A stretch of DNA of 64,000 nt from positions 619,501 to 683,500 of the forward strand of contig NZ_CP016464.1 of the NCBI RefSeq assembly GCF_001713455.1, read 5' to 3'. Source of the stretch: Bosea sp. RAC05. Its GTDB lineage: Bacteria; Pseudomonadota; Alphaproteobacteria; Rhizobiales; Beijerinckiaceae. Both the position numbers and the translations under genes were made by a program. A model generated the notes under the pieces. That model did not search any database and was not told the DNA's origin. It worked only from the letters and a program-made list of their open reading frames with translations. Below, piece after piece: positions 1 to 64,000 of the stretch; position 1 is the stretch's first letter, and the number at the start of each line of letters is the position of its first letter.

Positions 1-116
1 TCGCAATAGGGGCATTTGGCCAGGCAGAACGGCCAGTGCACATAGACGGCGAAGCCCGCAGCCGCTGTGGGATGCAGGATCGGGGAGGTCGGTGCGAGGG
101 CGGCCGCGCCGCTCAC
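1..116 (-). CDS. hemW: Radical SAM coproporphyrinogen III oxidase-like HemW, N-terminal fragment
   Basis: Only the first 38 or so codons are inside the window; the rest runs off the left edge. The visible part reads [11 protein letters not shown] followed by LAKCPYC, which is the HemW radical SAM signature CxxxCxxC that binds the 4Fe-4S cluster. HemW family proteins act as heme chaperones and resemble oxygen-independent coproporphyrinogen oxidases. The start is a GTG at 116-114 that overlaps the rdgB stop as GTGA, so the two genes are translationally coupled. The rdgB-hemW order is common in Rhizobiales. The family call is secure from the motif; the heme role is family knowledge. Confidence 0.85.
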
Positions 117-748
117 GCCGGAGCCCTGAGGCAGGCGGCCGCCAGCAGCTTGAAGGCTTTGGCCCGATGCGACAGCGCGTCATCCACGCCACTCTTCACG
201 GTGCTCGTCATCTCCGCGAAGGTCACGTCGTAGCCGTCCGGCTGAAAGATCGGGTTGTAGCCGAAGCCGCCGCTGCCGCGCGGGGCATCGACGATGCGGC
301 CATGGACGCGCCCCTCGAACAGCTCCTCATGGCCATCCGGCCAGGCGATCACCAGCGCCGAGACGAAATGCGCCTTGCGCTGGTCCGGTGCCGTCGCACC
401 GCGCTTGGCCATCTCGGCCAGCACGCGCGCCATCGCCGGCTTGAAGTCCTTGCCCGGCCCGGCCCAGTTCGCCGAGAACAGCCCCGGCGCGCCGTCCAGC
501 GCATCGACGCAGAGCCCGGAATCGTCCGACAGCGCCGGCAGGCCAGACGCCTTCGCAGCCGCATGAGCCTTGATCGCGGCGTTCTCGGAGAACATGTAGC
601 CGGTCTCGTCGGGCTCCGGCAGGCCGAGTTCCCCGGCCGAGACCAGCTCGATCCCGAACGGCGCCATCAGCTCGCGCATCTCGACGAGCTTGCCCTTGTT
701 GTGGGTCGCGATCACGACCTTGCCGGTGAGGAGGCGGTGTTCAAGCAT
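113..748 (-). CDS. rdgB: RdgB/HAM1 family non-canonical purine NTP pyrophosphatase (211 aa)
   Basis: This enzyme hydrolyses dITP, XTP and related deaminated purine nucleotides to the monophosphate and pyrophosphate, keeping them out of DNA. The family's substrate loop THNKGK lies at residues 15-20, and the SDDSG metal/phosphate motif at 74-78. A conserved FGYNP block lies near the C-terminus. The length is normal. The gene sits between rph (upstream on the same strand) and hemW (overlapping by 4 bp as GTGA), the usual alphaproteobacterial arrangement. A nested palindromic element separates it from rph. Confidence 0.96.
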
Positions 749-774
749 CGTTCGTTGTCCTCCGGACCCTCGCT

Positions 775-870
775 GTCATCCCGGGCTTGACCCGGGATCC
801 ATGCCGGAACGCTTCCGGTGAGGGTTCAGGCATGGATCCCGGATCTCCGCTTCGCTGCGTCCGGGATGAC
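775..870. repeat. Nested palindromic intergenic element, copy 1
   Basis: The outer arms GTCATCCCGG and CCGGGATGAC bound the element. Inside the left half is a short hairpin (CCCGGG-CTTGA-CCCGGG), then inner arms TCCATGCC and GGCATGGA around a spacer. The whole fills the rdgB-rph gap. Its architecture matches the elements at 7918-8012 and 22719-22830, so it looks like a dispersed REP/BIME-like or small non-autonomous repeat. It may also act as a transcript terminator or stabiliser, which is inference. Confidence 0.8.
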
Positions 871-901
871 GACAGGTTCACAAGCGAAACCAAAGGGCCG
901 T

Positions 902-1618
902 TCAGGCCACCGCCGCCTTCTGCAGCGCCACCAGCTTGCTTACCCCGCCCTTGGCGAGCCGCATCAGCGCCATCAGCTCCTCCTCGGAGAAGGGCGCGCC
1001 CTCGGCCGTGCCCTGAACCTCGACCAGGCCGCCCGAGCCGGTGATGACGAAGTTCGCGTCGGTCTGCGCGCCGGAATCCTCGACATAATCGAGGTCGAGC
1101 ACCGGGTTGCCGGCGACGATGCCGCAGGAAATCGCCGCGACATGGTCCTTCAGCGGGTTGGAGCCCTTCAGCATGGAGCGTGCTTCCATCCACTTCAGCG
1201 CGTCGTGCAGCGCCACCCAGGCGCCCGTGATCGAGGCCGTGCGCGTGCCGCCATCGGCCTGGAGCACGTCGCAATCGACGACGATCTGGCGCTCGCCGAT
1301 CGCGGTCAGGTCGACCACGGCGCGAAGCGAACGCCCGACCAGCCGCTGGATCTCCTGCGTGCGGCCGGACGGCTTGCCGGAGGTGACCTCGCGGCGATTG
1401 CGCTCATGCGTGGCGCGCGGCAGCATGGCGTATTCCGCGGTGACCCAGCCCTTGCCGGTGCCGCGCAGCCAGGGCGGGCCCTTCTCCTCGACGGTGGCCG
1501 CGCAGAGCACCTTGGTCTCGCCGAAGGAGACCATGCAGGAGCCTTCCGCATAGCGCACGACGCCGCGTTCGAGCGTGACCTTGCGCATTTCGTCTGCGGC
1601 GCGTTTCGAGGGTCGCAT
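902..1618 (-). CDS. rph: Ribonuclease PH (238 aa)
   Basis: This is a phosphorolytic 3'-5' exoribonuclease that trims tRNA precursors. The protein starts MRPSKRA and carries the family blocks [20 protein letters not shown] (about 17-36), the phosphate-binding region with [17 protein letters not shown] (about 84-100), and [19 protein letters not shown] (about 114-132). The length fits the family exactly. It is divergent from hrcA, with about 150 bp between the two starts. rph next to hrcA on opposite strands is conserved in Rhizobiales. Confidence 0.97.
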
Positions 1619-1766
1619 GGCGATATCCTGATTGTTCGGGGTTGGCGGCTTGTAGGCGGTCGCCGCGGGTGCGGCAAGGCGGACAGGGGTCGCACGCGTT
1701 TTCGCTTGATCGGGCGCCGGTCCGGATCAACAATAAGCCCATGTCGAGAAAGCCGTTTCGCCGCAG

Positions 1767-2852
1767 ATGAGCGCTCACACGCCGCGTCCCGACACAGCCA
1801 GCGGGTTGATCGAGACCGATCAGCGCTCGCGCGAGATCTTCCGCCAGATCGTCGATGGTTTCCTGACCACGGGCGAGCCGGTCGGCTCGCGCAACATCGC
1901 CCGCCTGCTGCCGATGGCGCTGTCGCCGGCGACGGTGCGCAACGTCATGACCGATCTCGAACTGGCGGGGCTGATCTACGCCCCCCACACCTCGGCCGGG
2001 CGCCTGCCGACCGAGCGGGGCCTGCGCTTCTTCGTCGACGCGATGATGGAGGTCGGCAATCTGACCTCCGACGAGCGCACCCGCATCGAGGCGCAGATGA
2101 AGGCCGCTGCCACCGGCCGCACGCTCGATGGCACGCTGACCGAGGCCTCGGCCCTGCTCTCGGGCCTCTCGCGCGGGGCGGGCGTCGTCGTCACGACCAA
2201 GGCCAATGCCCGGCTGAAGCATATCGAGTTCGTCCGGCTCGATCCGACACGCGCGCTCGTCGTGCTGGTCGCCGATGACGGCACGGTCGAGAACCGGCTC
2301 CTGAGCCTGCCGGCCGGTCTCCCGGCCTCCGCGCTGACGGAGGCCGCCAACTTCCTCAACGCCCGCATCCTCGGCAAGACGCTGGGCGAGTTGCGCGCCG
2401 AGATCGCCCAGCATCGCGAGCAGATGGAGCGCGAGCTCGACTCGCTGACCGCGAGGCTGGTCGAGAGCGGCATCGCCACCTCCTCGGGCCCGAGTTCCGA
2501 CCGCCACCTCATCGTGCGCGGCCAGGCCAATCTGCTGGAGGATCTCAAGGCGCAGGAGGATCTCGAGCGCATCCGCCTGCTCTTCGGCGATCTCGAAACC
2601 CAGACCGACGTCATCGACCTGCTGGCGCGGGCGGAAGCCGGCGACGGCGTGCGCATCTTCATCGGCTCGGAGAACAAGCTGTTCTCGATGTCCGGCTCCT
2701 CGATGGTGGCGGCCCCCTTCCGCGACTCCGAGCAGCGCATCGTCGGCGTCGTCGGCATCATCGGCCCGACCCGGCTGAACTACGCCCGCATCGTGCCGAT
2801 GGTGGACTACACGGCCAAGGTGGTCGGGCGGTTGCTGGACGGGGCGCGGTGA
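1767..2852 (+). CDS. hrcA: Heat-inducible transcription repressor HrcA (361 aa)
   Basis: HrcA represses groESL and dnaKJ-type operons through CIRCE elements and needs GroEL for activity. The N-terminal winged helix carries the family block [14 protein letters not shown] (about 37-50) with the recognition region [12 protein letters not shown] (about 53-64) and the wing [18 protein letters not shown]. The C-terminal part has the GAF-like HrcA domain ending in a [17 protein letters not shown] block. The start ATG lies between rph and this gene with room for a divergent promoter. I saw no CIRCE element in the upstream gap. In many relatives grpE follows; here an ankyrin gene overlaps the stop codon as GTGA. 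Confidence 0.97.
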
Positions 2853-3508
2853 GGCCGATCCGCTCTTGGTGCGGGTTCGCCCTGGGGATCATGATGACGT
2901 GCAGTCCCGCCCTGGCCGCTGGCGCCGCCCTGATCGAGGCTGCCGCCGCCGGGCGTGTCGACGAGGTCACGCGCCTGATCCAAATCGGCGCTCCACTCGA
3001 CGCCCAGGATGCACAGGGCCGGTCGGCCTTGCTGCGCGCGGTCGCCGGCGATCATGTCTCCGTCGCGAAGACCCTGCTCGATGCCGGCGCGAGCCCCAAC
3101 ACGCAGGCCGCCAACCGCGACACGCCCTGGCTGCTCGCAGGAGCCTTGGGCCGGGCCGAGATCATCGCCGCGATGCTGCCGCGCCGGCCAGACCTCTCGA
3201 TCCGCAACCGCTATGGCGGCAATGCGCTGATTCCTGCCTGCGAGCGGGCCCATGTCGACGCGGTCAAGCTCCTGCTGACCAGCGGCATCGACCTCGATCA
3301 CGTCAACGATCTCGGCTGGACCTGCCTGCTGGAGATCGTGATCCTGGGCGATGGCGGCGCGCGCCACCAGCAGGTCGCGCGGCTGGTTCTCGACGCCGGC
3401 GCCAATCCCAGCCTCGCCGACAAGGACGGCGTGACACCGCTGGCTCATGCCCGCCAGCGCGGCCAGCAGGCGATCGCGCGCCTGATCGAACAGGCCGGCG
3501 GCCGCTGA
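2849..3508 (+). CDS. Secreted ankyrin-repeat protein (219 aa)
   Basis: The protein begins with a hydrophobic signal peptide ending in SPALA at about residue 24, so it is probably periplasmic. After it come four to five ankyrin repeats, visible as the recurring pattern A-ARGxxDxVxxLLxxGAxxxxxDxxGxTALxxA, for example [20 protein letters not shown], then [13 protein letters not shown] and [13 protein letters not shown]. Ankyrin repeats bind protein partners; none can be named here. The GTG start overlaps the hrcA TGA by 4 bp (GTGA), so it is probably translated from the hrcA message, which is an unusual partner for a heat-shock repressor. Confidence 0.85.
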
Positions 3509-3601
3509 AACCGCGCGATTTGGCATCGCCGCCGGATCGCGCTACCTGTGCGCCAACGCGGCCTGGCCGCCATCCGACACGCGATCCCTAAGGCTTCCGC
3601 C

Positions 3602-3850
3602 ATGACCGACACGCTGCCCGACCGCCTCTCCTCCAACCCCAACAGCCCGTTTTACAACGAGGAACTGCTGGCGCGGGACATCGGCATCCGCTTCAAGGGC
3701 GTCGAGAAGACCAATGTCGAGGAATACTGCGTCAGCGAGGGCTGGGTGCGCCTCACAGCCGGCAACGCCAAGGACCGCTTCGGCAACCCGATGACGGTGA
3801 AGCTCAAGGGCGAGGTCGAGCCGTATTTTCGCCAGCCCACCGAGGGCTGA
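3602..3850 (+). CDS. DUF3297 family protein (82 aa)
   Basis: This small soluble protein of unknown function matches the DUF3297 family, which is common in alphaproteobacteria: MTDTLPDRLSSNP at the start, then a GIRFKGVEKTNVEEYCVSEGW block and a C-terminal VKLKGEVEPYF. It has no signal peptide or membrane segment. I chose the internal ATG because the family begins at MTD and the upstream extension is unlike it. It stands alone between the ankyrin gene and a convergent acetyltransferase that ends 7 bp away. Confidence 0.85.
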   Translation: MTDTLPDRLSSNPNSPFYNEELLARDIGIRFKGVEKTNVEEYCVSEGWVRLTAGNAKDRFGNPMTVKLKGEVEPYFRQPTEG

Positions 3851-3856
3851 ACCGCC

Positions 3857-4390
3857 TCAGCGCAGATCCTTGTAGAAAAACGTCGAGCCGCAGTCGCTTC
3901 CATCCGGCATCAGCGCGTAGCGCGGGACCGTGCCGAGTTCGGTCCAGCCGAGCTTGCCGTAGAGCCGGCGGGCCGCACCGTGCTCGTCGGTGTCGAGCAC
4001 GAGCAAGTCGCGCTTCGCCTGTCGCGCCGCCGTCTCCGCCGCCTGCATCAGGGCTGCGCCGAGACCGCGCCTGCGTGCACTGGAATGCACCAGAACCTTG
4101 GCGATTTCGGCGCGATGCGGCTGGTTTGGCTTGCCGATGAGCTGCAATTGCGCCGTGCCGAGCACGTCTGCGCCCTGGCGTGCGGCGAACAGGATCGTGC
4201 GTCCCGCCGCCACATCGGCCGCGACGCCCGTCCAGAACGCGACGTAATCGGACGGCCCGTTCCAGTGCATGAAGCCGACCGAGGCCCCGCTCTCGACCGC
4301 ATCAGCGAGGATCTCCGCCAGAGCCGGAATCGCGGCTCGTGCGGCCTCCGCATCGAGCGGCTCGACCGTGATCGCATCGTCCTGTGTCAT
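3857..4390 (-). CDS. GNAT family N-acetyltransferase (177 aa)
   Basis: A single GNAT domain transfers an acetyl group from acetyl-CoA to an amine that cannot be named from sequence. The beta4-alpha3 acetyl-CoA loop is visible as EIAKVLVHSSARRRGLGAALMQAAE (its RRRGLG is the Q/RxxGxG/A motif, about residues 107-112). The C-terminal half keeps LVLDTDEHGAARRLYGKLGW, which is typical of the last strands. Relatives of this type are often annotated as tabtoxin- or antibiotic-type acetyltransferases. It lies 16 bp downstream of an XRE-cupin regulator, so the two are probably one operon and the regulator may control it. Confidence 0.88.
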   Translation of the reverse strand: MTQDDAITVEPLDAEAARAAIPALAEILADAVESGASVGFMHWNGPSDYVAFWTGVAADVAAGRTILFAARQGADVLGTAQLQLIGKPNQPHRAEIAKVLVHSSARRRGLGAALMQAAETAARQAKRDLLVLDTDEHGAARRLYGKLGWTELGTVPRYALMPDGSDCGSTFFYKDLR

Positions 4391-4406
4391 GGGCTTTCAG
4401 TCCGTC

Positions 4407-4985
4407 TCAGAGATCGGCGGCGGTCAGCACCACCGCATAGCGTGCCGGGACCTCGCCCGGATTGTGGAAGGCGATTGGCCCGTCGAGCAGCATAGCGAGG
4501 CAGTCCCCCGCCGCCAGCCGATGCTCGCGTCCGCCGACGGAGAGGGTGAGCTCGCCCTCCAGCAGCCAGAGCTGCTGGTCGAGCCGGAAGCCGCCGCGCG
4601 GCGCGTCGAGCAGGACACGCGCGCGCGCCGGCATCTCGACCTCCACGATCTCGAGGCGGGAGCCCGTTCCAGCCGGCGAGACGCTGCGCCGGACATAGCC
4701 GCTGTCGGGGTCGGTCCAGACCGGCTGCTCGCCGCGCCTTGCCAGCGGGCCGCCTTGGGCCTCGTCGCGGAAAAGGGCGGAGAGCAACACGCCGAGCCCG
4801 GCGCAGAGCCGGTCCAGCAGGGCCGCCGTCGGGCTCGATTCGCCGCGTTCCACCCGCGAGATCATCGCGCGGCTGACGCCGGAGCGTGCCGCGAGCTGGT
4901 CGAGTGTCAGGCCTCGGGCCTGGCGCAGCCCCTTGATGCGGGTGCCGAGACGGCGGTCCAGGTCGATATCAACGAACGAATCCAT
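4407..4985 (-). CDS. XRE family transcriptional regulator with C-terminal cupin domain (192 aa)
   Basis: Residues about 12-66 form a helix-turn-helix of the Cro/C1 type (RLGTRIKGLRQARGLTLDQL, then SGVSRAMISRVERGESSPT). Residues about 115-190 form a cupin barrel (LDAPRGGFRLDQQLWLLEGE, then LAAGDCLAMLLDGP) that in this family senses a small molecule. Such HTH-cupin regulators usually control a neighbouring transporter or modifying enzyme. Here the downstream GNAT gene is the likely target together with autoregulation. The upstream region is unusually AT-rich for this window. Confidence 0.9.
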   Translation of the reverse strand: MDSFVDIDLDRRLGTRIKGLRQARGLTLDQLAARSGVSRAMISRVERGESSPTAALLDRLCAGLGVLLSALFRDEAQGGPLARRGEQPVWTDPDSGYVRRSVSPAGTGSRLEIVEVEMPARARVLLDAPRGGFRLDQQLWLLEGELTLSVGGREHRLAAGDCLAMLLDGPIAFHNPGEVPARYAVVLTAADL

Positions 4986-4991
4986 GATAAA

Positions 4992-5018
4992 AGAATATTT
5001 CTATGATCTCAGAAATCA
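4992..5018. promoter_or_regulatory. Candidate operator in the AT-rich leader of the XRE-cupin gene
   Basis: Immediately upstream of the regulator start lies an imperfect dyad AGAATATTTCT, followed by TGATctcagaaATCA, which has matching 4-bp ends. This short stretch is much richer in A and T than its surroundings. Its position over the presumed minus-strand promoter suggests an autoregulatory binding site. No promoter hexamers are clear, so this is a weak call. Confidence 0.3.
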
Positions 5019-5189
5019 AGGGATTTCCAGCCGAACCGCCCCCTACGCGCTCGCACAGTCCGTCAACGCGGATTTCACCACGATTCCACCTTCCCGCCAG
5101 CGACCGGGCCGATCTTTCCAAAACATGAGGGAAACCGCGCTCATATGAAGGGAACGACGCCCAGAAGGGCGCTGGTCGAGGGAACGGCC

Positions 5190-5999
5190 ATGAATCGAGG
5201 TCTGGAGTGGCTTGGAAAGGCCGTCGTCGGCTTCATCACCCGCGGCAGAGCAGAGCCGCGCGCCTGCGACGAGAAGGCCCTGGCGAGGCTGCGCTCGGCG
5301 CTGCGTCCCGGCGACGTGCTGCTGGTCGAGGGCGGCATGAAGGTCTCCTCGGCGATCAAATACCTGACGCAGTCGACCTGGTCTCACGCCGCGCTCTATG
5401 TCGGTGACACCGGTCAGTGCACGGATGACGGCGAGCCGCTCGTCCTGGCCGAGGTCGAGATGGATGTCGGTTGTGTGCTCTCGCCCTTGTCGAAATACGG
5501 CGCCTTCGGCACCCGCATCTGTCGTCCCCAGGCCCTGGACGGCGAGGGGGCGGCGATCGTCGTCGACTATGTCCTCGGCCGGCTCGGCACCCAGTACGAC
5601 CTCAAGAACATCATCGACCTGATGCGCTGGCTGGTTCCCTTGCCCTGGGCGCCGAAATCCTGGCGCCGGCGCATGATCGCGCTCGGCTCGGGCGATCCGA
5701 CGCGGGCGATCTGCTCGACCCTGATCGCCCAGGCCTTCGAGGCGGCGCGCTATCCCGTCCTGCCGACGATCGAATATGCCCGCGCCATGGACGAGGCGGA
5801 TTTCGAGGAGATTCTGCACATCCGGCACCATTCGCTCTACATGCCGCGCGATTTCGACATTTCCCCCTATTTCGCCGTGGTGAAGCCGACGCTGGAGGCG
5901 GGCTTCGACTATCGCGCCCTGACCTGGGCGAAGGGCGAGCGCGTCGAGCCCCACCCGCCCCTGCCGGCGGGCAGCTCGCAATGGGCCGGGCAATCGTAA
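5190..5999 (+). CDS. YiiX/YebB-like permuted NlpC/P60 superfamily protein (269 aa)
   Basis: The core block [20 protein letters not shown] followed by [12 protein letters not shown] is the signature of permuted papain-fold NlpC/P60 proteins of the YiiX type. The His in WSHAALYVG is the catalytic His, and the later [12 protein letters not shown] block (near residue 185) carries the expected catalytic Cys. Family members are lipid- or peptide-cleaving amidases of largely unknown substrate. I chose the ATG at 5190 because GAGGG lies about 8 nt upstream; the first in-frame ATG 45 bp earlier has no ribosome site. There is no clear signal peptide. It stands alone, 79 bp before lepA. Confidence 0.8.
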
Positions 6000-6078
6000 C
6001 GCCACAGCGGCAAAACGCGCCGGCAGGCCGCGGCTTCATGCCCTTGGCGCAGTGCGGCAACGCTGCTATCTGCGCGAG

Positions 6079-7884
6079 ATGAGCACGAAGTCCTTCGACA
6101 ACATCCGCAACTTCTCGATCGTCGCCCATATCGACCATGGCAAGTCGACGCTGGCCGACCGGTTGATCCAGACCACCGGCACGGTGGCAGCGCGCGACAT
6201 GAGCGAGCAGATGCTCGACTCGATGGATATCGAGAAAGAGCGCGGCATCACCATCAAGGCGCAGACCGTCCGGCTCGATTATCGCGCCCAGGACGGCAAG
6301 GATTACATCCTGAACCTGATGGACACGCCCGGCCATGTCGACTTCGCCTATGAGGTCTCGCGCTCGCTGGCGGCCTGCGAGGGCTCGCTCCTGGTCGTCG
6401 ACGCCTCGCAGGGCGTCGAGGCGCAGACGCTGGCGAACGTCTACCAGGCGCTCGACGCCGGCCACGAGATCGTCACCGTCCTCAACAAGATCGACCTGCC
6501 CGCCGCCGAGCCCGAGCGCATCAAGCAGCAGATCGAGGACGTGATCGGCCTCGACGCCTCGGAAGCCGTCGCGATCTCGGCCAAGACCGGCATCAACATC
6601 GAGGGTGTTCTGGAGGCGATCGTCCAGAAGCTGCCGGCCCCCAAGGGTGACAGCGAGGCCCCGCTGAAATGCCTGCTGGTCGACAGCTGGTATGACGCCT
6701 ATCTCGGCGTCGTCGTGCTCGTGCGCGTCATCGACGGCGTGCTGAAAAAGAACATGACCATCCGCATGATGCGCGCCAACGCCGCCTATGGCGTCGACCG
6801 CGTCGGCGTGTTCAAGCCCAAGATGCAGGAGGTCAAGGAACTCGGCCCCGGCGAGGTCGGCTTCTTCACTGCCTCGATCAAGGAGGTCGCCGACACCGCG
6901 GTCGGCGACACCATCACCGACGAGAAGCGCCAGACGCCCCAGGCCCTGCCGGGCTTCAAGCCGGTGCAGCCGGTGGTGTTCTGCGGCATCTTCCCGGTCG
7001 ATGCGGCCGATTTCGAGACGCTGCGCGCCGCGATGAGCCGCCTGCGCCTGAACGACGCCAGCTTCTCCTACGAGATGGAGACCTCGGCCGCGCTCGGCTT
7101 CGGCTTCCGCTGCGGCTTCCTCGGGCTGCTGCATCTGGAGATCATCCAGGAGCGGCTGGAGCGCGAGTTCAACCTGAACCTGATCTCGACCGCGCCCTCG
7201 GTCGTCTACCATCTCAAGCTGCGCGACGGCACGGTGCTGGAACTGCACAACCCCGCCGACATGCCCGACGTGATGAAGATCGACACGATCGAAGAGCCCT
7301 GGATCAAGGCGACGATCTTCACCCCCGACGAGTATCTCGGGTCCGTGCTGAAGCTCTGCCAGGACCGCCGCGGCGTCCAGACCGACCTGTCCTATGTCGG
7401 GTCCCGCGCCAAGGTCGTCTACGACCTGCCGCTGAACGAGGTCGTGTTCGATTTCTACGACCGGCTGAAGTCGATCTCGAAGGGCTATGCCTCCTTCGAC
7501 TACGCCATCACCGACTACCGCGAGGGCGACCTCGTGCGCATGTCGATCCTGGTCAATGCCGAGCCGGTCGATGCGCTCTCCATGCTGGTCCACCGCTCGC
7601 GGGCCGACGCCCGCGGCCGCGCGATGTGCGAGAAGCTGAAGGACCTGATCCCGCCGCACATGTTCCAGATCCCCGTCCAGGCGGCGATCGGCGGCAAGAT
7701 CATCGCGCGCGAGACGATTCGCGCGCTGCGCAAGGACGTGACCGCCAAGTGCTACGGCGGCGACGCCACCCGCAAGCGCAAGCTTCTGGAGAAGCAGAAG
7801 GAAGGCAAGAAGAAGATGCGGCAGTTCGGCAAGGTCGAAATCCCGCAGGAAGCCTTCATCGCCGCGCTGAAGATGGACAGCTGA
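6079..7884 (+). CDS. lepA: Elongation factor 4 (LepA) (601 aa)
   Basis: This ribosome-associated GTPase back-translocates or remodels stalled ribosomes. The protein starts [29 protein letters not shown], whose AHIDHGKST is the G1 loop at about residues 15-23. DTPGHVDF is G3 and LNKIDLP is G4. The C-terminal LepA-specific region ends with [18 protein letters not shown]. The full length of about 600 residues is normal. The start at MSTKSF is the family start; an in-frame ATG 27 bp earlier is unlikely. Confidence 0.98.
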
Positions 7885-7917
7885 GCGGCTGATCGCCACG
7901 CAGCCAATGGGGCTGTT

Positions 7918-8012
7918 CCGTCATGGTCGGGCTTGTCCCGACCATCCACGCCTTCCTCGATACAGGCCGGTGTTCAAGACGTGGATGCTCGCCACGAGGG
8001 CGAGCATGACGG
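7918..8012. repeat. Nested palindromic intergenic element, copy 2
   Basis: The outer arms CCGTCATG and CATGACGG enclose two mini-hairpins (GGTCGGGC-TTG-TCCCGACC on the left, GCTCGCC-ACGA-GGGCGAGC on the right) and inner arms ATCCACG and CGTGGAT. This is the same plan as copy 1 at 775-870. It lies between the convergent lepA and gamma-glutamyltransferase stops, so it could serve as a bidirectional terminator. Confidence 0.8.
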
Positions 8013-8033
8013 CGCGGGTCTGTTGTCCCGAAC

Positions 8034-9647
8034 TCACCAGCCCAGCGCGCAGCCATCCTTGCGGTGGTCGGAGCCCGCCGAGAGCGCGCCCGTGACGGGA
8101 TCGATCGCGATCGCCTGGCCGCCGCCGATCGCGGCGCCCGGCGCCGTGAAGACGAAGCCGCGGCGCTCCAGCTCGGCGCGCACGGCCGCAGGCACCGTCT
8201 TTTCCGCCTCGATCGCAACCTGCCCCGGGCGCGGGAAGATGCGCGGCAGCGAGATCGCGGTCTGCAGGTCCAGCCCGTAATCCAGCAGCTTGCTGACCAG
8301 ATGGGCGTGGCCCATCGCCTGGTAGTGGCCGCCCATCACGCCGAAGGACAGGCAGACCTTGCCGTCGCGCAGCATCATGCCGGGGATGATCGTGTGCAGC
8401 GGGCGCTTGCGCGGCGCGATCGCGTTCGGGTGCCCGGCCTTCAGCACGAAGCCCTGGCCACGGTTCTGCAGCAGCACGCCGCTCTTCGGTGCAACCAGCG
8501 CCGCGCCGAAGGGGTGGAACACCGAGTTGATGAAGCTCACCGCCATCCCGTCGCCGTCGACCACGCTGATATAGACGGTGTCGGCATGCTCCACTTCGGT
8601 GGGCGCGAAGCTCGGCAGCTCCTTGATCGCCTGCTTCAGGTCGATCTGGCCGCGCAGCTGCGCCGCCAGCTCCTCCGAGAGCAGCCAGTCCAGCGGCACG
8701 GCGCTCTGGCTCGGATCGGCCAGCACGGCGTCGCGCACCGAATAGGCGAGCCTGGCCGCCTCGATTTCGATATGCAGCCGGTCGGCGGAGAGCGGGTCCT
8801 CGCCCGGCTCGAAGCCCGAGAGGATGTTGAGGATCATCAGCGCGATCACGCCCTGGCCGGCGGGCGGGCACTCGAACACGTCATGGCCGCGGAAGCGGGT
8901 GTGGATCGGCGTGACATAGCCGCCCTTGGCGTCGCGGAAATCCTCGAGGGTATGCAGGCCGCCGAGTTCGCGCAGCCGGTCGACCATGTCCTGCGCAATC
9001 TCGCCCTCGTAGAAGGCGCTCGGCCCCTTCTCGGCGATGGCCTGCAGCGTCGCGGCGAGCTCGCGCTGGTGGTGGATCTCGCCGGCGCGCGGCGCGCGAC
9101 CCTCGGGCAGGAAGACGCGCGCCGTCGGCTCGTCCTTGGCCATCAGCGCGGCCTGCCCGGCCCAGTCGGCCGCGGCGCGCGGCGCCACCACATAGCCGTC
9201 TCGCGCCAGCGCGATCGCGGGCTGCAGGAGCTGCGCCAGCGGCAGGCGGCCATGGTCCTTGACCAGCGTCGCCCAGGCCTCGACCGAGCCCGGAATCGTC
9301 ACCGCGTGGGGGGACTGGCGCGGAATCTCGCTGACGCCCTGCTCCCGATACCAGTCGAGCGTCGCCGCCGCCGGCGCCCGGCCCGAGCCGTCATAGGCGA
9401 GGACGGTGTCGCTCCCGCCCTTCGCCATCAGCACGAAGCAGTCGCCGCCGATGCCGGTCGAGCCCGGCTCGACCACGCATTGCACGGCACACGCCGCCAC
9501 CGCCGCGTCGATCGCATTGCCGCCGGCCTGCAGGATGTTGATCGCGGTGAGCGTCGCGGTCGGGTGCGAGGTCGCGGCCATGCCGCGCCGGCCCATCACC
9601 ACCGAACGGCCGGGGAGTTCGTAGTCGCGCTGGTTCGGCTGGCTCAC
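8034..9647 (-). CDS. ggt: Gamma-glutamyltransferase family protein (537 aa)
   Basis: This is an N-terminal-nucleophile hydrolase that cleaves gamma-glutamyl bonds of glutathione and related compounds. The N-terminal part has the family block AGGNAIDAAVAACAVQCVVEPGSTGIGGD (its first 20 residues cover about 39-58). The self-cleavage site is the Thr in EHADTVYISVVD, near residue 360, followed by SFINSVFHPFGA and LLQNRGQGF. This DTVY form resembles the YwrD-like branch rather than classic E. coli Ggt. There is no evident signal peptide, so it may be cytosolic. The start is a GTG at 9647 with GGGAGACGAC just upstream; longer in-frame extensions lack family similarity. Confidence 0.92.
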   Translation of the reverse strand: MSQPNQRDYELPGRSVVMGRRGMAATSHPTATLTAINILQAGGNAIDAAVAACAVQCVVEPGSTGIGGDCFVLMAKGGSDTVLAYDGSGRAPAAATLDWYREQGVSEIPRQSPHAVTIPGSVEAWATLVKDHGRLPLAQLLQPAIALARDGYVVAPRAAADWAGQAALMAKDEPTARVFLPEGRAPRAGEIHHQRELAATLQAIAEKGPSAFYEGEIAQDMVDRLRELGGLHTLEDFRDAKGGYVTPIHTRFRGHDVFECPPAGQGVIALMILNILSGFEPGEDPLSADRLHIEIEAARLAYSVRDAVLADPSQSAVPLDWLLSEELAAQLRGQIDLKQAIKELPSFAPTEVEHADTVYISVVDGDGMAVSFINSVFHPFGAALVAPKSGVLLQNRGQGFVLKAGHPNAIAPRKRPLHTIIPGMMLRDGKVCLSFGVMGGHYQAMGHAHLVSKLLDYGLDLQTAISLPRIFPRPGQVAIEAEKTVPAAVRAELERRGFVFTAPGAAIGGGQAIAIDPVTGALSAGSDHRKDGCALGW

Positions 9648-9842
9648 GTCGTCGTCTCCCGAGGCTCGGCCGGCTTGCGCCGGCTCTCCCGATCGCACTC
9701 GCCCAGCCGGCCGGATTTGGCAAGCGCCCCCGGCGCGCTGCGGCCCTGCGATGGGTTCCACACGGGCCGGCGCGCTGATACGACCGGGAGATCGCGAAGA
9801 GATTCCGGCCTGCAGGAATCCGAAGCTGGGGAGACCGCCACC

Positions 9843-10769
9843 GTGCCGCTACCGACCACGCTCGCCGGGCGCCTGCGCCTGCCCGCCATCGCCTCGCCGA
9901 TGTTTCTCGTCTCGGGCCCCGATCTCGTGGTCGAGACCTGCAAGGCCGGCATTCTCGGCACCTTCCCGGCGCTGAACCAGCGCACGAGCGAAGGCTACGA
10001 GGCCTGGCTGACGGAGATCGAGGGGCGTCTCGCCGACGTGCCGGACGCCGCGCCCTATGGCGTCAACCTCATCGTCCACCGCTCCAATCCGCGGCTGGAG
10101 GCGGATCTGGCGATCACCGCGAAGCACAAGGTGCCGCTGGTGATCACCTCGCTCGGCGCGGTCCCCGATCTGGTCAAGGCCGTGCATGGCTATGGCGGCC
10201 TCGTCTTCCACGACGTCATCAGCCTGCGCCATGCCCAGAAGGCGGCCGAGGCCGGCGTCGACGGCATCATCGCGGTCGCGGCCGGCGCCGGTGGCCATGC
10301 CGGCACAATGAGCCCCTTCGCGCTGGTCTCCGAGATTCGGCGTTTCTTTGCCGGCACGATCGTGCTGGCGGGCGCGATCTCGAACGGCGCCCAGATCGCA
10401 GCCGCCCAGCTCATGGGGGCCGATCTCGCCTATCTCGGCACGCGTTTCATCGCGACGACCGAGAGCATGGCGGACCCCGAATACAAGGCGATGCTGCTGC
10501 GCAGCCAGGCCTCCGACATCCTCTACACGCCGGCCATCAGCGGCGTGAACGCCAACTTCATGCGCGAGAGCATCCAGGCCGCGGGGCTCGATCCAGACAA
10601 CCTCACCGGCCACGGCAAGCTCGATCTCGGCAACGAGGCCAAGGTTTGGAAGACGATCTGGTCGGCCGGCCAGGGCGTCGGCGCAATCGAGGACGTGCCG
10701 ACGACGGCCGAACTCGGCGCGCGTCTGCTGGCGGAATACCGTCAGGCGCGGGCCTCGCTCGCGGGCTGA
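9843..10769 (+). CDS. NAD(P)H-dependent flavin oxidoreductase, nitronate monooxygenase family (308 aa)
   Basis: This FMN-dependent TIM barrel belongs to the nitronate monooxygenase/2-nitropropane dioxygenase family. Family blocks seen are PAIASPMFLVSGPDLV near the start, ADGII-type VDGIIAVAAGAGGHAG (about 136-151), which binds FMN phosphate with the GGHAG loop, and LMGADLAYLGTRFIAT (about 190-205). The substrate is unknown; family members oxidise nitronates or reduce enones. The start is a GTG preceded by GGGGAG. It is divergent from the gamma-glutamyltransferase gene. A tandem pair of palindromes follows it. Confidence 0.9.
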   Translation: MPLPTTLAGRLRLPAIASPMFLVSGPDLVVETCKAGILGTFPALNQRTSEGYEAWLTEIEGRLADVPDAAPYGVNLIVHRSNPRLEADLAITAKHKVPLVITSLGAVPDLVKAVHGYGGLVFHDVISLRHAQKAAEAGVDGIIAVAAGAGGHAGTMSPFALVSEIRRFFAGTIVLAGAISNGAQIAAAQLMGADLAYLGTRFIATTESMADPEYKAMLLRSQASDILYTPAISGVNANFMRESIQAAGLDPDNLTGHGKLDLGNEAKVWKTIWSAGQGVGAIEDVPTTAELGARLLAEYRQARASLAG

Positions 10770-10788
10770 GCGCGCCGGCTGACCTTGC

Positions 10789-10867
10789 CGTCATTGCGAG
10801 CGCAGCGAAGCAATCCAGAGGACGTCGAGCGAGCCTTCTGGATTGCTTCGCTTCGCTCGCAATGACG
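10789..10867. repeat. Inverted-repeat intergenic element of the CGTCATTGCGAG type
   Basis: Left arm CGTCATTGCGAGCG...GAAGCAATCCAGA and right arm TCTGGATTGCTTCG...CGCAATGACG are near-perfect inverted copies around a short centre. Elements with these ends are widespread between genes of Bradyrhizobium-like genomes (family knowledge). It lies 20 bp past the flavin oxidoreductase stop and could act as a terminator. Confidence 0.8.
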
Positions 10868-10887
10868 ATTTGACGCGCGAGTGCCGG

Positions 10888-10913
10888 GTCATCCCGGGCT
10901 TGCCCGGGATGAC
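10888..10913. repeat. Short palindrome, solo half of the nested element
   Basis: This is a perfect dyad with arms GTCATCCCGGGC and GCCCGGGATGAC around TT. It matches the left half of copy 1 (775-870) closed directly on itself, as if an internal deletion had removed the rest. It sits between convergent genes and could form a strong terminator-like hairpin, though no T-run follows. Confidence 0.7.
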
Positions 10914-10943
10914 GGTGCTGGTTCGGAGCCAGCTGCCGCCCGA

Positions 10944-11429
10944 TCAGCCCTTCAGCTTGGCGTTGCACTGGCTCCAGTAGCCGCCGCCCTTCTCGATCCA
11001 CTTCAGCTCGCCATTGGCGTTGGCAGCCTTGTTGGCGTTGTACTGGTCGGCGCAGGTCTTGAGACGGGCCTTGCCGGCGGTGAGGTCGTTGTACTTGGTC
11101 GCCACCGCCTTCGGGAACACGGCGGGCTTGACCTTGGCCGTCGCGGCGGCGGGCTTGGGAGGCGTGGCGGCCGCGGGAGCGCTGGCGGGTGTCGCGGCCG
11201 GCTTGGCGGGCTCGCTCACGGCGGCGGCGGCCTCGGCCTCGTCGGCGTCATCGTCGGCGCATTGCGCCTTGCGGAATTCGTTCCACTTCTGGCCCTTCAG
11301 CGTGTTGGCCGTCTTCGCCGCCTGATACTTGGCGCTGCATTCCTTCATCGTCAGGGCCGCCGCGGGAGTGATCGGCAGGGCCGTCAGCGCCAGCAGGGCA
11401 GCGCCGGCAAGGATGGTAGTCCTCAACAT
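10944..11429 (-). CDS. Secreted PsiF-like/low-complexity linker protein of unknown function (161 aa)
   Basis: A signal peptide (MLRTTILAGAALLALTALP, cleaved after about AAA at residue 25) leads to a mature protein with two similar Cys-containing blocks: CSAKYQAAKTANTLKGQKWNEF near the N-terminus and CADQYNANKAANANGELKW near the C-terminus. An Ala/Pro/Lys-rich linker joins them. The duplicated C-x3-Y-x-A-x-KxAN pattern recalls small periplasmic proteins common in Rhizobiales and loosely PsiF. The function is unknown. I chose the ATG at 11429 because GGAG lies 7 nt upstream. Confidence 0.75.
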   Translation of the reverse strand: MLRTTILAGAALLALTALPITPAAALTMKECSAKYQAAKTANTLKGQKWNEFRKAQCADDDADEAEAAAAVSEPAKPAATPASAPAAATPPKPAAATAKVKPAVFPKAVATKYNDLTAGKARLKTCADQYNANKAANANGELKWIEKGGGYWSQCNAKLKG

Positions 11430-11540
11430 GGTCGTCTCCATCGCAAGGGCTCGTCTGCCCCTGCGGCATGGCACTCCCATTCCGCACGGCTGGCAAGCGG
11501 CATTTTCAAGGCGAAGCGGGTGCCTGCCCGCCTTGGGAGA

Positions 11541-12791
11541 TCAGGCCAGCGAGCGCAGGTCGAAGGCGGGGTCCGCTGCCTGCTCCGGCGTCGGCGAGAC
11601 GCCCGCCGCGATCAGGCGCCGCCCCATCATGTGATCGGCGGGGCGGTTGATGCTCTCGATCGCGACGAGCCGCTCGCCATCATAGCGAAACAGCGAAAAG
11701 CGCCCCTCGGCCGGCGAGCCGCGCAGCACGGCTTGTCCCCCCGGAACGCCGAGGCCGACCATCTGGAGCTTGACGTTATACTGGTCCGACCAGAACCAGG
11801 GAACGGCCGCATAGGGCTCCGCCCGGCCGGCGATGGCGCAGCCGGTGGCGCGCCCCTGGTCGTTGGCGTTCTGCACTGAACTCAGACGCAGGCGCCGCCC
11901 CGCATGGACATTCGGGTGGCTGGTGCAATCGCCCGCCGCGAAGATCAGCGGGTCCGACGTCCGCCCGAAGGCGTCGACCGCGATCCCGTCATCGAGCGCG
12001 AGACCTGCCGCTGCGGCCAGCTCGACATTCGGCACGGCCCCGACTGCCGCCAGCACGAGGTCGCAGGGCAGGCGCGAACCGTCGGCGCAGACGACCGCCG
12101 TGACCTTGCCACCCTCGCCCTCGATGCGCTCGACGCGCGTGTCGAGGCGGATGGCGACGCCATGGCGCTCATGCACGCCCTGCATATAGGCGGAGATCTC
12201 CGGCGCGACGGCATGGCCGATCAGCCGCGGCCCGGCCTCGACCACCGTGACCTGCTTGTCCAGCGTGACGGCCGCCGATGCGACCTCGAGCCCGATGAAG
12301 CCGCCGCCGATGATCACGATTGCCTGCGCCGCGGCAAGGCGCGTGCTGAGCGCCTGCGCATCGTCGAGCGAACGCAGGGAGACGACGCCGTCGAGAGCGG
12401 CACCCTCACAACGCAGCAGCGCCGCCCGTGCGCCGGTCGCGAGTGCGAGCTGCCCGTAGCCGAGCACCGAGCCGTCCGCGAAGTGCACCTGTCGAGCCTC
12501 GCGGTCGAGCATCACTGCATGGCGGAGCGGCAGGAAGGAGATGCCGGCCTCGGCGAAGAAGGAGGCCGCCTTCAGCGGCAGATGGGCCCCGGCCTTGCCG
12601 AGCAGGAAGCCCTTCGACAGGGGCGGCCGCTGATAGGGCAACTCGGCCTCGTCGCCCGCTAGCGCGATGCGGCCGGCAAAGCCGGCCTCGCGGGCGGCCG
12701 CGGCAATGGCGAGCCCCGCATAGGAGGCGCCGATCACCAGAAGATCGAAGGCGTCGGCGGTCGGCGGGGTCGGGGAAGGGGTGGTCGGCAT
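11541..12791 (-). CDS. FAD-dependent ferredoxin/rhodocoxin reductase-like oxidoreductase (416 aa)
   Basis: This two-dinucleotide-fold flavoprotein passes electrons from NAD(P)H to a ferredoxin-like partner. The FAD site GASYAGLAIAAAARE is at about residues 17-31 and the NAD site IIGGGFIGLEVASAA at about 149-163. IFAAGDCTSHPN near residue 290 is the second FAD contact. A Reductase_C-type tail carries VPWFWSDQYNVKLQMVGLG. No ferredoxin or P450 gene is adjacent, so the partner is unknown. Its role may be generic electron supply. Confidence 0.9.
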   Translation of the reverse strand: MPTTPSPTPPTADAFDLLVIGASYAGLAIAAAAREAGFAGRIALAGDEAELPYQRPPLSKGFLLGKAGAHLPLKAASFFAEAGISFLPLRHAVMLDREARQVHFADGSVLGYGQLALATGARAALLRCEGAALDGVVSLRSLDDAQALSTRLAAAQAIVIIGGGFIGLEVASAAVTLDKQVTVVEAGPRLIGHAVAPEISAYMQGVHERHGVAIRLDTRVERIEGEGGKVTAVVCADGSRLPCDLVLAAVGAVPNVELAAAAGLALDDGIAVDAFGRTSDPLIFAAGDCTSHPNVHAGRRLRLSSVQNANDQGRATGCAIAGRAEPYAAVPWFWSDQYNVKLQMVGLGVPGGQAVLRGSPAEGRFSLFRYDGERLVAIESINRPADHMMGRRLIAAGVSPTPEQAADPAFDLRSLA

Positions 12792-12937
12792 CGGGCGGAC
12801 GTCCAGGCTCTCTGCTCCCGGACGGATCTCCGGGGCGCACCACGCCCGAAGGCGCGCCCCGTATCTAGGCGAGACCGCCGCCGCCGCCTATCCGAAAAGC
12901 AAAGGCGGCGGCTGCGGCCAATGCAGCGGAAGGGGCT

Positions 12938-13654
12938 TCAGAACGAGGTCGTCAGCCGCGTCAGCCACTCCGGCGAGGCCGCGACGAGGGCGGCTTCGAG
13001 GCTCTTGTCCCAGCCGGTGAGGATCAAGATGCCGACGGCGACCAGGAAGCCGCCCAGCGCCGTCTTGAAGCCCTGCCCCGCCGACATCATGCGGTTGCGC
13101 AGGCTCGTCAGCCGGGCCCGGGACAGCATGCCGAGCGCGATCAGCGGCAGGCCGGCCCCGACACCGAAGGCGAGCATGGTCAGCGCGACCGCGCCGAGAT
13201 TCTCGCCCTGCGCGGCGAGAACCGACGCCGCCCCCAGCGTCGGCCCGACGCAGGGGCTCCAGACCGCGCCGAGCAGGAGCCCGACGCCGAACTGGCCGCG
13301 CAGGCCGTTCGGCGAGAAGCCGCCGAAGCGCTGCTCGGTCCAGTTGCTGAGCGGGCCGCCCGCCGCCGCAACCCGTGCATGCAGCACGGGCAGCATCAGC
13401 ACGAGGCCGAGCAGCACGAGCATGATCGCCGCGGCCATCCGGAAGACGCCGGTGTCGAGCCCGATCGCGAAGCCGATCGTCGCCACGAAGAGACCGATCG
13501 CGGTGAAGGACAGCGCCAGCCCCGCCGCCAGCGCGACCGGCCCATGCTTGTGCTCCGAGACCGCCGTGCCGAGCACGATCGGCAGCAGCGGCAGGACGCA
13601 GGGCGACAGGATCGACAGGATCCCTGCAACGAGGGCGAAGCCGGCACTGGCCAT
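12938..13654 (-). CDS. CcdA-type cytochrome c biogenesis/thiol transport membrane protein (238 aa)
   Basis: Six hydrophobic segments are visible. The two functional cysteines lie in LSILSPCVLPLLP (segment 1) and VWSPCVGPTLG (segment 4), the paired Cys that relay electrons from cytosolic thioredoxin across the inner membrane in CcdA/ScsB/DsbD-like proteins. It follows the thioredoxin-like gene by 12 bp, so the two likely form a dedicated periplasmic reducing relay. A GC-rich inverted repeat (about 12875-12918, CCGCCGCC/GGCGGCGG arms) lies just downstream and might end the transcript, though it has no T-run. Confidence 0.92.
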   Translation of the reverse strand: MASAGFALVAGILSILSPCVLPLLPIVLGTAVSEHKHGPVALAAGLALSFTAIGLFVATIGFAIGLDTGVFRMAAAIMLVLLGLVLMLPVLHARVAAAGGPLSNWTEQRFGGFSPNGLRGQFGVGLLLGAVWSPCVGPTLGAASVLAAQGENLGAVALTMLAFGVGAGLPLIALGMLSRARLTSLRNRMMSAGQGFKTALGGFLVAVGILILTGWDKSLEAALVAASPEWLTRLTTSF

Positions 13655-13666
13655 GATGCGTCAGCC

Positions 13667-14062
13667 TCAGATCGCGCGGGCGAGGAGGGCTTCGATCGAC
13701 GCCTTGTTGGTGTCGCCGACCGAGCGCCCCATTTCCGCACCGCCCTTGAAGACGATCAGCGTGCTCTGCTGCTGGGCCTTGAAGCCGCGCAGCGCGTCCT
13801 TCTGGCTGTCGAAGTCGACATTGAAGACGACGAGGTTCTTGAAGCGCGGCTGCTTGGCGAGTTCGGACAGGATCGGCGCCTGGGCCTTGCAGGTCGGGCA
13901 CCAGGGCGCGGAGACGTCGATCAGCACCGACTTGCCGGCCTTCATCGCGGCGTCGAAGGCGGCCTGCGAGAAGGCCGATTTGTCGAGGGCGAAGGCCGGG
14001 AAACCCGACAGCATGACGACGGAGGCGGCGAGGGCTGTGAGTGCGTGACGACGGTTGAGCAT
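13667..14062 (-). CDS. Periplasmic thioredoxin-family protein (131 aa)
   Basis: The signal-like N-terminus (MLNRRHALTALAASVVMLSG, ending AFA) carries a twin Arg, so Tat export is possible. The thioredoxin fold has the redox motif in APWCPTCKAQAP (CPTC at about residues 54-57). The family cis-Pro region is missing its clear TPT form: the segment reads STLIVFKGGAEMGRSVG. With CcdA downstream it should accept electrons and reduce periplasmic disulfides. The target is unknown; scs/ccm partners are absent nearby. Confidence 0.88.
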   Translation of the reverse strand: MLNRRHALTALAASVVMLSGFPAFALDKSAFSQAAFDAAMKAGKSVLIDVSAPWCPTCKAQAPILSELAKQPRFKNLVVFNVDFDSQKDALRGFKAQQQSTLIVFKGGAEMGRSVGDTNKASIEALLARAI

Positions 14063-14110
14063 GGGAACCTCTGCGGATGACAGGACGGCGGGACACTGAG
14101 GAGCCGACTT

Positions 14111-14380
14111 TCACCTCTTCGGCCCGCCGGGTGTGTCCGTTACGTCTTCACATCGAGTTGATGACGCGTCGCGGATGAGGCCCGGCCCGAGGACAGTCCG
14201 AGACCATGAGCCGCTCAGGCCTCCGCCTGAGCCCTGCCCCGCGCTGCGAAGTGCCCGTCTCCGGTCCTGGCCCCTAACCTGGCTGCGCTCTGGCCTGAGG
14301 CCGGTGGCACAGGGCAGGACCAGTGTCGTGGCGGCCGCTGCCACCAGGGCGGCGACATCACCCCTGGTCTGAGTCATCAT
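14111..14380 (-). CDS. Possible small secreted protein (89 aa), unrecognised
   Basis: The ATG is preceded by GGGGAGCG at good spacing. The first 25 residues (MMTQTRGDVAALVAAAATTL, then VLPCATG) look like a signal peptide with a possible lipobox-like LPCA. The remainder is Arg/Ser-rich and not recognisable. It lies 48 bp upstream of the thioredoxin gene on the same strand and could be its leader gene. Base composition alone would allow this frame by chance, so confidence is low. Confidence 0.35.
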   Translation of the reverse strand: MMTQTRGDVAALVAAAATTLVLPCATGLRPERSQVRGQDRRRALRSAGQGSGGGLSGSWSRTVLGPGLIRDASSTRCEDVTDTPGGPKR

Positions 14381-14570
14381 GTCGGCGCTCCCCGTCGAAA
14401 CCTCGGCGGTCGCCGCTGGGGGAGCGGAGCGGTCGCGGCCATGGGAGGCTGCGTGGAGATGGGAGCGTAACGAAACGCAGCCTTGCCCCGAAACGTGGTC
14501 ACGGGCGGCGCCGGATCGTCAACGTCGCCCTACTCCATCCCGTCAATCCCCTGCATTCGATGATCGGGCC
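14381..14570. other. Intergenic stretch between divergent groups
   Basis: Together with the doubtful gene at 14111-14380, this makes about 500 bp (14063-14570) without a confident gene between the thioredoxin/CcdA pair and the CDP-alcohol phosphatidyltransferase. I see no RNA gene or repeat in it. It should hold the divergent promoters. Confidence 0.5.
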
Positions 14571-14732
14571 ATGATGATGCAGCGATTCGATCTGATCCTC
14601 GCGGCCACCAACGCCGCTTTCACCGGCATGAGCGCGGCGACACATGCCGCCGCCGGGGCCTGGCCGCAGGCCCAAGTCCCGCACCGGCTGCTGGCGCTGG
14701 TCGCGCACGTCCATCGCTGGCGGCAGGGCTAG
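14571..14732 (+). CDS. Possible small protein upstream of the phosphatidyltransferase (53 aa)
   Basis: A short frame starting MMMQRFDLILAATNAAFTGM ends 2 bp before the start of the phosphatidyltransferase gene, a spacing typical of coupled genes. It has one weakly hydrophobic stretch and a His/Arg-rich tail. No ribosome site stands out and no family is recognised. It may be a leader peptide or chance. Confidence 0.3.
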   Translation: MMMQRFDLILAATNAAFTGMSAATHAAAGAWPQAQVPHRLLALVAHVHRWRQG

Positions 14733-14734
14733 CC

Positions 14735-15400
14735 ATGCTCGACCGCTTTCTGTTGCCCGTCGTCAAAAGCGTTCTGCAGCCGGTCGCCGCGGCCCTGGCG
14801 CGGCGCGGTGTCGGTGCGGACGGCCTGACGGTGACGGGCTTCGCCATCGGCCTGTGTGCCGTGCCGGCGCTGGCCCTGCAGTTCTACGGGGTCGCACTGA
14901 TCGCGATCCTGGTCAGCCGGCTGTTCGATGCGTTGGACGGGGCGGTGGCGCGGCTCAACGGCCCGACCGAGCGCGGCGCCTTTCTCGACATCACGCTCGA
15001 CTTTGCCTTCTATGGCTGCATTCCTCTGGGCTTCGCGCTGGCCGATCCGGCCCGGAATGCGCTGCCGGCGGCGGTGCTGCTTGCAGCCTTCATGGGTACG
15101 GGATCGAGCTTCCTCGCCTTCGCCGTCATCGCGGCCAAGCGCGGCCTGACCAGCGAGGTCTATCCGCAAAAGGGCATCTACTATCTCACCGGCCTGACCG
15201 AAGGCGCCGAGACGATCGCAGCCCTGGCCCTGATGTGCGTCGCCCCCGAGTCGTTTCCCCTCATCGCCTACGTCTTTGCCGCCGCCTGCCTCGTCACCAC
15301 GCTGACGCGGCTGCGCCAGGGCTGGGTGGTCTTCGCGGCGCCGCCGGCCGCGACCGGCGACAGGCCCTTGCAGCCGCTGGCGCCGCGGGAGGATGCTTGA
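14735..15400 (+). CDS. CDP-alcohol phosphatidyltransferase family membrane protein (221 aa)
   Basis: This integral membrane enzyme swaps CMP from a CDP-linked lipid for an alcohol head group. The signature is complete: DALDGAVAR, then G and two Asp in GAFLDITLD (about residues 65-90), matching D-x2-DG-x2-AR-x7-G-x3-D-x3-D. About five membrane segments are visible. The acceptor alcohol cannot be named from sequence. The tail after residue 205 is Pro/Ala-rich. It is alone apart from the doubtful small frame upstream and a convergent TRAP gene. Confidence 0.9.
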   Translation: MLDRFLLPVVKSVLQPVAAALARRGVGADGLTVTGFAIGLCAVPALALQFYGVALIAILVSRLFDALDGAVARLNGPTERGAFLDITLDFAFYGCIPLGFALADPARNALPAAVLLAAFMGTGSSFLAFAVIAAKRGLTSEVYPQKGIYYLTGLTEGAETIAALALMCVAPESFPLIAYVFAAACLVTTLTRLRQGWVVFAAPPAATGDRPLQPLAPREDA

Positions 15401-15443
15401 AGGGTCTCTGCCGGCGCGCTCGCCCGCACGCCGGCAGAACCGG

Positions 15444-16763
15444 TCAGTTCAGGAACTCCGGCGAGATCAGGCTCGGCAGGAACAGCGAGACGGTCGGCCA
15501 CATGATGATCAGGGCGAGCACGATGAACATCGGCATCAGCATGATCATCGTGTCCTTGATGGCCGAGCGCATGCTGATGCCCGCGACCGAGCAGGCGATC
15601 ATCAGGCACAGCCCATAGGGCGGCGTCACCAGCCCGAAGGCGAGGCTGACGATGCCGATCATGGCGAAATGCACCGGGTCCATCATCACCGTCTTGGCCA
15701 GCGGCGCGAGGATCGGCCCGACGATGATGATGGCGGGAATCGCATCGAGGAAACAGCCGACGAGCAGGAAGACGCCGGCGATGAAGAAGCCGGTCTCGTA
15801 GAAGCCCATGCCCCAGGCCGAGACGCCGGTCAGGATCGCCTGCGGCATCTTGTAATAGGCCATCAGCCAGCCGAAGGCCGACGCCGTGCCGACGCAGAAC
15901 AGCGTCACGCCGGCGAGCTTGCCGGTGTCGAGCAGGGCCGCATAGAGCCCCTTCAGGTTCATCTCCCGATAGACGAGGAGCGACAGGAAGGCGGCATAGA
16001 CCACGGCGATCGCCGCCGATTCGGTGGCGGTGAACCAGCCGAAGACCTTGCCGCCGATGATGATGCCGGGCGTCATCAGCGCCAGCGCGGCCCGCTCGAC
16101 GGCCGAGAACACCTGCCTGACGGAGGAGCGCGGATAGGTCGGGTAGCCGCGCCGGACCGCATAGGCGTGGACCGTCGCCATCTGCGCCACGCCGATCAGC
16201 AGGCCGGGGATGACGCCGGCGAGGAAAAGCGCGCCGATCGAGGTCGTCAGGATCCCGCCCCAGACGATCATCAGGATCGAGGGCGGGATGATGACGGCGA
16301 GCACGGCCGAGACCGCGGTGATCGCGACCGAAAAGCTGTCGTCGTAGCCTTCCTTGCGCTGGGCCTCGATGAAGATCTTCGACTGGCTCGCGGCATCGGC
16401 CGTCGAGGAGCCGGAGATGCCGGCGAAGAAGAAGGACAGCACCACGTTGATCTGGGCCAGCCCGCCGGGAAAATGCCCGACGAGCGCCCGCGACAGGTTC
16501 ATCAGCCGGTCGGTCACCCCGCCGACATTCATCAGATTGGCCGTCAGCAGGAAGAACGGCACGGCGAGCAGGATGAAGGAGTTGAACGCGTTGAACGTCT
16601 CGCTCATCAGCGTCATCGTATCGAGCCGGGGCTCGATGATCAGGATCGGCAGGCAGGCCAGGCCAAGCGCGAAAGCGACGGGAATCCGCAGGAACAGGCC
16701 GAGGAAGAAGCAGCCGAACAGGATGGAGGCAGCCTGGCCCGACGAGAGAACGCTGCCGGTCAT
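15444..16763 (-). CDS. TRAP transporter large permease, DctM family (439 aa)
   Basis: This is the 12-segment transport channel of a tripartite ATP-independent periplasmic transporter. Family blocks include FNSFILLAVPFFLLTANLMN, the GISGSSTADAASQSKI loop (about 133-148) and LLVGCFLDAIPAIIIVGPIL. The start overlaps the stop of the small permease gene as ATGA. The length is normal. With the next two genes it forms a DctP-Q-M operon read right to left. The substrate is probably an organic acid, which is a family-level inference. Confidence 0.95.
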   Translation of the reverse strand: MTGSVLSSGQAASILFGCFFLGLFLRIPVAFALGLACLPILIIEPRLDTMTLMSETFNAFNSFILLAVPFFLLTANLMNVGGVTDRLMNLSRALVGHFPGGLAQINVVLSFFFAGISGSSTADAASQSKIFIEAQRKEGYDDSFSVAITAVSAVLAVIIPPSILMIVWGGILTTSIGALFLAGVIPGLLIGVAQMATVHAYAVRRGYPTYPRSSVRQVFSAVERAALALMTPGIIIGGKVFGWFTATESAAIAVVYAAFLSLLVYREMNLKGLYAALLDTGKLAGVTLFCVGTASAFGWLMAYYKMPQAILTGVSAWGMGFYETGFFIAGVFLLVGCFLDAIPAIIIVGPILAPLAKTVMMDPVHFAMIGIVSLAFGLVTPPYGLCLMIACSVAGISMRSAIKDTMIMLMPMFIVLALIIMWPTVSLFLPSLISPEFLN

Positions 16764-17278
16764 GGGCTCAGGGTCTTTCCGAAGAGGACGCGAAGATCGT
16801 CGGTGAACTGTTCGCCGAGAAAGACGATCCAGCTCAGCCCGGCGATCGGCCAGGCGATGTGGATCAGCCAGAGCGGCAGTTCGGCCAGCTCGGAGGTCCG
16901 GTTCCAGGCGAAGCGCGTGAACTCGATGCCGCCGGTGACGAAGACGATGGCGATCGCGAGCACGCCGAGCTTGGCGACGATCCGCATGAAGGCATCGCCC
17001 CTGGCACCGAGCCGGGGCAGCAGGTCGACGTCGAAATGGGCGCTGTCACGCACACCCAGCATCGCGCCGATCATCACCGTCCAGATGAACAGGAAGCGGG
17101 CCAGTTCCTCGGTCCAGATATAGGACGGGATCAGGCTCGTGTAGCGCGAGATGATCTGCAGCATCACGGGCACCACCAGGATGCCGACGGAGACGACGAC
17201 GACGGTCGACAGCAGTCGCGAATAGGCAGCCGTCATACGCCGCCACAGGCTGGGCCTGCCAGACAGAGAGGCATCCAT
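16760..17278 (-). CDS. TRAP transporter small permease, DctQ family (172 aa)
   Basis: This is a four-segment membrane subunit that pairs with DctM. Diagnostic blocks are YIWTEELARFLFIWTVMIGA (about residues 58-77) and the RDSAHFDVDLLP segment that follows. The last segment is IAGLSWIVFLGEQ. It is coupled to dctM by a 4-bp overlap and separated from the receptor gene by 75 bp that contain a strong hairpin, which may lower its expression relative to the receptor. Confidence 0.92.
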   Translation of the reverse strand: MDASLSGRPSLWRRMTAAYSRLLSTVVVVSVGILVVPVMLQIISRYTSLIPSYIWTEELARFLFIWTVMIGAMLGVRDSAHFDVDLLPRLGARGDAFMRIVAKLGVLAIAIVFVTGGIEFTRFAWNRTSELAELPLWLIHIAWPIAGLSWIVFLGEQFTDDLRVLFGKTLSP

Positions 17279-17305
17279 GAAAGGGTTCCGCGTACGAAGG
17301 CAAAG

Positions 17306-17329
17306 CCCTGGGCGCAGGAGCGCCCAGGG
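17306..17329 (-). terminator. Intra-operon hairpin between TRAP receptor and permease genes
   Basis: Perfect 9-bp arms CCCTGGGCG and CGCCCAGGG enclose a 6-nt loop. Read on the minus strand it follows the dctP stop by about 25 nt and precedes dctQ. No T-run follows, so it more likely stabilises the receptor message or partly attenuates readthrough, giving excess of the soluble receptor. Such hairpins are common after binding-protein genes. Confidence 0.6.
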
Positions 17330-17353
17330 TCGGCGGGATCGGGGCTGAGGGGT

Positions 17354-18346
17354 TCAGGCGCCGGCGATGGCGGTCTGGATGCCGCTGGCGTCGATTTCCT
17401 TCGCATAGGCCTGCATGATCGGCTCGGCGAGCTTCTGCATGGTCGGCCGGTCCTCGAACGGGATCCGCTTCAGGCGGCCCGCCGCCTCGAGCCTGGCGAG
17501 GATCTCGGAATCGCCGCTCGATTCGATCTTGCGCTCGTAATCGGCCGCTTCCTTGCCGGCCTGGATCACCGCGTCCTGAAGCTCCTTGGGCAGGGTCGCC
17601 ATGGTCTTCATCGAGAAGCAGATCGGCCGGACCGAGACGGCGTGCTGCGTCATCAGGATGTTGGGCGCGACCTCGAAGAACTTCATCTGCTCGATGCCGG
17701 CCGCCTCGTTCTCGGCCGCCGAGATGACGTTGTTCTGGATGGCGTTGTAGATCTCGTTATAGGCGATCACCGTCGGCGACATGCCGATGGCCGCGAAGCT
17801 GCGCGACCAGATCGGCGCGCCCTGGACGCGGACCTTCAGGCCCTTGATCTCGGCGACGTTCTTCAGGGGCTTGTTGGCGAAGAGGTTGCGCACGCCGCCG
17901 CCGCCATAGCCGATCAGCCGGACGCCGGCCTTCTTCTCGATCTCGTCGGCGATCGGGTTGAGCAGACCCTTGTTCACCACCGCTTCCATATGGGGGAAGT
18001 CACGGAAGACGAAGGGCGCGTCGATGAAGGGCGCGGCCTTGGCGAAGGTCGACATATGGGCGGGCGAGACGATCGCGTAATCGACGTTCTTCCCCTGCGC
18101 CATATACTCGAAATACTGCTTCTCGAGCCCGAGCGAGGAATCCTTGTGCAGGGTGAAGTTCACCGGCTTGTTGTAGAGCGCCTTCACGCGCTCCTCGAAC
18201 TTGAGGAGCCCCTGCGTGAACGGATGCGCGTCGCCGAACTGCACGGCGCCGACCAGCGTCGGCACGGCCTGGGCCCGGACGATGGCGGGGGCGGCGATGG
18301 TGGCGGCGACCGCGCCGATGCCCTTGAGCAAGACTCTGCGTTCCAT
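17354..18346 (-). CDS. TRAP transporter substrate-binding protein, DctP family (330 aa)
   Basis: This periplasmic receptor feeds the DctQM permease. The signal peptide MERRVLLKGIGAVAATIAAP ends near IVRAQA and has a twin-Arg start, so Tat export is likely. DctP family blocks include GYGGGGVRNLFANKPLKN and LKVRVQGAPIWSRSFAAIGM, whose Arg normally clamps a ligand carboxylate (about residues 178-184). I chose the ATG at 18346 because GGAGAGG lies 8 nt upstream. The ligand is probably a carboxylate but unspecified. Confidence 0.94.
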   Translation of the reverse strand: MERRVLLKGIGAVAATIAAPAIVRAQAVPTLVGAVQFGDAHPFTQGLLKFEERVKALYNKPVNFTLHKDSSLGLEKQYFEYMAQGKNVDYAIVSPAHMSTFAKAAPFIDAPFVFRDFPHMEAVVNKGLLNPIADEIEKKAGVRLIGYGGGGVRNLFANKPLKNVAEIKGLKVRVQGAPIWSRSFAAIGMSPTVIAYNEIYNAIQNNVISAAENEAAGIEQMKFFEVAPNILMTQHAVSVRPICFSMKTMATLPKELQDAVIQAGKEAADYERKIESSGDSEILARLEAAGRLKRIPFEDRPTMQKLAEPIMQAYAKEIDASGIQTAIAGA

Positions 18347-18459
18347 GAAATTGTCCTCTCCCTGCACGCCCCTCTGATGGGAGCTGTCGGCAGTTTGTCA
18401 GACAAGATCCGATTTGGCCATCACCTTGAACGGCCGATCGAAAATGACTGAGAAGCCGC

Positions 18460-18469
18460 TGATATATCA
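18460..18469. promoter_or_regulatory. Candidate operator TGATATATCA upstream of the TRAP operon
   Basis: This perfect 10-bp palindrome lies about 115 bp upstream of the dctP start in a short AT-rich patch. AT-cored dyads of this shape are typical for GntR/FCD regulators of TRAP operons (family knowledge). No regulator gene is adjacent. The site is also about 165 bp before the CPBP gene on the other strand, so either gene could be the target. The rest of the 18347-18634 gap shows nothing else. Confidence 0.35.
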
Positions 18470-18634
18470 ATTGAAATGGGTGTTCGGCCTGCCTGGCGGG
18501 GCTTGGAGACGGTGGAAGCCGAGCGTACCGCGACTGGCTTCTCTTGCGCGAGTTGCGGCGGCGAAGCTTGCTGCCGCCGATCCCGCACTGGCGTTCGCAG
18601 AATAAAGCGGCATGATCAGCAGCGGTCGCGTCAC

Positions 18635-19525
18635 ATGTTGAAAGTCGGACCCGAGATGAACGGCGCCCCCGCTCGCGAGCCGGCTTTGTGGCGGCGCATC
18701 CTGCAGTGTCCGTTCACCCGTCTGATCCTGCTCGGCGGGCCGCTTGTCGTCATGATGGCCGTCAGCGACGACCTCATGAAGCATTTCAAGGCGGCGCCGT
18801 TGAAATCCATCGCGGCCGCAGCGGGTATGGCGGCCCTCGCGACCGCCTTCTATGCGGGATACGCGCGCTGGGTCGAACGCCGTCCGGTCGGCGAACTGTC
18901 CCTGTCGGGCGCGGGACGGGAATGGGTGACCGGGCTGCTGATCGGCGCGGGCCTCTACAGCGCCTGCGTCGTGATCCTGATCGCCCTCGGCATGTACCGC
19001 ATCGAGGGCTTGAACCCCTGGGTGTTCGTGATCCCGGCTGTCGCGATGGCGCTGAAGTCGGGCGTCTTCGAGGAGTTGATCTTTCGAGGCGTGCTGTTCC
19101 GCTCCGTCGAGGACATCTTCGGCAGCTGGATTTCGCTGGCGGTCTCCGCCCTTGTGTTCGGCCTCGTGCATCTGGCGAATCCGGCGGGCACCATCCTGGG
19201 CGCGATCTACATCAGCATCGAGGCGGGCCTGCTGCTGGCCGCGGCCTATATGCTGACCCGTCGTCTCTGGCTCAGCATCGGCTTCCACATGGCGTGGAAC
19301 TACACCCAGTCCGCGATTTTCTCGGGGATCGTCTCCGGGAACGCGCCCGAGCCGGGCCTGATCCGCTCCAACATCAAGGGGCCCGACCTGCTCACCGGCG
19401 GCAGTTTCGGCCTGGAATCGTCGCTGATCGCCTTTGCGCTCTGCACCGCGACGGGCGTGGTGATGCTGATCATGGCGCTCCGGCGCGGCAGGATCGTGCC
19501 GCCAATCTGGAAGCGCGGCGGCTGA
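18635..19525 (+). CDS. CPBP family intramembrane metalloprotease (296 aa)
   Basis: This multi-pass membrane protein of the CAAX/ABI (type II) family has the three metal-binding motifs in order: [12 protein letters not shown] (EExxxR), [12 protein letters not shown] (FxxxH), and IGFHMAWNY (HxxxN), spread over the last 150 residues. Bacterial members are linked to peptide processing and self-immunity, often of unknown substrate. The start is uncertain; ATG at 18635 or 18656 both lack a strong ribosome site. It is divergent from the TRAP operon, and no bacteriocin gene is visible nearby. Confidence 0.88.
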
Positions 19526-19580
19526 GCCGCTCCGGGCGCATCAAACCGTCGACGGTCGCATTGGCAGCAGTGCTGAGGGC

Positions 19581-19670
19581 TGGCGGACAGGGCGGGATTC
19601 GAACCCGCGATACGGTTTCCCGTATACACACTTTCCAGGCGTGCGCCTTCAACCACTCGGCCACCTGTCC
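19581..19670 (-). tRNA. tRNA-Ser(GGA)
   Basis: Read on the minus strand, the acceptor stem GGACAGG pairs with CCTGTCC. The D arm is GCCGAGTGGTTGAAGGC. The anticodon loop CTGGAAA carries GGA, reading TCC and TCT serine codons. A long class II variable arm (TATACGGGAAACCGTAT region) identifies a serine tRNA. The T loop is GGTTCGAATCC. CCA is encoded. No integrase or duplicated 3' end lies nearby, so it is not an occupied attachment site as far as this window shows. Confidence 0.96.
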
Positions 19671-19892
19671 GGCGCGCTGCTTATGACCGCCGAGCCGGCT
19701 TCTTTCAAGGGCGATCTGTCGGTGATCCGCAGATCGGCCGAAATCGGCTTTGGGCTTGGTTGCAAAGCGGGAAGTGAAGGGGCACATCGGGGCGGTGATC
19801 GATGACCGGGTGAGCGGCGGCGCGCCTCTCGCCCGTCGCATCGAGGGAACGACCCGGCCCTGAACCGGGCGGCGGGTCGGTCGGGAGAACGG

Positions 19893-20216
19893 ATGGTGCG
19901 GTTTCTGCTGCGGCTTGCCGGTTATCTGCTCGTGGCGGCCGGCTTCGTCTCGCTGGTGATCGACGGCGCCCGCTCGATCGCCAATTCCGGCCTCAACTAC
20001 ACGCCGCTCGACCTGGCGCTGTCGACGCTGGCGGGTGTGCGCGGCGAGGCCCTGAAGCCGCTGGTCGAGCGCAGCCTGCATCCCTGGCTGTGGGACCCCG
20101 TCCTGGTCCATCTCCTGCAGGTTCCCGCCGCGCTCCTCGCCTTCCTGTTCGGCTTCCTGCTGCTCAGGCTCGGAGCGCCGCGCGAAGCCGCCATCGGCAT
20201 CGTCACGAGACGGTGA
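19893..20216 (+). CDS. Small membrane protein of unknown function (107 aa)
   Basis: Two hydrophobic segments are visible: [20 protein letters not shown] at the start and [18 protein letters not shown] near the end, with a short amphipathic middle. Similar Rhizobiales proteins are sometimes auto-labelled as PetM-like cytochrome b6f subunits, which is implausible here. The function is unknown. It lies 80 bp upstream of msrA on the same strand. Confidence 0.7.
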
Positions 20217-20296
20217 AGAACCGCGCGGCGCGTCGTGCCTGTCGGAACGCCGGACTCATCCCCATATCCTGCGCCGAAACCGTGATGGAGACCGCC

Positions 20297-20956
20297 ATGT
20301 TCTTCCTGCGCAAGAAGACCGCCTTGCCCGAGGCCCATGAGGCCCTGCCCGGCCGCGACACGCCGATCCCGACCGCCGAGCGCCATTTCCTCAGCAAGCG
20401 CCCGCTCGCCGGCCCCTATCCGGAGGGGATGCAGGTCGCGATCTTCGGGCTGGGCTGCTTCTGGGGCGCCGAGCGCAAGTTCTGGCAGATGGGCGAGGGC
20501 ATCTGGACGACCGCGGTCGGCTACATCGCGGGCTTCACCCCGAATCCGACCTATGAAGAGGTCTGCTCGGGCCGCACCGGCCACAACGAGGTGGTTCTGG
20601 TCGTCTTCGATCCGGCTGTGCTTCCCTATGAGGCGCTGCTCAAGACCTTCTGGGAGAGCCATGACCCGACCCAGGGCATGCGCCAGGGCAATGACGTCGG
20701 CACGCAGTACCGCTCCGGCATTTATGTGACGGATGCGCAGCAGCGCGCCGTCGCCGAGCGCTCGCGCGGCGACTACCAGCAGGCGCTGGCGGCGCGCGGC
20801 TACGGGCCGATCACCACCGAGATCCTCGACGCACCGACGTTCTATTTCGCCGAGGACTATCACCAGCAGTATCTCGCCAAGAACCCGGCCGGCTATTGCG
20901 GGCTGGGCGGCACCGGCGTGTCCTGCCCGATCGGCGTGGGCGTCGCGGCCGCCTGA
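20297..20956 (+). CDS. msrA: Peptide methionine sulfoxide reductase MsrA (219 aa)
   Basis: MsrA reduces methionine-S-sulfoxide in proteins. The active-site motif [11 protein letters not shown] has its nucleophilic Cys near residue 51. The [21 protein letters not shown] block and the C-terminal [14 protein letters not shown], with likely resolving cysteines, are also present. The N-terminal 45 residues match the longer MsrA group with FFLRKKT at the start. I chose ATG 20297 because GGAG lies 6 nt upstream; an ATG 12 bp earlier is possible. Confidence 0.96.
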
Positions 20957-21025
20957 CGGCCCGGCTTGCCGGATCGGCAGGGAGCGTGGCAGATGCCGCC
21001 GCGAAGCGGTGAGGGGCGAAAGACG

Positions 21026-21616
21026 ATGGCGGGACAGGGGATCGACGAGACGGACGCGGGTGAGCCGAGCAGCGGGGCCGCGTCGCGGGGCTTTGGCGCC
21101 GCGCTCTCCTTCAGCCGCTGGCTGCTGGCCCCCTTCTACCTGATGCTGGTCGTCGGTCTGGCCGGCCTTCTGCTCAAGGCGCTGCAGGAAGCCTGGCACT
21201 TCATCACCCATGTCTTCACCGCCACCGAGGCCGAGGTCATCCTCGCCGTGCTCGCGCTGATCGACCTCACCTTCACCGGTTCGCTGATCGTGATCGTGAT
21301 CTTCTCGGGCTATGAGAACTTCGTCGCCAAGATCGATGCCGGCACCAGCCGCAACTGGCCGGAATGGATGTCGAAGATCGACTTCTCCGGGCTCAAGCTG
21401 AAGCTGATCTCGTCGATCGTCGCGATCTCCGCCATCCAGCTCCTCAAGGCCTTCATGAACGTGAAGGGCACCAGCGACCGCGACCTGATGTGGTATGTCG
21501 TGGTCCATATCGTCTTCGTGGTCTCCGGGCTGGTCATGGCCTGGACCGACCGGATCTCCGGCGAGGCGAGTGGCGGCAAGAAGGGCAAGGGGGCGCCGGC
21601 CGCGCCCTCGTCCTGA
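21026..21616 (+). CDS. UPF0114/YqhA family membrane protein (196 aa)
   Basis: This inner-membrane protein has three to four segments. Family blocks include SRWLLAPFYLMLVVGLAGLL (about 28-47), ALIDLTFTGSLIVIVIFSGY and ENFVAKID. It belongs to the TIGR00645/UPF0114 group, of unknown function and possibly channel-like. The tail is Gly/Lys-rich. The start at 21026 is supported by GAGGGGCG upstream. It stands alone between msrA and the TAXI transporter. Confidence 0.88.
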   Translation: MAGQGIDETDAGEPSSGAASRGFGAALSFSRWLLAPFYLMLVVGLAGLLLKALQEAWHFITHVFTATEAEVILAVLALIDLTFTGSLIVIVIFSGYENFVAKIDAGTSRNWPEWMSKIDFSGLKLKLISSIVAISAIQLLKAFMNVKGTSDRDLMWYVVVHIVFVVSGLVMAWTDRISGEASGGKKGKGAPAAPSS

Positions 21617-21711
21617 CGCCCGCGTGTCGACGGCACAACCGTGCCTTAACTTTTCGGTTGATCGGCGCGGCAAAGCCCAAGACAGTGCCTCCCCTCACCG
21701 GGGAGTCCGAC

Positions 21712-22692
21712 ATGTCACTGCATCTTCGTTCGAAATTCGTCGTCGCCGGCCTTGCTCTGGGCGGCGCGGCCCTCGCCGCTGGCCTCGCTCTGGCCCAGGC
21801 GCCCGCCTTCTTCCGCATCGGCACGGGCGGCACGGCCGGGACCTATTATCCGATCGGGGGGCTGATCGCGAACGCGATCTCGGCACCGCCGCAGCTCGTT
21901 TCCACCGCGGTCGCCAGCAACGGCTCGGTCGCCAACGTCAACGCCATCGTCGGTGGCGCGGCCGAGTCCGGCTTCGCCCAGGCCGACGTGGCCTTCTGGG
22001 CCTATTCCGGCACCGGCGTCTTTGCCGGCAAGCCCAAGGTCGAGGAGCTGCGCTCGATCGCCAACCTCTATCCCGAGAGCGTCCACCTCGTTGTGCGCAA
22101 GGCCTCCAATGTGAAGAGCGTCGCCGACCTCAAGGGCAAGAAGGTCTCGCTCGACGAGCCCGGCTCCGGCACGCTGCTGAATGCCAAGGCGATCCTCGCC
22201 GCCTTCGGTGTCGGCGAGAAGGACATCACCCCCGAATATCTCAAGCCCAACCAGGCCGCCGAGAAGATGAAGGACGGCTCCGTCGATGCCTTCTTCTTCA
22301 CCGGTGGTTTCCCGGCGGCGGCGATCTCGGAACTCGCCTCGACCGGCTCGGGCATCGACATCCTGCCGATCACCGGCGCGGCCGCCGAGAAGCTCGCCAA
22401 GGACTTCCCCTTCTTCGCCGTCGATGAGATTCCCGCTGGCACCTACAAGGATGTCGGCGCGGTCAAGACGGTGGCGGTCGGCGCCCATTGGGTGACGTCC
22501 TCCAAGATCTCGGCCGACACCGTCTATGCCGTCACCAAGGCGCTCTGGAGCGACAAGACCCGCGCGGCGCTCGATGCCGGCCATGCCAAGGGCAAGGCGA
22601 TCCAGAAGGCGACAGCGCTCAACGGCCTCCTCGGCGTGCCGCTGCATCCCGGTGCCGAGCGCTTCTACAAGGAAGCCGGCCTGCTGAAGTAA
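21712..22692 (+). CDS. TAXI family TRAP transporter solute-binding protein (326 aa)
   Basis: This is the periplasmic receptor of a TAXI-type TRAP system. The signal peptide ends in LALAQA near residue 29. The defining block RIGTGGTAGTYYPIGGLIAN is at about 34-53, followed by GFAQADVAFWAYSGTG. Later LKGKKVSLDEPGSGT and DAFFFTGGFPAA match the family. TAXI ligands include glutamate and other small acids; the ligand here is unknown. The ATG has GGGGAG upstream. The fused permease lies 174 bp downstream, after a palindromic element. Confidence 0.95.
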   Translation: MSLHLRSKFVVAGLALGGAALAAGLALAQAPAFFRIGTGGTAGTYYPIGGLIANAISAPPQLVSTAVASNGSVANVNAIVGGAAESGFAQADVAFWAYSGTGVFAGKPKVEELRSIANLYPESVHLVVRKASNVKSVADLKGKKVSLDEPGSGTLLNAKAILAAFGVGEKDITPEYLKPNQAAEKMKDGSVDAFFFTGGFPAAAISELASTGSGIDILPITGAAAEKLAKDFPFFAVDEIPAGTYKDVGAVKTVAVGAHWVTSSKISADTVYAVTKALWSDKTRAALDAGHAKGKAIQKATALNGLLGVPLHPGAERFYKEAGLLK

Positions 22693-22718
22693 GCAGGTCC
22701 CAACCGCTCACACCAAGC

Positions 22719-22830
22719 GCGCCGTCAGTCCGGACGAGCCGCGAAGCGGCGCCGATCCGGAATCCATCAAAGGCCAGCCCCTTTCGATGGATTCCGGGTC
22801 TCCGCTTTGCTCCGCCCGGACTGACGGCGC
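22719..22830. repeat. Nested palindromic intergenic element, copy 3
   Basis: Outer arms GCGCCGTCAGTCCGG and CCGGACTGACGGCGC bound the element. Left and right inner mini-hairpins and inner arms ATCCATC and GATGGAT give the same nested plan as the copies at 775-870 and 7918-8012. It sits between the TAXI receptor and its permease, where it could act like the receptor-trailing hairpin of the other TRAP operon. Confidence 0.8.
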
Positions 22831-22866
22831 GGTTATGTCGACGTTCCCACAAGCGAACTGCCCATC

Positions 22867-25032
22867 ATGACCAGCCAGCCTTCCGCCGCCGAACTCGCCA
22901 AGCTCGAGGAAGAACTTGATCCCGAGATGCAGTTCCGCAAGGTGCCGCACGGCACCGCGCTGATCGTCGGTGGGCTGCTGCTCGCGCTCTCGGCCTTCCA
23001 TTACTACACCGCCGGCTTCGGGCTGCTGCGCGAGACGACGCATCGCGGCATTCACCTCGCCTTCGTTCTCGGGCTGATCTTCCTGGTCTTCTCGGCCCGC
23101 AAGAGCCAGGGCCGCACGGTTCACGCCTCGTCGCTGTGGAGCCCCGGCGGCGTGCCGCTCTATGACTGGGTCTTCGCGCTCGCCGTCGCGGTTTCCAGCC
23201 TCTATGTCCCCTGGATCTTCGAGGACATGGTCTTCCGGATCGGCAACCCCTCGACGCTCGACGTGGTGATGGGGTCGATCACGATCATCCTGATGATCGA
23301 GGCGACGCGCCGCGCCATCGGCTGGGGCCTGCCGCTGATCGCGCTCTTCGCGATGACCTATGCGATCTTCGGCAACTGGTTTCCCGGCATCTTCCTGCAT
23401 CCGGGTGCGACCTGGTCGAACCTCGTCAACCACCTCTACCTGACCAGCCAGGGCGTCTATGGCGTCGCCCTCGGCGTCGTCGCCACTTACGTCTTCCACT
23501 TCGTGCTGTTTGGCGTGCTGGCGACCCGCATTGGTCTGGGGCGGCTCTTCCTCGGGGTCGCGGCGGCCGTCGCCGGGCGTTATGCCGGCGGACCGGCCAA
23601 GGTCTCGATCTTCGGCTCGGCGCTGTTTGGCATGATCTCGGGCTCCTCGGTCGCCAACACCGTGACCGTCGGCTCGCTGACCATCCCGATGATGATCCGC
23701 CTCGGCTATCGCCGCCACTTTGCGGCGGCCGTGGAATCGACCGCCGCGACCGGCGGCCAGATCACCCCGCCGATCATGGGGGCGGCCGCCTTCCTCATGG
23801 TCGAGTTCCTCAACCTGCCCTACGCCACCATCATCATCGCCGCGATCATCCCGGCCTTCATGCATTTTTACGGCGTGCTGATGCAGGTGCATTTCGAGGC
23901 GAAGCGCTCCGGCATGGGCGGCATGACCGATGCCGACGCGCCGAAGCTCTCGGAGGTCTTCGCCCGCGACTGGCCGACGATCGCGCCGCTCTTTGCCCTG
24001 ATCATGGTGCTGTTCACCGGCTACACGCCCTATCTCGCCGCCTTCTGGGGCATCACCGGCTGCATGCTCGTCGGCCTCGCGCATCACCGCGCCGCCTCGG
24101 CGCTGGTCTTTGCGCTGGCGATCGGCCTGGCCGCGCCGACCGAGTTCCTGCGCGTGCCCGGCGTCAACCTCGCCTTCACGGCGGCCGCCTTCCTGGTCAT
24201 GGCCCATGGCGTGCTGATGAAGTCGACGGAAGGCCGCAAGCGCGTCGACGACATGATCGACGCCTTCATCCTCGGCGCGAAATACGCCATCGGCGTCGGC
24301 GCGGCCGCCGCAACCGTCGGCATCATCGTCGGCGTGGTCACGCTGACCGGCGTCGGCTTCAAGATCTCCTGGATCGTGACCTCGCTCGCCGACCAGTGGG
24401 CGAGGGGCATCTCCGGGTTGATCCCGTTCTTCCCCTTCGACCTGAAGAGCGCGACGCTGTTCTTCACGCTGCTGCTGACGGGCCTGGTTTGCATCCTGCT
24501 CGGCTGCGGCGTGCCGACGACGGCCAACTACATCATCATGGTCACGGTCGCGGCGCCGGCGCTCGGCATGCTCGGGGTCAACCCGCTCGTGGCGCATTTC
24601 TTCGTGTTCTATTACGGCGTGCTGGCCGACATCACGCCGCCGGTGGCGATTGCCGCCTATGCCGGGGCGAGCATGGCCGGGGCCGACCCCTTCAAGACCG
24701 GCAACACCGCCTTCCGGCTCGCGCTCGGCAAGGTGCTGGTGCCCTTCGTCTTCGTGTTCTCGCCCTCGATGCTGATCATGGTGCCGGGCTTCACCTGGAC
24801 CGAGCTCTTCGGCTCGACCGCCGCCTGCATCGCCAGCATCACCTTCCTCTCCGCGGCCTTCGCGGGCTGGTTCCTGGCACCCCTGGCGATGTGGGAGCGC
24901 CTCCTGATCGCGCTCGCCGCCCTGCCGATGATCCTGGCCACGCCGACCAGCGTGCTGGCCGGCCTCGTCATCGCCGCCCCCGTCCTGGTGCGGCAGGTGG
25001 TGGCGCGGAGGGCCGCCGCCGCACTGGCCTGA
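22867..25032 (+). CDS. TRAP transporter fused permease, TAXI type (721 aa)
   Basis: A DctQ-like N-terminal part (about four segments, residues 30-190) is fused to a DctM-like part (about 200-700). The DctM loops are visible as GSALFGMISGSSVANTVTVG and SFLGCGVPTT-like ILLGCGVPTTANYIIMV, and SVANTVTVGSLTIPMMIRLG follows. The charged N-terminus is cytosolic. Fused permeases are the rule for TAXI systems. It works with the receptor at 21712. A hairpin at 25052-25070 may end the operon. Confidence 0.95.
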   Translation: MTSQPSAAELAKLEEELDPEMQFRKVPHGTALIVGGLLLALSAFHYYTAGFGLLRETTHRGIHLAFVLGLIFLVFSARKSQGRTVHASSLWSPGGVPLYDWVFALAVAVSSLYVPWIFEDMVFRIGNPSTLDVVMGSITIILMIEATRRAIGWGLPLIALFAMTYAIFGNWFPGIFLHPGATWSNLVNHLYLTSQGVYGVALGVVATYVFHFVLFGVLATRIGLGRLFLGVAAAVAGRYAGGPAKVSIFGSALFGMISGSSVANTVTVGSLTIPMMIRLGYRRHFAAAVESTAATGGQITPPIMGAAAFLMVEFLNLPYATIIIAAIIPAFMHFYGVLMQVHFEAKRSGMGGMTDADAPKLSEVFARDWPTIAPLFALIMVLFTGYTPYLAAFWGITGCMLVGLAHHRAASALVFALAIGLAAPTEFLRVPGVNLAFTAAAFLVMAHGVLMKSTEGRKRVDDMIDAFILGAKYAIGVGAAAATVGIIVGVVTLTGVGFKISWIVTSLADQWARGISGLIPFFPFDLKSATLFFTLLLTGLVCILLGCGVPTTANYIIMVTVAAPALGMLGVNPLVAHFFVFYYGVLADITPPVAIAAYAGASMAGADPFKTGNTAFRLALGKVLVPFVFVFSPSMLIMVPGFTWTELFGSTAACIASITFLSAAFAGWFLAPLAMWERLLIALAALPMILATPTSVLAGLVIAAPVLVRQVVARRAAAALA

Positions 25033-25051
25033 GTTCTTGATCTGTTCTTGC

Positions 25052-25070
25052 GCGGAGCGCCAAGCTCCGC
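25052..25070 (+). terminator. Hairpin after the TAXI permease gene
   Basis: Perfect 7-bp arms GCGGAGC and GCTCCGC flank GCCAA, 20 nt after the permease stop and 32 nt before comM. No T-run follows, so termination strength is uncertain, but the placement fits a terminator. Confidence 0.5.
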
Positions 25071-25101
25071 TAGCCTCCTCGCGGGTCATGGGGTGGCGCT
25101 G

Positions 25102-26640
25102 ATGGTGACGCGGGTCGCGACGGTGGCGTTCGAGGGCATCGAGGCGCGCGCCGTCGATGTCCAGGTCCAGGTCACGCCCGGCGGCGTCAATTTCATCCTG
25201 GTCGGCCTGCCCGACAAGGCGGTGGGCGAGAGCAAGGAGCGGGTGCGCGCCGCGCTGATCGCCTCGGGCCTGGCGCTGCCGGCCAAACGCATCACCGTCA
25301 ATCTCGCCCCGGCCGACCTCCCCAAGGAGGGCAGCCATTACGATCTCCCGATCGCGCTCGCCGTGATGGCGGCGATCGGCGCGATCCCTGCCGATGCCCT
25401 GGCGGGTTACACCGTGCTCGGCGAACTCGCGCTCGACGGCTCGATCACGGCGGTCGCCGGCGTGCTGCCGGCCGCCATCGCCGCCTATGGCCGGGGGCAG
25501 GGCCTGATCTGCCCCTTTCCCTCGGGGCCCGAAGCCGCCTGGGCGGCCGCCGACATCGACATCCTGGCGCCGCGCTCGCTGATCCAGCTCGCCAACCATT
25601 TCAAGGGCACGCAGGTGATGGCGCGGCCGGAGCCCGCGGTCGCGCGCGCCTCCGGCCCGCTGCCGGACCTTGCCGACATCAAGGGCCAGGAGAGCGCCAA
25701 GCGCGTGCTCGAAATCGCCGCCGCCGGCGGTCACAACCTGCTGATGAACGGTCCTCCGGGAGCCGGGAAATCGATGCTGGCGAGCCGGCTGCCCTCGATC
25801 CTGCCCCCGCTCAGCCCGCGCGAACTGCTGGAGGTCTCGATGGTCCTGTCCGTCGCGGGCCATCTCGCCGACGGCGCGCTGACGGACCGGCGGCCTTTCC
25901 GGGCGCCGCATCATTCCGCCTCGATGGCGGCGCTCGTCGGCGGCGGGCTGCAGGCGAAGCCCGGCGAGGTCTCGCTCGCCCATCACGGCGTGCTCTTCCT
26001 CGACGAACTGCCGGAGTTCCAGGCGCAGGCGCTGGATGCGCTGCGCCAGCCGATGGAGACCGGCGACGTTTTGATCTCGCGCGCCAATCACCGCGTCGTC
26101 TATCCGGCGCGTTTCCAGCTCGTCGCCGCGATGAACCCCTGCCGCTGCGGCAAGGCGACGGAGCCCGGTTTCGCCTGCCGGCGCCAGCAGAACGAGCGCT
26201 GCATGGCGCAGTACCAGAGCCGCATCTCCGGCCCGATGCTGGATCGCATCGACATCGCCATCGACGTGCCGGCCGTGACCGCCGCCGACCTCATTCTGCC
26301 GGCGGCGAGCGAGGGCTCCTCGGAGGTCGCGGCCCGCGTGGCCGCGGCGCGGCGCCTTCAGACGGCCCGCTTCGAGGCGCTCGGGCTGAGCGGGATCAGC
26401 ACCAATGCGGGCTGTCCGGTGCCGGTGCTCGACGAGATCGCCCGGCCCGACAATGCGGGGCTCGCCCTGCTGCGCGAGGCGGCTGACGCCATGCGCCTGA
26501 CCGCACGGGCCTATCATCGCGTCCTCAAGGTCGCGCGCACCCTGGCCGACCTCGACGGGGACACGAAGGTCGGCCGGATTCATCTCGCCGAAGCCCTGTC
26601 CTATCGGGCGCGGGGCGACCAGGTCGCGCAGGCGGCCTGA
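25102..26640 (+). CDS. comM: YifB/ComM family Mg-chelatase-like ATPase (512 aa)
   Basis: This AAA+ helicase family aids branch migration during natural transformation and recombination. The N-terminal ChlI-like domain holds ARAVDVQVQVTPGGVNFILV and the LPKEGSHYDLPIAL block. Walker A is GPPGAGKSMLASRLP at about residues 217-231, and Walker B is GVLFLDELPEF near 300. The C-terminal YifB domain includes RAYHRVLKVARTLADLDG. The start is MVTRVATVAFEG, the family start. Confidence 0.95.
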   Translation: MVTRVATVAFEGIEARAVDVQVQVTPGGVNFILVGLPDKAVGESKERVRAALIASGLALPAKRITVNLAPADLPKEGSHYDLPIALAVMAAIGAIPADALAGYTVLGELALDGSITAVAGVLPAAIAAYGRGQGLICPFPSGPEAAWAAADIDILAPRSLIQLANHFKGTQVMARPEPAVARASGPLPDLADIKGQESAKRVLEIAAAGGHNLLMNGPPGAGKSMLASRLPSILPPLSPRELLEVSMVLSVAGHLADGALTDRRPFRAPHHSASMAALVGGGLQAKPGEVSLAHHGVLFLDELPEFQAQALDALRQPMETGDVLISRANHRVVYPARFQLVAAMNPCRCGKATEPGFACRRQQNERCMAQYQSRISGPMLDRIDIAIDVPAVTAADLILPAASEGSSEVAARVAAARRLQTARFEALGLSGISTNAGCPVPVLDEIARPDNAGLALLREAADAMRLTARAYHRVLKVARTLADLDGDTKVGRIHLAEALSYRARGDQVAQAA

Positions 26641-26751
26641 CCATCGGCCCGCGCAGGTCCCTGCGAAGGTTAACGAATTCCCCTCCGCGATCCCTCTGAT
26701 TTGTCGTTGTTCCCAACGGTTCTTCAACGCGCCTTCGCTAGGGTGGTTGCC

Positions 26752-28833
26752 ATGGGACCTCTCGCCATGACATGGGCCGCTCTCGCGGTGATCGTGCTCG
26801 CGCTGTTTGCGGGCGGCGCCACGCTGATGCTGCTGCGTCAGCGCGACCGGATCGTCCGTCAGGCGGCCGAACTGGCTGGAGACGTCGAGGCGCTGAACGA
26901 CCGCCTCTGGGTTCTCGCCGACAGCGAGGAGCATTACCGCAGCCTGATCGAGGCGCAGGGCGACCTGATCGTCCGGCGCGACGGCGCCCGGGTCGTCTAT
27001 GCCAATGCGGCCTATGCCGCCCTGCTCGGGCTCGACGAGACGCAGGTCGTCGGCTCGGTCGCACAGCCTCAGTGCATCGCCTGCCGGCCCGCCTTGGCGC
27101 TGGAGGGCGGAGCGCGCGTCTTCGACGAATGCGTGGCGACGCCGGAGGGCGAACGCTGGATCTCCTGGGTCGAGACGGTCGTGCCCGTCGCGCTCGGCCA
27201 GAGCGTGCTGCAGCGGGTCGGCCGCGACATCACCGCCCGAATCGCCGCCGAGCAGGAACTGGTCGAGGCCAGGGCCCGCGCCGAGAGCGCCAACGAGGCC
27301 AAGTCGCGCTTCCTCGCCACCGTCAGCCACGAATTCCGGACGCCGCTCAACGGCATCCTCGGCATGGCCGATCTGCTCGGCGACACCGGGCTCGACCCCG
27401 AGCAGGCGACCTATGTCCGCGCACTACGCACCTCCGGCGAGGCGTTGCTCGGGCTCGTCGACGACATTCTCGACTTCGCCAAGGTCGAGGCCGGCAAGCT
27501 CGACCTCGCGCAGGACCGCTTCGATCTCGGCCTGTTGCTGGAGACCGTCTCGGAACTGATGGCGCCACGCGCCCAGGCCAAGGGCATCGAGTTGGCGGCG
27601 CATCTGTCCCCGGACATGCCGACCCAATTTGTCGGCGACCGCGATCGCCTGCGCCAGGTCCTGCTCAATCTCGTCGGCAATGCGATCAAGTTCACCGATC
27701 GCGGCGGCGTCGGCATCCGGATCGCCCGCGAGGGCGACACGGTCGAGATCGAGGTCGCCGATACCGGTCCGGGCGTTCCCGAGGACCGCCGCCAGGCGAT
27801 CTTCGAGGAATTCGAGCAGGCCGACGATTCCTCGGCGCGGCGTCACGAAGGCACCGGCCTGGGGCTCGCCATCGTGCGTCGCCTCGTCGGGCTGATGGAG
27901 GGCTCGGTCTGGGTCGAGAGCCGTGGCGGCGGAGGTTCGGTCTTTCGCGTCCGGCTGCCTCTGACGGTTGCCGCCGAATCGACACCGCCGGCCCTGCCGG
28001 AGTGGCACGGCAAGCACGTCCTCGTCGTCTCGGCGGCCCCGTTCGGCGCGGACTTCCTGCGCGAATCGATCGCGGCGGCCGGCGGCAGCGCCACGCAGGC
28101 GGTCGATACGGCGCAGGCGCAGGCCCTGCTGCGTTCGGACGCCGGCTATGACGCGGTCCTCATCGATCAGGACATCGGCCGGGATGGCGCCGTCGCCCTC
28201 GCTCATGCGGCCCGCCTGGCCGGGGTTCGCGAAAGCCTTATCATGCTCTCGCCGCTGGAGCGGCGCCAGTTCGGCTCGCCCCGCGAAGCCGGCTTCACCG
28301 GCTTCCTGGTCAAGCCCGTCCGGGCCCGCTCGCTCTATCAGCGCCTGTCGCCACGCCCGGCGAGTGTCGCGCCGGTCGAGACGCAAGGGGACATCCAGTC
28401 CTCGATCCTGCGCCCGCGCCTGACCGTGCTGGTCGCGGAGGACAACGAGATCAACGCCCTGCTGGCGACACGCACGCTGGAGCGTTTCGGCTGCGCGGCG
28501 ATCTGGGCCCGCGACGGGCGCCGCGCCCTGGCCGCTGTCGCCGAAGGCTTTAACGGGACGGGACCCTCCTTCGATCTCGTCCTCCTCGATATCCGCATGC
28601 CGGAGCTCGACGGGCTCGCCGTGGCTCGCGCCGTCCGCGAGCTCGAACAGGCGCGCTCCCACCTCCCGCCGCTCCCCATGATCGCCGTCAGCGCCAATGT
28701 CGCGGAGGGGGACAGGGCAGCCGCGCTGGCCGCAGGCATGGATGATTGCCTGGCTAAGCCCCTCGACCGCGCCGCCCTGCAGCGCTGGCTCGATCGCGTC
28801 GCCGTGCCGCAGCCGATCGAGCGCTCGGCCTGA
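26752..28833 (+). CDS. PAS hybrid histidine kinase with two receiver domains (693 aa)
   Basis: One N-terminal membrane segment (WAALAVIVLALFAGGATLML, about 7-26) is followed by a short coiled coil. A PAS domain with EHYRSLIEAQGDLIVRRDGA comes next, then HisKA with the phospho-His in FLATVSHEFRTPLNGILG, and HATPase with the N, G1 and G2 boxes (LLNLVGNAIKF, DTGPGVP, GTGLGLAI). The first receiver (about 425-535) is degenerate: the acidic pair is replaced by VVSAAP, though the likely phospho-Asp in VLIDQDI remains. The second receiver (about 560-685) is intact, with VAEDNEIN, LLDIRMP and the late Lys. No partner regulator is adjacent. The start near 26752 is a choice. Confidence 0.92.
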   Translation: MGPLAMTWAALAVIVLALFAGGATLMLLRQRDRIVRQAAELAGDVEALNDRLWVLADSEEHYRSLIEAQGDLIVRRDGARVVYANAAYAALLGLDETQVVGSVAQPQCIACRPALALEGGARVFDECVATPEGERWISWVETVVPVALGQSVLQRVGRDITARIAAEQELVEARARAESANEAKSRFLATVSHEFRTPLNGILGMADLLGDTGLDPEQATYVRALRTSGEALLGLVDDILDFAKVEAGKLDLAQDRFDLGLLLETVSELMAPRAQAKGIELAAHLSPDMPTQFVGDRDRLRQVLLNLVGNAIKFTDRGGVGIRIAREGDTVEIEVADTGPGVPEDRRQAIFEEFEQADDSSARRHEGTGLGLAIVRRLVGLMEGSVWVESRGGGGSVFRVRLPLTVAAESTPPALPEWHGKHVLVVSAAPFGADFLRESIAAAGGSATQAVDTAQAQALLRSDAGYDAVLIDQDIGRDGAVALAHAARLAGVRESLIMLSPLERRQFGSPREAGFTGFLVKPVRARSLYQRLSPRPASVAPVETQGDIQSSILRPRLTVLVAEDNEINALLATRTLERFGCAAIWARDGRRALAAVAEGFNGTGPSFDLVLLDIRMPELDGLAVARAVRELEQARSHLPPLPMIAVSANVAEGDRAAALAAGMDDCLAKPLDRAALQRWLDRVAVPQPIERSA

Positions 28834-28889
28834 CCGTTCGTCATCGGCATGCCGCAGTTCTGTCGCGAGATTGTCAGAACCATGGTGCA

Positions 28890-28909
28890 TTTCTGCAATG
28901 TTGCAGAAA
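28890..28909. promoter_or_regulatory. Perfect dyad, candidate operator before the OlsB-like gene
   Basis: Arms TTTCTGCAA and TTGCAGAAA lie back to back around TG, about 27 bp before the start at 28937. With only two central bases it cannot be an RNA hairpin of normal shape, so a DNA-binding dimer is the natural reading. It overlaps where the promoter or leader of the acyltransferase gene should be. The regulator is unknown. Confidence 0.55.
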
Positions 28910-28936
28910 CCTGCGACCTGGGAGACAAGGCGAGCG

Positions 28937-29896
28937 ATGGCACCCGAGCTCCACGCGCAACAGGCTGAGCCGGCTCGCCATGGGCCCGCCGGCGGCCTGC
29001 TCTTCTCCCGTCTCTCCCCCCTTCGGCTCATCGGCAGCGAGAAAATTCGTCGCTTCGGGCGTCAGCCCGCGACGCCAGACCCGTTGGCGGGAAGTCTCGG
29101 CCGCAGCGGTTCCCTCGAGGTCAGGCTGGCCCGTGGGCCGGCCGAGATCTGGCGGGCCCAGCGCCTGCGCTACCGTGTGTTCTACCAGGAGATGTCGGCG
29201 CGGCCCGATGCCGTGTCCCGCATGTTCCGTCGCGATGCCGACCGTTTCGACGCGGCTTGCGACCATCTGCTGGTCATCGACCACGCCGCGCGCGGCCGCT
29301 TCGGCGGCGTGAAGCCGAAGATCGTCGGAACCTACAGGCTGATGCGGCAGGGCGCCGCCGAGCGGCTGGGTGGCTTCTACACCCAGGGCGAGTTCGATCT
29401 CTCCCCGCTGCTGGCGCGTCATCCGGGCAAGCGCTTCCTCGAGCTCGGCCGATCCTGCGTGCTCGAGCCCTACCGCAGCAAAAAGACCGTCGAGCTGCTC
29501 TGGCACGGCATCTGGGCCTATGTTCGCCACCACCGGATCGACGCGATGTTCGGCTGCGCGAGCTTCGATGGCACCGATCCGCAGGCCCTCGCCCTGCCGC
29601 TCAGCTTCCTGCACCATCACGCCCGCTCCGCCGGCGAATGGAGCGCGACGGCCCATGGCAAGCAGCGGGTCGAGATGGATCTTTTGCCGGCACAGATGGT
29701 CGATGCGAAGCTCGCGCTGAAGCAGATGCCCCCGCTGATCAAGGGCTATCTGCGGCTCGGCGCCCGCTTCGGCACGGGGGCCGTGGTCGACCGCCAGTTC
29801 GGCACCACAGACGTCCTGGTGATCCTCCCCGTCGCGGCGATCGACCAGCGCTACGTCGCCTATTATGGCGATGAAGGGCAGCGCTACGCGGCGTGA
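28937..29896 (+). CDS. olsB: OlsB-like N-acyltransferase, GNAT fold (319 aa)
   Basis: Members transfer a 3-hydroxyacyl chain from acyl-ACP to the amino group of ornithine, the first step of ornithine lipid synthesis. Family blocks are IWRAQRLRYRVFYQEM (about 74-89), GTYRLMRQ, FLELGRSCVLEPYRSKKTVE (about 171-190) and DAMFGCASFDGTD. The N-terminal 60 residues are a poorly conserved extension. The start ATG at 28937 has GGAGAC upstream. No olsA is adjacent. It lies about 100 bp downstream of the hybrid kinase, with a perfect dyad between. Confidence 0.82.
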   Translation: MAPELHAQQAEPARHGPAGGLLFSRLSPLRLIGSEKIRRFGRQPATPDPLAGSLGRSGSLEVRLARGPAEIWRAQRLRYRVFYQEMSARPDAVSRMFRRDADRFDAACDHLLVIDHAARGRFGGVKPKIVGTYRLMRQGAAERLGGFYTQGEFDLSPLLARHPGKRFLELGRSCVLEPYRSKKTVELLWHGIWAYVRHHRIDAMFGCASFDGTDPQALALPLSFLHHHARSAGEWSATAHGKQRVEMDLLPAQMVDAKLALKQMPPLIKGYLRLGARFGTGAVVDRQFGTTDVLVILPVAAIDQRYVAYYGDEGQRYAA

Positions 29897-29911
29897 GCAT
29901 GCGGCAGGGGC

Positions 29912-30775
29912 TCAGTCCCCGCCGGCCAGCAGCACCGGCAGCGCCTCGCGATAGGTCGGGTAGCGGAAGGCGTAGTTGAACTCGCGCTTCACCAGCGCAT
30001 TCGAGACACGCTTGTTCTCGCCATAGAAGCTCGCCGCCATGGGGGAGAGCTTTGCCGGATCGAACGGCGTCTCGGGCGGTGGCGTCAGCCCCGCCAGCGT
30101 CGCGGCATGGACCACCACGTCCTGCGGCGGCGCCGGCTCGTCGTCGGTGACGTTGTAGACCGCGCCGGGACGCGGGGCCGCGATCGAGGCCATCAGCACG
30201 CCCGCGATGTCGTCGACATGGATGCGGTTGAACACCTGCCCGGGCTTGACCAGCCGCGTCGCGGTGCCGGTTCGCAGCTTCACGATCGGATTGCGGCCGG
30301 GCCCATAGATGCCCGAGAGCCGGAAGATCTGCACGGCCTTGCCGGTCCGCTCGCCCAGCGCCAGCCAGTCGCGCTCGATCTGCAGGCGCAGCTGCGAACG
30401 GAAGCTCGGCCGCGGCGCGGTCGCCTCGTCGATCCAGGCACCGCCATGGTCGCCATAGACGCCGATGGTCGAGAGATAGCCGATCCAGCGCAAGGCGGGC
30501 GCCGCTTCCAGGGCCGGACCGAGCCTTTGGAAGGCCGGATCGCCGCCCTCGCCCGGCTGCACCGAGACCAGCACGGCCTCGGCCTCGGCGACCGCCGCTG
30601 CCAGCGGCGCGGAGACCGCGAAGCCATCGAAGACGAGGGTGCGGATACCCTCGCCGCTCAGCCGCGCCGCCTTCTCCGCCGTGCGCACCGTGCCGGTCAC
30701 CTCCCAGCCGCGCGCCAGCGCCGCGCGGGCGAAGAAGCCGGCGGAATAGCCGACGCCGAGGATCAGGAGCTTCAT
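29912..30775 (-). CDS. NAD(P)-dependent SDR/epimerase, YeeZ-like (287 aa)
   Basis: This is a Rossmann-fold protein of the atypical extended SDR group. The nucleotide site is [20 protein letters not shown] (about 3-22), and [13 protein letters not shown] carries the expected catalytic region near residue 110. The C-terminal half holds [11 protein letters not shown] and [13 protein letters not shown], typical of YeeZ-like proteins of unknown substrate. The start overlaps the queG stop as ATGA, so the two are coupled. Confidence 0.85.
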
Positions 30776-31911
30776 GAGGCGGCATCCGTAGCATGCGGGA
30801 GCGCCAGCCATTCGCGGCGCACCTCCTCGTCCTTTTCCATGGCGAGCGCCTTGCCGGCAAGTGAGCGGGCCTGCGGCGGATCGAGCCGGATCAGTGCCCA
30901 GGCGGCCATCGCCCGCACGAGCGGCGAGGGGTCGGCCAACAGTGCCAAGGCGCTCGCCGCGAGGTCTGGTCGGCCGCTGTTGCCGATCGCTATCAGGACA
31001 TTGCGGATGAAGCGGTCGCGTCCGGTGCGCTTCACCGGCGTGCCGGCGAAGAGCGCACGAAACGCCGCGTCGTCGAGACCGGCGAGGTCGGCCAGCGGCA
31101 GCGCATCGAGCTCGTCGCGCAGCGAAAGCCTGGTTTCGCGCGCCGCCTGCGCGAACTTGTTCCAGGGGCAGACGGCGAGGCAGTCGTCGCAGCCGAAGAC
31201 GCGGTTGCCGATGCCCGGCCGCAGGGCGGGATCGATATGGCCGGGATGCTCGATCGTCAGATAGGCGATGCAGCGGCGCGAATCGAGCTGGTAGGGCGCG
31301 GGGAAGGCGTCGGTCGGGCAGATGTCGAGGCAGCGCCGGCAGGATCCGCAATGGTCGGTCTCGGGCGCGTCCACGGGCAGCTCGGCGGTGGTGTAGATCG
31401 CGCCGAGGAACAGCCAGGAGCCGTGTTCGCGCGAGACCAGAACGGTGTGCTTGCCCTGCCAGCCGAGCCCTGCCGCCTGCGCCAACGGCTTTTCCATCAC
31501 CGGCGCAGTGTCGACGAAGACCTTGACGTCGGCCCCGCCCTGGGCGGCGAGCAAGCCGGCGACGCTCTTGAGCTTGCCCTTGATCACGTCGTGATAATCG
31601 CGCCGGCGCGCATAGAGCGAGATGGCGGCCTGGTCGGGATGGTCGAGCACCGCCAGCGGATCGCCCTCGGGGGCATAGCTCATGCCCAGCATCACAACCG
31701 ACCGGGCCTCGCTCCAGAGCCGGCGTGGTGCGGCGCGCTGGTCCGTGCGCTCCTCCATCCAGGCCATCTCGCCTTGGTGGCCCTGCTCCAGCCAGGCGGC
31801 GAGCCGGCCGGGCGCCTCGGGGATCGAGTCGGCGCCAGCCACGCGAGCGACGGAAAACCCTTCCGCCAGCGCGCGGGCGACGACCGCCTGCTTGAGGCGC
31901 TCGGGCTTCAG
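30772..31911 (-). CDS. queG: Epoxyqueuosine reductase QueG (379 aa)
   Basis: QueG catalyses the last step of queuosine synthesis on tRNA, reducing epoxyqueuosine with cobalamin and iron-sulfur clusters. Two ferredoxin-type Cys clusters are visible: [16 protein letters not shown] and [14 protein letters not shown], near residues 190-255. A C-terminal HEAT-like part follows. No ATG or GTG fits the family N-terminus; the best start is a CTG whose last bases overlap the GST stop (CTGA), giving [19 protein letters not shown]. That start is provisional. Confidence 0.93.
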
Positions 31912-32600
31912 AAGTCGAGGTCGTCGTAATGAGCGCTCGGCGCCATGCCCGGCACCCGGTCGCTCAGCAGCGGCCGGAAGCTCGGCCTCGACTTGATCCT
32001 CGCATACCATGCGCGCGCCGCTTCATCCTCGTCCCAGGGCACGTCGCCGAGATAATCGACGCAGGAGAGATGCGCCGCGGCGGCGAGATCGGCATAGCTC
32101 AGCTCGGAGCCGGCCAGCCAGTTCCGCTTGGCCGTCAGCCAGGCGATGTAGCGCAAATGATAGCGCACATTGGCGCGCGCGGCGCGGATCGCGCCCATCT
32201 CGGGCGGGCCGCCGCCCTCCTCGCGCGCCATGAAGCGCTTCATCACCTTTTCCAGCACCAGCGGCGCGGTGATCTCGTCGTTGAACTTGATCGAGAACCA
32301 GTCCAGCAGGCGGCGCACCTCGACGCGCGGGCCCGGGCCTTCCGGCAGCAGCCGCCGTTCGGCCAGGGCCAGCCCCCGCGTCTCATCGAGATATTCGGCG
32401 ATCGGGCCGGCGCCGGGCACGGTGAGGCCGGTGTCCTCGCGGAACACCGGCGTCGTGCCCGCGGGGTTCATCTCCAGGAAGTCGCGCCGCCGCTCCCAGA
32501 CGCGCTCCTCGACCAGGTTCGCCTCGAGGCCGAACTCGCCGAGCACCAGGCGGATGAAGCGCGAATGCGGGCATAGCGGGTAATGATGAAGGGTCGCCAT
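31908..32600 (-). CDS. Glutathione S-transferase family protein (230 aa)
   Basis: The N-terminal thioredoxin-fold domain starts [20 protein letters not shown], with the CPHS glutathione-side motif at about 10-13, then NPAGTTPVF with the cis-Pro and GPIAEYLDE. The C-terminal helical domain includes [20 protein letters not shown] (about 168-187). The substrate is unknown. GST beside queG and a short SDR is frequent in Rhizobiales. The start ATG 32600 is preferred; ATG 32609 is possible. Confidence 0.92.
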
Positions 32601-32703
32601 GGCACTCATGAAACAGGCAGGTGGGGCCGAAGCAGGGCCGCAAGACACAATCGCGTCCGCAGAGGCGCAGCGCGCCGCTATAAAGCCGCCCGGTGAGGCT
32701 CAC

Positions 32704-32746
32704 AACCCGCTTGGCGGCATTGGCTGCGAAATGCCGCGTTCGGGTT
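32704..32746 (+). promoter_or_regulatory. Compound hairpin upstream of uppP
   Basis: Arms AACCCG and CGGGTT enclose a second perfect stem GCGGCATT and AATGCCGC around an 8-nt loop. The structure is about 95 nt before the uppP start and is followed by GGGATTTTGG, a weak T-run. It could be a leader attenuator, a terminator of an upstream transcript or an operator. The remainder of the GST-uppP gap shows nothing clear. Confidence 0.45.
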
Positions 32747-32841
32747 GGGATTTTGGTAACCAATTCGCAAAGAGCTGAGCCTATCGATGCGGGGCAGGAC
32801 GATTGCCCCGCATTGCCCGGGACCGACGAGGACGAGCCGCC

Positions 32842-33639
32842 ATGGAAAACCTGTTCGAGGCGCTCATCCTCGGCATCGTCGAAGGGCTCACCGAGTTCCT
32901 GCCGGTCTCCTCTACCGGCCACCTGCTGCTGCTGGGCCATTTCCTCGGCTTCGAATCGAACGGGAAATCCTTCGAGGTCCTGGTCCAGCTCGGCGCCATC
33001 CTCGCCATCACGCTGGTCTATTTCCGCCGCCTGCTCGACATCGCGCTGCGTATCCCGAGCGACCCGGCCGCCCGGCGCTTCGTGCTCGGCGTGCTCGTCG
33101 CCTTCCTGCCGGCCGCGCTGATCGGCGCCCTGCTGCACGGCTTCATCAAGAGTGTGCTGTTCAACCCGGTCATCGTCTGCTGCACGCTGATCGCCGGCGG
33201 CCTGATCCTGCTCGTGGTCGATGATCTGGAGCTGGAGGAGAAGCATCAGGACGCCACCACCTTCCCGCTGGCGATGTATCTGAAGATCGGGCTGATCCAG
33301 TGTTTGGCGATGGTGCCCGGCGTCTCCCGCTCGGGCTCGACCATCGTCGGCGCCATGCTGCTCGGCGCCAGCAAGCGCGCCGCGGCGGAGTTCTCCTTCT
33401 TCCTGGCGATGCCGACCATGGCGGGCGCTTTCGCCTACGACCTGCTCAAGAACTACAAGACGCTGACGGTCGACGACGTCACGCTGATTGCGGTCGGGTT
33501 CGTCGCGGCCTTCGTCGCGGCCCTGGTCGTGGTGCGCAGCTTCCTCGACTTCGTCTCGAAGCGCGGCTTCGCCCCCTTCGCCTGGTGGCGGATCATCGTC
33601 GGGCTGTTCGGACTCGCCGGGCTCTGGATCCACGGCTGA
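32842..33639 (+). CDS. uppP: Undecaprenyl-diphosphatase UppP/BacA (265 aa)
   Basis: This integral membrane phosphatase recycles undecaprenyl pyrophosphate to the lipid carrier used for peptidoglycan and O-antigen synthesis. The catalytic motifs are [19 protein letters not shown] (about 14-32) and [19 protein letters not shown] (about 156-174). Seven to eight membrane segments and a length of 265 residues fit the family. It could serve the polysaccharide locus on the right but is a general housekeeping gene. Confidence 0.97.
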
Positions 33640-33676
33640 CGAACGTCGCACGGGAGGACTTGCGGCCGCTGCCCGC

Positions 33677-34300
33677 GTGCAGCACGCTGTCGGGATGGGA
33701 CCTGGGCCGGCTGCTCCAGACGAGGCGCTCTACGATCTCTGCATCGGGCAACCGGGCCGGTTCGCGAAGCGCTCCAACGCGACACTCCGCTTGACCGACG
33801 AAGGCATCGACTATGCGCTCGAAGGTCGGTCTGGCTTGCGCCCTTATTCTGGGCTGAAGGCGGTCCGGATTCAGCTGTTCTCGCCGGCCCCGCACCTCTC
33901 CGCGCTGATCCAGCTCGACTTCATCAAAGGCTGGCCCCTGATCGTGCATTCCTCCACGCTCGACGGCCAGATTGCCAAGGGACGAGGCCGCACCTTCGTC
34001 GCCTTCGTCACGGATTTGCACCGCCGCCTCTCGCCGCAGGACAGGGCCCGCATCGTCTTTCGCCGCGGCTTTTCGCCGGTCAGGCACCTCGTGATCACGA
34101 TCGGCGCCGTGGTGATCGCGGTTCCCGCTTTCGGGCTCCTGCTGCTGGCGCTCGTCGGACAGGTCCCGATCGGCCAGGCGATCTGGCCCGGCATCCCCGG
34201 CGCATTGCTGGCCGCCGGTTTCCTCAACCTCGCTTTCTGGTCACGGCCGGGCCGCTATGATCCCGAGCGCTTGCCGGATGGGCTCTGGCCTCGGAGCTAG
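33677..34300 (+). CDS. Membrane protein with PH-like N-terminal part, unknown function (207 aa)
   Basis: The first 125 residues are soluble and rich in beta strands (SNATLRLTDEGIDYALEGRS, LSALIQLDFIKGWPLIVHSS), followed by two membrane segments (LVITIGAVVIAVPAFGLLLL and PGALLAAGFLNLAFW). I do not recognise a named family. The start is uncertain: GTG 33677 or ATG 33695, neither with a good ribosome site. It lies 37 bp past uppP and ends 9 bp before a convergent MFS gene. Confidence 0.65.
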   Translation: MQHAVGMGPGPAAPDEALYDLCIGQPGRFAKRSNATLRLTDEGIDYALEGRSGLRPYSGLKAVRIQLFSPAPHLSALIQLDFIKGWPLIVHSSTLDGQIAKGRGRTFVAFVTDLHRRLSPQDRARIVFRRGFSPVRHLVITIGAVVIAVPAFGLLLLALVGQVPIGQAIWPGIPGALLAAGFLNLAFWSRPGRYDPERLPDGLWPRS

Positions 34301-34309
34301 CCGCGCGCG

Positions 34310-36028
34310 TCAGCCTGGATGCCCCGGCCCGTCATCCCGGCTCTGCTGCGGCGGCAGGCCGCGCGGCAGCGTCGCCGTTTCACGTTCGATCATGCGGTGG
34401 ACGACCGGCGGATTCGGTCCCTTGTGCAGGGCCCGCACCCGGTCGGCGATCTCGGCGTCGGCCTGGGTGATGCGCTGGGCCTGGCGCACATACTCCACCC
34501 AGGTCGGGGTGTCGTAGCGCTCGACCCAGAGCTCCGGATCGGTCAGGTCGCGCAGCAATGTCCAGTGCCGCGCCCCGTCGCGGCGACGGATGCGGCGCCG
34601 CTCCGCCATCGCCTTGAGGAACTCGACGACGTCCTCCTCGCGGATCAGCCATTCGATCGTCACGATCACCGGCCCGCTGCGCGGCTCGATGCCGACAGCG
34701 ACCTTCGGCTCGCGCCAGCGGCTGAGCGGATCGAGATTGAGCGCCTCGAGTGGCGGAAGCTGGTAGCGGAAGCCCAGCGCGGCCCCGGCCAGCAGCGCGA
34801 AGGCCGAGATGATGAGCGCCTGCTCCGCGCCGAAATGCACCACGGCCTGGCCCCAGACCCAGCTGCCCGCCGCCATGCCGCCGAAGGCCGCCATCTGGTA
34901 GATCGCCAGGGCGCGGCCCACGACCCAGCGTGGCGCCGAGAGCTGGACCGTGGCGTTGAAGGTGGACAGCGTCATCACCCAGCAGGCGCCTGCCACGGCC
35001 AGCGCCGGCATGGTCAGCCACATCGTCGTGCTGACGCCCAGCAGCGCAGCGGACGCCGCGTAGGCGGCGAAGGTCGCCCGCACCAGTGCCTCGGTGGTCA
35101 GCTTCCGCCGAAGCCTCGCGCTCAGGAAGGCCCCGACCACCGCGCCGGCTCCGAAGGCGCCGAGCAGGACGCCGAACACGATCGGGCCGCCCTTGACCAG
35201 GTCGCGCGCGATCAGCGGCAGCAGCGCGAGCGCCACGATGCCGCCGAAGCCGAAGGCGAAGGAGCGCAGGATGACGCTGCGGATATTGGGCGACATCGCG
35301 ACATAGCGCACGCCGGCCCCCATCGCGATCAGCAGGGTCTCGCGCGGCAGCACGCGCTCCACCTTGGGGGGCCGCCAGCGCGCCAGCACCGTGATCAGCG
35401 CGACATAGCTGAAGGCGTTGAGGACGAAGGCGGCGACCGCGCCCGCCGCCGCGACGATGGCGCCGCCGATGGCCGGGCCGACGCTGCGCGCGATGTTGAA
35501 GGCGACGCTGTTCAGCGTCACCGCGGCCGGCACGTCGCGGCGTGGCACCATGTCCCCGACCGAGGATTGCCAGGCCGGGTTGTTCAGCGCCGTGCCGCAG
35601 CCGATCAGGAAGGTGAAGCCGAGCAGGAGCCAGGGGGTCATCAGCTCGAACCAGGCGAAGACCGCGAGCAGGATCGAGACGAGGAGCATGAAGCCCTGCG
35701 CCGTCAGCATGATGCGCCGGCGGTCGTAATTGTCGGAGATCGCGCCGGCGGCGAGCGAGAACAGCATCACCGGCAGGGTCGTCGAGGCCTGCACGAGGGC
35801 GACCATGTCCGGCGAATCGGCGATCGCCGTCATCATCCAGGAGGCGCCGACCATCTGGACGAGCCCGCCGAAATTCGAGGCGAGGCTGGCGAACCACACC
35901 GCCCGGAAGATCGGCTGGCGCAGTGGCACGAAGGGCGAATTGCGCCCCGGATCCGGGGCGACGCCCTCGGCCGCGAGCTCGGCGCGCGCTACGTCGGCTG
36001 TCGGCTGAGCTTGGGTATCGTCAGGCAT
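34310..36028 (-). CDS. MFS transporter, transmembrane secretion effector type, with C-terminal soluble domain (572 aa)
   Basis: The first 410 residues give about 12 membrane segments. Family blocks are FRAVWFASLASNFGGLVQMV, the loop ISDNYDRRRIML (about 104-115) and NNPAWQSSVGDMVPRRDVPA, as in DHA3/EntS-type exporters. Residues about 440-530 form a soluble domain (GPVIVTIEWLIREEDVVEFL, then RDGARHWTLLRDL) that resembles an antibiotic-monooxygenase-like fold. The cargo is unknown. It is followed by msrQ on the same strand upstream, 63 bp away. Confidence 0.9.
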   Translation of the reverse strand: MPDDTQAQPTADVARAELAAEGVAPDPGRNSPFVPLRQPIFRAVWFASLASNFGGLVQMVGASWMMTAIADSPDMVALVQASTTLPVMLFSLAAGAISDNYDRRRIMLTAQGFMLLVSILLAVFAWFELMTPWLLLGFTFLIGCGTALNNPAWQSSVGDMVPRRDVPAAVTLNSVAFNIARSVGPAIGGAIVAAAGAVAAFVLNAFSYVALITVLARWRPPKVERVLPRETLLIAMGAGVRYVAMSPNIRSVILRSFAFGFGGIVALALLPLIARDLVKGGPIVFGVLLGAFGAGAVVGAFLSARLRRKLTTEALVRATFAAYAASAALLGVSTTMWLTMPALAVAGACWVMTLSTFNATVQLSAPRWVVGRALAIYQMAAFGGMAAGSWVWGQAVVHFGAEQALIISAFALLAGAALGFRYQLPPLEALNLDPLSRWREPKVAVGIEPRSGPVIVTIEWLIREEDVVEFLKAMAERRRIRRRDGARHWTLLRDLTDPELWVERYDTPTWVEYVRQAQRITQADAEIADRVRALHKGPNPPVVHRMIERETATLPRGLPPQQSRDDGPGHPG

Positions 36029-36091
36029 CCCATAGGGTTAGAGCCTCGTCCCCGGCCTGCCAACCGCGATTGCGCGCGGGGCCGGCTTGCG

Positions 36092-36979
36092 TCAGGACAC
36101 CGCGCCCGCCGGCGTGCCCGCCCGGCCGCGGCGCTCCGGCCGGTTGCCGCGGCGGCGGAAGGCCCCGCAGAGCGCGACGGCCAGCCCGGCGAGCGCGACC
36201 CAGTGGCCCGGCCGCAAGGCGGCGAGATCCTGATAGACCACGACATCGGCATTGGCCTGGAAGACGAGCCAGGCCGAGGCTCCCGTGGCGAAGGCATACC
36301 AGGCGGTCTCGCACAGCGCCGTCGCGAGCCCCGTCGCCAGGGCGGCCGCGACGAGAACCGGGGTCGTCGGCGCCACCTTGAGCCGGTCCAGTCCGCGATA
36401 GACGATCAGCAGGGCAAAGAGCCCGATCATCAGCGCCGGCTGCGTCACGTCGATCTTGGACTGCAGGGCGAAATGCAGCAGGGCGAGCAGCATGATCGGA
36501 TGGACGAGATTGTGCAGCGTCTGCCAGCGCCGCGTGCCCAGCCGCCGGATCATGCCGTCGGTCGAGGTCGCCCCCAGCGCGACGAGCCCCGCCAGCGCGG
36601 TGATGCCGACGAGCAGATAGAAGCGCTTGACGATCTCGGAGACGATCAGGCCCCAGTCGAAGGCGAGATCGATGCAGTAGAGCGCCAGATGCGCGCTCGC
36701 ATAGGCCAGCACCGAGAGCCCGAGCATCCGGCGCACGCCGATGAGCTTGCTCCAGTCGAGGATGCGCCGCAGCGGCGAGATCGCCAGCGTCACCAGCAGC
36801 AGACGCACCGACCAGGTGCCGGTGTCGTGGACCGCCCGCGTCCAGGGCTTCGAGCCGAGCTGCCCTGTCCAGGCCTCAAAAGCGAGGATCGCGGCCGGCA
36901 CCAGCACCAGCAGGAAGACGCCCAGCCGCAGGCCCGACAGGCGCCCCTGCCGGTCCAGCCATGGCAACCATTGCGTCAT
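36092..36979 (-). CDS. msrQ: MsrQ-type heme-binding ferric reductase-like membrane protein (295 aa)
   Basis: MsrQ is the b-type heme membrane partner of MsrP, the periplasmic methionine sulfoxide reductase. About seven membrane segments include the family blocks GVRRMLGLSVLAYASAHLAL (about 85-104) and RRWQTLHNLVHPIMLLALLHF, with the conserved His pairs in segments 2 and 4 that ligate heme. I chose ATG 36979 because GGAGGG lies 7 nt upstream. The tail has an added C-terminal stretch of about 80 residues. msrP is not in this window, which is unusual because the two are normally adjacent. Confidence 0.9.
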   Translation of the reverse strand: MTQWLPWLDRQGRLSGLRLGVFLLVLVPAAILAFEAWTGQLGSKPWTRAVHDTGTWSVRLLLVTLAISPLRRILDWSKLIGVRRMLGLSVLAYASAHLALYCIDLAFDWGLIVSEIVKRFYLLVGITALAGLVALGATSTDGMIRRLGTRRWQTLHNLVHPIMLLALLHFALQSKIDVTQPALMIGLFALLIVYRGLDRLKVAPTTPVLVAAALATGLATALCETAWYAFATGASAWLVFQANADVVVYQDLAALRPGHWVALAGLAVALCGAFRRRGNRPERRGRAGTPAGAVS

Positions 36980-37089
36980 CGTGCCCTCCAAATCGTGCAG
37001 CGGCTGCTTGCGATACGCGAGAGTTCGGGCATTTGTCTCACGCAGGCGCACACAAGCCCGTGAACGCCACACGCTCATGGAAGCCCATC

Positions 37090-37692
37090 ATGCCCACCGT
37101 CGTCTTCGATGTCGGCAATGTCCTGATCCGCTGGGACCCGTTCCGGGTCTATCGCGAGATGATTCCCGATGACGAGAAGCGCACCTGGTTCCTGCAGAAT
37201 GTCTGCACCGCCGCCTGGAATCTCGAGCAGGATCGCGGCCGCAGCTGGGAGGAGGGCGTCGCCCTGCTCGTCGCCAGCCATCCGGAATGGGAAGCCCAGA
37301 TTCGGGCCTATGACGAGCGCTGGCACGAGGCCGTGCCCGGCCTGATCGAGGACAGCGTGTCCGTGCTGGAGGAGCTGAAGGGGCGCGGCGACAAGGTCTA
37401 CGCCATCACCAATTTCTCGCGCGAGAAATGGGCCGAGTGCCTGGTCCGCTTCCCCTTCCTGCAGAGCTTCGACGGCGTCGTCGTCTCCGCGCATGAACGC
37501 GTCATCAAGCCCGACCCGGCGATCTACCGCATCCTGCTGGAGCGCTACGATCTCGCCCCCGCGGACTGCATCTTCGTCGACGACAGCGCCCGCAACATCG
37601 AGACCGCCCGCCAGCTCGGCATGAAGGGCGTCCATTTCGTCGAGCCGATCGACCTGCGGGCGGAGCTGTCCCGCCACGGCGTCGCCTTCTGA
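37090..37692 (+). CDS. HAD family hydrolase, IA/haloacid dehalogenase type (200 aa)
   Basis: The catalytic motif VVFDVGNVLIRWD (motif I Asp at residue 6) starts the protein. A helical cap follows, then motif II in AITNFSREKW, the Lys in VIKPDPAIYR and motif IV CIFVDDSARN (about 165-174). This layout, with DVGNVL, matches the YihX/alpha-D-glucose-1-phosphatase-like group. The substrate is unknown. It is divergent from msrQ. Confidence 0.92.
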   Translation: MPTVVFDVGNVLIRWDPFRVYREMIPDDEKRTWFLQNVCTAAWNLEQDRGRSWEEGVALLVASHPEWEAQIRAYDERWHEAVPGLIEDSVSVLEELKGRGDKVYAITNFSREKWAECLVRFPFLQSFDGVVVSAHERVIKPDPAIYRILLERYDLAPADCIFVDDSARNIETARQLGMKGVHFVEPIDLRAELSRHGVAF

Positions 37693-37696
37693 GGCT

Positions 37697-38620
37697 TCAG
37701 GCCGGGCGGTTGCCCGGCGCTGTCCTCGCGCGTCCGGCGAGCGCCCGCGTGGTCGCGAGGCACTCGTCGACGGCGTACCAGAGCCGCGGATTGAGCTCGA
37801 TGTTGAACAGTACACCGTCGGGGAAGACGCAGCGCTCCATCACCGCCTCCCAGGGAATGGCGCCCCAGCCGACCGGCAGGTGGATGTCGCCATGGCCGAA
37901 GGCGAATTTCTCGCTCGGGAACACCGTCTCGAAGGCGTCGGGCCGCCCGAAGGAATCGTGCAGGTGCAGATGTCTGGCGAAGGGCGCCAGCGCCGCGACC
38001 TCCGCCAGATAGTCGCCGCCGACGGAGCCCAGCCGCAGGAAGGCATGGCTGAAATCGAGCGTCGCCCAGACATGGGCATGGCCGATGGCGGCGATCTCGC
38101 GCGCCAGCCGCGAGGGCAGCGACGCATGCAGCCGGCCGGGCTGGTAGTCGAACATCGTCTCGACGCAGAGCAGCACGCCGCAATCGCGCGCCACGTCGCC
38201 GGCGCGGGCGAGCCATTCGCGCTGGCGTCCATAGGCCGCCTCGATCACCTCGTCGGGCTGCAGCGGCATGACGCCGGAATGCATGACGTAATGGAGCGCG
38301 CCAAGCTCGCCCGCGATCTCCAGCGAGGCCCTCAGCACGTCAAAATGGCGCGGCAGCCGGACGGGATCGTCGAAGAGGTTGATCGCGAGCGGACCATGCA
38401 CGCTGTAGCCGAGCGAGCGGCCGGCGCAGGCCTGCTTCAGGCGCTCGAGATGCGGCCGACGGATTCGCCCGCCGATGATGAGGTCCATCGCGCAGGTCGG
38501 CAGTTCGACCGTGTCGACGCCGAGCCGCTCGGCCTTGTCGAGCAGCGCGGGCAGGTCTGAGAGATCGCTGGCGGGTTGACCGGCCGTGATGCCGATTCCG
38601 CGAACGCCGGGGGCGGGCAT
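37697..38620 (-). CDS. Sugar phosphate isomerase/epimerase-like TIM barrel (307 aa)
   Basis: An AP-endonuclease-2/xylose-isomerase-like barrel. Metal-ligand candidates are His in GYSVHGPLAIN and HYVMHSGVMP, Glu in LLCVETMFDY, Asp in WATLDFSHAF, and His in RHLHLHDSFG, spaced as in the superfamily. The substrate is unknown, probably a keto-sugar or inositol derivative. It is convergent with the HAD gene (ends 4 bp apart) and divergent from the aldo-keto reductase. The start is ATG 38620. Confidence 0.8.
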   Translation of the reverse strand: MPAPGVRGIGITAGQPASDLSDLPALLDKAERLGVDTVELPTCAMDLIIGGRIRRPHLERLKQACAGRSLGYSVHGPLAINLFDDPVRLPRHFDVLRASLEIAGELGALHYVMHSGVMPLQPDEVIEAAYGRQREWLARAGDVARDCGVLLCVETMFDYQPGRLHASLPSRLAREIAAIGHAHVWATLDFSHAFLRLGSVGGDYLAEVAALAPFARHLHLHDSFGRPDAFETVFPSEKFAFGHGDIHLPVGWGAIPWEAVMERCVFPDGVLFNIELNPRLWYAVDECLATTRALAGRARTAPGNRPA

Positions 38621-38796
38621 GGCGTGCTCCGGGCTGGAGGGAAGCCGGCCGCGGGCCGGGCCGCCCGTGGTCAGCATGAATGGGCCGGCCGCACAAGAGC
38701 CCCGCCTGCACGCGGCCGGGGGCCGATGGCGGCTGCCACCGGCACGGCAACGCGCTAACCTGCCCGCAGCATGCCGAATCGGGAGGGAAGAGGCCG

Positions 38797-39819
38797 ATGC
38801 CCAGCGAAACCCGCTACGACCAGATGACCTACAACCGCTGCGGCAAGAGCGGCCTCAAGCTTCCCGCCCTGTCGCTCGGTCTCTGGCACAATTTCGGCGA
38901 GACCACCGCGCCCGATCTCGGCCGACGGATCTGCCGCACCGCCTTCGATCTCGGCATCACCCATTTCGATCTCGCCAACAATTACGGGCCGCCGCCGGGC
39001 TCGGCCGAGACGGCGTTCGGGGAGATCCTGCGGCGCGATTTCGCCGGTCACCGCGACGAGCTGGTGATCTCGACCAAGGCCGGCTACCGCATGTGGCCGG
39101 GCCCCTATGGCGAATGGGGCAGCCGCAAATATCTGCTCTCCAGCCTCGACCAGAGCCTGAAGCGGATGAAGCTCGACTATGTCGACATCTTCTATTCGCA
39201 CCGCTTCGATCCCGAGACGCCGCTCGAGGAGACGATGGGCGCGCTCGACTCGGCGGTGCGCCAGGGCAAGGCGCTCTATGTCGGGCTGTCCTCCTACAAC
39301 GCCCGGCGCACGCGCGAGGCAGCCGCGATCCTGCGCAGCCTCGGCACGCCCTGCCTGATCCACCAGCCGAGCTATTCGATGATCAACCGCTGGATCGAGG
39401 AGGACGGCCTGCTCGACACGCTCGATCAGGAGGGCATCGGCTCGATCGTGTTCTCGCCCCTGGCCCAGGGCATGCTGACCTCGAAATATCTCGGTGGCGT
39501 GCCCGAGGGCAGCCGCGCCGCCAGGAAGGCGCCCTCCTTCCGCGACGGCTTCCTCTCCGACGACAATCTGAAGCGCATCGCGGCGCTGAACGAGATCGCC
39601 GCCGGCCGCGGCCAGAGCCTCGCCCAGATGGCGATCGCCTGGGTGCTGCGCGGCGGCCGCGTGACCTCGGCCCTGATCGGCGCGAGCCGCCCCGAGCAGG
39701 TCGAGGACTGCGTCGCAGCCCTGAAACGCCCCGACTTCACGGCCGAGGAACTGGCCCTCATCGACCGGCACGCCGGCGAGGGCGGGGTCAACATCTGGGC
39801 GGCGTCGGCGGAACGGTGA
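38797..39819 (+). CDS. Aldo-keto reductase, L-glyceraldehyde 3-phosphate reductase type (340 aa)
   Basis: An NADPH-dependent aldo-keto reductase of the YghZ/Gpr subfamily. The tetrad is visible: Asp and Tyr in FDLANNYGPPPGSAE (about 54-68), Lys in LVISTKAGYRMWPGPYG and His in FYSHRFDPETPLEE. The YGPPPGSAE and WPGPYGEWGSRKYL blocks are specific to this subfamily. GGGAGGGAAGAGG precedes the ATG. E. coli YghZ reduces methylglyoxal and L-glyceraldehyde 3-phosphate; the role here is inferred. Confidence 0.92.
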   Translation: MPSETRYDQMTYNRCGKSGLKLPALSLGLWHNFGETTAPDLGRRICRTAFDLGITHFDLANNYGPPPGSAETAFGEILRRDFAGHRDELVISTKAGYRMWPGPYGEWGSRKYLLSSLDQSLKRMKLDYVDIFYSHRFDPETPLEETMGALDSAVRQGKALYVGLSSYNARRTREAAAILRSLGTPCLIHQPSYSMINRWIEEDGLLDTLDQEGIGSIVFSPLAQGMLTSKYLGGVPEGSRAARKAPSFRDGFLSDDNLKRIAALNEIAAGRGQSLAQMAIAWVLRGGRVTSALIGASRPEQVEDCVAALKRPDFTAEELALIDRHAGEGGVNIWAASAER

Positions 39820-39831
39820 GGGTGGGCGAGC

Positions 39832-39859
39832 CGGCCTCGCTTCGGGGAGAACGAGGCCG
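39832..39859. terminator. Candidate bidirectional terminator between aldo-keto reductase and gmhB
   Basis: Arms CGGCCTCG and CGAGGCCG surround a 12-nt loop, 13 bp after the plus-strand stop and about 34 bp before the minus-strand gmhB stop. No T-run on either side. The position between convergent genes is what supports it. Confidence 0.45.
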
Positions 39860-39892
39860 CCGCCGCGCCGCCGGCAGCGCCGACGCGCGCCT

Positions 39893-40435
39893 TCAGGGCC
39901 GCTCCAGCTGGCCGGCGATGAAGGCGTCGAGGTTGCCGCCCTCGAACAGGAAGCCCCTCACCCCCGCGGCCGCGGCGGCCTGAATGTCGGTATCGCGATC
40001 GCCGACCAGGAACGACCGTTCCCGCTCCGTGGGGAAGTCCCGCATCGCCTTGAGCAGCATGCCCGGGCGCGGCTTGCGATCCTCGTGATCGGCCCGGTAG
40101 GCGGCGAGCGCCGCCTCCGGATGATGCGGCGAAAAATAGAAGGCGTCGATGCGGGCGCCGTTCTCGAGCATGATCCGGTTCATCTGCCCATGCAGCGAGC
40201 GCACATCGTCCTCGGTGTAGTAGCCGCGTCCGACCCCTGACTGGTTGGTGACCACCACGACCCGGTAGCCGAGCCGGTTCAGGCGGCGAACGGCCGCGAA
40301 GGCGCCCTCCACCCAGACGATCTGGTCGATCCGGAAGGCGTAGTCGACCTCCTCGTTGAGGACCCCGTCCCGATCGAAGAACGCCATCGGGGCCATGGCG
40401 TCCGCAGCCGGAGGCCTCGTCACTGTCACCGTCAT
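39893..40435 (-). CDS. gmhB: D,D-heptose 1,7-bisphosphate phosphatase, GmhB type (180 aa)
   Basis: This HAD-IIIA phosphatase removes the C7 phosphate of heptose 1,7-bisphosphate in NDP-heptose synthesis. Motif I is FFDRDGVLNEEVDYAF (about 19-34), with the VVVVTNQSGVGRGYY block (motif II, about 59-73) that defines the family. DRKPRPGMLL and LVGDRDTDIQAA supply the later motifs. I did not see the extra Zn-binding Cys cluster of E. coli GmhB (C-x-H...C-x-C): the loop reads SPHHPEAALAAYRADHEDRK, so this is the Zn-less form. It opens the polysaccharide locus, 20 kb from the isomerase and kinase. Confidence 0.88.
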   Translation of the reverse strand: MTVTVTRPPAADAMAPMAFFDRDGVLNEEVDYAFRIDQIVWVEGAFAAVRRLNRLGYRVVVVTNQSGVGRGYYTEDDVRSLHGQMNRIMLENGARIDAFYFSPHHPEAALAAYRADHEDRKPRPGMLLKAMRDFPTERERSFLVGDRDTDIQAAAAAGVRGFLFEGGNLDAFIAGQLERP

Positions 40436-40600
40436 CTGGCCCCACCTCACTGCGCCGCTGCCGCGCGGTCCCGTCCGCGACAAGCCGCGGATAACCGGCG
40501 GCCGCGGATTTGGCGAGTCGGCTGTGGAGAGCAGAGCCCGGCCGCTCCGGGTCAGGATCGTGCGATCGGCGCGATGGCGCGCAGGATCGATCGCGCGGGG

Positions 40601-41251
40601 CTAGGGCTGGACATCGTCCGTCGGGCGCTTGAGCGCCAGATCGTAGAGTCCTGCGGGATGGTAGCAGAAGAACGCCGCCGGCCATTTGTGGGTGCTGGCG
40701 AATTCGACGACCGCCCGGCACACGCCGTAGCGTCCGAGCCAGGGATCGATATGCGCGAAATCGTTGAAGACGAGATAGCCGCCGGGCTTGAGTTTCGGCG
40801 CGGCAGCCACGGCGTCCCGGAGGCACCCGTCATAGGAATGGTCGGCGTCGATATAGATCCAGTCGAAATACTGATCCGGAAACGTGGCGATGACGTCGTA
40901 GGTCAGCCCCTTGTGGCGGAAGATCGTCTCGCCTTCGAGGCCCAGCGTGATGAAATGAGAATCGTCGATGTCGATGAGATGGAGTTCCCGTGGCGAGTTG
41001 CGGAAGACGATTTCACGGCTGAAGTCGCCGCGGTAGACGCCCAGCTCGGCCACCCTGCCGTTGGGGGGAATCCGGTTGAGAATGTCCTGGCGCGAAGGAA
41101 GAAACTGGCAGTCCGCGAGTAATTCCGGCGGCAGCGAATGGATCGGCGCGACGGGCGTCAACGAGCGGCTGATCCTGTAGAGTGTCCGCACCCACTGTGG
41201 GGCGCCTATCCGAAGCTGCATTTCCAGCCGCTTCATCAAACCGGTCGCCAT
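40601..41251 (-). CDS. Class I SAM-dependent methyltransferase, Methyltransf_24 type (216 aa)
   Basis: The SAM site reads RVAELGVYRGDFSREIVF (about 66-83). The acidic motif II is in HLIDIDDSH, and DWIYIDADHSYDGCLRDA with PKLKPGGYLVFNDF supplies the later motifs and likely metal ligands. Family members methylate hydroxyls, often on sugars of surface polysaccharides. A basic N-terminus precedes the domain. The neighbours are gmhB and a GT2 gene on the same strand, so sugar O-methylation is a fair inference. Confidence 0.85.
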   Translation of the reverse strand: MATGLMKRLEMQLRIGAPQWVRTLYRISRSLTPVAPIHSLPPELLADCQFLPSRQDILNRIPPNGRVAELGVYRGDFSREIVFRNSPRELHLIDIDDSHFITLGLEGETIFRHKGLTYDVIATFPDQYFDWIYIDADHSYDGCLRDAVAAAPKLKPGGYLVFNDFAHIDPWLGRYGVCRAVVEFASTHKWPAAFFCYHPAGLYDLALKRPTDDVQP

Positions 41252-41463
41252 CCACGGTCGCCTTCCGCACTATTTCGAATCGTCACTGCCGATCAGCATA
41301 TAGACGAACCGTTGCGGTTCGGCGTCATCCGTCTGCGGCCTGGGCCGCCGCCCATCCCGGGCCTGCCGCCCGTCGCGAGGGACTTGGGATGTCGCCGCGG
41401 GGAGCGGCCCGGCAGCCGCAGCCGGGGAACGGTCAGTGAGCTGCCAAGGTCCTCGGCTGCGAC

Positions 41464-41664
41464 TCAGCCGTCCGAGGCGCCGGGCATCAGCGTGCCCTCA
41501 GCCTCGTCCGCATGCTGTTGCCGCCAGGCTTCGACGACCGCCAGCAGCATGTCGAACTCCAGCTGGTCGACCGTGCCTGGCGGTGCCGCGGCCATCTCCG
41601 ACAGGCGCCGGACCGCCGCCAGATAGTCGTGATGCGGGTCGGTGGGTTCGGCGGTGTCGGACAT
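41464..41664 (-). CDS. Small HigA-N-terminus-like protein without a DNA-binding domain (66 aa)
   Basis: Helical protein with the pattern DYLAAVRRLSEMAAAPPGTV followed by DQLEFDMLLAVVEAW, which resembles the N-terminal helices of COG5499 antitoxins (HigA). The HTH of that family is missing and no toxin gene is adjacent, so it is either a relic or an independent small protein. GGGAG lies upstream of the ATG. Confidence 0.55.
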   Translation of the reverse strand: MSDTAEPTDPHHDYLAAVRRLSEMAAAPPGTVDQLEFDMLLAVVEAWRQQHADEAEGTLMPGASDG

Positions 41665-41677
41665 GCTCAAGGCTCCC

Positions 41678-41710
41678 GAGAGCCGACGGGTTCCCGTCCG
41701 GGAGGCTCTC
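41678..41710 (-). terminator. Stem-loop between the GT2 gene and the small HigA-like gene
   Basis: Nested arms GAGAGCC and GGCTCTC, with GACGGG and CCCGTC inside and a TT loop, make a strong hairpin. On the minus strand it lies about 130 bp past the glycosyltransferase stop and 14 bp before the small gene start. It may be a terminator or a leader structure; there is no T-run. Confidence 0.45.
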
Positions 41711-41840
41711 GCTCCATGAACCCGAGGGGAGCCGGCTTGTTCCGAAAGGCCTGCTTCAGCGTGGCCCTGCGGCGTCGGGGCGGATCAGGGGGCCGGCCGC
41801 GCGCCGCTCGTCTTTGGCCAGTCCGGTCAGGGGCTGATCA

Positions 41841-42914
41841 TCACCCGATCATGCGATGGGCGCGCCGGCGGCTGACGAATGTCTTCATCAACCCTGTCAG
41901 GGAGGTGGGGCGCTCCCGCAACGTCAGCCAGCCGAGCGCCAGCAGGCGACCGGCCCGCCCGCCGATCGTCGTCGCGATGCGCAGCACGGTCCGTCCGATG
42001 ACACCGCGCGCGCTGACCTGCATCAGGATCGCGGCGTTCATCGGCTCTGACGCGACGGCGATCCGCCCCACGCCGAAGCGCCAGCGCCGCGCAAACACGG
42101 CAGGGTACCAGGCCGGGAAGGCGGGGTCGGCGCGCATGTGAGCCAGAGCCGTCTCCAGCGTGGCGAGGCTGACGACGGGATCTCCCGCCTGCTGACGGGA
42201 CAGGCCTTGGGAATTGATGCGCCAGACCATGCCCAGATGGGGCGCGAAGCAGCAGCCATGGAGCAGGGCGAGCCGCCGCATCGCATAGGCATCGGCAAAG
42301 GCACCGAACGTGCCGTCGAAGCCTCCGTTCTGGGTCATCAGGTCCCGGCGCACGACAGCGGTCCCCGTCAGGATCCAGTTGTCGATCCGGCGAAAGCGTT
42401 CCGCCACTGCCGCCGGGCTCAGGAAACAGGCCGAATAAGCCGGCCGGACGGGTGGCCGGAGGCTGGTCGCGCCGGTGTCGAGGTCCTGAACCGCGCCCTC
42501 GCAGCAGGCGAAGGCCGCCTGCGGATGGGCGGCCAGGATCCCGAACATGGCAGCAAAAAGCCCGGGGCACGTCACGTCGTCGGCGGCGCCGAAATAGACA
42601 TAGGTGCCGCGTGATTCCAGCAGGCCGCGATTGAGCGCCGCGATCGCCCCCCCGTTGGCCGGCAACGCGATGACGCGAAGGGTCGGGAATTCGGCCGCGA
42701 GTTCAGCGAGCACGGAGAGGCTGTCGTCACGGGATGCGTCATCGACCACGACGATCTCGTCAGGCGCGGGCACCTGTGCGGCGAGTGCGCGGATCGCCTC
42801 CCCGATGACGGCGCCGTGATTGTAGTTGGGGATGATGGCGCTCAGGCGCAGCGGGCGCGGCGACGGCACAACGCGCGGAATCTCGGCCTCGCTGTTTAGA
42901 TCTCGTGTCGTCAC
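41841..42914 (-). CDS. Glycosyltransferase family 2 (357 aa)
   Basis: A GT-A fold transferase with RLSAIIPNYNHGAVIGEAIR at about 25-44, EIVVVDDASRDDSL (about 60-73) and VYFGAADDVT, which holds the DxD-like metal site. Later blocks FGAFADAYAMRRL and MVWRINSQGLSR fit acceptor binding. It should add one sugar from an NDP-sugar onto the growing glycan at the inner membrane. The GTG at 42914 has GAGGC upstream and gives a family-like N-terminus; longer extensions do not. It is divergent from the 652-residue gene. The C-terminus is basic. Confidence 0.9.
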   Translation of the reverse strand: MTTRDLNSEAEIPRVVPSPRPLRLSAIIPNYNHGAVIGEAIRALAAQVPAPDEIVVVDDASRDDSLSVLAELAAEFPTLRVIALPANGGAIAALNRGLLESRGTYVYFGAADDVTCPGLFAAMFGILAAHPQAAFACCEGAVQDLDTGATSLRPPVRPAYSACFLSPAAVAERFRRIDNWILTGTAVVRRDLMTQNGGFDGTFGAFADAYAMRRLALLHGCCFAPHLGMVWRINSQGLSRQQAGDPVVSLATLETALAHMRADPAFPAWYPAVFARRWRFGVGRIAVASEPMNAAILMQVSARGVIGRTVLRIATTIGGRAGRLLALGWLTLRERPTSLTGLMKTFVSRRRAHRMIG

Positions 42915-43373
42915 ATCTGCCTCGGCCGGACAGCCTGATGAAATGGCCTGGTGATAAGGAGCCTGGTTGCGGCTGGCCGCTATCGAACGGCCGCGCTCAC
43001 GATGCAGCACACAACCGAGAGGGGCCTGCGCGACGGATGTCGTGCACATAAACGCCAATTGCGGTGATGCCAAGGTCTTCCGGGCGCTCAGGCTTGGCCT
43101 GCGGCTTGCAACCGAGTCGCCGCTGAGTTAGGGCCTGCCGTCAGATGCGCGCTGTCGGCGGGCATGAATTCCAGTGCGCATATTCGGCGGGGCATGGCAT
43201 TTGTCGGGTTGGCCCAAGATGATCGTGCGAACCTTTCGCAGAATTGTTGGGTTGATCGGTCAAGAATGCAACCGCCATCGGGCAGCGTCGTTGCGTGACG
43301 GGAGATCGGCAGGGATGCTTGCAGCCGGCTCAGATCGTAGCGCCGCTGCTGGGTTTCGAACGCAGGCTGTGAG
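42915..43373. other. Divergent intergenic region (459 bp)
   Basis: The gap lies between the GT2 gene and the 652-residue gene and must hold both promoters. Its composition is less GC-rich than the flanking genes by eye, notably around 43190-43270. I could not pick promoter hexamers or a hairpin with confidence. Short frames inside it look spurious. Confidence 0.5.
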
Positions 43374-45332
43374 ATGACTGACAAGATCAAGATCAAGTTC
43401 CTCACGGCCATCTGGGGTGCGCGCTACATCGAGGAATTTGCAAGGGTATCGCTGCCCTCCTATCTCGCGCCCGGCAACCTGCCTATCGTGGCGGCCGAGA
43501 ACGATCTCGAGGTTCTCATCCTGACGACCAGCGAGAGCCGCGCCACCTTCGACGAAATGCCGATTTTCGGCCGCCTGGCTGAGCTCTGCACGGTCCGCTA
43601 CCTGCTCATCGACGACCTCATCACGTCCGGGAATTACGGGGTGACGCTGACGCTGGCTTACGCCCGCGGCATCCAGGACAGCGGCGAGGCGCAGACCGAG
43701 ACGACGTTCGTTTTCATGAACTCCGACTTCGTGCTGGCCGACGGCTCGCTGCGGGGCATGGTCGACAAGTTGCGCGAGGGCCATCGCTGCGTGATGGCGC
43801 CGTCGCTGCGCGCGCGGGCCGAGATCACGCTTCCTTTGCTGGCGGACGCTGTTGACCCGGTCACCGAAACGCTCGTGATGTCGCCCCGCGACATGGTGCG
43901 GCTGACCTTCGATCATCTCCATCCCACGGTCATCGCCAAGACCGCGACGCAGAACTTCGTCACCTGCTCGACCCATAACCAGATCTACTGGCAGGTCGAC
44001 CGGAACACGCTCCTGGCCCGCTACCACCTGATTTTCATGCTGGCGATCCGGCCCGAGGTCCCGATGCCCGCTGTCAACTCCTATTGCGACTACGGCTTTG
44101 TCCCGGAACTCGTGCCTTCCGGCGAGTTCACGATCATGGACGATTCGGACGATTTCTACATGCTGGAGCTCCAGCCCTCCTGGCAGGAAAAGCAGTTCGT
44201 CCATTGCTGGTCTTCGACGCCCGACAAGATTGCCTCCGAGCTGTCCGTCTGGACCACCCGCGAGCATCGCCGCTTTGCCGGCGTCGACATTGTCTTCCGG
44301 ACCGGCGAGCTTCCCGCGAACCTGCCGGCGGCGCGCGAGAAGATGGGCGCCTTCGTGGCGGATGTTCACAAGCGCATGACGCCTGCCGTCACCCATGTCG
44401 ATCACTTCTACTGGGTGATGGGGCTGCAGGCCTGGCGGTCTCTCAAGGGCGATAGTTATGGTGATCAAGCAGCCGGCCCGAGAGAACTAAAGGCCGTCCA
44501 GAACAGCGACCGTCCAGGCAGTGCCGTTCCGCCGGCTCGGCCGCGAACGACGCTGCGCCGACGGATGGTTCATTGGTACATCGGGTTGATATCGTGGGTC
44601 AGAGCTGTGGCCGGTACCAAGCCGAATGTCGCTGTCTGGCATCACAGCTGGCTGGATTGCCGCCTCGTCCTGAACTGGCTCAACGCGGTCGGGCGGCGCA
44701 GGCCGGCGCGGACCCTCTTGATCTGTGATCCCGACAGCACGCTGGCGAGTGCGCTCTCGGAGCAAGGTGGCTTTGAGGTGGAGCAGGGCATCCAGCGGTT
44801 CATCGATGGGTACCGTGAACTCGATCCGGCCGCGCGCGCCGAGGTCAAGGGCCGCTATGACAACGTTCTGCTGCACACCACACGGGCGAATGTCCGCAGC
44901 ACGGCGGATGCATTGCAGATCGTCGCGAACTACGTCGCTCCCGGCGGCAGCATCGCCGTCTATATCGAGCATGTGAACGGCGAGGTCGATCCGAGCAATT
45001 TCTCGATTGAGCTCGCCCAATATGCCGAGGAGGTCCTGCCGCCGAGCTGGATCGGCTACGATATCGAGGCGCAATTTGTGGGCGGGACAGCCAAGCGCAG
45101 GCTGCGCCTGATGGAGCGCAGGCTGTTTCGCCATCTGACGCCCTCCTCGGTCTGGCGGCTTCCGGTGCTGGTTGCGGCGGTCGGGCTCTGGCCCGTCGTT
45201 GCGGCGATGACCGCGATCAACAATTTCAGGCACCGCGACATCGGTGGCGTCTGCCCCGAGTTCTGCAGCAGCGCCCTGCTGACTCTGCGGGCCAGCGATG
45301 GCGGGGCAGAAGGTGCCCGGCCGTCGGTTTGA
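43374..45332 (+). CDS. Two-part protein of unknown function in the polysaccharide locus (652 aa)
   Basis: The N-terminal part (about 1-365) begins IKIKFLTAIWGARYIEEFAR and has TTFVFMNSDFVLADGSLRGM, which looks like a GT-A type nucleotide-sugar pocket with an acidic MNSD motif. The C-terminal part (about 410-600) has LLICDPDSTLASALSEQGGF and VANYVAPGGSIAVYIEHVNG, like a degenerate SAM-methyltransferase Rossmann fold, and a hydrophobic segment near 600-620 (LPVLVAAVGLWPVVAAMTAI). A low-complexity linker (about 370-405) joins them. I do not recognise a named family. It opens the plus-strand block and is likely a glycosyltransferase fused to a methyltransferase-like domain. Confidence 0.75.
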   Translation: MTDKIKIKFLTAIWGARYIEEFARVSLPSYLAPGNLPIVAAENDLEVLILTTSESRATFDEMPIFGRLAELCTVRYLLIDDLITSGNYGVTLTLAYARGIQDSGEAQTETTFVFMNSDFVLADGSLRGMVDKLREGHRCVMAPSLRARAEITLPLLADAVDPVTETLVMSPRDMVRLTFDHLHPTVIAKTATQNFVTCSTHNQIYWQVDRNTLLARYHLIFMLAIRPEVPMPAVNSYCDYGFVPELVPSGEFTIMDDSDDFYMLELQPSWQEKQFVHCWSSTPDKIASELSVWTTREHRRFAGVDIVFRTGELPANLPAAREKMGAFVADVHKRMTPAVTHVDHFYWVMGLQAWRSLKGDSYGDQAAGPRELKAVQNSDRPGSAVPPARPRTTLRRRMVHWYIGLISWVRAVAGTKPNVAVWHHSWLDCRLVLNWLNAVGRRRPARTLLICDPDSTLASALSEQGGFEVEQGIQRFIDGYRELDPAARAEVKGRYDNVLLHTTRANVRSTADALQIVANYVAPGGSIAVYIEHVNGEVDPSNFSIELAQYAEEVLPPSWIGYDIEAQFVGGTAKRRLRLMERRLFRHLTPSSVWRLPVLVAAVGLWPVVAAMTAINNFRHRDIGGVCPEFCSSALLTLRASDGGAEGARPSV

Positions 45333-45498
45333 AGCGGGACATGCGGGCGCCCGATCGCCGGTCGCGCACCGATGACGCTGCGTCGGAAGCTCCGGCCGAT
45401 AGCATGGCCGCCGGGACTTCAATGTTGACAAAAGAAGAACGGGCGTGTTTTCGCATCCTCCCACGCATGGCGCCCGATCCGACCAGGTTGAGACTGAA

Positions 45499-46389
45499 AT
45501 GACAGAGAGTTCGGCGTATCTGGTGGTGGGTGGCGACAGCTTCGTCGGCGGCAGCGTTGTCGAGGCGCTGCGGCGCCGCGGACACAGGGCGCTGGCGAGC
45601 ACGCGCCGCCGGGAAACAGTCGACGCCGACCGCGTTTTCCTCGATTTCGAGACGCCTGAAGCGTTCCGCAGCCCAGCGGATGTGAAATACGCCTATCTGA
45701 TCGCCGCAGCGACGAACTACGACCGCTGCGAGACCGACCCGATGGCGCGCGTCATCAATGTCGATCTCATCCCGCGGACGGTCGCGTCGCTGCTGGAGCA
45801 GGGGCTCCATGTCACGTTCATCTCGACCAACTCGGTCTTCGGGGGCGAGCGCCCCTGGCCGCATGAGGACGATCCCCACGCCCCGGGCATCGCCTATGCG
45901 CAGCAGAAATCGGATGGCGAGGCCGTCGTTCTGGCGGCTGCGGACCGGCTGGGTGCGCGCGACCGGCTCAACATCACGCGCCTGACCAAGATCATGAATG
46001 CGACCGTCTCCCCGGTTCCCGGCTGGGTCGCCGCCTGGAAGCGCGGCGAGGCGGTCGAGCCTTTCGAGGACCTCGTCTTCGCGCCGATCTCGGTGAATTT
46101 CGTCGGCGAGGCACTGGCGACGCTGGGTGAGAAGCGGCTGTCTGGCAATCTCCATCTCTCGGGCGCGGAGAATGTCAGCTATGTGGCGTTCGCCCATGCG
46201 CTGGCGGCCCGGCTCGGCGTGGACAAGGCGCTGATCAAGCCCACGACATCGCTCGCCAAGGGCATTCACATCGCCTTCAAGCCGCGTTTCAGCGGGCTGG
46301 GGATGACCAGGACCACGCAACTCAGCGGTGTCGAGCCGCAGCCGCTGGATCGCCTCATCGACGATCTGGTTGCGGATTTGCGCAGCTGA
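45499..46389 (+). CDS. NAD(P)-dependent sugar reductase, RmlD-like SDR (296 aa)
   Basis: An extended SDR with VVGGDSFVGGSVVEALRRRG (about 8-27) as nucleotide site. The catalytic region is FISTNSVFGGERPWP and YAQQKSDGEAVV (YxxxK at about 133-137). RmlD-like proteins reduce 4-keto NDP-deoxysugars; the substrate here would be a keto sugar from the locus. The start ATG is 166 bp past the 652-residue gene, and a methyltransferase follows 16 bp downstream, so these are one operon. Confidence 0.87.
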   Translation: MTESSAYLVVGGDSFVGGSVVEALRRRGHRALASTRRRETVDADRVFLDFETPEAFRSPADVKYAYLIAAATNYDRCETDPMARVINVDLIPRTVASLLEQGLHVTFISTNSVFGGERPWPHEDDPHAPGIAYAQQKSDGEAVVLAAADRLGARDRLNITRLTKIMNATVSPVPGWVAAWKRGEAVEPFEDLVFAPISVNFVGEALATLGEKRLSGNLHLSGAENVSYVAFAHALAARLGVDKALIKPTTSLAKGIHIAFKPRFSGLGMTRTTQLSGVEPQPLDRLIDDLVADLRS

Positions 46390-46405
46390 CCGGAGACTTT
46401 CGTCC

Positions 46406-47668
46406 ATGAGCGACTTCATCCACCGCGGCTCGTGCCGCCTCTGCGACTCGAAGAACCTCGAGCGCGTCGTGGATCTCGACCCAATCCCGCTCTCGGAGAA
46501 CTACACCTCCGACTCGGCCTCGGCGAAGGCGCGCAAGCGCTATCCGGTCGATGTCTACATGTGCGCCGATTGCGGCCATGTGCAGCAACTCGACGTGATC
46601 AACTCCAAGGATCTCTGGGCCTCCTACACCTATTATTCGGGTGAGGCGAAAGGCATGCCGGAGCACTTCCAGCAGGTCGCAGACCGCATCCTCGCTAAGG
46701 CTGCGCCCGAGAAGGGCGCGCTGGTGATCGACATCGGCAGCAATGACGGTTCGCTGCTGAAGCCCTTCCAGAAGGTCGGCATGGCCGTGTTGGGCATCGA
46801 CCCTGCGGAGGAAGCCGCGCAGCGCGCCAACGATGCCGGCGTCGAGACCGTCTGCTCGCTGATGACACGCGAGTTGGCCGAGAAGATCCGGGCCGAGCGC
46901 GGACCGGCTCAGGTGATCTGCGCGTTCAACGTGTTCGCCCATGCCGACGATCTCGGCGAGATGGCTGATTGCGTTCGCATCATGCTGGCCCCCGACGGGC
47001 TGTTCTTTTTTGAGGCGCAGTATCTCCTCGACATCATCGACGGCGTGTTGATCGCGACGATCTTCCACGAGCATATGAGCCACCATTCGGTGACGCCGCT
47101 GACGCGCTTCCTCGATGCGCACGGGCTCGAGCTGATCGCGGTCCAGCGCGCCCGCATCCAGCACGGATCGCTCATCGGCACCGTCCAGCTCAAGGGCGCG
47201 GGGCGTCCGGTCGAGGCGTCGGTCGGAGAGGTGCTGGCCCTCGAAGCGCAGCGCAACCTGACGCAACTCGACACGCTGCGTGAGTTTGGCCGCACGATCG
47301 CGACCCTGCGCAGCAAGACGGCCGCCCTCATCCAGGGCTTCAAGGCGCAGGGCAAGACGATTGCGGGCTATGGTGCGGCGCGCAGCGGGCCGACCTTGAT
47401 CACCCAGCTCGGACTGTCCGGGGCGCTCGACTACATCGTCGACGACCATCCGCAGAAGGTCGGAAAATACGAGACCGGCGACGGCGTCTTCATCGTGCCG
47501 ACGGCCGAGCTTCTGGCCCGGCAGCCCGACTACACCGTTATTCTGGCCTGGGTCCATTCGCAGAAGATCATCGATACCAATCAGGAATACCTGAAGCGGG
47601 GTGGGCATTTCATCGTGCTCTGCCCGGAAACGCGCGTCGTCGGCAAGGACGGGGACGTCAAGATCTGA
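46406..47668 (+). CDS. NDP-sugar C-methyltransferase family protein (420 aa)
   Basis: Three-part methyltransferase of the TylC3/NovU type. An N-terminal zinc domain has CRLCD (about 10-14) and CADCGHVQ (about 53-60). The central SAM domain has LVIDIGSNDGSLLKPFQ (about 110-126) and FNVFAHADDLGEM. The C-terminal Methyltransf_14 domain has GKTIAGYGAARSGPTLITQL (about 326-345) and the closing IVDDHPQKVGKY. Such enzymes add a methyl group to carbon 3 of a 4-keto NDP-sugar, making branched-chain sugars. The conserved His/Glu pair in TIFHEHMSHHS fits the catalytic base. Confidence 0.92.
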   Translation: MSDFIHRGSCRLCDSKNLERVVDLDPIPLSENYTSDSASAKARKRYPVDVYMCADCGHVQQLDVINSKDLWASYTYYSGEAKGMPEHFQQVADRILAKAAPEKGALVIDIGSNDGSLLKPFQKVGMAVLGIDPAEEAAQRANDAGVETVCSLMTRELAEKIRAERGPAQVICAFNVFAHADDLGEMADCVRIMLAPDGLFFFEAQYLLDIIDGVLIATIFHEHMSHHSVTPLTRFLDAHGLELIAVQRARIQHGSLIGTVQLKGAGRPVEASVGEVLALEAQRNLTQLDTLREFGRTIATLRSKTAALIQGFKAQGKTIAGYGAARSGPTLITQLGLSGALDYIVDDHPQKVGKYETGDGVFIVPTAELLARQPDYTVILAWVHSQKIIDTNQEYLKRGGHFIVLCPETRVVGKDGDVKI

Positions 47669-47712
47669 CGACAATCGCGCTCCCGACGCGGGGCGATAAG
47701 GGGTAACAAGCT

Positions 47713-48393
47713 ATGGATACGCAGAAGACCAAGGAACCGCAGTATCAGGTCATCGTCGAAGCCGCGACCAAGCGCGGCGTCGAGACCTTTGGCCTGCGCA
47801 GCAGCGAGAGCTGGCACGAGGACCCCAAGCACCTCGTCTTCCGGCTGGCGCGCTATAAGTTCGTCGCCAAGATGTTCTCGGGCCGAAAGCACGTGCTCGA
47901 GGTCGGTTGCGGCGATGCCTTCGGCACCCGCATCGTCCAGGCCGAGGTCGGAAAGCTGACCGGCATCGATTTCGACCCCGTCTTCATCGACGACGTCAAC
48001 GCGCGGATGGTGGATCGCTGGAAGTTCGACGCCAAGGTCCATGACATGCTCGACGGGCCGGTTCCCGGCGAGTTCGACGGCGTCTACGCGCTGGACGTGC
48101 TGGAGCACATCGACCCGGCTCAGGAGAAGCTGTTCCTGAAGAACTCCTTTGCGCCGCTCGGCCGCGATGGCGCCGGCATCATCGGCCTGCCCTCGCTCGA
48201 GAGCCAGCCCTATGCCTCTCCGCAGTCCAAGGCCGGTCACGTCAACTGCAAGTCGGCGCCTGAGCTGAAGAAGCTGATGCAGGAGTATTTCCACAACGTC
48301 TTCGTCTTCAGCATGAACGACGAGGTCGTCCATACAGGCTTCCACAAGATGGCGAACTATGTCTTCGCCATCGGCGCGGGCCGGCGCGACTGA
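47713..48393 (+). CDS. Class I SAM-dependent methyltransferase (226 aa)
   Basis: The SAM site is KHVLEVGCGDAFGTRIVQAE (about 59-78), with LTGIDFDPVFIDDVN as motif II and DGVYALDVLEHIDPAQEKLF (about 120-139) as motif III/IV. The C-terminus has a short GFHKMANYVFAIGAG strand. The acceptor is unknown, probably a glycan hydroxyl. It is 45 bp after the C-methyltransferase on the same strand. Confidence 0.88.
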   Translation: MDTQKTKEPQYQVIVEAATKRGVETFGLRSSESWHEDPKHLVFRLARYKFVAKMFSGRKHVLEVGCGDAFGTRIVQAEVGKLTGIDFDPVFIDDVNARMVDRWKFDAKVHDMLDGPVPGEFDGVYALDVLEHIDPAQEKLFLKNSFAPLGRDGAGIIGLPSLESQPYASPQSKAGHVNCKSAPELKKLMQEYFHNVFVFSMNDEVVHTGFHKMANYVFAIGAGRRD

Positions 48394-48485
48394 GCCGGGC
48401 CGGCGTCGTCGCAGCGGTGGCACGACGCCGGGAGGACGGGCCGGCCGTCTGCGGACAGATCCATCATCGGCGGAGCCGGTGATGG

Positions 48486-49040
48486 ATGAACCAATCCAGG
48501 GACCAAGAGATGGACGAGTTGCCGGCGCGTCTGCGGACGATATCTCCCGAGGTCCTGTATTCTGACGGCGGCTTCCTCGCCGTCGATGGGTCGATTGTCG
48601 AGATCCTGAAGCAACGTGCCGGGGTGGCGCCGCGTCGCCGCTGCAGGCTCTGCTTCCATGCTGACAGCAGCGACGCCCAGCAGGAGATGCTGATCGTCAT
48701 GCACCGCGATTCCTACGTGCAGCCGCATTGCCATATCGGCAAGGTCGAGACGCTCTCGATCATCGAAGGGACAGCGGATGCCCTGCTGTTTTCAGCCGAT
48801 GGCGCGCTGACCGGGACGGTGCCGATGTCGCCGGCCGCGCAAGGCGGCGCGTTCTTCTATCGAATGCCGGAAGGGCAGTATCACAGCCTGCGCTTCCGTT
48901 CCGAATGGCTCGTCTTCCTCGAAACCACGATCGGCCCCTTCGACCGCTCGACGACGCGGACGGGAAGCTGGTCCCCGCCGGAGACCGAACCGGCCGCTGG
49001 CCACGCCTTCCTCGCCGCCCTGCGCGGCTCTCTGGCCTGA
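48486..49040 (+). CDS. WbuC family cupin (184 aa)
   Basis: A single cupin with QEMLIVMHRDSYVQPHCHIG (about 59-78), carrying likely metal His residues, then SIIEGTADALLF and the second motif FFYRMPEGQYHSLRF. WbuC genes occur in E. coli and other O-antigen clusters; the biochemical role is unknown. The start at 48486 follows a short gap after the methyltransferase. It is followed by another C-methyltransferase-like gene, so it belongs to the same operon. Confidence 0.85.
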   Translation: MNQSRDQEMDELPARLRTISPEVLYSDGGFLAVDGSIVEILKQRAGVAPRRRCRLCFHADSSDAQQEMLIVMHRDSYVQPHCHIGKVETLSIIEGTADALLFSADGALTGTVPMSPAAQGGAFFYRMPEGQYHSLRFRSEWLVFLETTIGPFDRSTTRTGSWSPPETEPAAGHAFLAALRGSLA

Positions 49041-49120
49041 GGCAAGGCCGTCTTGCTTCCCTCGCGGCTTGTGTGGGTGTAAGCCCCGTCCTGCTCACTT
49101 TGTAACGTCTGGAATCTGTG

Positions 49121-50320
49121 ATGGCTTGTCTGGTTTGCGGCTCAGCATCCGTGGTGGAACGGCTCGATGTCGGGCATCATCCCGTTGCGACCTTCTACCT
49201 TGAGCGCCAGGATGCGCCGGAGCGGGATTTCCGCCTTGCGGTCGGTCAGTGCCGCGACTGCGGAACGATCCAGAGCACGCAGATCGTGCCCCATGACGCA
49301 TTGATCCCGCCTTATGACTGGCTGTTCGCGCGCGAGCCGGAGGAACATCTCGACGAGGTCGTCGACCAGATCGCGGCGCTTCCCGGTCTCGGTCCCGACA
49401 GCGTCATTGGCGCGCTGACCTACAAGGACGACACCACCGTCGAGCGCTTTCGCCGCAAGGGCTTCACCAACACCTGGCGGGTGAAGCTCGACGAGGACCT
49501 GGGTGTCGAGAACCCGGCGGCCAATATCGAAACGGTGCAGAAGCTGACCAATCCGGTCACGATGGCTGAGATCGCGGCGCGCCGCGGCGCGGCCGATGTC
49601 CTCATCGTTCGGCACATTACCGAGCATGCCGAAAACCTGATCGCGTTCATCGAGGGACTGGCGGCGCTGGTGAAGCCCGGCGGCGTGCTGATGCTGGAGG
49701 TGCCCGACTGCACGGACAATCTCCGCCTGAAGGACTATTGCATGATCTGGGAGGAGCATTCGCTCTATCTCACTCCGGCGACCTTCGCCGCCTTGAGCTC
49801 GATCGGCGGCTTCGAGCCGATCCGCACCGACGTCTATCCGCGTCCCTTCGAGAATTCGCTGGTTCAACTGGCCCGCAAGACCGGGACGCCTGGAAAGGTC
49901 AGGATTTCCGCCGAGGCCAAGGCCCAGGTCGGGCTGCTCGAAGCCTATGCGGATGCGTACGAGCCGGCCAAGCGCGAACTGCGCGCCAAGCTCGAGCGCG
50001 TGCGTGCCGAGAAAGGGCCGATCGCCCTCTTCGGCGCAGGCCATCTCGCCTGCGCCTTCGCCAACTTCATGGCTGTCGCCGACCTGATCGACTTCGTCGC
50101 GGACGACACGCCTCAGAAGATCGACAAGTTCCTGCCGGGCGCGCGCCTGCCGATCCTGCCGTCGGCGGCCCTGGTCGAACGCAAGGTCGCCGTCTGCCTG
50201 CTGGCGCTGTCGATCAACAACGAGGACGCCGTGATCGGCCGCAACGCCGCCTTCACGCAGGCCGGTGGCGAATTCCGCTCGATCTTCCGGGCGAGCTCGC
50301 GGTCGATCTTCCACGACTAG
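49121..50320 (+). CDS. C-methyltransferase-like protein with altered SAM site (399 aa)
   Basis: Same overall plan as the neighbour at 46406: N-terminal CLVCGSASVVE and CRDCGTIQ zinc block, central Rossmann-like part, and C-terminal Methyltransf_14-like part with GPIALFGAGHLACAFANF and FVADDTPQKIDKFLPG. The central motif I that normally reads like DIGSNDGSLL is replaced by SVIGALTYKDDTTVERF (about 87-103), lacking the GxG. The catalytic-like IWEEHSLYLT is kept. It may bind another ligand or be a non-methylating paralogue. The start is ATG 49121, or GTG 3 bp upstream. Confidence 0.85.
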   Translation: MACLVCGSASVVERLDVGHHPVATFYLERQDAPERDFRLAVGQCRDCGTIQSTQIVPHDALIPPYDWLFAREPEEHLDEVVDQIAALPGLGPDSVIGALTYKDDTTVERFRRKGFTNTWRVKLDEDLGVENPAANIETVQKLTNPVTMAEIAARRGAADVLIVRHITEHAENLIAFIEGLAALVKPGGVLMLEVPDCTDNLRLKDYCMIWEEHSLYLTPATFAALSSIGGFEPIRTDVYPRPFENSLVQLARKTGTPGKVRISAEAKAQVGLLEAYADAYEPAKRELRAKLERVRAEKGPIALFGAGHLACAFANFMAVADLIDFVADDTPQKIDKFLPGARLPILPSAALVERKVAVCLLALSINNEDAVIGRNAAFTQAGGEFRSIFRASSRSIFHD

Positions 50321-50410
50321 GACGAGCCGGATCGGTTTTGAAGGCGGCTGCAGCCGTTGAGAAGGGGCCACCGGCCCGCAAGCGAAACACGACAACACTG
50401 GAGTGGGTCA

Positions 50411-51232
50411 ATGGGAATTCGAATGGACGTCGTCCATATCATGGAGGGTTACGGCATCCTCGGCGCGGGTCGCAAGATCCTCGATTTTGGCAGCTCGAAC
50501 CTCTATGGCGCGACCGCCGAGCAGATCATCGCCTTCGTGAAGCGGCACAATGCCAATCCGCGCGCCGATCTGGAAAGCTGGGCCGCGAGGCTCGCGGCTG
50601 GCTCCGGCACGGATGCCGGTGGCACGAACCTGAACGGCTCGTTCTTCGGCGAACTCATCGAGGAAGCCGGGATGGGGTACGATGCCATCGACATCGCCGA
50701 CGGCTACAAGACGACGATCGTCGATCTGAACTCCATGCGCCTGCCCGACCACATGGTCGGCGCCTATGACAGCGTCATCAACTGCGGCACCAGCGAGCAC
50801 ATCCTCAACCAGATGAACACCTTCCTCGCCGTCCATGTGGCGACGAAGGCGGGCGGCCTGATCATGCATCAGGTGCCCAGCGTCGGCTATGTCGACCACG
50901 GCTACTTCTGCTATACCAGCCGCTTCTTCTTCGATCTCGCCGGCTACAACCAGTATGAGGTCGTCGACATGTGGTATGACGGCCCAGCGGCGCAGGAAAA
51001 CGTCTTCGCCTCGGCGCGCCAGTACCAGAGCTACTTCCCGTCGCTCACCTCCCGGCTCGACAAGATCGGCAAGGTCGAGCGCGAGACGATGCAGGATCAG
51101 CTCAACATCCCGACGATCTCGATCGCGCTGGTCTACCGCAAACACCAGGACGTGCCGTTCATGGGCACGGTCGAGACGAGCACCAGCGTCGGCGCCGTTC
51201 CGACGGATGTTCTGGGCACCTACCAGCGCTGA
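50411..51232 (+). CDS. Methyltransferase-like protein of unknown function (273 aa)
   Basis: The likely SAM-binding strand is GRKILDFGSSNLYGATAEQI (about 20-39), with a later YDSVINCGTSEHILNQMNTF (about 118-137) as motif IV, and AVHVATKAGGLIMHQVPSVG. Between them a 50-residue insertion contains GTDAGGTNLNGSFFGEL. This matches class I methyltransferases only loosely. The acceptor is unknown. It ends at the TGA that abuts the stop codon of the exporter ATPase on the other strand. Confidence 0.72.
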   Translation: MGIRMDVVHIMEGYGILGAGRKILDFGSSNLYGATAEQIIAFVKRHNANPRADLESWAARLAAGSGTDAGGTNLNGSFFGELIEEAGMGYDAIDIADGYKTTIVDLNSMRLPDHMVGAYDSVINCGTSEHILNQMNTFLAVHVATKAGGLIMHQVPSVGYVDHGYFCYTSRFFFDLAGYNQYEVVDMWYDGPAAQENVFASARQYQSYFPSLTSRLDKIGKVERETMQDQLNIPTISIALVYRKHQDVPFMGTVETSTSVGAVPTDVLGTYQR

Positions 51233-52336
51233 TCAGCGCGGCGTTGCATCCGCGGTCCCGGCCTTGTCGAGGACAGCGGATGCGCGCAGGCGCAGTTCGT
51301 CGCTGAGATCGGTGGGCTCCGTGCCAAGGATCAGCCGGATCCGGTCGATCAGGTCGTCGCGGGACGGGTCGCCTTGTAGGACAGTCATCAGCATCCGCAC
51401 CTCGACATCGGCCGGGACGGGCTTGTCCTGGGCCACCAGAACCGCGACATAGCGCTGCCACATCTGCATGTCGTCGGGCGAGACCTGGAGCGCGTAACGC
51501 AGCCCCTGCTCCTCTAGGGCGAGCGGCGGCTTCTCTCCGCGCTTGGCCATGTCGGTCGCCAGTACGTAGGCGCGGTTCAGCCCCTCGGCATTGTCGGCGC
51601 TCGCCGACGCGATCACTGCCGCGCGATAGGACTCCACCACGTTCTGGGCGGGGCCGTCTGAGATGATGCGGCCGTGCTCAAGCATGATGCAGCGCGTGCA
51701 CATCTCGGCAAGCAGCGCCTCTGAATGCGAGGCAATCACCAGGATCGAGGACTTGGCGATCAATTCCTGCATCTTCTGTGCGGCTTTCTGGGCAAACTGG
51801 GCATCGCCCGTCGCCAGTCCCTCGTCCAGCAGCAGAATCTCGGGCTCGACCGCGGTAACGATCGAGAAGCCCAGCCGGGTCATCATGCCCGCCGAATAGA
51901 TCCGCACCGGCAGATCGATAAAGTCGCCGAGCTCGGCAAAATCGATGATCTCGTCCATCTTGGCGGCGATCTGCCGCCGGCCCAAGCCGAGATGGAGCCC
52001 GCAGGTCAGGATGTTTTCGCGTCCGGTCCCGTCGACATTGATTCCGGGCGTCGAGTTGAACAGCGTGGAAATGCTTCCCACCGTGGTGATCCGTCCGCGC
52101 GTAGGTGGGTAGGCCCCGGCCAGCAGACGCAACATCGTGGTCTTGCCGGCGCCGTTATGCCCCATCAAACCGAGCCGGTCGCCTTCACGCAGCTCGAAGG
52201 AGATGTCGCGCAACGCGGTCACCACGCCCCGCGCGATGTCGATCTCGCCACCGGTGCGCGACACGCCGCCCTTGTGGCTGCGCGAAAGGGAGATGGGCAG
52301 CTCGACCCATGCTTTTTCGACCGTCAAACGGGCCAT
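51233..52336 (-). CDS. wzt: Polysaccharide ABC exporter ATPase, Wzt/KpsT type, with helical C-terminal extension (367 aa)
   Basis: The nucleotide-binding domain has Walker A GHNGAGKTTMLRLL (about 61-74), the family signature IYSAGMMTRLGFSI and Walker B PEILLLDEGLATGDAQF. These are the Wzt/KpsT/TagH variants used for glycan export. Past residue 245 is an extra 120-residue helical region (NAEGLNRAYVLATDMAKRGE, DDLIDRIRLILGTEPTDLSD) that is not the beta-sandwich sugar-binding domain of classic Wzt. With the next gene it forms the exporter for the locus. The stop codons of this gene and the plus-strand gene meet as TGATCA. Confidence 0.9.
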   Translation of the reverse strand: MARLTVEKAWVELPISLSRSHKGGVSRTGGEIDIARGVVTALRDISFELREGDRLGLMGHNGAGKTTMLRLLAGAYPPTRGRITTVGSISTLFNSTPGINVDGTGRENILTCGLHLGLGRRQIAAKMDEIIDFAELGDFIDLPVRIYSAGMMTRLGFSIVTAVEPEILLLDEGLATGDAQFAQKAAQKMQELIAKSSILVIASHSEALLAEMCTRCIMLEHGRIISDGPAQNVVESYRAAVIASASADNAEGLNRAYVLATDMAKRGEKPPLALEEQGLRYALQVSPDDMQMWQRYVAVLVAQDKPVPADVEVRMLMTVLQGDPSRDDLIDRIRLILGTEPTDLSDELRLRASAVLDKAGTADATPR

Positions 52337-52349
52337 GGGAGAGCGTCCT

Positions 52350-53195
52350 TCAATACCAGTAGGCGAGGCGGTCGCGGTAGCGGCCATAGGCCCAGACCGT
52401 CACGGCGGAGCCGACGACCAGGGTCCCGATGACCCAGACCCAGCTCACCAGATCGGGCGCGATGCCCAGCAGTGGATCGCGCACGATCCTGACGAGGTGA
52501 TAGAACGGATTGTAGTCGGCGGCAAAGGCGAGGTTGGGCCCGAGCATCGTCTTCGGCCAGAACACCGGCGTCACGAACATGAGGATCTGCATGGCGCTGC
52601 TGATCGCGGGCCCCAGATCGCGCCGGCGCAGGCACAGCATGCCGACGAGCAGGCTCATCCAGATGCCGTTGGCGATGACCAGCAGCAGTGCCGGGATCGC
52701 CAGGAGGGCCGTCCAGCCGGGAGAATGCAGCGTCCCCACCATGATCAGGACATAGAGGACGAAGTGGTGGCCAAACAGCAGCAGGGCCCGCCAGACATGG
52801 GCGAAGGCGAAGGCGAGATACGGAAACCGCATCGATAGCGCCGTCGCCTGCCCGGCGATGATGATCGCCGTACCATCGGTGATCAGAGAGGCGATCAGGC
52901 TCCAGGTGATGATGCTGGTGCCGACGAAGCGGAAGTATTCCCGGGGATCCTGATTGAGAATCGTGCTCCAGACCACGCCCATCGTGAGGACGAAGGCGGC
53001 GAGGCCCAGCGTATGCCAGAACGGGCCTAGCCGTGTCCGCCGGAAGCGCCAGACCACGTCGATCCAGCCGGCATGCAGCCAGACGGGCGCCAGACGCAAC
53101 GTCTCGGCGAAGTCCTGCGCGGTGACGGCGAGAGGCCCGCCGGGCGTCGGCGAGATGACGGGCTTCCGGGCGGGGCGATCGGCTGTATCGGTCAT
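52350..53195 (-). CDS. wzm: Polysaccharide ABC exporter permease, Wzm/KpsM type (281 aa)
   Basis: Six membrane segments after an N-terminal cytosolic part. Family blocks are VWRFRRTRLGPFWHTLGLAA (about 48-67) and FVTPVFWPKTM, followed by ADYNPFYHLVRIVRDPLLG (about 232-250), the hallmark ABC2 polysaccharide exporter loop. The tail ends RYRDRLAYWY. It lies 13 bp upstream of the ATPase gene. It should export the lipid-linked glycan across the inner membrane. Confidence 0.92.
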   Translation of the reverse strand: MTDTADRPARKPVISPTPGGPLAVTAQDFAETLRLAPVWLHAGWIDVVWRFRRTRLGPFWHTLGLAAFVLTMGVVWSTILNQDPREYFRFVGTSIITWSLIASLITDGTAIIIAGQATALSMRFPYLAFAFAHVWRALLLFGHHFVLYVLIMVGTLHSPGWTALLAIPALLLVIANGIWMSLLVGMLCLRRRDLGPAISSAMQILMFVTPVFWPKTMLGPNLAFAADYNPFYHLVRIVRDPLLGIAPDLVSWVWVIGTLVVGSAVTVWAYGRYRDRLAYWY

Positions 53196-53356
53196 GGCGA
53201 GCTTATAGGGCCATGGACAGGGGAAGTCATGCTGCAATGTCCATGGGGGAGGCTGCAATGCAGCCCCCACCTCGTGCCTTCGCCGCATTGCGGCCAACCG
53301 GGCGGCTCATGTTGACGTAGCGGCCGCGCGCGGGCGGCCGCTTCGTCGGCTCTTGA

Positions 53357-54019
53357 TCACTCGAAGAAGATGAATTCGTGGTCGCCGGTGTAGCCGGTCT
53401 GCTTGAAGACGAAATCCCACTCTTCGGGCGTATGGAAGGCGCGGCAGGTCATCTGCCAGTACATCAGGTTCACCTTCTCGCGCTCGTTGCGATAGCCTTC
53501 GACGCAGATGTATTTGCCGCCGCGGCTGACGCGCTCGATCTCCTTGAACGCGGCCCAGAGTTCGTAGTTGTAGAGGTTGTGCAGGGTGTTGATCGAGACG
53601 ACCAGGTCGAAATGGTTGTCCGGGAAGGGCAGCTTCGTGGCGTTCGCCACCTGGCAGAACGGCTTCACGCTCTCCATCGTATGCGCGACGCCATAGGCGG
53701 AGATGTCGATGCCGGCGACTTCGATGCCCGGGCAGGCTTCGGTGAAGTCATGCAGCAGGAACCCCTTTCCCGAGCCGACGTCGAGCACGCGCATGCCGGG
53801 CTTCAGCCCATAGGTCTGGACCATGGCATCGGCGACCTTGCGCCAGCGGCCGTCATACTTGTAGCCGCCATAACCGGTCTCCCGGCTGCCGTCCCAGTAG
53901 TCATAGTCCCACTTCAGGGCGAGGTCGGCGACCTCTGCCTTGTCGCGCTGCGTGACACGGGCGACGTAGTCGCGCGGCGTCGATTTGTGGATGAGGCCGA
54001 CGAATTCGCGATATGCCAT
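53357..54019 (-). CDS. Class I SAM-dependent methyltransferase (220 aa)
   Basis: The SAM site is RVLDVGSGKGFLLHDFTEAC (about 77-96), motif II VAGIDISAYGV and motif III/IV FDLVVSINTLHNL (about 136-148). The N-terminus carries WDGSRETGYGGYKYDGRW, which suggests a family-specific acceptor-binding arm. The substrate is unknown. The downstream gap to the exporter permease is 161 bp. The upstream neighbour is the phosphotransferase 28 bp away. Confidence 0.88.
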   Translation of the reverse strand: MAYREFVGLIHKSTPRDYVARVTQRDKAEVADLALKWDYDYWDGSRETGYGGYKYDGRWRKVADAMVQTYGLKPGMRVLDVGSGKGFLLHDFTEACPGIEVAGIDISAYGVAHTMESVKPFCQVANATKLPFPDNHFDLVVSINTLHNLYNYELWAAFKEIERVSRGGKYICVEGYRNEREKVNLMYWQMTCRAFHTPEEWDFVFKQTGYTGDHEFIFFE

Positions 54020-54047
54020 CAGTTGCGCTCCTTGGCGTGGTTCGGGT

Positions 54048-55055
54048 CTAGCGGAGGCCGATTTCAGCGAGTTTCGCGACGGCCTTGTCGAGTTGGGCGG
54101 CGCAACGCACATCGCGCGCGCCGGGATTGGCGAAGTCGCGGCGGGCCGCATCCATCGGCAGGAAATCGTTCAGGATGATGCAGGCCCACTTGATTCGGTA
54201 CGCGTCGAGCAGCAGATCGCAGCGCAGCCGGAAGGCGGCGTCGAGTCCGAGGCCCTCAGCCAGGCTGTCGATGAAGGCGCCGCGGTGCCGGAGCGGGACA
54301 GGAATCTCCGGGCAGCAGAAGAAGTCGCAGACGAGCTTGGCCGGGTCGTCGCGCCCGGCATATTCGAAATCGATGAAGCTGACGCGGCCGGAGCCGTCGA
54401 CAAGCGCGTTGTGGAAGCCGAAGTCCGAGGGGGAGATGCACTGGACTTCCGTGGGCAGGGTGGCCGCGTCGGAAGCCGCCGTGATCGTCTCGCGCACCTT
54501 CGCCCAGGCCGGCACGAGTCCGGCTCGCACCAGCGTCTCGGCGCGCTCGCGATGCGGTGCGTCGGGATCGAGCGTGGCGAGCCTTGCGACGCGACGGTCG
54601 ACGGTCGCGACATGGTCTGCCAGCGAAAAGCAGGCCTCTGAGCCCGGCTGCAGCCTGTCGGGCTCGCGTGGCGCGCCATTCGCCGCGCAGATGAAGCGGG
54701 CGGCCTGGGCGATGTGGTCAGAGGTGATGTCCCCGGCATCGAGTTTCTCGCCGGGGACGAGTGCGTAGAGCGCGGTGTGGCTCGCACGCTCCTGCGCCAG
54801 CGGCTCCGGCACCGCGCGGACGCCACGGTCCCAGACATAGGCCAGGAAGCTCCATTCGGCGAAGAGTCGGTCGCGCGGGTCGCGCTGGTCGGCATGGTAG
54901 CTCTTCAGGATCAGGGCGGGGCCGCCGGCCGTCGCGACGGCGAAGACGCGATTGTTCTTCCCTCCAGCCAGCTGCCGCAGCGAAAGCGGGGCAGGACGCT
55001 CGGCCACCGCGCAGAGCCGTCCTGCAGCGGCGAGGAGTTCATCGGTGTCGAGCAT
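54048..55055 (-). CDS. APH/choline-kinase-like phosphotransferase (335 aa)
   Basis: A protein-kinase-like small-molecule kinase. The nucleotide loop is LAGGKNNRVFAV (about 29-40), the Lys in ALILKSYHADQ and the catalytic loop SPSDFGFHNALV with SFIDFEYAGRDDPAKLVCDF as the metal-binding DxD-like motif (about 210-245). The canonical His of the HxDxxxxN loop is Ser here. The acceptor is likely a sugar or an alcohol of the locus. It sits 4 bp from the HAD gene upstream, so kinase and phosphatase are co-transcribed. Confidence 0.82.
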   Translation of the reverse strand: MLDTDELLAAAGRLCAVAERPAPLSLRQLAGGKNNRVFAVATAGGPALILKSYHADQRDPRDRLFAEWSFLAYVWDRGVRAVPEPLAQERASHTALYALVPGEKLDAGDITSDHIAQAARFICAANGAPREPDRLQPGSEACFSLADHVATVDRRVARLATLDPDAPHRERAETLVRAGLVPAWAKVRETITAASDAATLPTEVQCISPSDFGFHNALVDGSGRVSFIDFEYAGRDDPAKLVCDFFCCPEIPVPLRHRGAFIDSLAEGLGLDAAFRLRCDLLLDAYRIKWACIILNDFLPMDAARRDFANPGARDVRCAAQLDKAVAKLAEIGLR

Positions 55056-55059
55056 GGCC

Positions 55060-55662
55060 TCAGGCGTTCAGCAGCGCGGTCTGGATCTGCGTCCAGCTCG
55101 CATGTCGCTCGAAGCGCCCGAGAGCCGCATGGTGCCCGTCGGGATCGAACAGGATGCCGCGCATGCCCGCGGGGAACCCGTTCATCGACAGGATCTCCGG
55201 AAGGTCGTCGACGAAGACATCGACACCCAGGGCAGCGGCACGCGCCACCTTCTCTTCCTTCGTCAGTTCGAAGAAGGCATTCCCGCTCCGGATCCCGTCC
55301 TCGCCGATGAAACCGCGCGCCTCCAGAAAGCCGCGGGCGGCCTGATGCATGTCATAGGCCGGCCCCATCATCGGGGTCCTGGTCTTGTGGCTGACGATGA
55401 AGAGATCATGGCCCGCCGCGTTGGCGGCTCTGAGGAACCCCTCGAAGCCGGCATAGGGCGAAACCAGGTCCATCCGGGCACCGTAGACATAGCCTTGCAG
55501 CTCGGTGAAGTCGTCCTTGCGGCCCGAACCGTTCAGATAGTCCCGAACGGCGTTCTTCGACGCGCCGAGATCGGCGGGGATCAGCCCCCGTTCGAGCGCC
55601 GCCTTGTGGAACACGCCGTCATAGCAGGCGATGGTGTTGTCGAAGTCGATGCCGATCCGCAT
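55060..55662 (-). CDS. HAD superfamily phosphatase-like protein (200 aa)
   Basis: Motif I is GIDFDNTIACYD (about 4-15), with the phospho-Asp and acid Asp. A helical cap includes LGASKNAVRDYLNGS. HDLFIVSHKTRTPMM supplies motif II (about 91-105) and VDVFVDDLPEIL motif IV. This form is common in polysaccharide loci of alphaproteobacteria; the substrate is unknown. It lies between the kinase gene and the dehydrogenase gene on the same strand. Confidence 0.85.
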   Translation of the reverse strand: MRIGIDFDNTIACYDGVFHKAALERGLIPADLGASKNAVRDYLNGSGRKDDFTELQGYVYGARMDLVSPYAGFEGFLRAANAAGHDLFIVSHKTRTPMMGPAYDMHQAARGFLEARGFIGEDGIRSGNAFFELTKEEKVARAAALGVDVFVDDLPEILSMNGFPAGMRGILFDPDGHHAALGRFERHASWTQIQTALLNA

Positions 55663-55689
55663 GGCGGGGGGCTCCCGGTGGGACAGCCC

Positions 55690-56727
55690 CTAGAGGCTCA
55701 TGTCGATGAGCGGCCGCCCGACCTTGCCATCGGCGAGATCGTCGAGCGCCTGGCTGGCCTGAGCCAGCGAATAGGGCGCCGAGAGCAGGCCCTTGACCGG
55801 GAAGCGACCGCCGCCGAGCAGGCGGCCATAGCGGCCGTAATCGCGATCGGGAACGCTGTCGCCACCCCAGGTGCCCATCAGGCTCTTGCCCTGGTTGAAC
55901 ACGCCCGGATTGAGCTTGAGTTCGGCGCCGTATTTCGCGTTGCCGATGACGACGGCGCGGCCGCCCTGCTGGCGCGTCGCGTTGATCGCCTGGTCCATCA
56001 CCGCCGGGATGCCCGAGGCCTCGACGGCGACATCGACGCCCTGCGGCACGATCTTCTTGATCTCGGCAATCACGTCGACGCCGGTCGGATCGATGACATG
56101 GGTCGCGCCATAGGTCTTGGCGAGCGCGCGGCGGGTCGGGCTGGGATCGATGCCGATCACCGGCGAGGCCCCGCCCAGGGCAGCGGCGAGACAGGCGTTG
56201 AGCCCGATGCCGCCGGTGCCGAAGATCGCGATCGAGTCGCCGGGCTGCAGCTTGAGCACATTGTAGACGGCGCCCATGCCGGTCGGCGCGGCGCAGCCGA
56301 GCAGCACGGCGACATCCATCGGCAGGTTCTCGGGAACCAGCGTCAGGCGGTTCTCGCTGACGACGGCATGGCGCTGGAAGGTGGTGACGCCGCCGGCGTT
56401 CACCTTCCTGTCACCCCACATGTAGACCGCGCCGCCCGCCTCGATGCCCGAGCCCTTGATCCAGGACAGCACGACCTTGTCGCCGGCCTTGACCTTGGTG
56501 ACAGCGGAGCCAGCCTCCAGAACCGTTCCGGTGCCCTCATGGCCGAGGCAATGGGGAACCCACTTGTCCTCGCCCTTGAGGCCGCGCGCCTCCATCACCT
56601 GCGTGCCGCAGGCGCCGGAATAAGCGATTTCGACCAGGACCTGGCCGGGCTTCAGCGCCGGGATCTCGATCTCGACGAGTTCGAGCGGCTGGCCGGTCTG
56701 GACGAGGAGGGCGGCGAGGGTTTTCAT
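55690..56727 (-). CDS. Zinc-type alcohol dehydrogenase-like protein without structural zinc loop (345 aa)
   Basis: Medium-chain dehydrogenase fold. The catalytic zinc ligands are Cys in YSGACGTQVM and His in LGHEGTGTV, with a third candidate in LLGCAAPTGMGAVYN. The NAD site is SIAIFGTGGIGLNACLAAAL (about 174-193). The four-Cys structural loop is replaced by GSGIEAGGAVYMWGDRKVNA. The substrate is probably a sugar alcohol or keto sugar of the locus. It is next to the transketolase pair, 10 bp away. Confidence 0.87.
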   Translation of the reverse strand: MKTLAALLVQTGQPLELVEIEIPALKPGQVLVEIAYSGACGTQVMEARGLKGEDKWVPHCLGHEGTGTVLEAGSAVTKVKAGDKVVLSWIKGSGIEAGGAVYMWGDRKVNAGGVTTFQRHAVVSENRLTLVPENLPMDVAVLLGCAAPTGMGAVYNVLKLQPGDSIAIFGTGGIGLNACLAAALGGASPVIGIDPSPTRRALAKTYGATHVIDPTGVDVIAEIKKIVPQGVDVAVEASGIPAVMDQAINATRQQGGRAVVIGNAKYGAELKLNPGVFNQGKSLMGTWGGDSVPDRDYGRYGRLLGGGRFPVKGLLSAPYSLAQASQALDDLADGKVGRPLIDMSL

Positions 56728-56737
56728 GGGATGTCCG

Positions 56738-57661
56738 TCAGGCGAGCTTGTGCAGGATGCGGTCGGCGATCTGGTGGCCGGTCAGTTCGAGCTGTTCGCG
56801 GGCGAACTCCTGCTCGCCGGACTTCTTGAAGAAGGCGTCGGGCGTGCCGAAGCGCAGGAACTTCTTCGGTGCGATGCCGGCATCGACGATCCACTCGGCG
56901 ACCGCCGAGCCGAAGCCGCCGATCAGCGAGTGTTCCTCGATGGTCGCGACGAGCTTGTAGCGCGAGAACGCATCCTGGAGCCGCTTCTCGTCGAGCGGCT
57001 TGACGGTGTGGAAGCTCACCACCTCGGCCGAGACACCCTTCGCCTTCAGGGCATGCGCGGCCTCGACGACCTCAGGCAGCATGTTGCCGGTCGACAGCAG
57101 GCAGACATCGCTGCCCTGCTCGATGGTGATCGATTCGCCGATCTTGAAGTTCTCGAGCCGGCCCTTGTGGACCAGGGGCTCGCCCTTCTTGCCCATGCGG
57201 ATATAGGCCGGCTTGTTCTGCTGCATGACGGCACGCAGCGCCGCGCGGACCTCCCAGGCGTCGCCGGGCGCGATCACGATCATGTTCGGAATGGCACGCA
57301 GGAAGGCGATGTCCTCGCAGGCGTGGTGCGTCGGCCCCAGCCCGGCATAGGCGAGGCCCGCTCCGACCGAAACGATCGTCACCGGGACATCGTGATAGGC
57401 GGCATCGGTGCGGATCTGCTCCAGGCAGCGCGTCGTGCAGAAGGGGGTGATCGTGTAGGTCACCGGCCGCATGCCCGACATGGCAAGCCCGGCGGCCACG
57501 CCGGTCATGTTCTGCTCGGCGACGCCGCAGTTGATGAAGCGCTCCGGATGCGCCGCCCGGAACTTGTCGAACAGCTTGTTGCCGATGTCGCCCGACAGCA
57601 TGACGAGACGGGGGTCGTCATTGCCGAGGCTGGTCAGCTCGTCCGCGAATGCGTTTCTCAT
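56738..57661 (-). CDS. Split transketolase, C-terminal subunit (307 aa)
   Basis: The pyrimidine-binding part has GVAEQNMTGVAAGLAMSGMR (about 46-65), with the catalytic Glu, and GAGLAYAGLGPTHHACEDIA (about 100-119). The C-terminal transketolase domain follows with GSDVCLLSTGNMLPEVVEAA. With the upstream N-subunit it should form a full TPP-dependent transketolase. The start overlaps the N-subunit stop as ATGA. Split transketolases often serve secondary sugar pathways. Confidence 0.93.
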   Translation of the reverse strand: MRNAFADELTSLGNDDPRLVMLSGDIGNKLFDKFRAAHPERFINCGVAEQNMTGVAAGLAMSGMRPVTYTITPFCTTRCLEQIRTDAAYHDVPVTIVSVGAGLAYAGLGPTHHACEDIAFLRAIPNMIVIAPGDAWEVRAALRAVMQQNKPAYIRMGKKGEPLVHKGRLENFKIGESITIEQGSDVCLLSTGNMLPEVVEAAHALKAKGVSAEVVSFHTVKPLDEKRLQDAFSRYKLVATIEEHSLIGGFGSAVAEWIVDAGIAPKKFLRFGTPDAFFKKSGEQEFAREQLELTGHQIADRILHKLA

Positions 57662-58494
57662 AGCAGGCCGAGCTCCTTATGCGCCTTGACGACCTCTTCG
57701 GCGGTCGGGGCACGGTAGTGCCAGTTGTTGTCGTCCTCCATGAAGGAGACGCCCTTGCCCTTGACCGTGTGGGCGATCAGGGCGACGGGCTTGCCCGAAC
57801 CGTTCGGCAGCGTCTGCATCCGGCGCGCGAGTTCGCCGACGTCATGGCCGTCGATCTCATGGGCGTCCCAGCCGAAGGCGCGCCATTTCTCCGCGAGCGG
57901 GGCCAGCATCAGCGTCTCGTTAGAGCGCGCGGTCGCCTGCCACTTGTTGTAGTCGACGATGACGCAGAGGTTCTCCAGCTTCTGGGCGGACGCGAACATC
58001 GCGCCTTCCCAGACCGAGCCCTCGTTGTTCTCGCCGTCGGAGAGCAGGGCGTAGACCTTGTAGTTGCGCTTCTGGATGCGACCGGCCACCGCCATGCCGA
58101 TGCCGATCGGCAGCCCGTGGCCGAGCGAGCCGGTCGCCGCCTCGACGCCGGGCAGCAGATTCGCCGGCGGGTGCTCGGCGAGGCGGCCATTGTCCTGATT
58201 GTAGGTCTTCAGCTCTTCGACCGGGAAATAGCCGCGGTTGGCGAGCGTCGCATAGAGCGCCATCGCCGCATGACCCTTCGAGAGGATGAAGCGGTCGCGA
58301 TCTGGATCGGTGGGGTTCGCCGGATCGATGTTCAGCACGTGCCAGTAGGCGGCCGTCAGGACATCGAGACAGGACAGGGACGAGCCCAGATGGGCCGAGC
58401 TGGAGTCATGGCACATGGTGACCACGGTTCCGCGCAGTTGCGCCGCCCTGGCCTTCAGGGCGGCGACGTCGGGCTCTCGATATGCGGCGTTCAT
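57658..58494 (-). CDS. Split transketolase, N-terminal subunit (278 aa)
   Basis: The TPP-binding part has DSSSAHLGSSLSCLDVLTAA (about 30-49), FILSKGHAAMALYATLANRG, and the GDG-type motif LLSDGENNEGSVWEGAMFAS (about 151-170, with Ser for the first Gly), followed by IVDYNKWQATARS. It transfers two-carbon units between sugar phosphates when joined to the C-subunit. Its presence beside a sedoheptulose-using isomerase suggests it supplies that substrate (inference). Confidence 0.93.
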   Translation of the reverse strand: MNAAYREPDVAALKARAAQLRGTVVTMCHDSSSAHLGSSLSCLDVLTAAYWHVLNIDPANPTDPDRDRFILSKGHAAMALYATLANRGYFPVEELKTYNQDNGRLAEHPPANLLPGVEAATGSLGHGLPIGIGMAVAGRIQKRNYKVYALLSDGENNEGSVWEGAMFASAQKLENLCVIVDYNKWQATARSNETLMLAPLAEKWRAFGWDAHEIDGHDVGELARRMQTLPNGSGKPVALIAHTVKGKGVSFMEDDNNWHYRAPTAEEVVKAHKELGLL

Positions 58495-58501
58495 CAGTGT
58501 C

Positions 58502-59500
58502 TTACGCCTTATGGATGTATTTGGAGGGAAGAGACGGCAGGTCGGCCTCGAAGCGGCGCATCCAGTTGATCGTGTCGGCAATGCCGTCCGCGAGCGAGAT
58601 CTTGTCCTGCCAGCCGAGTTCGGTCCGCAGCTTGATCGAATCCAGCGTGTACGCGGTGTCCTTGCCAGGGCGCTCGGGGCCGATCTCGACACAATCGTCG
58701 AAGTTCTTGCCGAGCGTCGACAGGATGGTCTCGACGCAGGTGCGGATCGAGACCAGCTCGTAGCCCGAGATGTGGTAGGTTTCGCCGGTCGCACCCTTGA
58801 GCGCGATCTTCAGCGTGGCGTCCGAGACGTCGCGCATATGGATGAAAACGCGGATCGACTTGCCGCCGCCGTCCAGCCTGAGCTTCTGGCCGGTCATCGC
58901 CGCATAGATCGTGCGCGGGATGATGCGGTAGAGCTGCTGGCCGGGGCCATAGACATTGGCGGCGCGGGTGAACAGAACGGGGAACTGGTACTGCTGGAAG
59001 TAGGTCCGCAGGCTCATGTCGCCGGCGGCGCGTGACACGGCATAGGGCGTCGACGGGTTGAAGGCGTGGTCTTCCTTCACCCAGCCTTCGGTCGAGCCAT
59101 AGGCCTCCGGCGTGGTGACGTGGACATAGCGCTCCAGGCCGTCGTAGTTGCGCAGCAGATCGTGCAGCCGCACCGTCGAGACGACGTTCGTCATCATCCA
59201 GTGGTCGGGGTGGATCCAGCTCTCGCCGACCATCGACTGGGCGGCGAAATTGACGACATGCGTCGGCCGCTCCGCCTTCAGCAACGCCTCGAGCGCCGGA
59301 AGGTCCTTGTTGATGTCGATGCGCTTGAAGCGGACGGTGCCCGGGCGCTTCTTCCACTTGTAGGGCAGGAAGGCGCGGTGCGGCTCCTTCGAGCGGCTGG
59401 TCGCGATGACGTCATGGCCCTGCTCGGCCAGATAGTCACAGAAGAAGGCGCCCGAAAAGGAGTTCGAGCCGAGAACGAGAAACTTGACGCCTGACGCCAT
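58502..59500 (-). CDS. NAD-dependent sugar dehydratase/epimerase, RmlB/GMD-like SDR (332 aa)
   Basis: Extended SDR with nucleotide site FLVLGSNSFSGAFFCDYL (about 6-23) and the family region VTTPEAYGSTEGWVKED (about 128-144). YGPGQQLYRIIPRTIYA and GKSIRVFIHMRDVSD fit sugar dehydratases. The catalytic motif that should read YxxxK is YAVSR (about residues 152-156), with Arg for Lys. A 4,6-dehydratase or epimerase role is likely. It sits between the isomerase and the transketolase genes, 7 bp from the latter. Confidence 0.88.
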   Translation of the reverse strand: MASGVKFLVLGSNSFSGAFFCDYLAEQGHDVIATSRSKEPHRAFLPYKWKKRPGTVRFKRIDINKDLPALEALLKAERPTHVVNFAAQSMVGESWIHPDHWMMTNVVSTVRLHDLLRNYDGLERYVHVTTPEAYGSTEGWVKEDHAFNPSTPYAVSRAAGDMSLRTYFQQYQFPVLFTRAANVYGPGQQLYRIIPRTIYAAMTGQKLRLDGGGKSIRVFIHMRDVSDATLKIALKGATGETYHISGYELVSIRTCVETILSTLGKNFDDCVEIGPERPGKDTAYTLDSIKLRTELGWQDKISLADGIADTINWMRRFEADLPSLPSKYIHKA

Positions 59501-59514
59501 GTCGAGAGGATTTC

Positions 59515-60108
59515 CTACGCTGCCTTGACGTGATGCCGGTGCTTGTACAGCCACTGCACGATCATGTGGCCAAGAATCGTCTGCGTATCCTCGGCGATCT
59601 GCATGTCGTCGACGGGGAAGTGGATCGCCACATCCGCCATCTCCTTGGCCTTGCCGCCGCCGAAGCCGACGACGGCATAGGATTTGACCCCACGGCGCTT
59701 CGCTTCTTCGAGGGCTTTCAGGATGTTGGGGGAGTTTCCGCTGCCCGAGAAGGCCAGCAGGATGTCGCCCGGATTGGCCATCACCGCGAGCTGATAGGTG
59801 AAGACATGGTCGTAGCCTTCGTCATTGGCGAGACAGGCCAGGACCGCGGGGTTCTCGGTCAGGGCGTGAGCCCGGATGCCCGAGCCCAGCGTCTTCGACA
59901 GCGGATACATGAAGTCGTTGGCGAGATGATTCGCGTTGCCGGCGCTGCCGCCATTGCCGATCAGGAAAAGCTGACGCTTCTCCTGCCAGCAGCCGAACAG
60001 ATCCTCCGCCAGCGCCTTCACGGGCGCCCAGTCGAAAGCCTGCAGGGTCTGCGCGAGGCGCGCCGAATAGTCCTTGAAGTGATCCGTCGGATCGCTCAGT
60101 TCCGCCAT
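59515..60108 (-). CDS. gmhA: GmhA-type phosphoheptose isomerase, SIS domain (197 aa)
   Basis: SIS-fold isomerase. The sugar-phosphate loop is LIGNGGSAGNANHLANDFMY (about 48-67) and the second is FSGSGNSPNILKALEEAKRR (about 118-137). ACLANDEGYDHVF is diagnostic for GmhA. It should convert sedoheptulose 7-phosphate to heptose 7-phosphate. By eye, E. coli's active Glu in HxxxE is Asp here (HLAND) and the helix before GHMIVQ carries Glu where Gln is usual. It is next to a sugar SDR on each side. Confidence 0.85.
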   Translation of the reverse strand: MAELSDPTDHFKDYSARLAQTLQAFDWAPVKALAEDLFGCWQEKRQLFLIGNGGSAGNANHLANDFMYPLSKTLGSGIRAHALTENPAVLACLANDEGYDHVFTYQLAVMANPGDILLAFSGSGNSPNILKALEEAKRRGVKSYAVVGFGGGKAKEMADVAIHFPVDDMQIAEDTQTILGHMIVQWLYKHRHHVKAA

Positions 60109-60156
60109 GTCGGCCTCCCGGGCCAGATCGTGATCGACGCGTCGCAAGGACGCGTC

Positions 60157-61113
60157 TTATTCGGCGGCCGCTTGTGCAGGCAGAACCGTCTTCATCATCC
60201 ACTTGAGATTGTGGAAGCGATCTTCTTCCTTGAGCGCGCCCTGGCGATAGAGGCCGACGATCTCCTTGATCGCGTCGTCGACGGTCTTCTTGGGCCTGAA
60301 GCCGGTCGCGAGCAGCCGGTCGGAGTTGACGCGGTAGCTGCGCGGATCGTTGGACGGCTTCACCTCGATCTCGGCGCCGACATGCTCGGCCACCATCTTG
60401 GCGATGTCGAGGATCGAGATGTTCTCGAAGCCCGCATTGTACACGCCGGTGTGCTGCGGGTTCTCCATCAGGAAGATGTAGAGATCGGTGATGTCGTCCA
60501 TATGGATGTTGGGGCGCGTCTGGTCGCCGCCGAGCACCGTGATCTTGCCCTTGGTCAGCGCCTGCATCGTCAGCAGGTTGACGGCGACGTCCAGGCGCAT
60601 CCGCGGGGAGAAGCCGCACACCGTCGCCGGGCGGACGATCTGCACCGTCATGTCGTCCGCATAGGACAACAGGATGCGCTCACCGCACATCTTGGTCTTG
60701 TTGTACTCGGAGATCGGGAACAGCTCGAGATCCTCGGTCACCTGCGGCTCGTCGGAGACGCCGTAGACCGAGCCGGACGAGGCATAGATGAAGTGCTTGA
60801 TGCCCTTGCGCTTGGCCCTGTCGGCGAGCTGCATGGTGGCGAGGCAGCTGATTTCCCAGGTCAGCTTCGGGTCGAGATCCGAGCAGGGATCGTTGGCGAC
60901 GCTCGACAGGTGGATGATGACGTCGATGCCGTCGAGATTAACTTCTTCGCTGTTGCGAATGTCGCCCTTCACCACCTCGAGATTGGGGTGGGGACGCAGG
61001 AAATTGCCGAACCACTGGATGTCGAAGGCGCGGACGGTGTGCCCCTTTTCGAGCAGCTTCGGAACCAGCACTGTGCCCTTGTAGCCGCAAGCGCCGGTGA
61101 CGAAAATGTTCAT
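60157..61113 (-). CDS. NAD-dependent epimerase/dehydratase, extended SDR (318 aa)
   Basis: The nucleotide site is NIFVTGACGYKGTVLVPKLL (about 2-21). The catalytic part reads YASSGSVYGVSDEPQVTEDL (about 112-131), with YNKTK (YxxxK) shortly after. Sugar-nucleotide SDRs of this type epimerise or oxidise NDP-sugars. It leads the minus-strand block, 49 bp before the isomerase gene, and is divergent from the kinase fusion. The C-terminus ends PAQAAAE. Confidence 0.9.
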   Translation of the reverse strand: MNIFVTGACGYKGTVLVPKLLEKGHTVRAFDIQWFGNFLRPHPNLEVVKGDIRNSEEVNLDGIDVIIHLSSVANDPCSDLDPKLTWEISCLATMQLADRAKRKGIKHFIYASSGSVYGVSDEPQVTEDLELFPISEYNKTKMCGERILLSYADDMTVQIVRPATVCGFSPRMRLDVAVNLLTMQALTKGKITVLGGDQTRPNIHMDDITDLYIFLMENPQHTGVYNAGFENISILDIAKMVAEHVGAEIEVKPSNDPRSYRVNSDRLLATGFRPKKTVDDAIKEIVGLYRQGALKEEDRFHNLKWMMKTVLPAQAAAE

Positions 61114-61448
61114 GGACCGTTTCCCCGCGAAGGGCCCGGCAGACGTCGTCTCCGGGCTGTTGGCGACTGTGGAGGGCGGCGACCCGAAGGCTCCCGCCGG
61201 GGCGCGCAGCCTCATAGCAGCATCAAAATGGCATGTCGATAGCATCGCCAGCCGCTGGCCACAGGGTCATCCCGCAGCGTCAACTGCCCGACTTGGGGCG
61301 GATTGGCAGGCTTTTCCGCATGAGGACGCCGTCAGACGACATTCTCCAGCCTGCGCCGGGCCAAGTGATTGCCGCCTATCGGTGATTGGTCTAAGGAAGC
61401 CGGCCTCGGCGCGATGTATTCGCTTGCGACTCAACGGACCTGATCTGC
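61114..61448. other. Divergent intergenic region (335 bp)
   Basis: This gap separates the SDR-led minus block from the kinase/nucleotidylyltransferase gene and should carry both promoters. I see no reliable hexamers, hairpin or repeat. A short frame across 61097-61492 is a chance reading. Confidence 0.5.
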
Positions 61449-62987
61449 ATGAACAAGATGACCGATCTCACGGACCTCGAGGAAGCGGCTGATGCCACCC
61501 GGGAAGCGCTGACCAGCGTCTCCGCCATCCGCACGCTCGCTGGCGACAGCAAGCGCATCGCGTTCGTGTCCGGCAACTTCAATGCGGTCCATCCCGGTCA
61601 CCTGCGGCTGCTGCGCTTCGCGGCCGAAAACGCCGACATTCTCGTCGTCGGCATCAATTCCGACCGGACGCCGGGCGTCACTGTCCCGCAGGCCCTGCGC
61701 AAGGAAGGCATCGAGGCGATTTCCTTCGTCACCTATGCGGTCGCTCTGACCGGCGCCCCCGAGGAATTCGTCGCGGAACTGCAGCCCCATGTCGTGGTCA
61801 AGGGCAAGGAGTTCGCGGAGCGCGAGAACGCCGAGAAGCCGGTCGTCGAAGGCTATGGCGGCAAGCTCATCTTCTCGTCGGGCGAAGTTCGCTTCTCATC
61901 GATCAGCCTGCTGCAGCGCGATTATGCCGAACCGAATTTCCACACCATCAAGCTGCCGGCCGATTATCCGTTTCGCCATGGCTTCGACCATCAGGACCTC
62001 AGGGGCTGTCTCGACCGGTTCACCGGCCTGCGGGTCCTGGTCATCGGTGACCTGATCGTCGACAAATACATCAACTGCGATCCACTCGGGATGTCGCAGG
62101 AAGACCCGACCATCGTCGTCACACCGATCGAGCACAAGACCTTCGTCGGCGGTGCCGGCATCGTCGCGGCCCATGCGCAGGGGCTCGGCGCCGATGTGCG
62201 CTTCTTCACGGTGGTCGGCGACGACGAGGCGGCCCGGTACGCCGAGGAAGCGCTCGGTCGCTACAACGTCAAGGTCGAGTTCTTCCAGGACCGTTCCCGT
62301 CCGACCACGGTCAAGGAGCGCTATCGCGCCAATGGCAAGACGCTTCTGCGCGTCAACCACCTGCGCCAGCATGCGATCGAGGCAGAGCTTCAGGCCCGCA
62401 TCCTCGACCGCGTCAAGGCCGTCGTGGCCGATATCGATCTGATCCTGTTCTCCGACTTCAATTACGGCATGCTGCCGCAGCCGCTCGTCGAGGCAATTTC
62501 GGCGCTGGCGGCGGGCCGCAAGGTGATGATGGGCGCCGATAGCCAGTCGTCTTCGCAACTCGCCGACATCTCGCGCTTCAAGGGCATGGACATCATCACG
62601 CCGACCGAACGCGAGGCGCGTCTGGCGCTGCGCGATTTCGAGTCGGGCCTCGTCATCGTGGCCGAGCGGCTGCGGCGCCTCGCGGGCGCGGGCAGCGTCA
62701 TCGTCACGCTGGGGTCCGAGGGTTTGCTGATCCATGGCAGCAAGGACGGCATCGAGCGTTCGGACCGGTTGCCCGCCTTCAACACGGCGCCCAAGGACGC
62801 CGCCGGCGCGGGCGATTCGCTGTTCACCACGCTTGCTCTCGCCCGCTGTGCCGGCGTCGATATCTGGCGCGGCACCTATCTCGGCTCGGTGGCTGCGGCC
62901 TGCCAGGTCTCACGCGTCGGCAATACGCCGCTGACACGCCAGGACCTGATTCAGGAGTTCGAGCAGGCGACCGTAACCCGGATCTGA
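61449..62987 (+). CDS. HldE-like fusion with reversed domains: nucleotidylyltransferase then PfkB kinase (512 aa)
   Basis: Residues about 30-165 are a cytidylyltransferase-like nucleotidylyltransferase: FVSGNFNAVHPGHLRLLRFA (about 39-58) with the HPGH motif and LVVGINSDRTPGV. Residues about 190-500 are a PfkB/ribokinase-fold kinase with VIGDLIVDKYINCD, TFVGGAGIVAAHAQGLGADV and the catalytic DAAGAGDSLF near residue 450. In E. coli HldE the kinase is first and the nucleotidylyltransferase second, so the order is swapped. It should phosphorylate heptose 7-phosphate at C1 and attach a nucleotide later. It ends 34 bp before a second nucleotidyltransferase. Confidence 0.9.
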   Translation: MNKMTDLTDLEEAADATREALTSVSAIRTLAGDSKRIAFVSGNFNAVHPGHLRLLRFAAENADILVVGINSDRTPGVTVPQALRKEGIEAISFVTYAVALTGAPEEFVAELQPHVVVKGKEFAERENAEKPVVEGYGGKLIFSSGEVRFSSISLLQRDYAEPNFHTIKLPADYPFRHGFDHQDLRGCLDRFTGLRVLVIGDLIVDKYINCDPLGMSQEDPTIVVTPIEHKTFVGGAGIVAAHAQGLGADVRFFTVVGDDEAARYAEEALGRYNVKVEFFQDRSRPTTVKERYRANGKTLLRVNHLRQHAIEAELQARILDRVKAVVADIDLILFSDFNYGMLPQPLVEAISALAAGRKVMMGADSQSSSQLADISRFKGMDIITPTEREARLALRDFESGLVIVAERLRRLAGAGSVIVTLGSEGLLIHGSKDGIERSDRLPAFNTAPKDAAGAGDSLFTTLALARCAGVDIWRGTYLGSVAAACQVSRVGNTPLTRQDLIQEFEQATVTRI

Positions 62988-63021
62988 GCGGTAGCGGTAT
63001 CACGGCGGGCCAGGACCTATC

Positions 63022-63780
63022 ATGCGCGCATTGCTGCTGGCGGCGGGGATCGGAAGCCGTCTCCGCCCGATCACCGACACCATTCCCAAATGCCTGGTGC
63101 CCATCCACGGGCGGGCCCTGCTTGACTACTGGTTCGACCTGCTGACGCCGGCCGGCGTCGGCCCGGTGCTGATCAACACCCATTACCTGCCCGACGCCGT
63201 GCGCGGCCATGTCGCGCAGGCGCCCTATCGCGAGCAGGTCACCCTGGTGCACGAGGACGAGTTGCTCGGCACCGGCGGCACCATCCATGCCAATGCCGGC
63301 TTCTTCGGACGGGAGCCTTTTCTCGTCGCTCATGCCGACAACCTGACGCGCTTCGACATGCAGGGGTTGGAGGCGGTCCACAGGGCGCGTCCGCCCGGGT
63401 TCGCGATCACCATGCTCGCCTTCGAGACGGACGATCCACGGTCCTGCGGCATCCTCGAATTCGAGGAGCCCGCGGCGCCGGGCCGGGCCGGCATCGTCAA
63501 GGCTTTCCACGAGAAGGTCGAGAATCCGCCGGGCAACCTCGCCAACGCCGCGGTCTATATCCTCGAGCCCGAGGTGCTGGACTTCCTCGCAAGCCTCGGC
63601 AAGCCGGTCATCGACCTGTCGACCGAGGTGATTCCGCATTTTGTCGGGCGCATCCAGGCGGTCTCGCTGGCGACCTACCACCGCGACATCGGCAATGTCG
63701 AAAGCCTGCGCCGGGCACATGAGGAATTCGTGCCGTCACACGTCAAATCGAGTTCGGCTGCCGCTGATTCTGCCGGCTAA
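63022..63780 (+). CDS. Sugar-1-phosphate nucleotidyltransferase (252 aa)
   Basis: NTP-transferase fold, with the nucleotide loop LLLAAGIGSRLRPITDTIPK (about 4-23), containing the catalytic Arg and Lys, then VLINTHYLPDAVRGH and LGTGGTIHANAGF (about 80-92). LVAHADNLTRFD carries the metal Asp. It resembles mannose-1-phosphate guanylyltransferase and HddC, and the base used cannot be read from sequence. It overlaps the stop of the convergent partial gene by 3 bp. It may give an NDP-heptose. Confidence 0.88.
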   Translation: MRALLLAAGIGSRLRPITDTIPKCLVPIHGRALLDYWFDLLTPAGVGPVLINTHYLPDAVRGHVAQAPYREQVTLVHEDELLGTGGTIHANAGFFGREPFLVAHADNLTRFDMQGLEAVHRARPPGFAITMLAFETDDPRSCGILEFEEPAAPGRAGIVKAFHEKVENPPGNLANAAVYILEPEVLDFLASLGKPVIDLSTEVIPHFVGRIQAVSLATYHRDIGNVESLRRAHEEFVPSHVKSSSAAADSAG

Positions 63781-64000
63781 ACCGTCCCTTCCACGCCGCC
63801 GCTGCGCAGTTCCGTCAGAAGGGCAGCGTAACGGGAGACCTCCTCGATATGGCCTGCATGATCCAAGCGCCTGTCGGCAAGTAGCCATTCGGCTAGCCAT
63901 AGAGCCTCCTTCGGATAGAAGGACATCTCGGACATTATCCGCCTCAGGATGCCGAGCGCGATCTCCGGCTGGCTGCAGCGGCGGAAGATGTCGAGGCTCT
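63777..64000 (-). CDS. C-terminal fragment of an unidentified protein
   Basis: The last 73 or so codons are inside the window and the gene continues to the right. The visible part reads LDIFRRCSQPEIALGILRRI, then LWLAEWLLADRRLDHAGHIE, and ends GTV before a TAG stop. The helix-rich pattern gives no family. It is convergent with the nucleotidyltransferase gene, and their stop codons share bases. Confidence 0.75.
   Translation of the reverse strand, partial: SLDIFRRCSQPEIALGILRRIMSEMSFYPKEALWLAEWLLADRRLDHAGHIEEVSRYAALLTELRSGGVEGTV

Follow-up and report, generated by a model that had tools for sequence, protein, structure and literature searches.

What does a bacterium make with a split transketolase, heptose-type enzymes and two proteins of the TylC3 C-methyltransferase type encoded beside a polysaccharide exporter? 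The question is raised by a window of 64,000 nucleotides (the whole stretch of DNA that was analysed) from Bosea sp. RAC05. The genes named in a first-pass annotation are all present where it placed them, and its view that a sugar-activation and sugar-modification pathway lies beside an exporter is borne out. The locus splits into two parts (Table 1). Eleven genes at 53357–63780 form a conserved cassette, and the rest are neighbours. HAD, APH and MT11, which were absent from the earlier list, belong to the conserved unit, and MT11 is the final gene of a nine-gene run on the minus strand. The eleven genes are read here as a bradyrhizose-type cassette: Bosea would make bradyrhizose or a close analogue, by the route proposed below, and Wzm/Wzt would export the surface polysaccharide that contains it (probability about 0.6). 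Support comes from gene content and order, orthology to the cluster of the bradyrhizose mutants, the replaced substrate pocket of the transketolase and the breadth of the distribution.

Table 1. Genes of the cassette and of its surroundings (window positions).
Feature	Position	Strand	Description
GmhB-like HAD phosphatase	39893..40483	-	PRK08942 148 bits (cut-off 178); outside conserved cassette
SDR_RmlD	45445..46389	+	RmlD-like reductase; neighbouring group
CMT1	46406..47668	+	TylC3-type C-methyltransferase with SAM motif; neighbouring group
MT25	47713..48393	+	SAM methyltransferase; neighbouring group
WbuC cupin	48486..49040	+	TIGR04366 125 bits (cut-off 42); neighbouring group
CMT2	49118..50320	+	TylC3-type paralogue; neighbouring group
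Wzt	51233..52387	-	ABC transporter ATPase; export, outside cassette
Wzm	52350..53297	-	ABC-2 type permease; export, outside cassette
MT11	53357..54019	-	class I SAM methyltransferase; start picked by eye
APH	54048..55055	-	APH/choline-kinase-fold phosphotransferase
HAD	55060..55662	-	HAD-superfamily phosphatase; HAD motifs kept; no Pfam match
ADHz	55690..56727	-	zinc-type alcohol dehydrogenase
TKC	56738..57661	-	split transketolase, C-terminal half; 4-base overlap with TKN
TKN	57658..58494	-	split transketolase, N-terminal (ThDP-binding) half
SDR46	58502..59554	-	dTDP-glucose 4,6-dehydratase-like SDR; orthologue of ORS285 gdh (primer match)
SIS	59515..60147	-	GmhA-like isomerase
SDR_epi	60157..61245	-	NAD-dependent epimerase/dehydratase family
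NTkin	61449..62987	+	nucleotidyltransferase (N-terminal)/PfkB heptose-kinase-like (C-terminal) fusion
NTP	63022..63780	+	RmlA/HddC-type nucleotidyltransferase

The cassette was compared across 80 loci, all fetched by TKN or HAD, and all eleven genes are present in 19 of them. Of the TKN loci, 48 have flanks of about 10 kb on either side; in these, the partners are TKC (47), SDR46, SDR_epi and APH (45 each), MT11 (44), HAD (42), ADHz (41), NTkin (36), SIS (32) and NTP (20). In the whole set, SIS occurs in 45 loci and NTP in only 28. The pairing of the split transketolase with the fusion gene, whose absence from other genomes would have counted against the first-pass reading, does recur, NTkin lying near TKN in 54/80 loci. 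The record titles of the loci in which the cassette is seen again span many phyla. Gene distance was correlated with TKN distance for all eight partners tested (26 loci, SIS and NTP left out; r 0.63–0.86, a value that 0/500 permutations reached for each partner), a correlation that partly mirrors shared taxonomy. Within about 10 kb of Bosea's seven other ThDP pyrimidine-domain loci, no matches to HAD, APH, MT11, SIS, NTkin, NTP, the SDRs or ADHz were found (0/7). Since the cassette recurs in many genomes and these seven loci lack its partners, the grouping goes beyond chance. Its architecture varies: the NTkin–NTP pair is found in either orientation (e.g., L011, L022), and HAD and APH are fused into one gene in seven loci. 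Other Bradyrhizobium-type genomes commonly carry a variant cassette that includes aminotransferases; this variant has no SDR46 or ADHz match, though the transketolase is kept.

The claim of one combined region holds for the eleven genes. It does not hold for GmhB, WbuC, the TylC3-type genes and Wzm/Wzt, which only a minority of loci have near the cassette; the GmhB-like HAD is near it in 9/80. All three domains of CMT1 (zinc-binding, SAM and C-terminal) were found. CMT2, which had been described as an altered paralogue, has the zinc-binding and C-terminal domains, and a single pattern scan did not find the SAM glycine motif in it, although a partial Methyltransf_23 match remains. A single pathway through all genes, in which an NDP-heptose is C-methylated by the TylC3-type proteins, reduced and exported, would account for the presence of CMT1 near the cassette in 20/80 loci and of CMT2 in 14/80 (loci fetched by TKN or HAD), and for a CMT1 relative (36–37% identity) near the variant cassette in 10/10 fetched loci. 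However, CMT1 and SDR_RmlD both exceed 60% identity in just 6/80 loci, CMT2 has no SAM motif by that scan, and no TylC3-type gene, neither CMT1 nor CMT2, is among the eleven of Bradyrhizobium sp. BTAi1. Such a pathway is thus very improbable.

The likely product is indicated by BTAi1 (L011), in which the same eleven genes are contiguous on one strand, with NTP adjoining NTkin, and are 57–86% identical to those of Bosea. According to the portions of the literature used here, its O-antigen consists of bradyrhizose and is described as a single-sugar polymer. In strain ORS285, gdh insertion mutants had no bradyrhizose by GC-MS and no O-antigen by SDS-PAGE (Busset et al. 2016, PMC4743980). In the sections of that paper drawn on here, the gdh cluster is described as eleven genes, the gdh PCR product is stated as 300–400 bp, the mutants also lack a methylated core sugar, and a polar effect is considered possible. 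Because the mutants could be polar, only position links the remaining ten genes to bradyrhizose. The gdh primers match BTAi1 SDR46 at 21/23 and 23/24 bases, with starts 357 bp apart, and Bosea SDR46 at 19/23 and 21/24 bases with identical spacing; they were tried on nine sequences, one of which (L019) showed no match to the reverse primer at that place. From gdh, the gene number and the BTAi1 locus, we infer that the eleven genes of the published cluster are those of the cassette. Given the eleven genes shared with BTAi1, the mutants without bradyrhizose and the primers that fall on SDR46, Bosea is probably a producer of bradyrhizose or a close analogue. Bosea is a soil bacterium, whereas the known producers are nodule bacteria, photosynthetic members of Bradyrhizobium. 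Bradyrhizose is an unusual two-ring sugar of the cell surface whose furanose closes on O4 and whose pyranoses close on O5 or O9, according to the part of a review that covers it; C4 is therefore bonded to C3, C5, C9 and a hydroxyl group, i.e., it is a tertiary carbinol. Its genes were called unknown in 2016 except for the cluster then found (PMC4743980, in the sections used). In the portion of the literature searched for the sugar's name, neither a biosynthetic pathway nor the site of the tenth carbon was found. The cluster is thus already known, while the pathway assignment, the pocket evidence and the breadth appear to be new.

In ordinary transketolases, the Ser, His, Asp and Arg residues of the pocket serve sugar-phosphate substrates. 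At these positions, which we take to be Ser386, His469, Asp477 and Arg528 in yeast transketolase numbering, all 76 TKC relatives have Arg or Lys, no His, Leu or Asn, and Lys, respectively. The Arg359 equivalent is kept in 76/76, as are the catalytic Glu and His (presumably Glu418 and His481 in transketolase numbering), and the ThDP Asp is kept in 80/80 TKN. With TKN positions assigned on the assumption that they correspond to transketolase, the His30, His69 and His263 equivalents are present in 80/80 and that of His103 in 67/80, with Gln in the other 13. The canonical pocket residues are kept in Bosea's own full-length transketolase (L001). As a counterpoint, the DXS-like proteins of its genome are also without the His. 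Because the pocket residues are lost and the catalytic ones kept, branching of a keto sugar by a two-carbon unit is favoured over a supply of sedoheptulose phosphate, and the tertiary C4 carbinol of bradyrhizose fits such a branch. The main reading of the first-pass annotation, with sedoheptulose 7-phosphate made by the transketolase and C-methylation of the TylC3 type, is weakened by the lost pocket and by the distribution of the TylC3-type genes, and its alternative, a two-carbon branch added to a keto sugar, has gained ground.

A dedicated heptose supply, in which SIS, NTkin and GmhB would turn sedoheptulose 7-phosphate from the transketolase into an ordinary NDP-heptose finished by the SDRs, has to be weighed against the same residues. 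SIS and NTkin are distant relatives of GmhA and HldE, and no second copy of either was found in the Bosea genome at E ≤ 1e-3; both points favour this explanation. Nevertheless, the phosphosugar pocket is replaced throughout, the genome already encodes a full-length transketolase, and a plain heptose is at odds with the loss of bradyrhizose in mutants of the orthologous cluster; the explanation is quite improbable.

The heptose-type enzymes themselves are divergent. SIS scores 102 bits against TIGR00441, under the curated cut-off of 209. Compared with GmhA, whose numbering we assume to apply, Glu65 is replaced by Asp and Gln172 by Glu in 45/45 sequences; His61 is kept in 45/45 and His180 in 44/45. 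NTkin carries rfaE_dom_II at residues 31–157 and rfaE_dom_I at 189–503, which is the reverse of the HldE order of kinase, then adenylyltransferase; both are under cut-off, at 190 of 345 and 59.5 of 181.5 bits against the curated HldE scores. By fold search, HAD is not GmhB-like; the top hits were a deoxyribonucleotidase-like protein and further members of the HAD superfamily. Since SIS and both halves of NTkin fall below the curated heptose cut-offs, a seven-carbon start stays a proposal. The two active-site changes in SIS could also be required by an altered substrate, and the transketolase, SIS and a kinase could form a linear order in which an unusual ketose phosphate (e.g., octulose 8-phosphate from hexose phosphate) is made first and then isomerised and activated by SIS and NTkin. 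This would leave the tertiary C4 to another enzyme, and the phosphate pocket is changed, though the Arg359 equivalent and the new Lys/Arg residues could still bind phosphate; on balance, this order is unlikely.

The preferred reading, the bradyrhizose-type cassette, also assigns roles to the SDRs. SDR_epi keeps the Ser, Tyr and Lys of the SDR site in 69/69. SDR46 scores 200 of 365 bits against TIGR01181 (dTDP-glucose 4,6-dehydratase). Of its Asp-Glu pair, the Asp position is Pro in 64/67 and Glu is kept in 66/67; in its YxxxK motif, Tyr is kept in 67/67 and the Lys position is Arg in 43, Lys in 22 and His in 2. Because the variant cassette has a transketolase and no SDR46 match, SDR46 may not supply the keto acceptor. 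We infer every chemical step, donor, ring closure and methyl position of the following route. The starting point would be a ketose phosphate, with sedoheptulose 7-phosphate the likeliest candidate, which SIS and the kinase half of NTkin, together with a phosphatase and a nucleotidyltransferase, would convert to an NDP-heptose. An SDR would oxidise C4, and the split transketolase would place a two-carbon hydroxyacetyl group on the ketone, leaving a tertiary carbinol that bears a ketol arm. ADHz would then oxidise C7 at the far end, and an aldol reaction would join C7 to the carbon next to the new ketone, so that a six-membered ring forms in which every carbon bears oxygen. One carbon would come from MT11, which could alternatively be an O-methyltransferase; the predicted count is 7 + 2 + 1 = 10. 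A broader claim goes further: the split transketolase, remodelled, would carry out ketone carboligation on a keto-heptose linked to a nucleotide, and the ketol arm would close onto the oxidised end of the sugar to form an inositol-like carbocycle. This would be a dedicated nucleotide-sugar pathway spread across many phyla, which common Bradyrhizobium would have in an aminated form. The broader claim is tentative, with the odds somewhat against it.

The two kinases and two nucleotidyltransferases of the cassette exceed the need of one linear activation. They might serve two separate sugars, one made via SIS, NTkin and SDR_epi and the other via APH, NTP, HAD and the transketolase. The pairing of NTkin with NTP in either orientation would suit this arrangement, but all eleven genes are together in BTAi1 with its single-sugar O-antigen, and TKN, TKC, HAD, APH, MT11, SIS and NTkin occur together in 10/10 fetched variant loci. 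Two sugars are accordingly given a low probability. The bradyrhizose-type reading gives each cluster gene a proposed place and makes a sharp prediction, the addition of two carbons to a keto sugar by the transketolase. If it is true, a transketolase that accepts ketones would operate in a surface-glycan pathway and be the source of an enzyme wanted by chemists; it would also be a sign that branched or bicyclic sugars are more widespread than the structures reported to date suggest.

Several known systems invite comparison. The ADP-/GDP-heptose pathway (GmhA, HldE/HddA, GmhB, HddC) has the same isomerase, 1-kinase, phosphatase and nucleotidyltransferase classes, whereas the cassette has sub-cut-off scores, a permuted fusion, an altered SIS site and another kind of HAD. 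With the Bradyrhizobium bradyrhizose cluster, it shares the eleven genes and the mapping of the gdh primers to SDR46; in Bosea, however, NTkin–NTP is on the opposite strand, and the TylC3-type group and Wzm/Wzt adjoin. The Carboxydothermus split transketolase (PDB 6yak/6yaj) is likewise encoded by two genes and is the nearest solved relative of TKN and TKC, but it has the canonical Ser, His, Asp and Arg. In the portion of the literature searched, no demonstrated ketone-accepting transketolase in a surface-glycan pathway was found. For miharamycin and amipurimycin, split transketolases have been proposed, untested, to put hydroxyacetyl on a keto sugar (PMC12247030, section 2.3). In the part of that source used here, the 13 candidates are all from Streptomycetes, whereas the titles for the cassette transketolase span many phyla. 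According to the same part, YerE/ErwE are also ThDP enzymes and place carbons onto a CDP-4-keto sugar, so that a tertiary alcohol arises in LPS, but they are of the decarboxylase type, unlike the split transketolase of the cassette (PMC12247030).

The eleven genes of the cassette in the window are NTkin (a permuted nucleotidyltransferase-kinase fusion), NTP, SDR_epi, SIS (a GmhA-like isomerase), SDR46 (a dTDP-glucose 4,6-dehydratase-like SDR), TKN and TKC (the halves of a split transketolase, TK), ADHz (a zinc dehydrogenase), HAD, APH and MT11 (a methyltransferase). All of them are present in Bradyrhizobium sp. BTAi1, a bradyrhizose strain, where they are consecutive on one strand. The genes for bradyrhizose synthesis are described as unknown in the available text of Busset et al. 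2016 (PMC4743980), and no pathway in print was found in the open-access literature. Insertion mutants of the ORS285 gene gdh are without bradyrhizose, and the authors consider polar effects possible (PMC4743980, same text). The gdh primers (Table 1 of that source) match the BTAi1 locus at 21/23 and 23/24 bases, with starts 357 bp apart; both sites fall inside SDR46 and translate as DAFLPYK and DMSLRTYF. The SDR46 gene of the window is matched at 19/23 and 21/24 bases, likewise with 357-bp spacing. On the primer sites and the BTAi1 locus, which tie gdh to these genes, we regard the eleven genes of the window as orthologues of those in the bradyrhizose cluster.

All the genes listed in the first-pass annotation were found in the window; HAD, APH and MT11 had been overlooked as members of the cassette. 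Nine of the genes are tightly packed, and TKN and TKC overlap by 4 bases. The source genome comprises 5.62 Mb in 2 contigs, and the G+C content of the window is 0.65–0.70 before 40 kb and 0.63–0.67 over 40–64 kb. The closest match of TKN among named genomes is in Bosea vaviloviae SD260 (97% identical). Within the genus, 3 of 67 genomes contain TKN (E<=1e-80, own genome counted), so the locus is accessory.

Features discussed in the text, with their positions and, for the cassette, identity between BTAi1 and the window
Feature	Sequence	Position	Strand or orientation	Identity to BTAi1 (%)
SDR_epi, SIS, SDR46, TKN, TKC, ADHz, HAD, APH, MT11	window	61245 down to 53357	minus	78, 62, 81, 80, 79, 86, 72, 58, 82
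NTkin, NTP	window	61449-63780	divergent from the nine-gene minus-strand run	57, 64
CMT2	window	49118-50320		
652-aa protein	window	43374-45332		
Second split TK (region)	same genome	G000:C2:1053903-1054376		
Two DegT-type aminotransferases	variant locus L117	13221-15438		

To follow the conservation of the cassette, genome contigs were scanned with TKN. This confirmed 587 relatives, of which the best 80 form the locus set; six-frame ORFs of these loci were compared with 23 window proteins. Neighbours were counted in the 48 of these 80 loci with about 10 kb on both flanks: TKC in 47, SDR46, SDR_epi and APH in 45 each, MT11 in 44, HAD in 42, ADHz in 41, NTkin in 36, SIS in 32 and NTP in 20, each ORF being given to one family, so that fused HAD-APH frames depress one of the two counts. 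Non-cassette neighbours were rarer in the same 48 loci (CMT1 and SDR_RmlD 17 each, MT25 14, WbuC and CMT2 10 each, GmhB 8, Wzm 6, Wzt 4). The complete eleven-gene set was found in 19/80 loci (best 80 of 587). By record title, the 80 loci come from Alpha-, Beta- and Gammaproteobacteria, Cyanobacteria, Verrucomicrobia, Planctomycetes, Lentisphaerae, Acidobacteria, Armatimonadetes, Omnitrophota, Elusimicrobia, Nitrospirales, Nitrospina, Poribacteria, Neomarinimicrobiota, Dehalococcoidia, Desulfovibrio relatives and one archaeon; 67 of the 80 are metagenome-assembled by title, and some titles look unreliable. The cassette also appears in metagenome bins with the unreliable-looking titles Bordetella parapertussis or Akkermansia muciniphila (L031, L034, L049, L068, L076).

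In 26 loci with TKN and eight partner families (SIS and NTP lie outside this set), the distances of each partner correlated with those of TKN (r 0.63–0.86), and 0/500 permutations reached the observed value in every case. The permuted NTkin fusion is maintained at 24–30% identity; among 56 matching ORFs, a lone half away from a locus end was seen in L050 only. HAD and APH share a single frame in seven loci (L034, L038, L041, L049, L051, L054, L074), which suggests that both enzymes act in one pathway. Around the seven other ThDP pyrimidine-domain loci of the Bosea genome (about 10 kb each side), HAD, APH, MT11, SIS and NTkin were found in none; the only neighbours that matched were genes resembling TK and, weakly, a single ABC gene. 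HAD was present in 33 of 398 sampled Pseudomonadota genomes, counting the own genome and one short weak match (G148). A hunt for further cassette genes among unmatched families gave one family in 9/80 loci, by eye a putative DegT-type aminotransferase, and the next ones in at most 6 (best 80 of 587).

The group adjoining the cassette consists of CMT1, SDR_RmlD, MT25, WbuC and CMT2. C-methylation by the TylC3-type enzymes CMT1 and CMT2 had been proposed as a step of the same pathway. These enzymes lie near many cassettes, yet the group is missing from the eleven BTAi1 genes, and on that ground they were rejected as necessary to it. CMT1 and SDR_RmlD, both at >60% identity, occur near the cassette in 6/80 loci (L012, L013, L023, L028, L029, L039), and a GmhB-like gene in 9/80 (best 80 of 587 in both cases). 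One pattern scan of the window copy of CMT2 did not find the SAM glycine motif; the protein is perhaps a methyltransferase fold retained for another use. Relatives of CMT2 are near the cassette in 14/80 loci (best 80 of 587). The window also encodes a 652-aa protein without a Pfam or NCBIfam match, whose relatives (42–49% identity) adjoin SDR_RmlD and CMT1 in L012 and L023.

Across 63 relatives of HAD, 66 of APH, 62 of ADHz and 64 of MT11, the catalytic motifs are retained with few exceptions. The predicted structure of HAD (38 sequences, mean pLDDT 97.0) retrieved other HAD proteins, first a deoxyribonucleotidase-like one (TM-score 0.57 by query length), and a plain GmhB was rejected on this fold search; by sequence, the PDB gave one chance-level match only. 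The APH model (34 sequences, mean pLDDT 94.8) retrieved only the general choline/homoserine/aminoglycoside kinase fold, and no relatives were found in the PDB by sequence. Neither modelled fold fixes a substrate. MT11 matched a mixture of N-, O- and other methyltransferases in the PDB by sequence.

The split transketolase had been proposed to make sedoheptulose 7-phosphate. In transketolases, Ser386, His469 and Arg528 presumably hold the sugar phosphate and Asp477 the neighbouring hydroxyl, in what we take to be the yeast numbering of the TKC positions. In 76/76 relatives, TKC has R or K at the first position, no His in the stretch of the second, K at the position of Arg528 and L or N at that of Asp477. 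Arg359, Glu418 and His481 are retained in the same 76/76, as are TKN His30, His69 and His263 in 80/80 (best 80 of 587). The Carboxydothermus split TK, as aligned, and the full-length TK of Bosea keep the canonical pocket residues, whereas the cassette TKC lacks them. On these changes, together with the genome's own full-length TK, the reading as a simple supplier of sedoheptulose phosphate was rejected. The same genome holds a second split TK (L008, L128), 35–40% identical, with no cassette neighbours around it. Where His30, His103 and Asp477 would be expected it has Tyr, Ser and Tyr, respectively, and it therefore offers no canonical control, for which the Carboxydothermus and full-length Bosea enzymes serve instead.

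A variant of the cassette was recognised when HAD was searched (E<=1e-20) in the genus to which G335 belongs, by inference Bradyrhizobium. Of 195 genomes, 61 have HAD, 9 at 71–74% identity and 52 at 39–46%. All four fetched loci of the first kind have the eleven genes complete. The ten fetched loci of the second kind (L109-L118) contain SIS, NTkin, SDR_epi, HAD, APH, TKN, TKC, MT11, WbuC and a CMT1 relative (36–37%), and none of their ORFs has SDR46, ADHz or NTP as its best match. TKC and MT11 of L117 are separated by two aminotransferases of the DegT type. In the two TKC sequences read, those of L110 and L117, the His, Asp and Arg positions are changed in the same way. The variant suggests a related, aminated sugar, and because it keeps the transketolase without an SDR46 match, an enzyme other than SDR46 may make the TK acceptor.

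Judged by class, the only carbon-carbon bond formers among the eleven would be the transketolase (two carbons) and MT11 (one at most). Acting once each, they add at most three carbons, so a ten-carbon product needs a start of at least seven. Heptoses are activated by enzymes of the classes represented here by SIS, NTkin and a phosphatase. The catalytic Asp position of SDR46 is Pro in 64/67; if SDR46 acts without water elimination and ADHz oxidises C7, an aldol reaction from the hydroxyacetyl arm would close the ring with oxygen on every carbon, as required by the name "inositol-fused" in the available text of PMC9912281. The same text describes bradyrhizose as a bicyclic sugar of ten carbons, in which the aldehyde C1 can close on O4 (furanose), O5 or O9 (pyranoses); this would leave C4 bonded to C3, C5, C9 and a hydroxyl. 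No structure placing the tenth carbon was found in the open-access literature. We infer this route as a whole, from the heptose start and the transketolase branch to the bonding of C4 and the aldol closure. It has a parallel in YerE, a ThDP enzyme that acts on a 4-keto sugar and makes the tertiary carbinol of yersiniose A; the available text of PMC12247030 gives the same chemistry as proposed, and untested, for the split transketolases of miharamycin. C4 of bradyrhizose would likewise be a tertiary carbinol.
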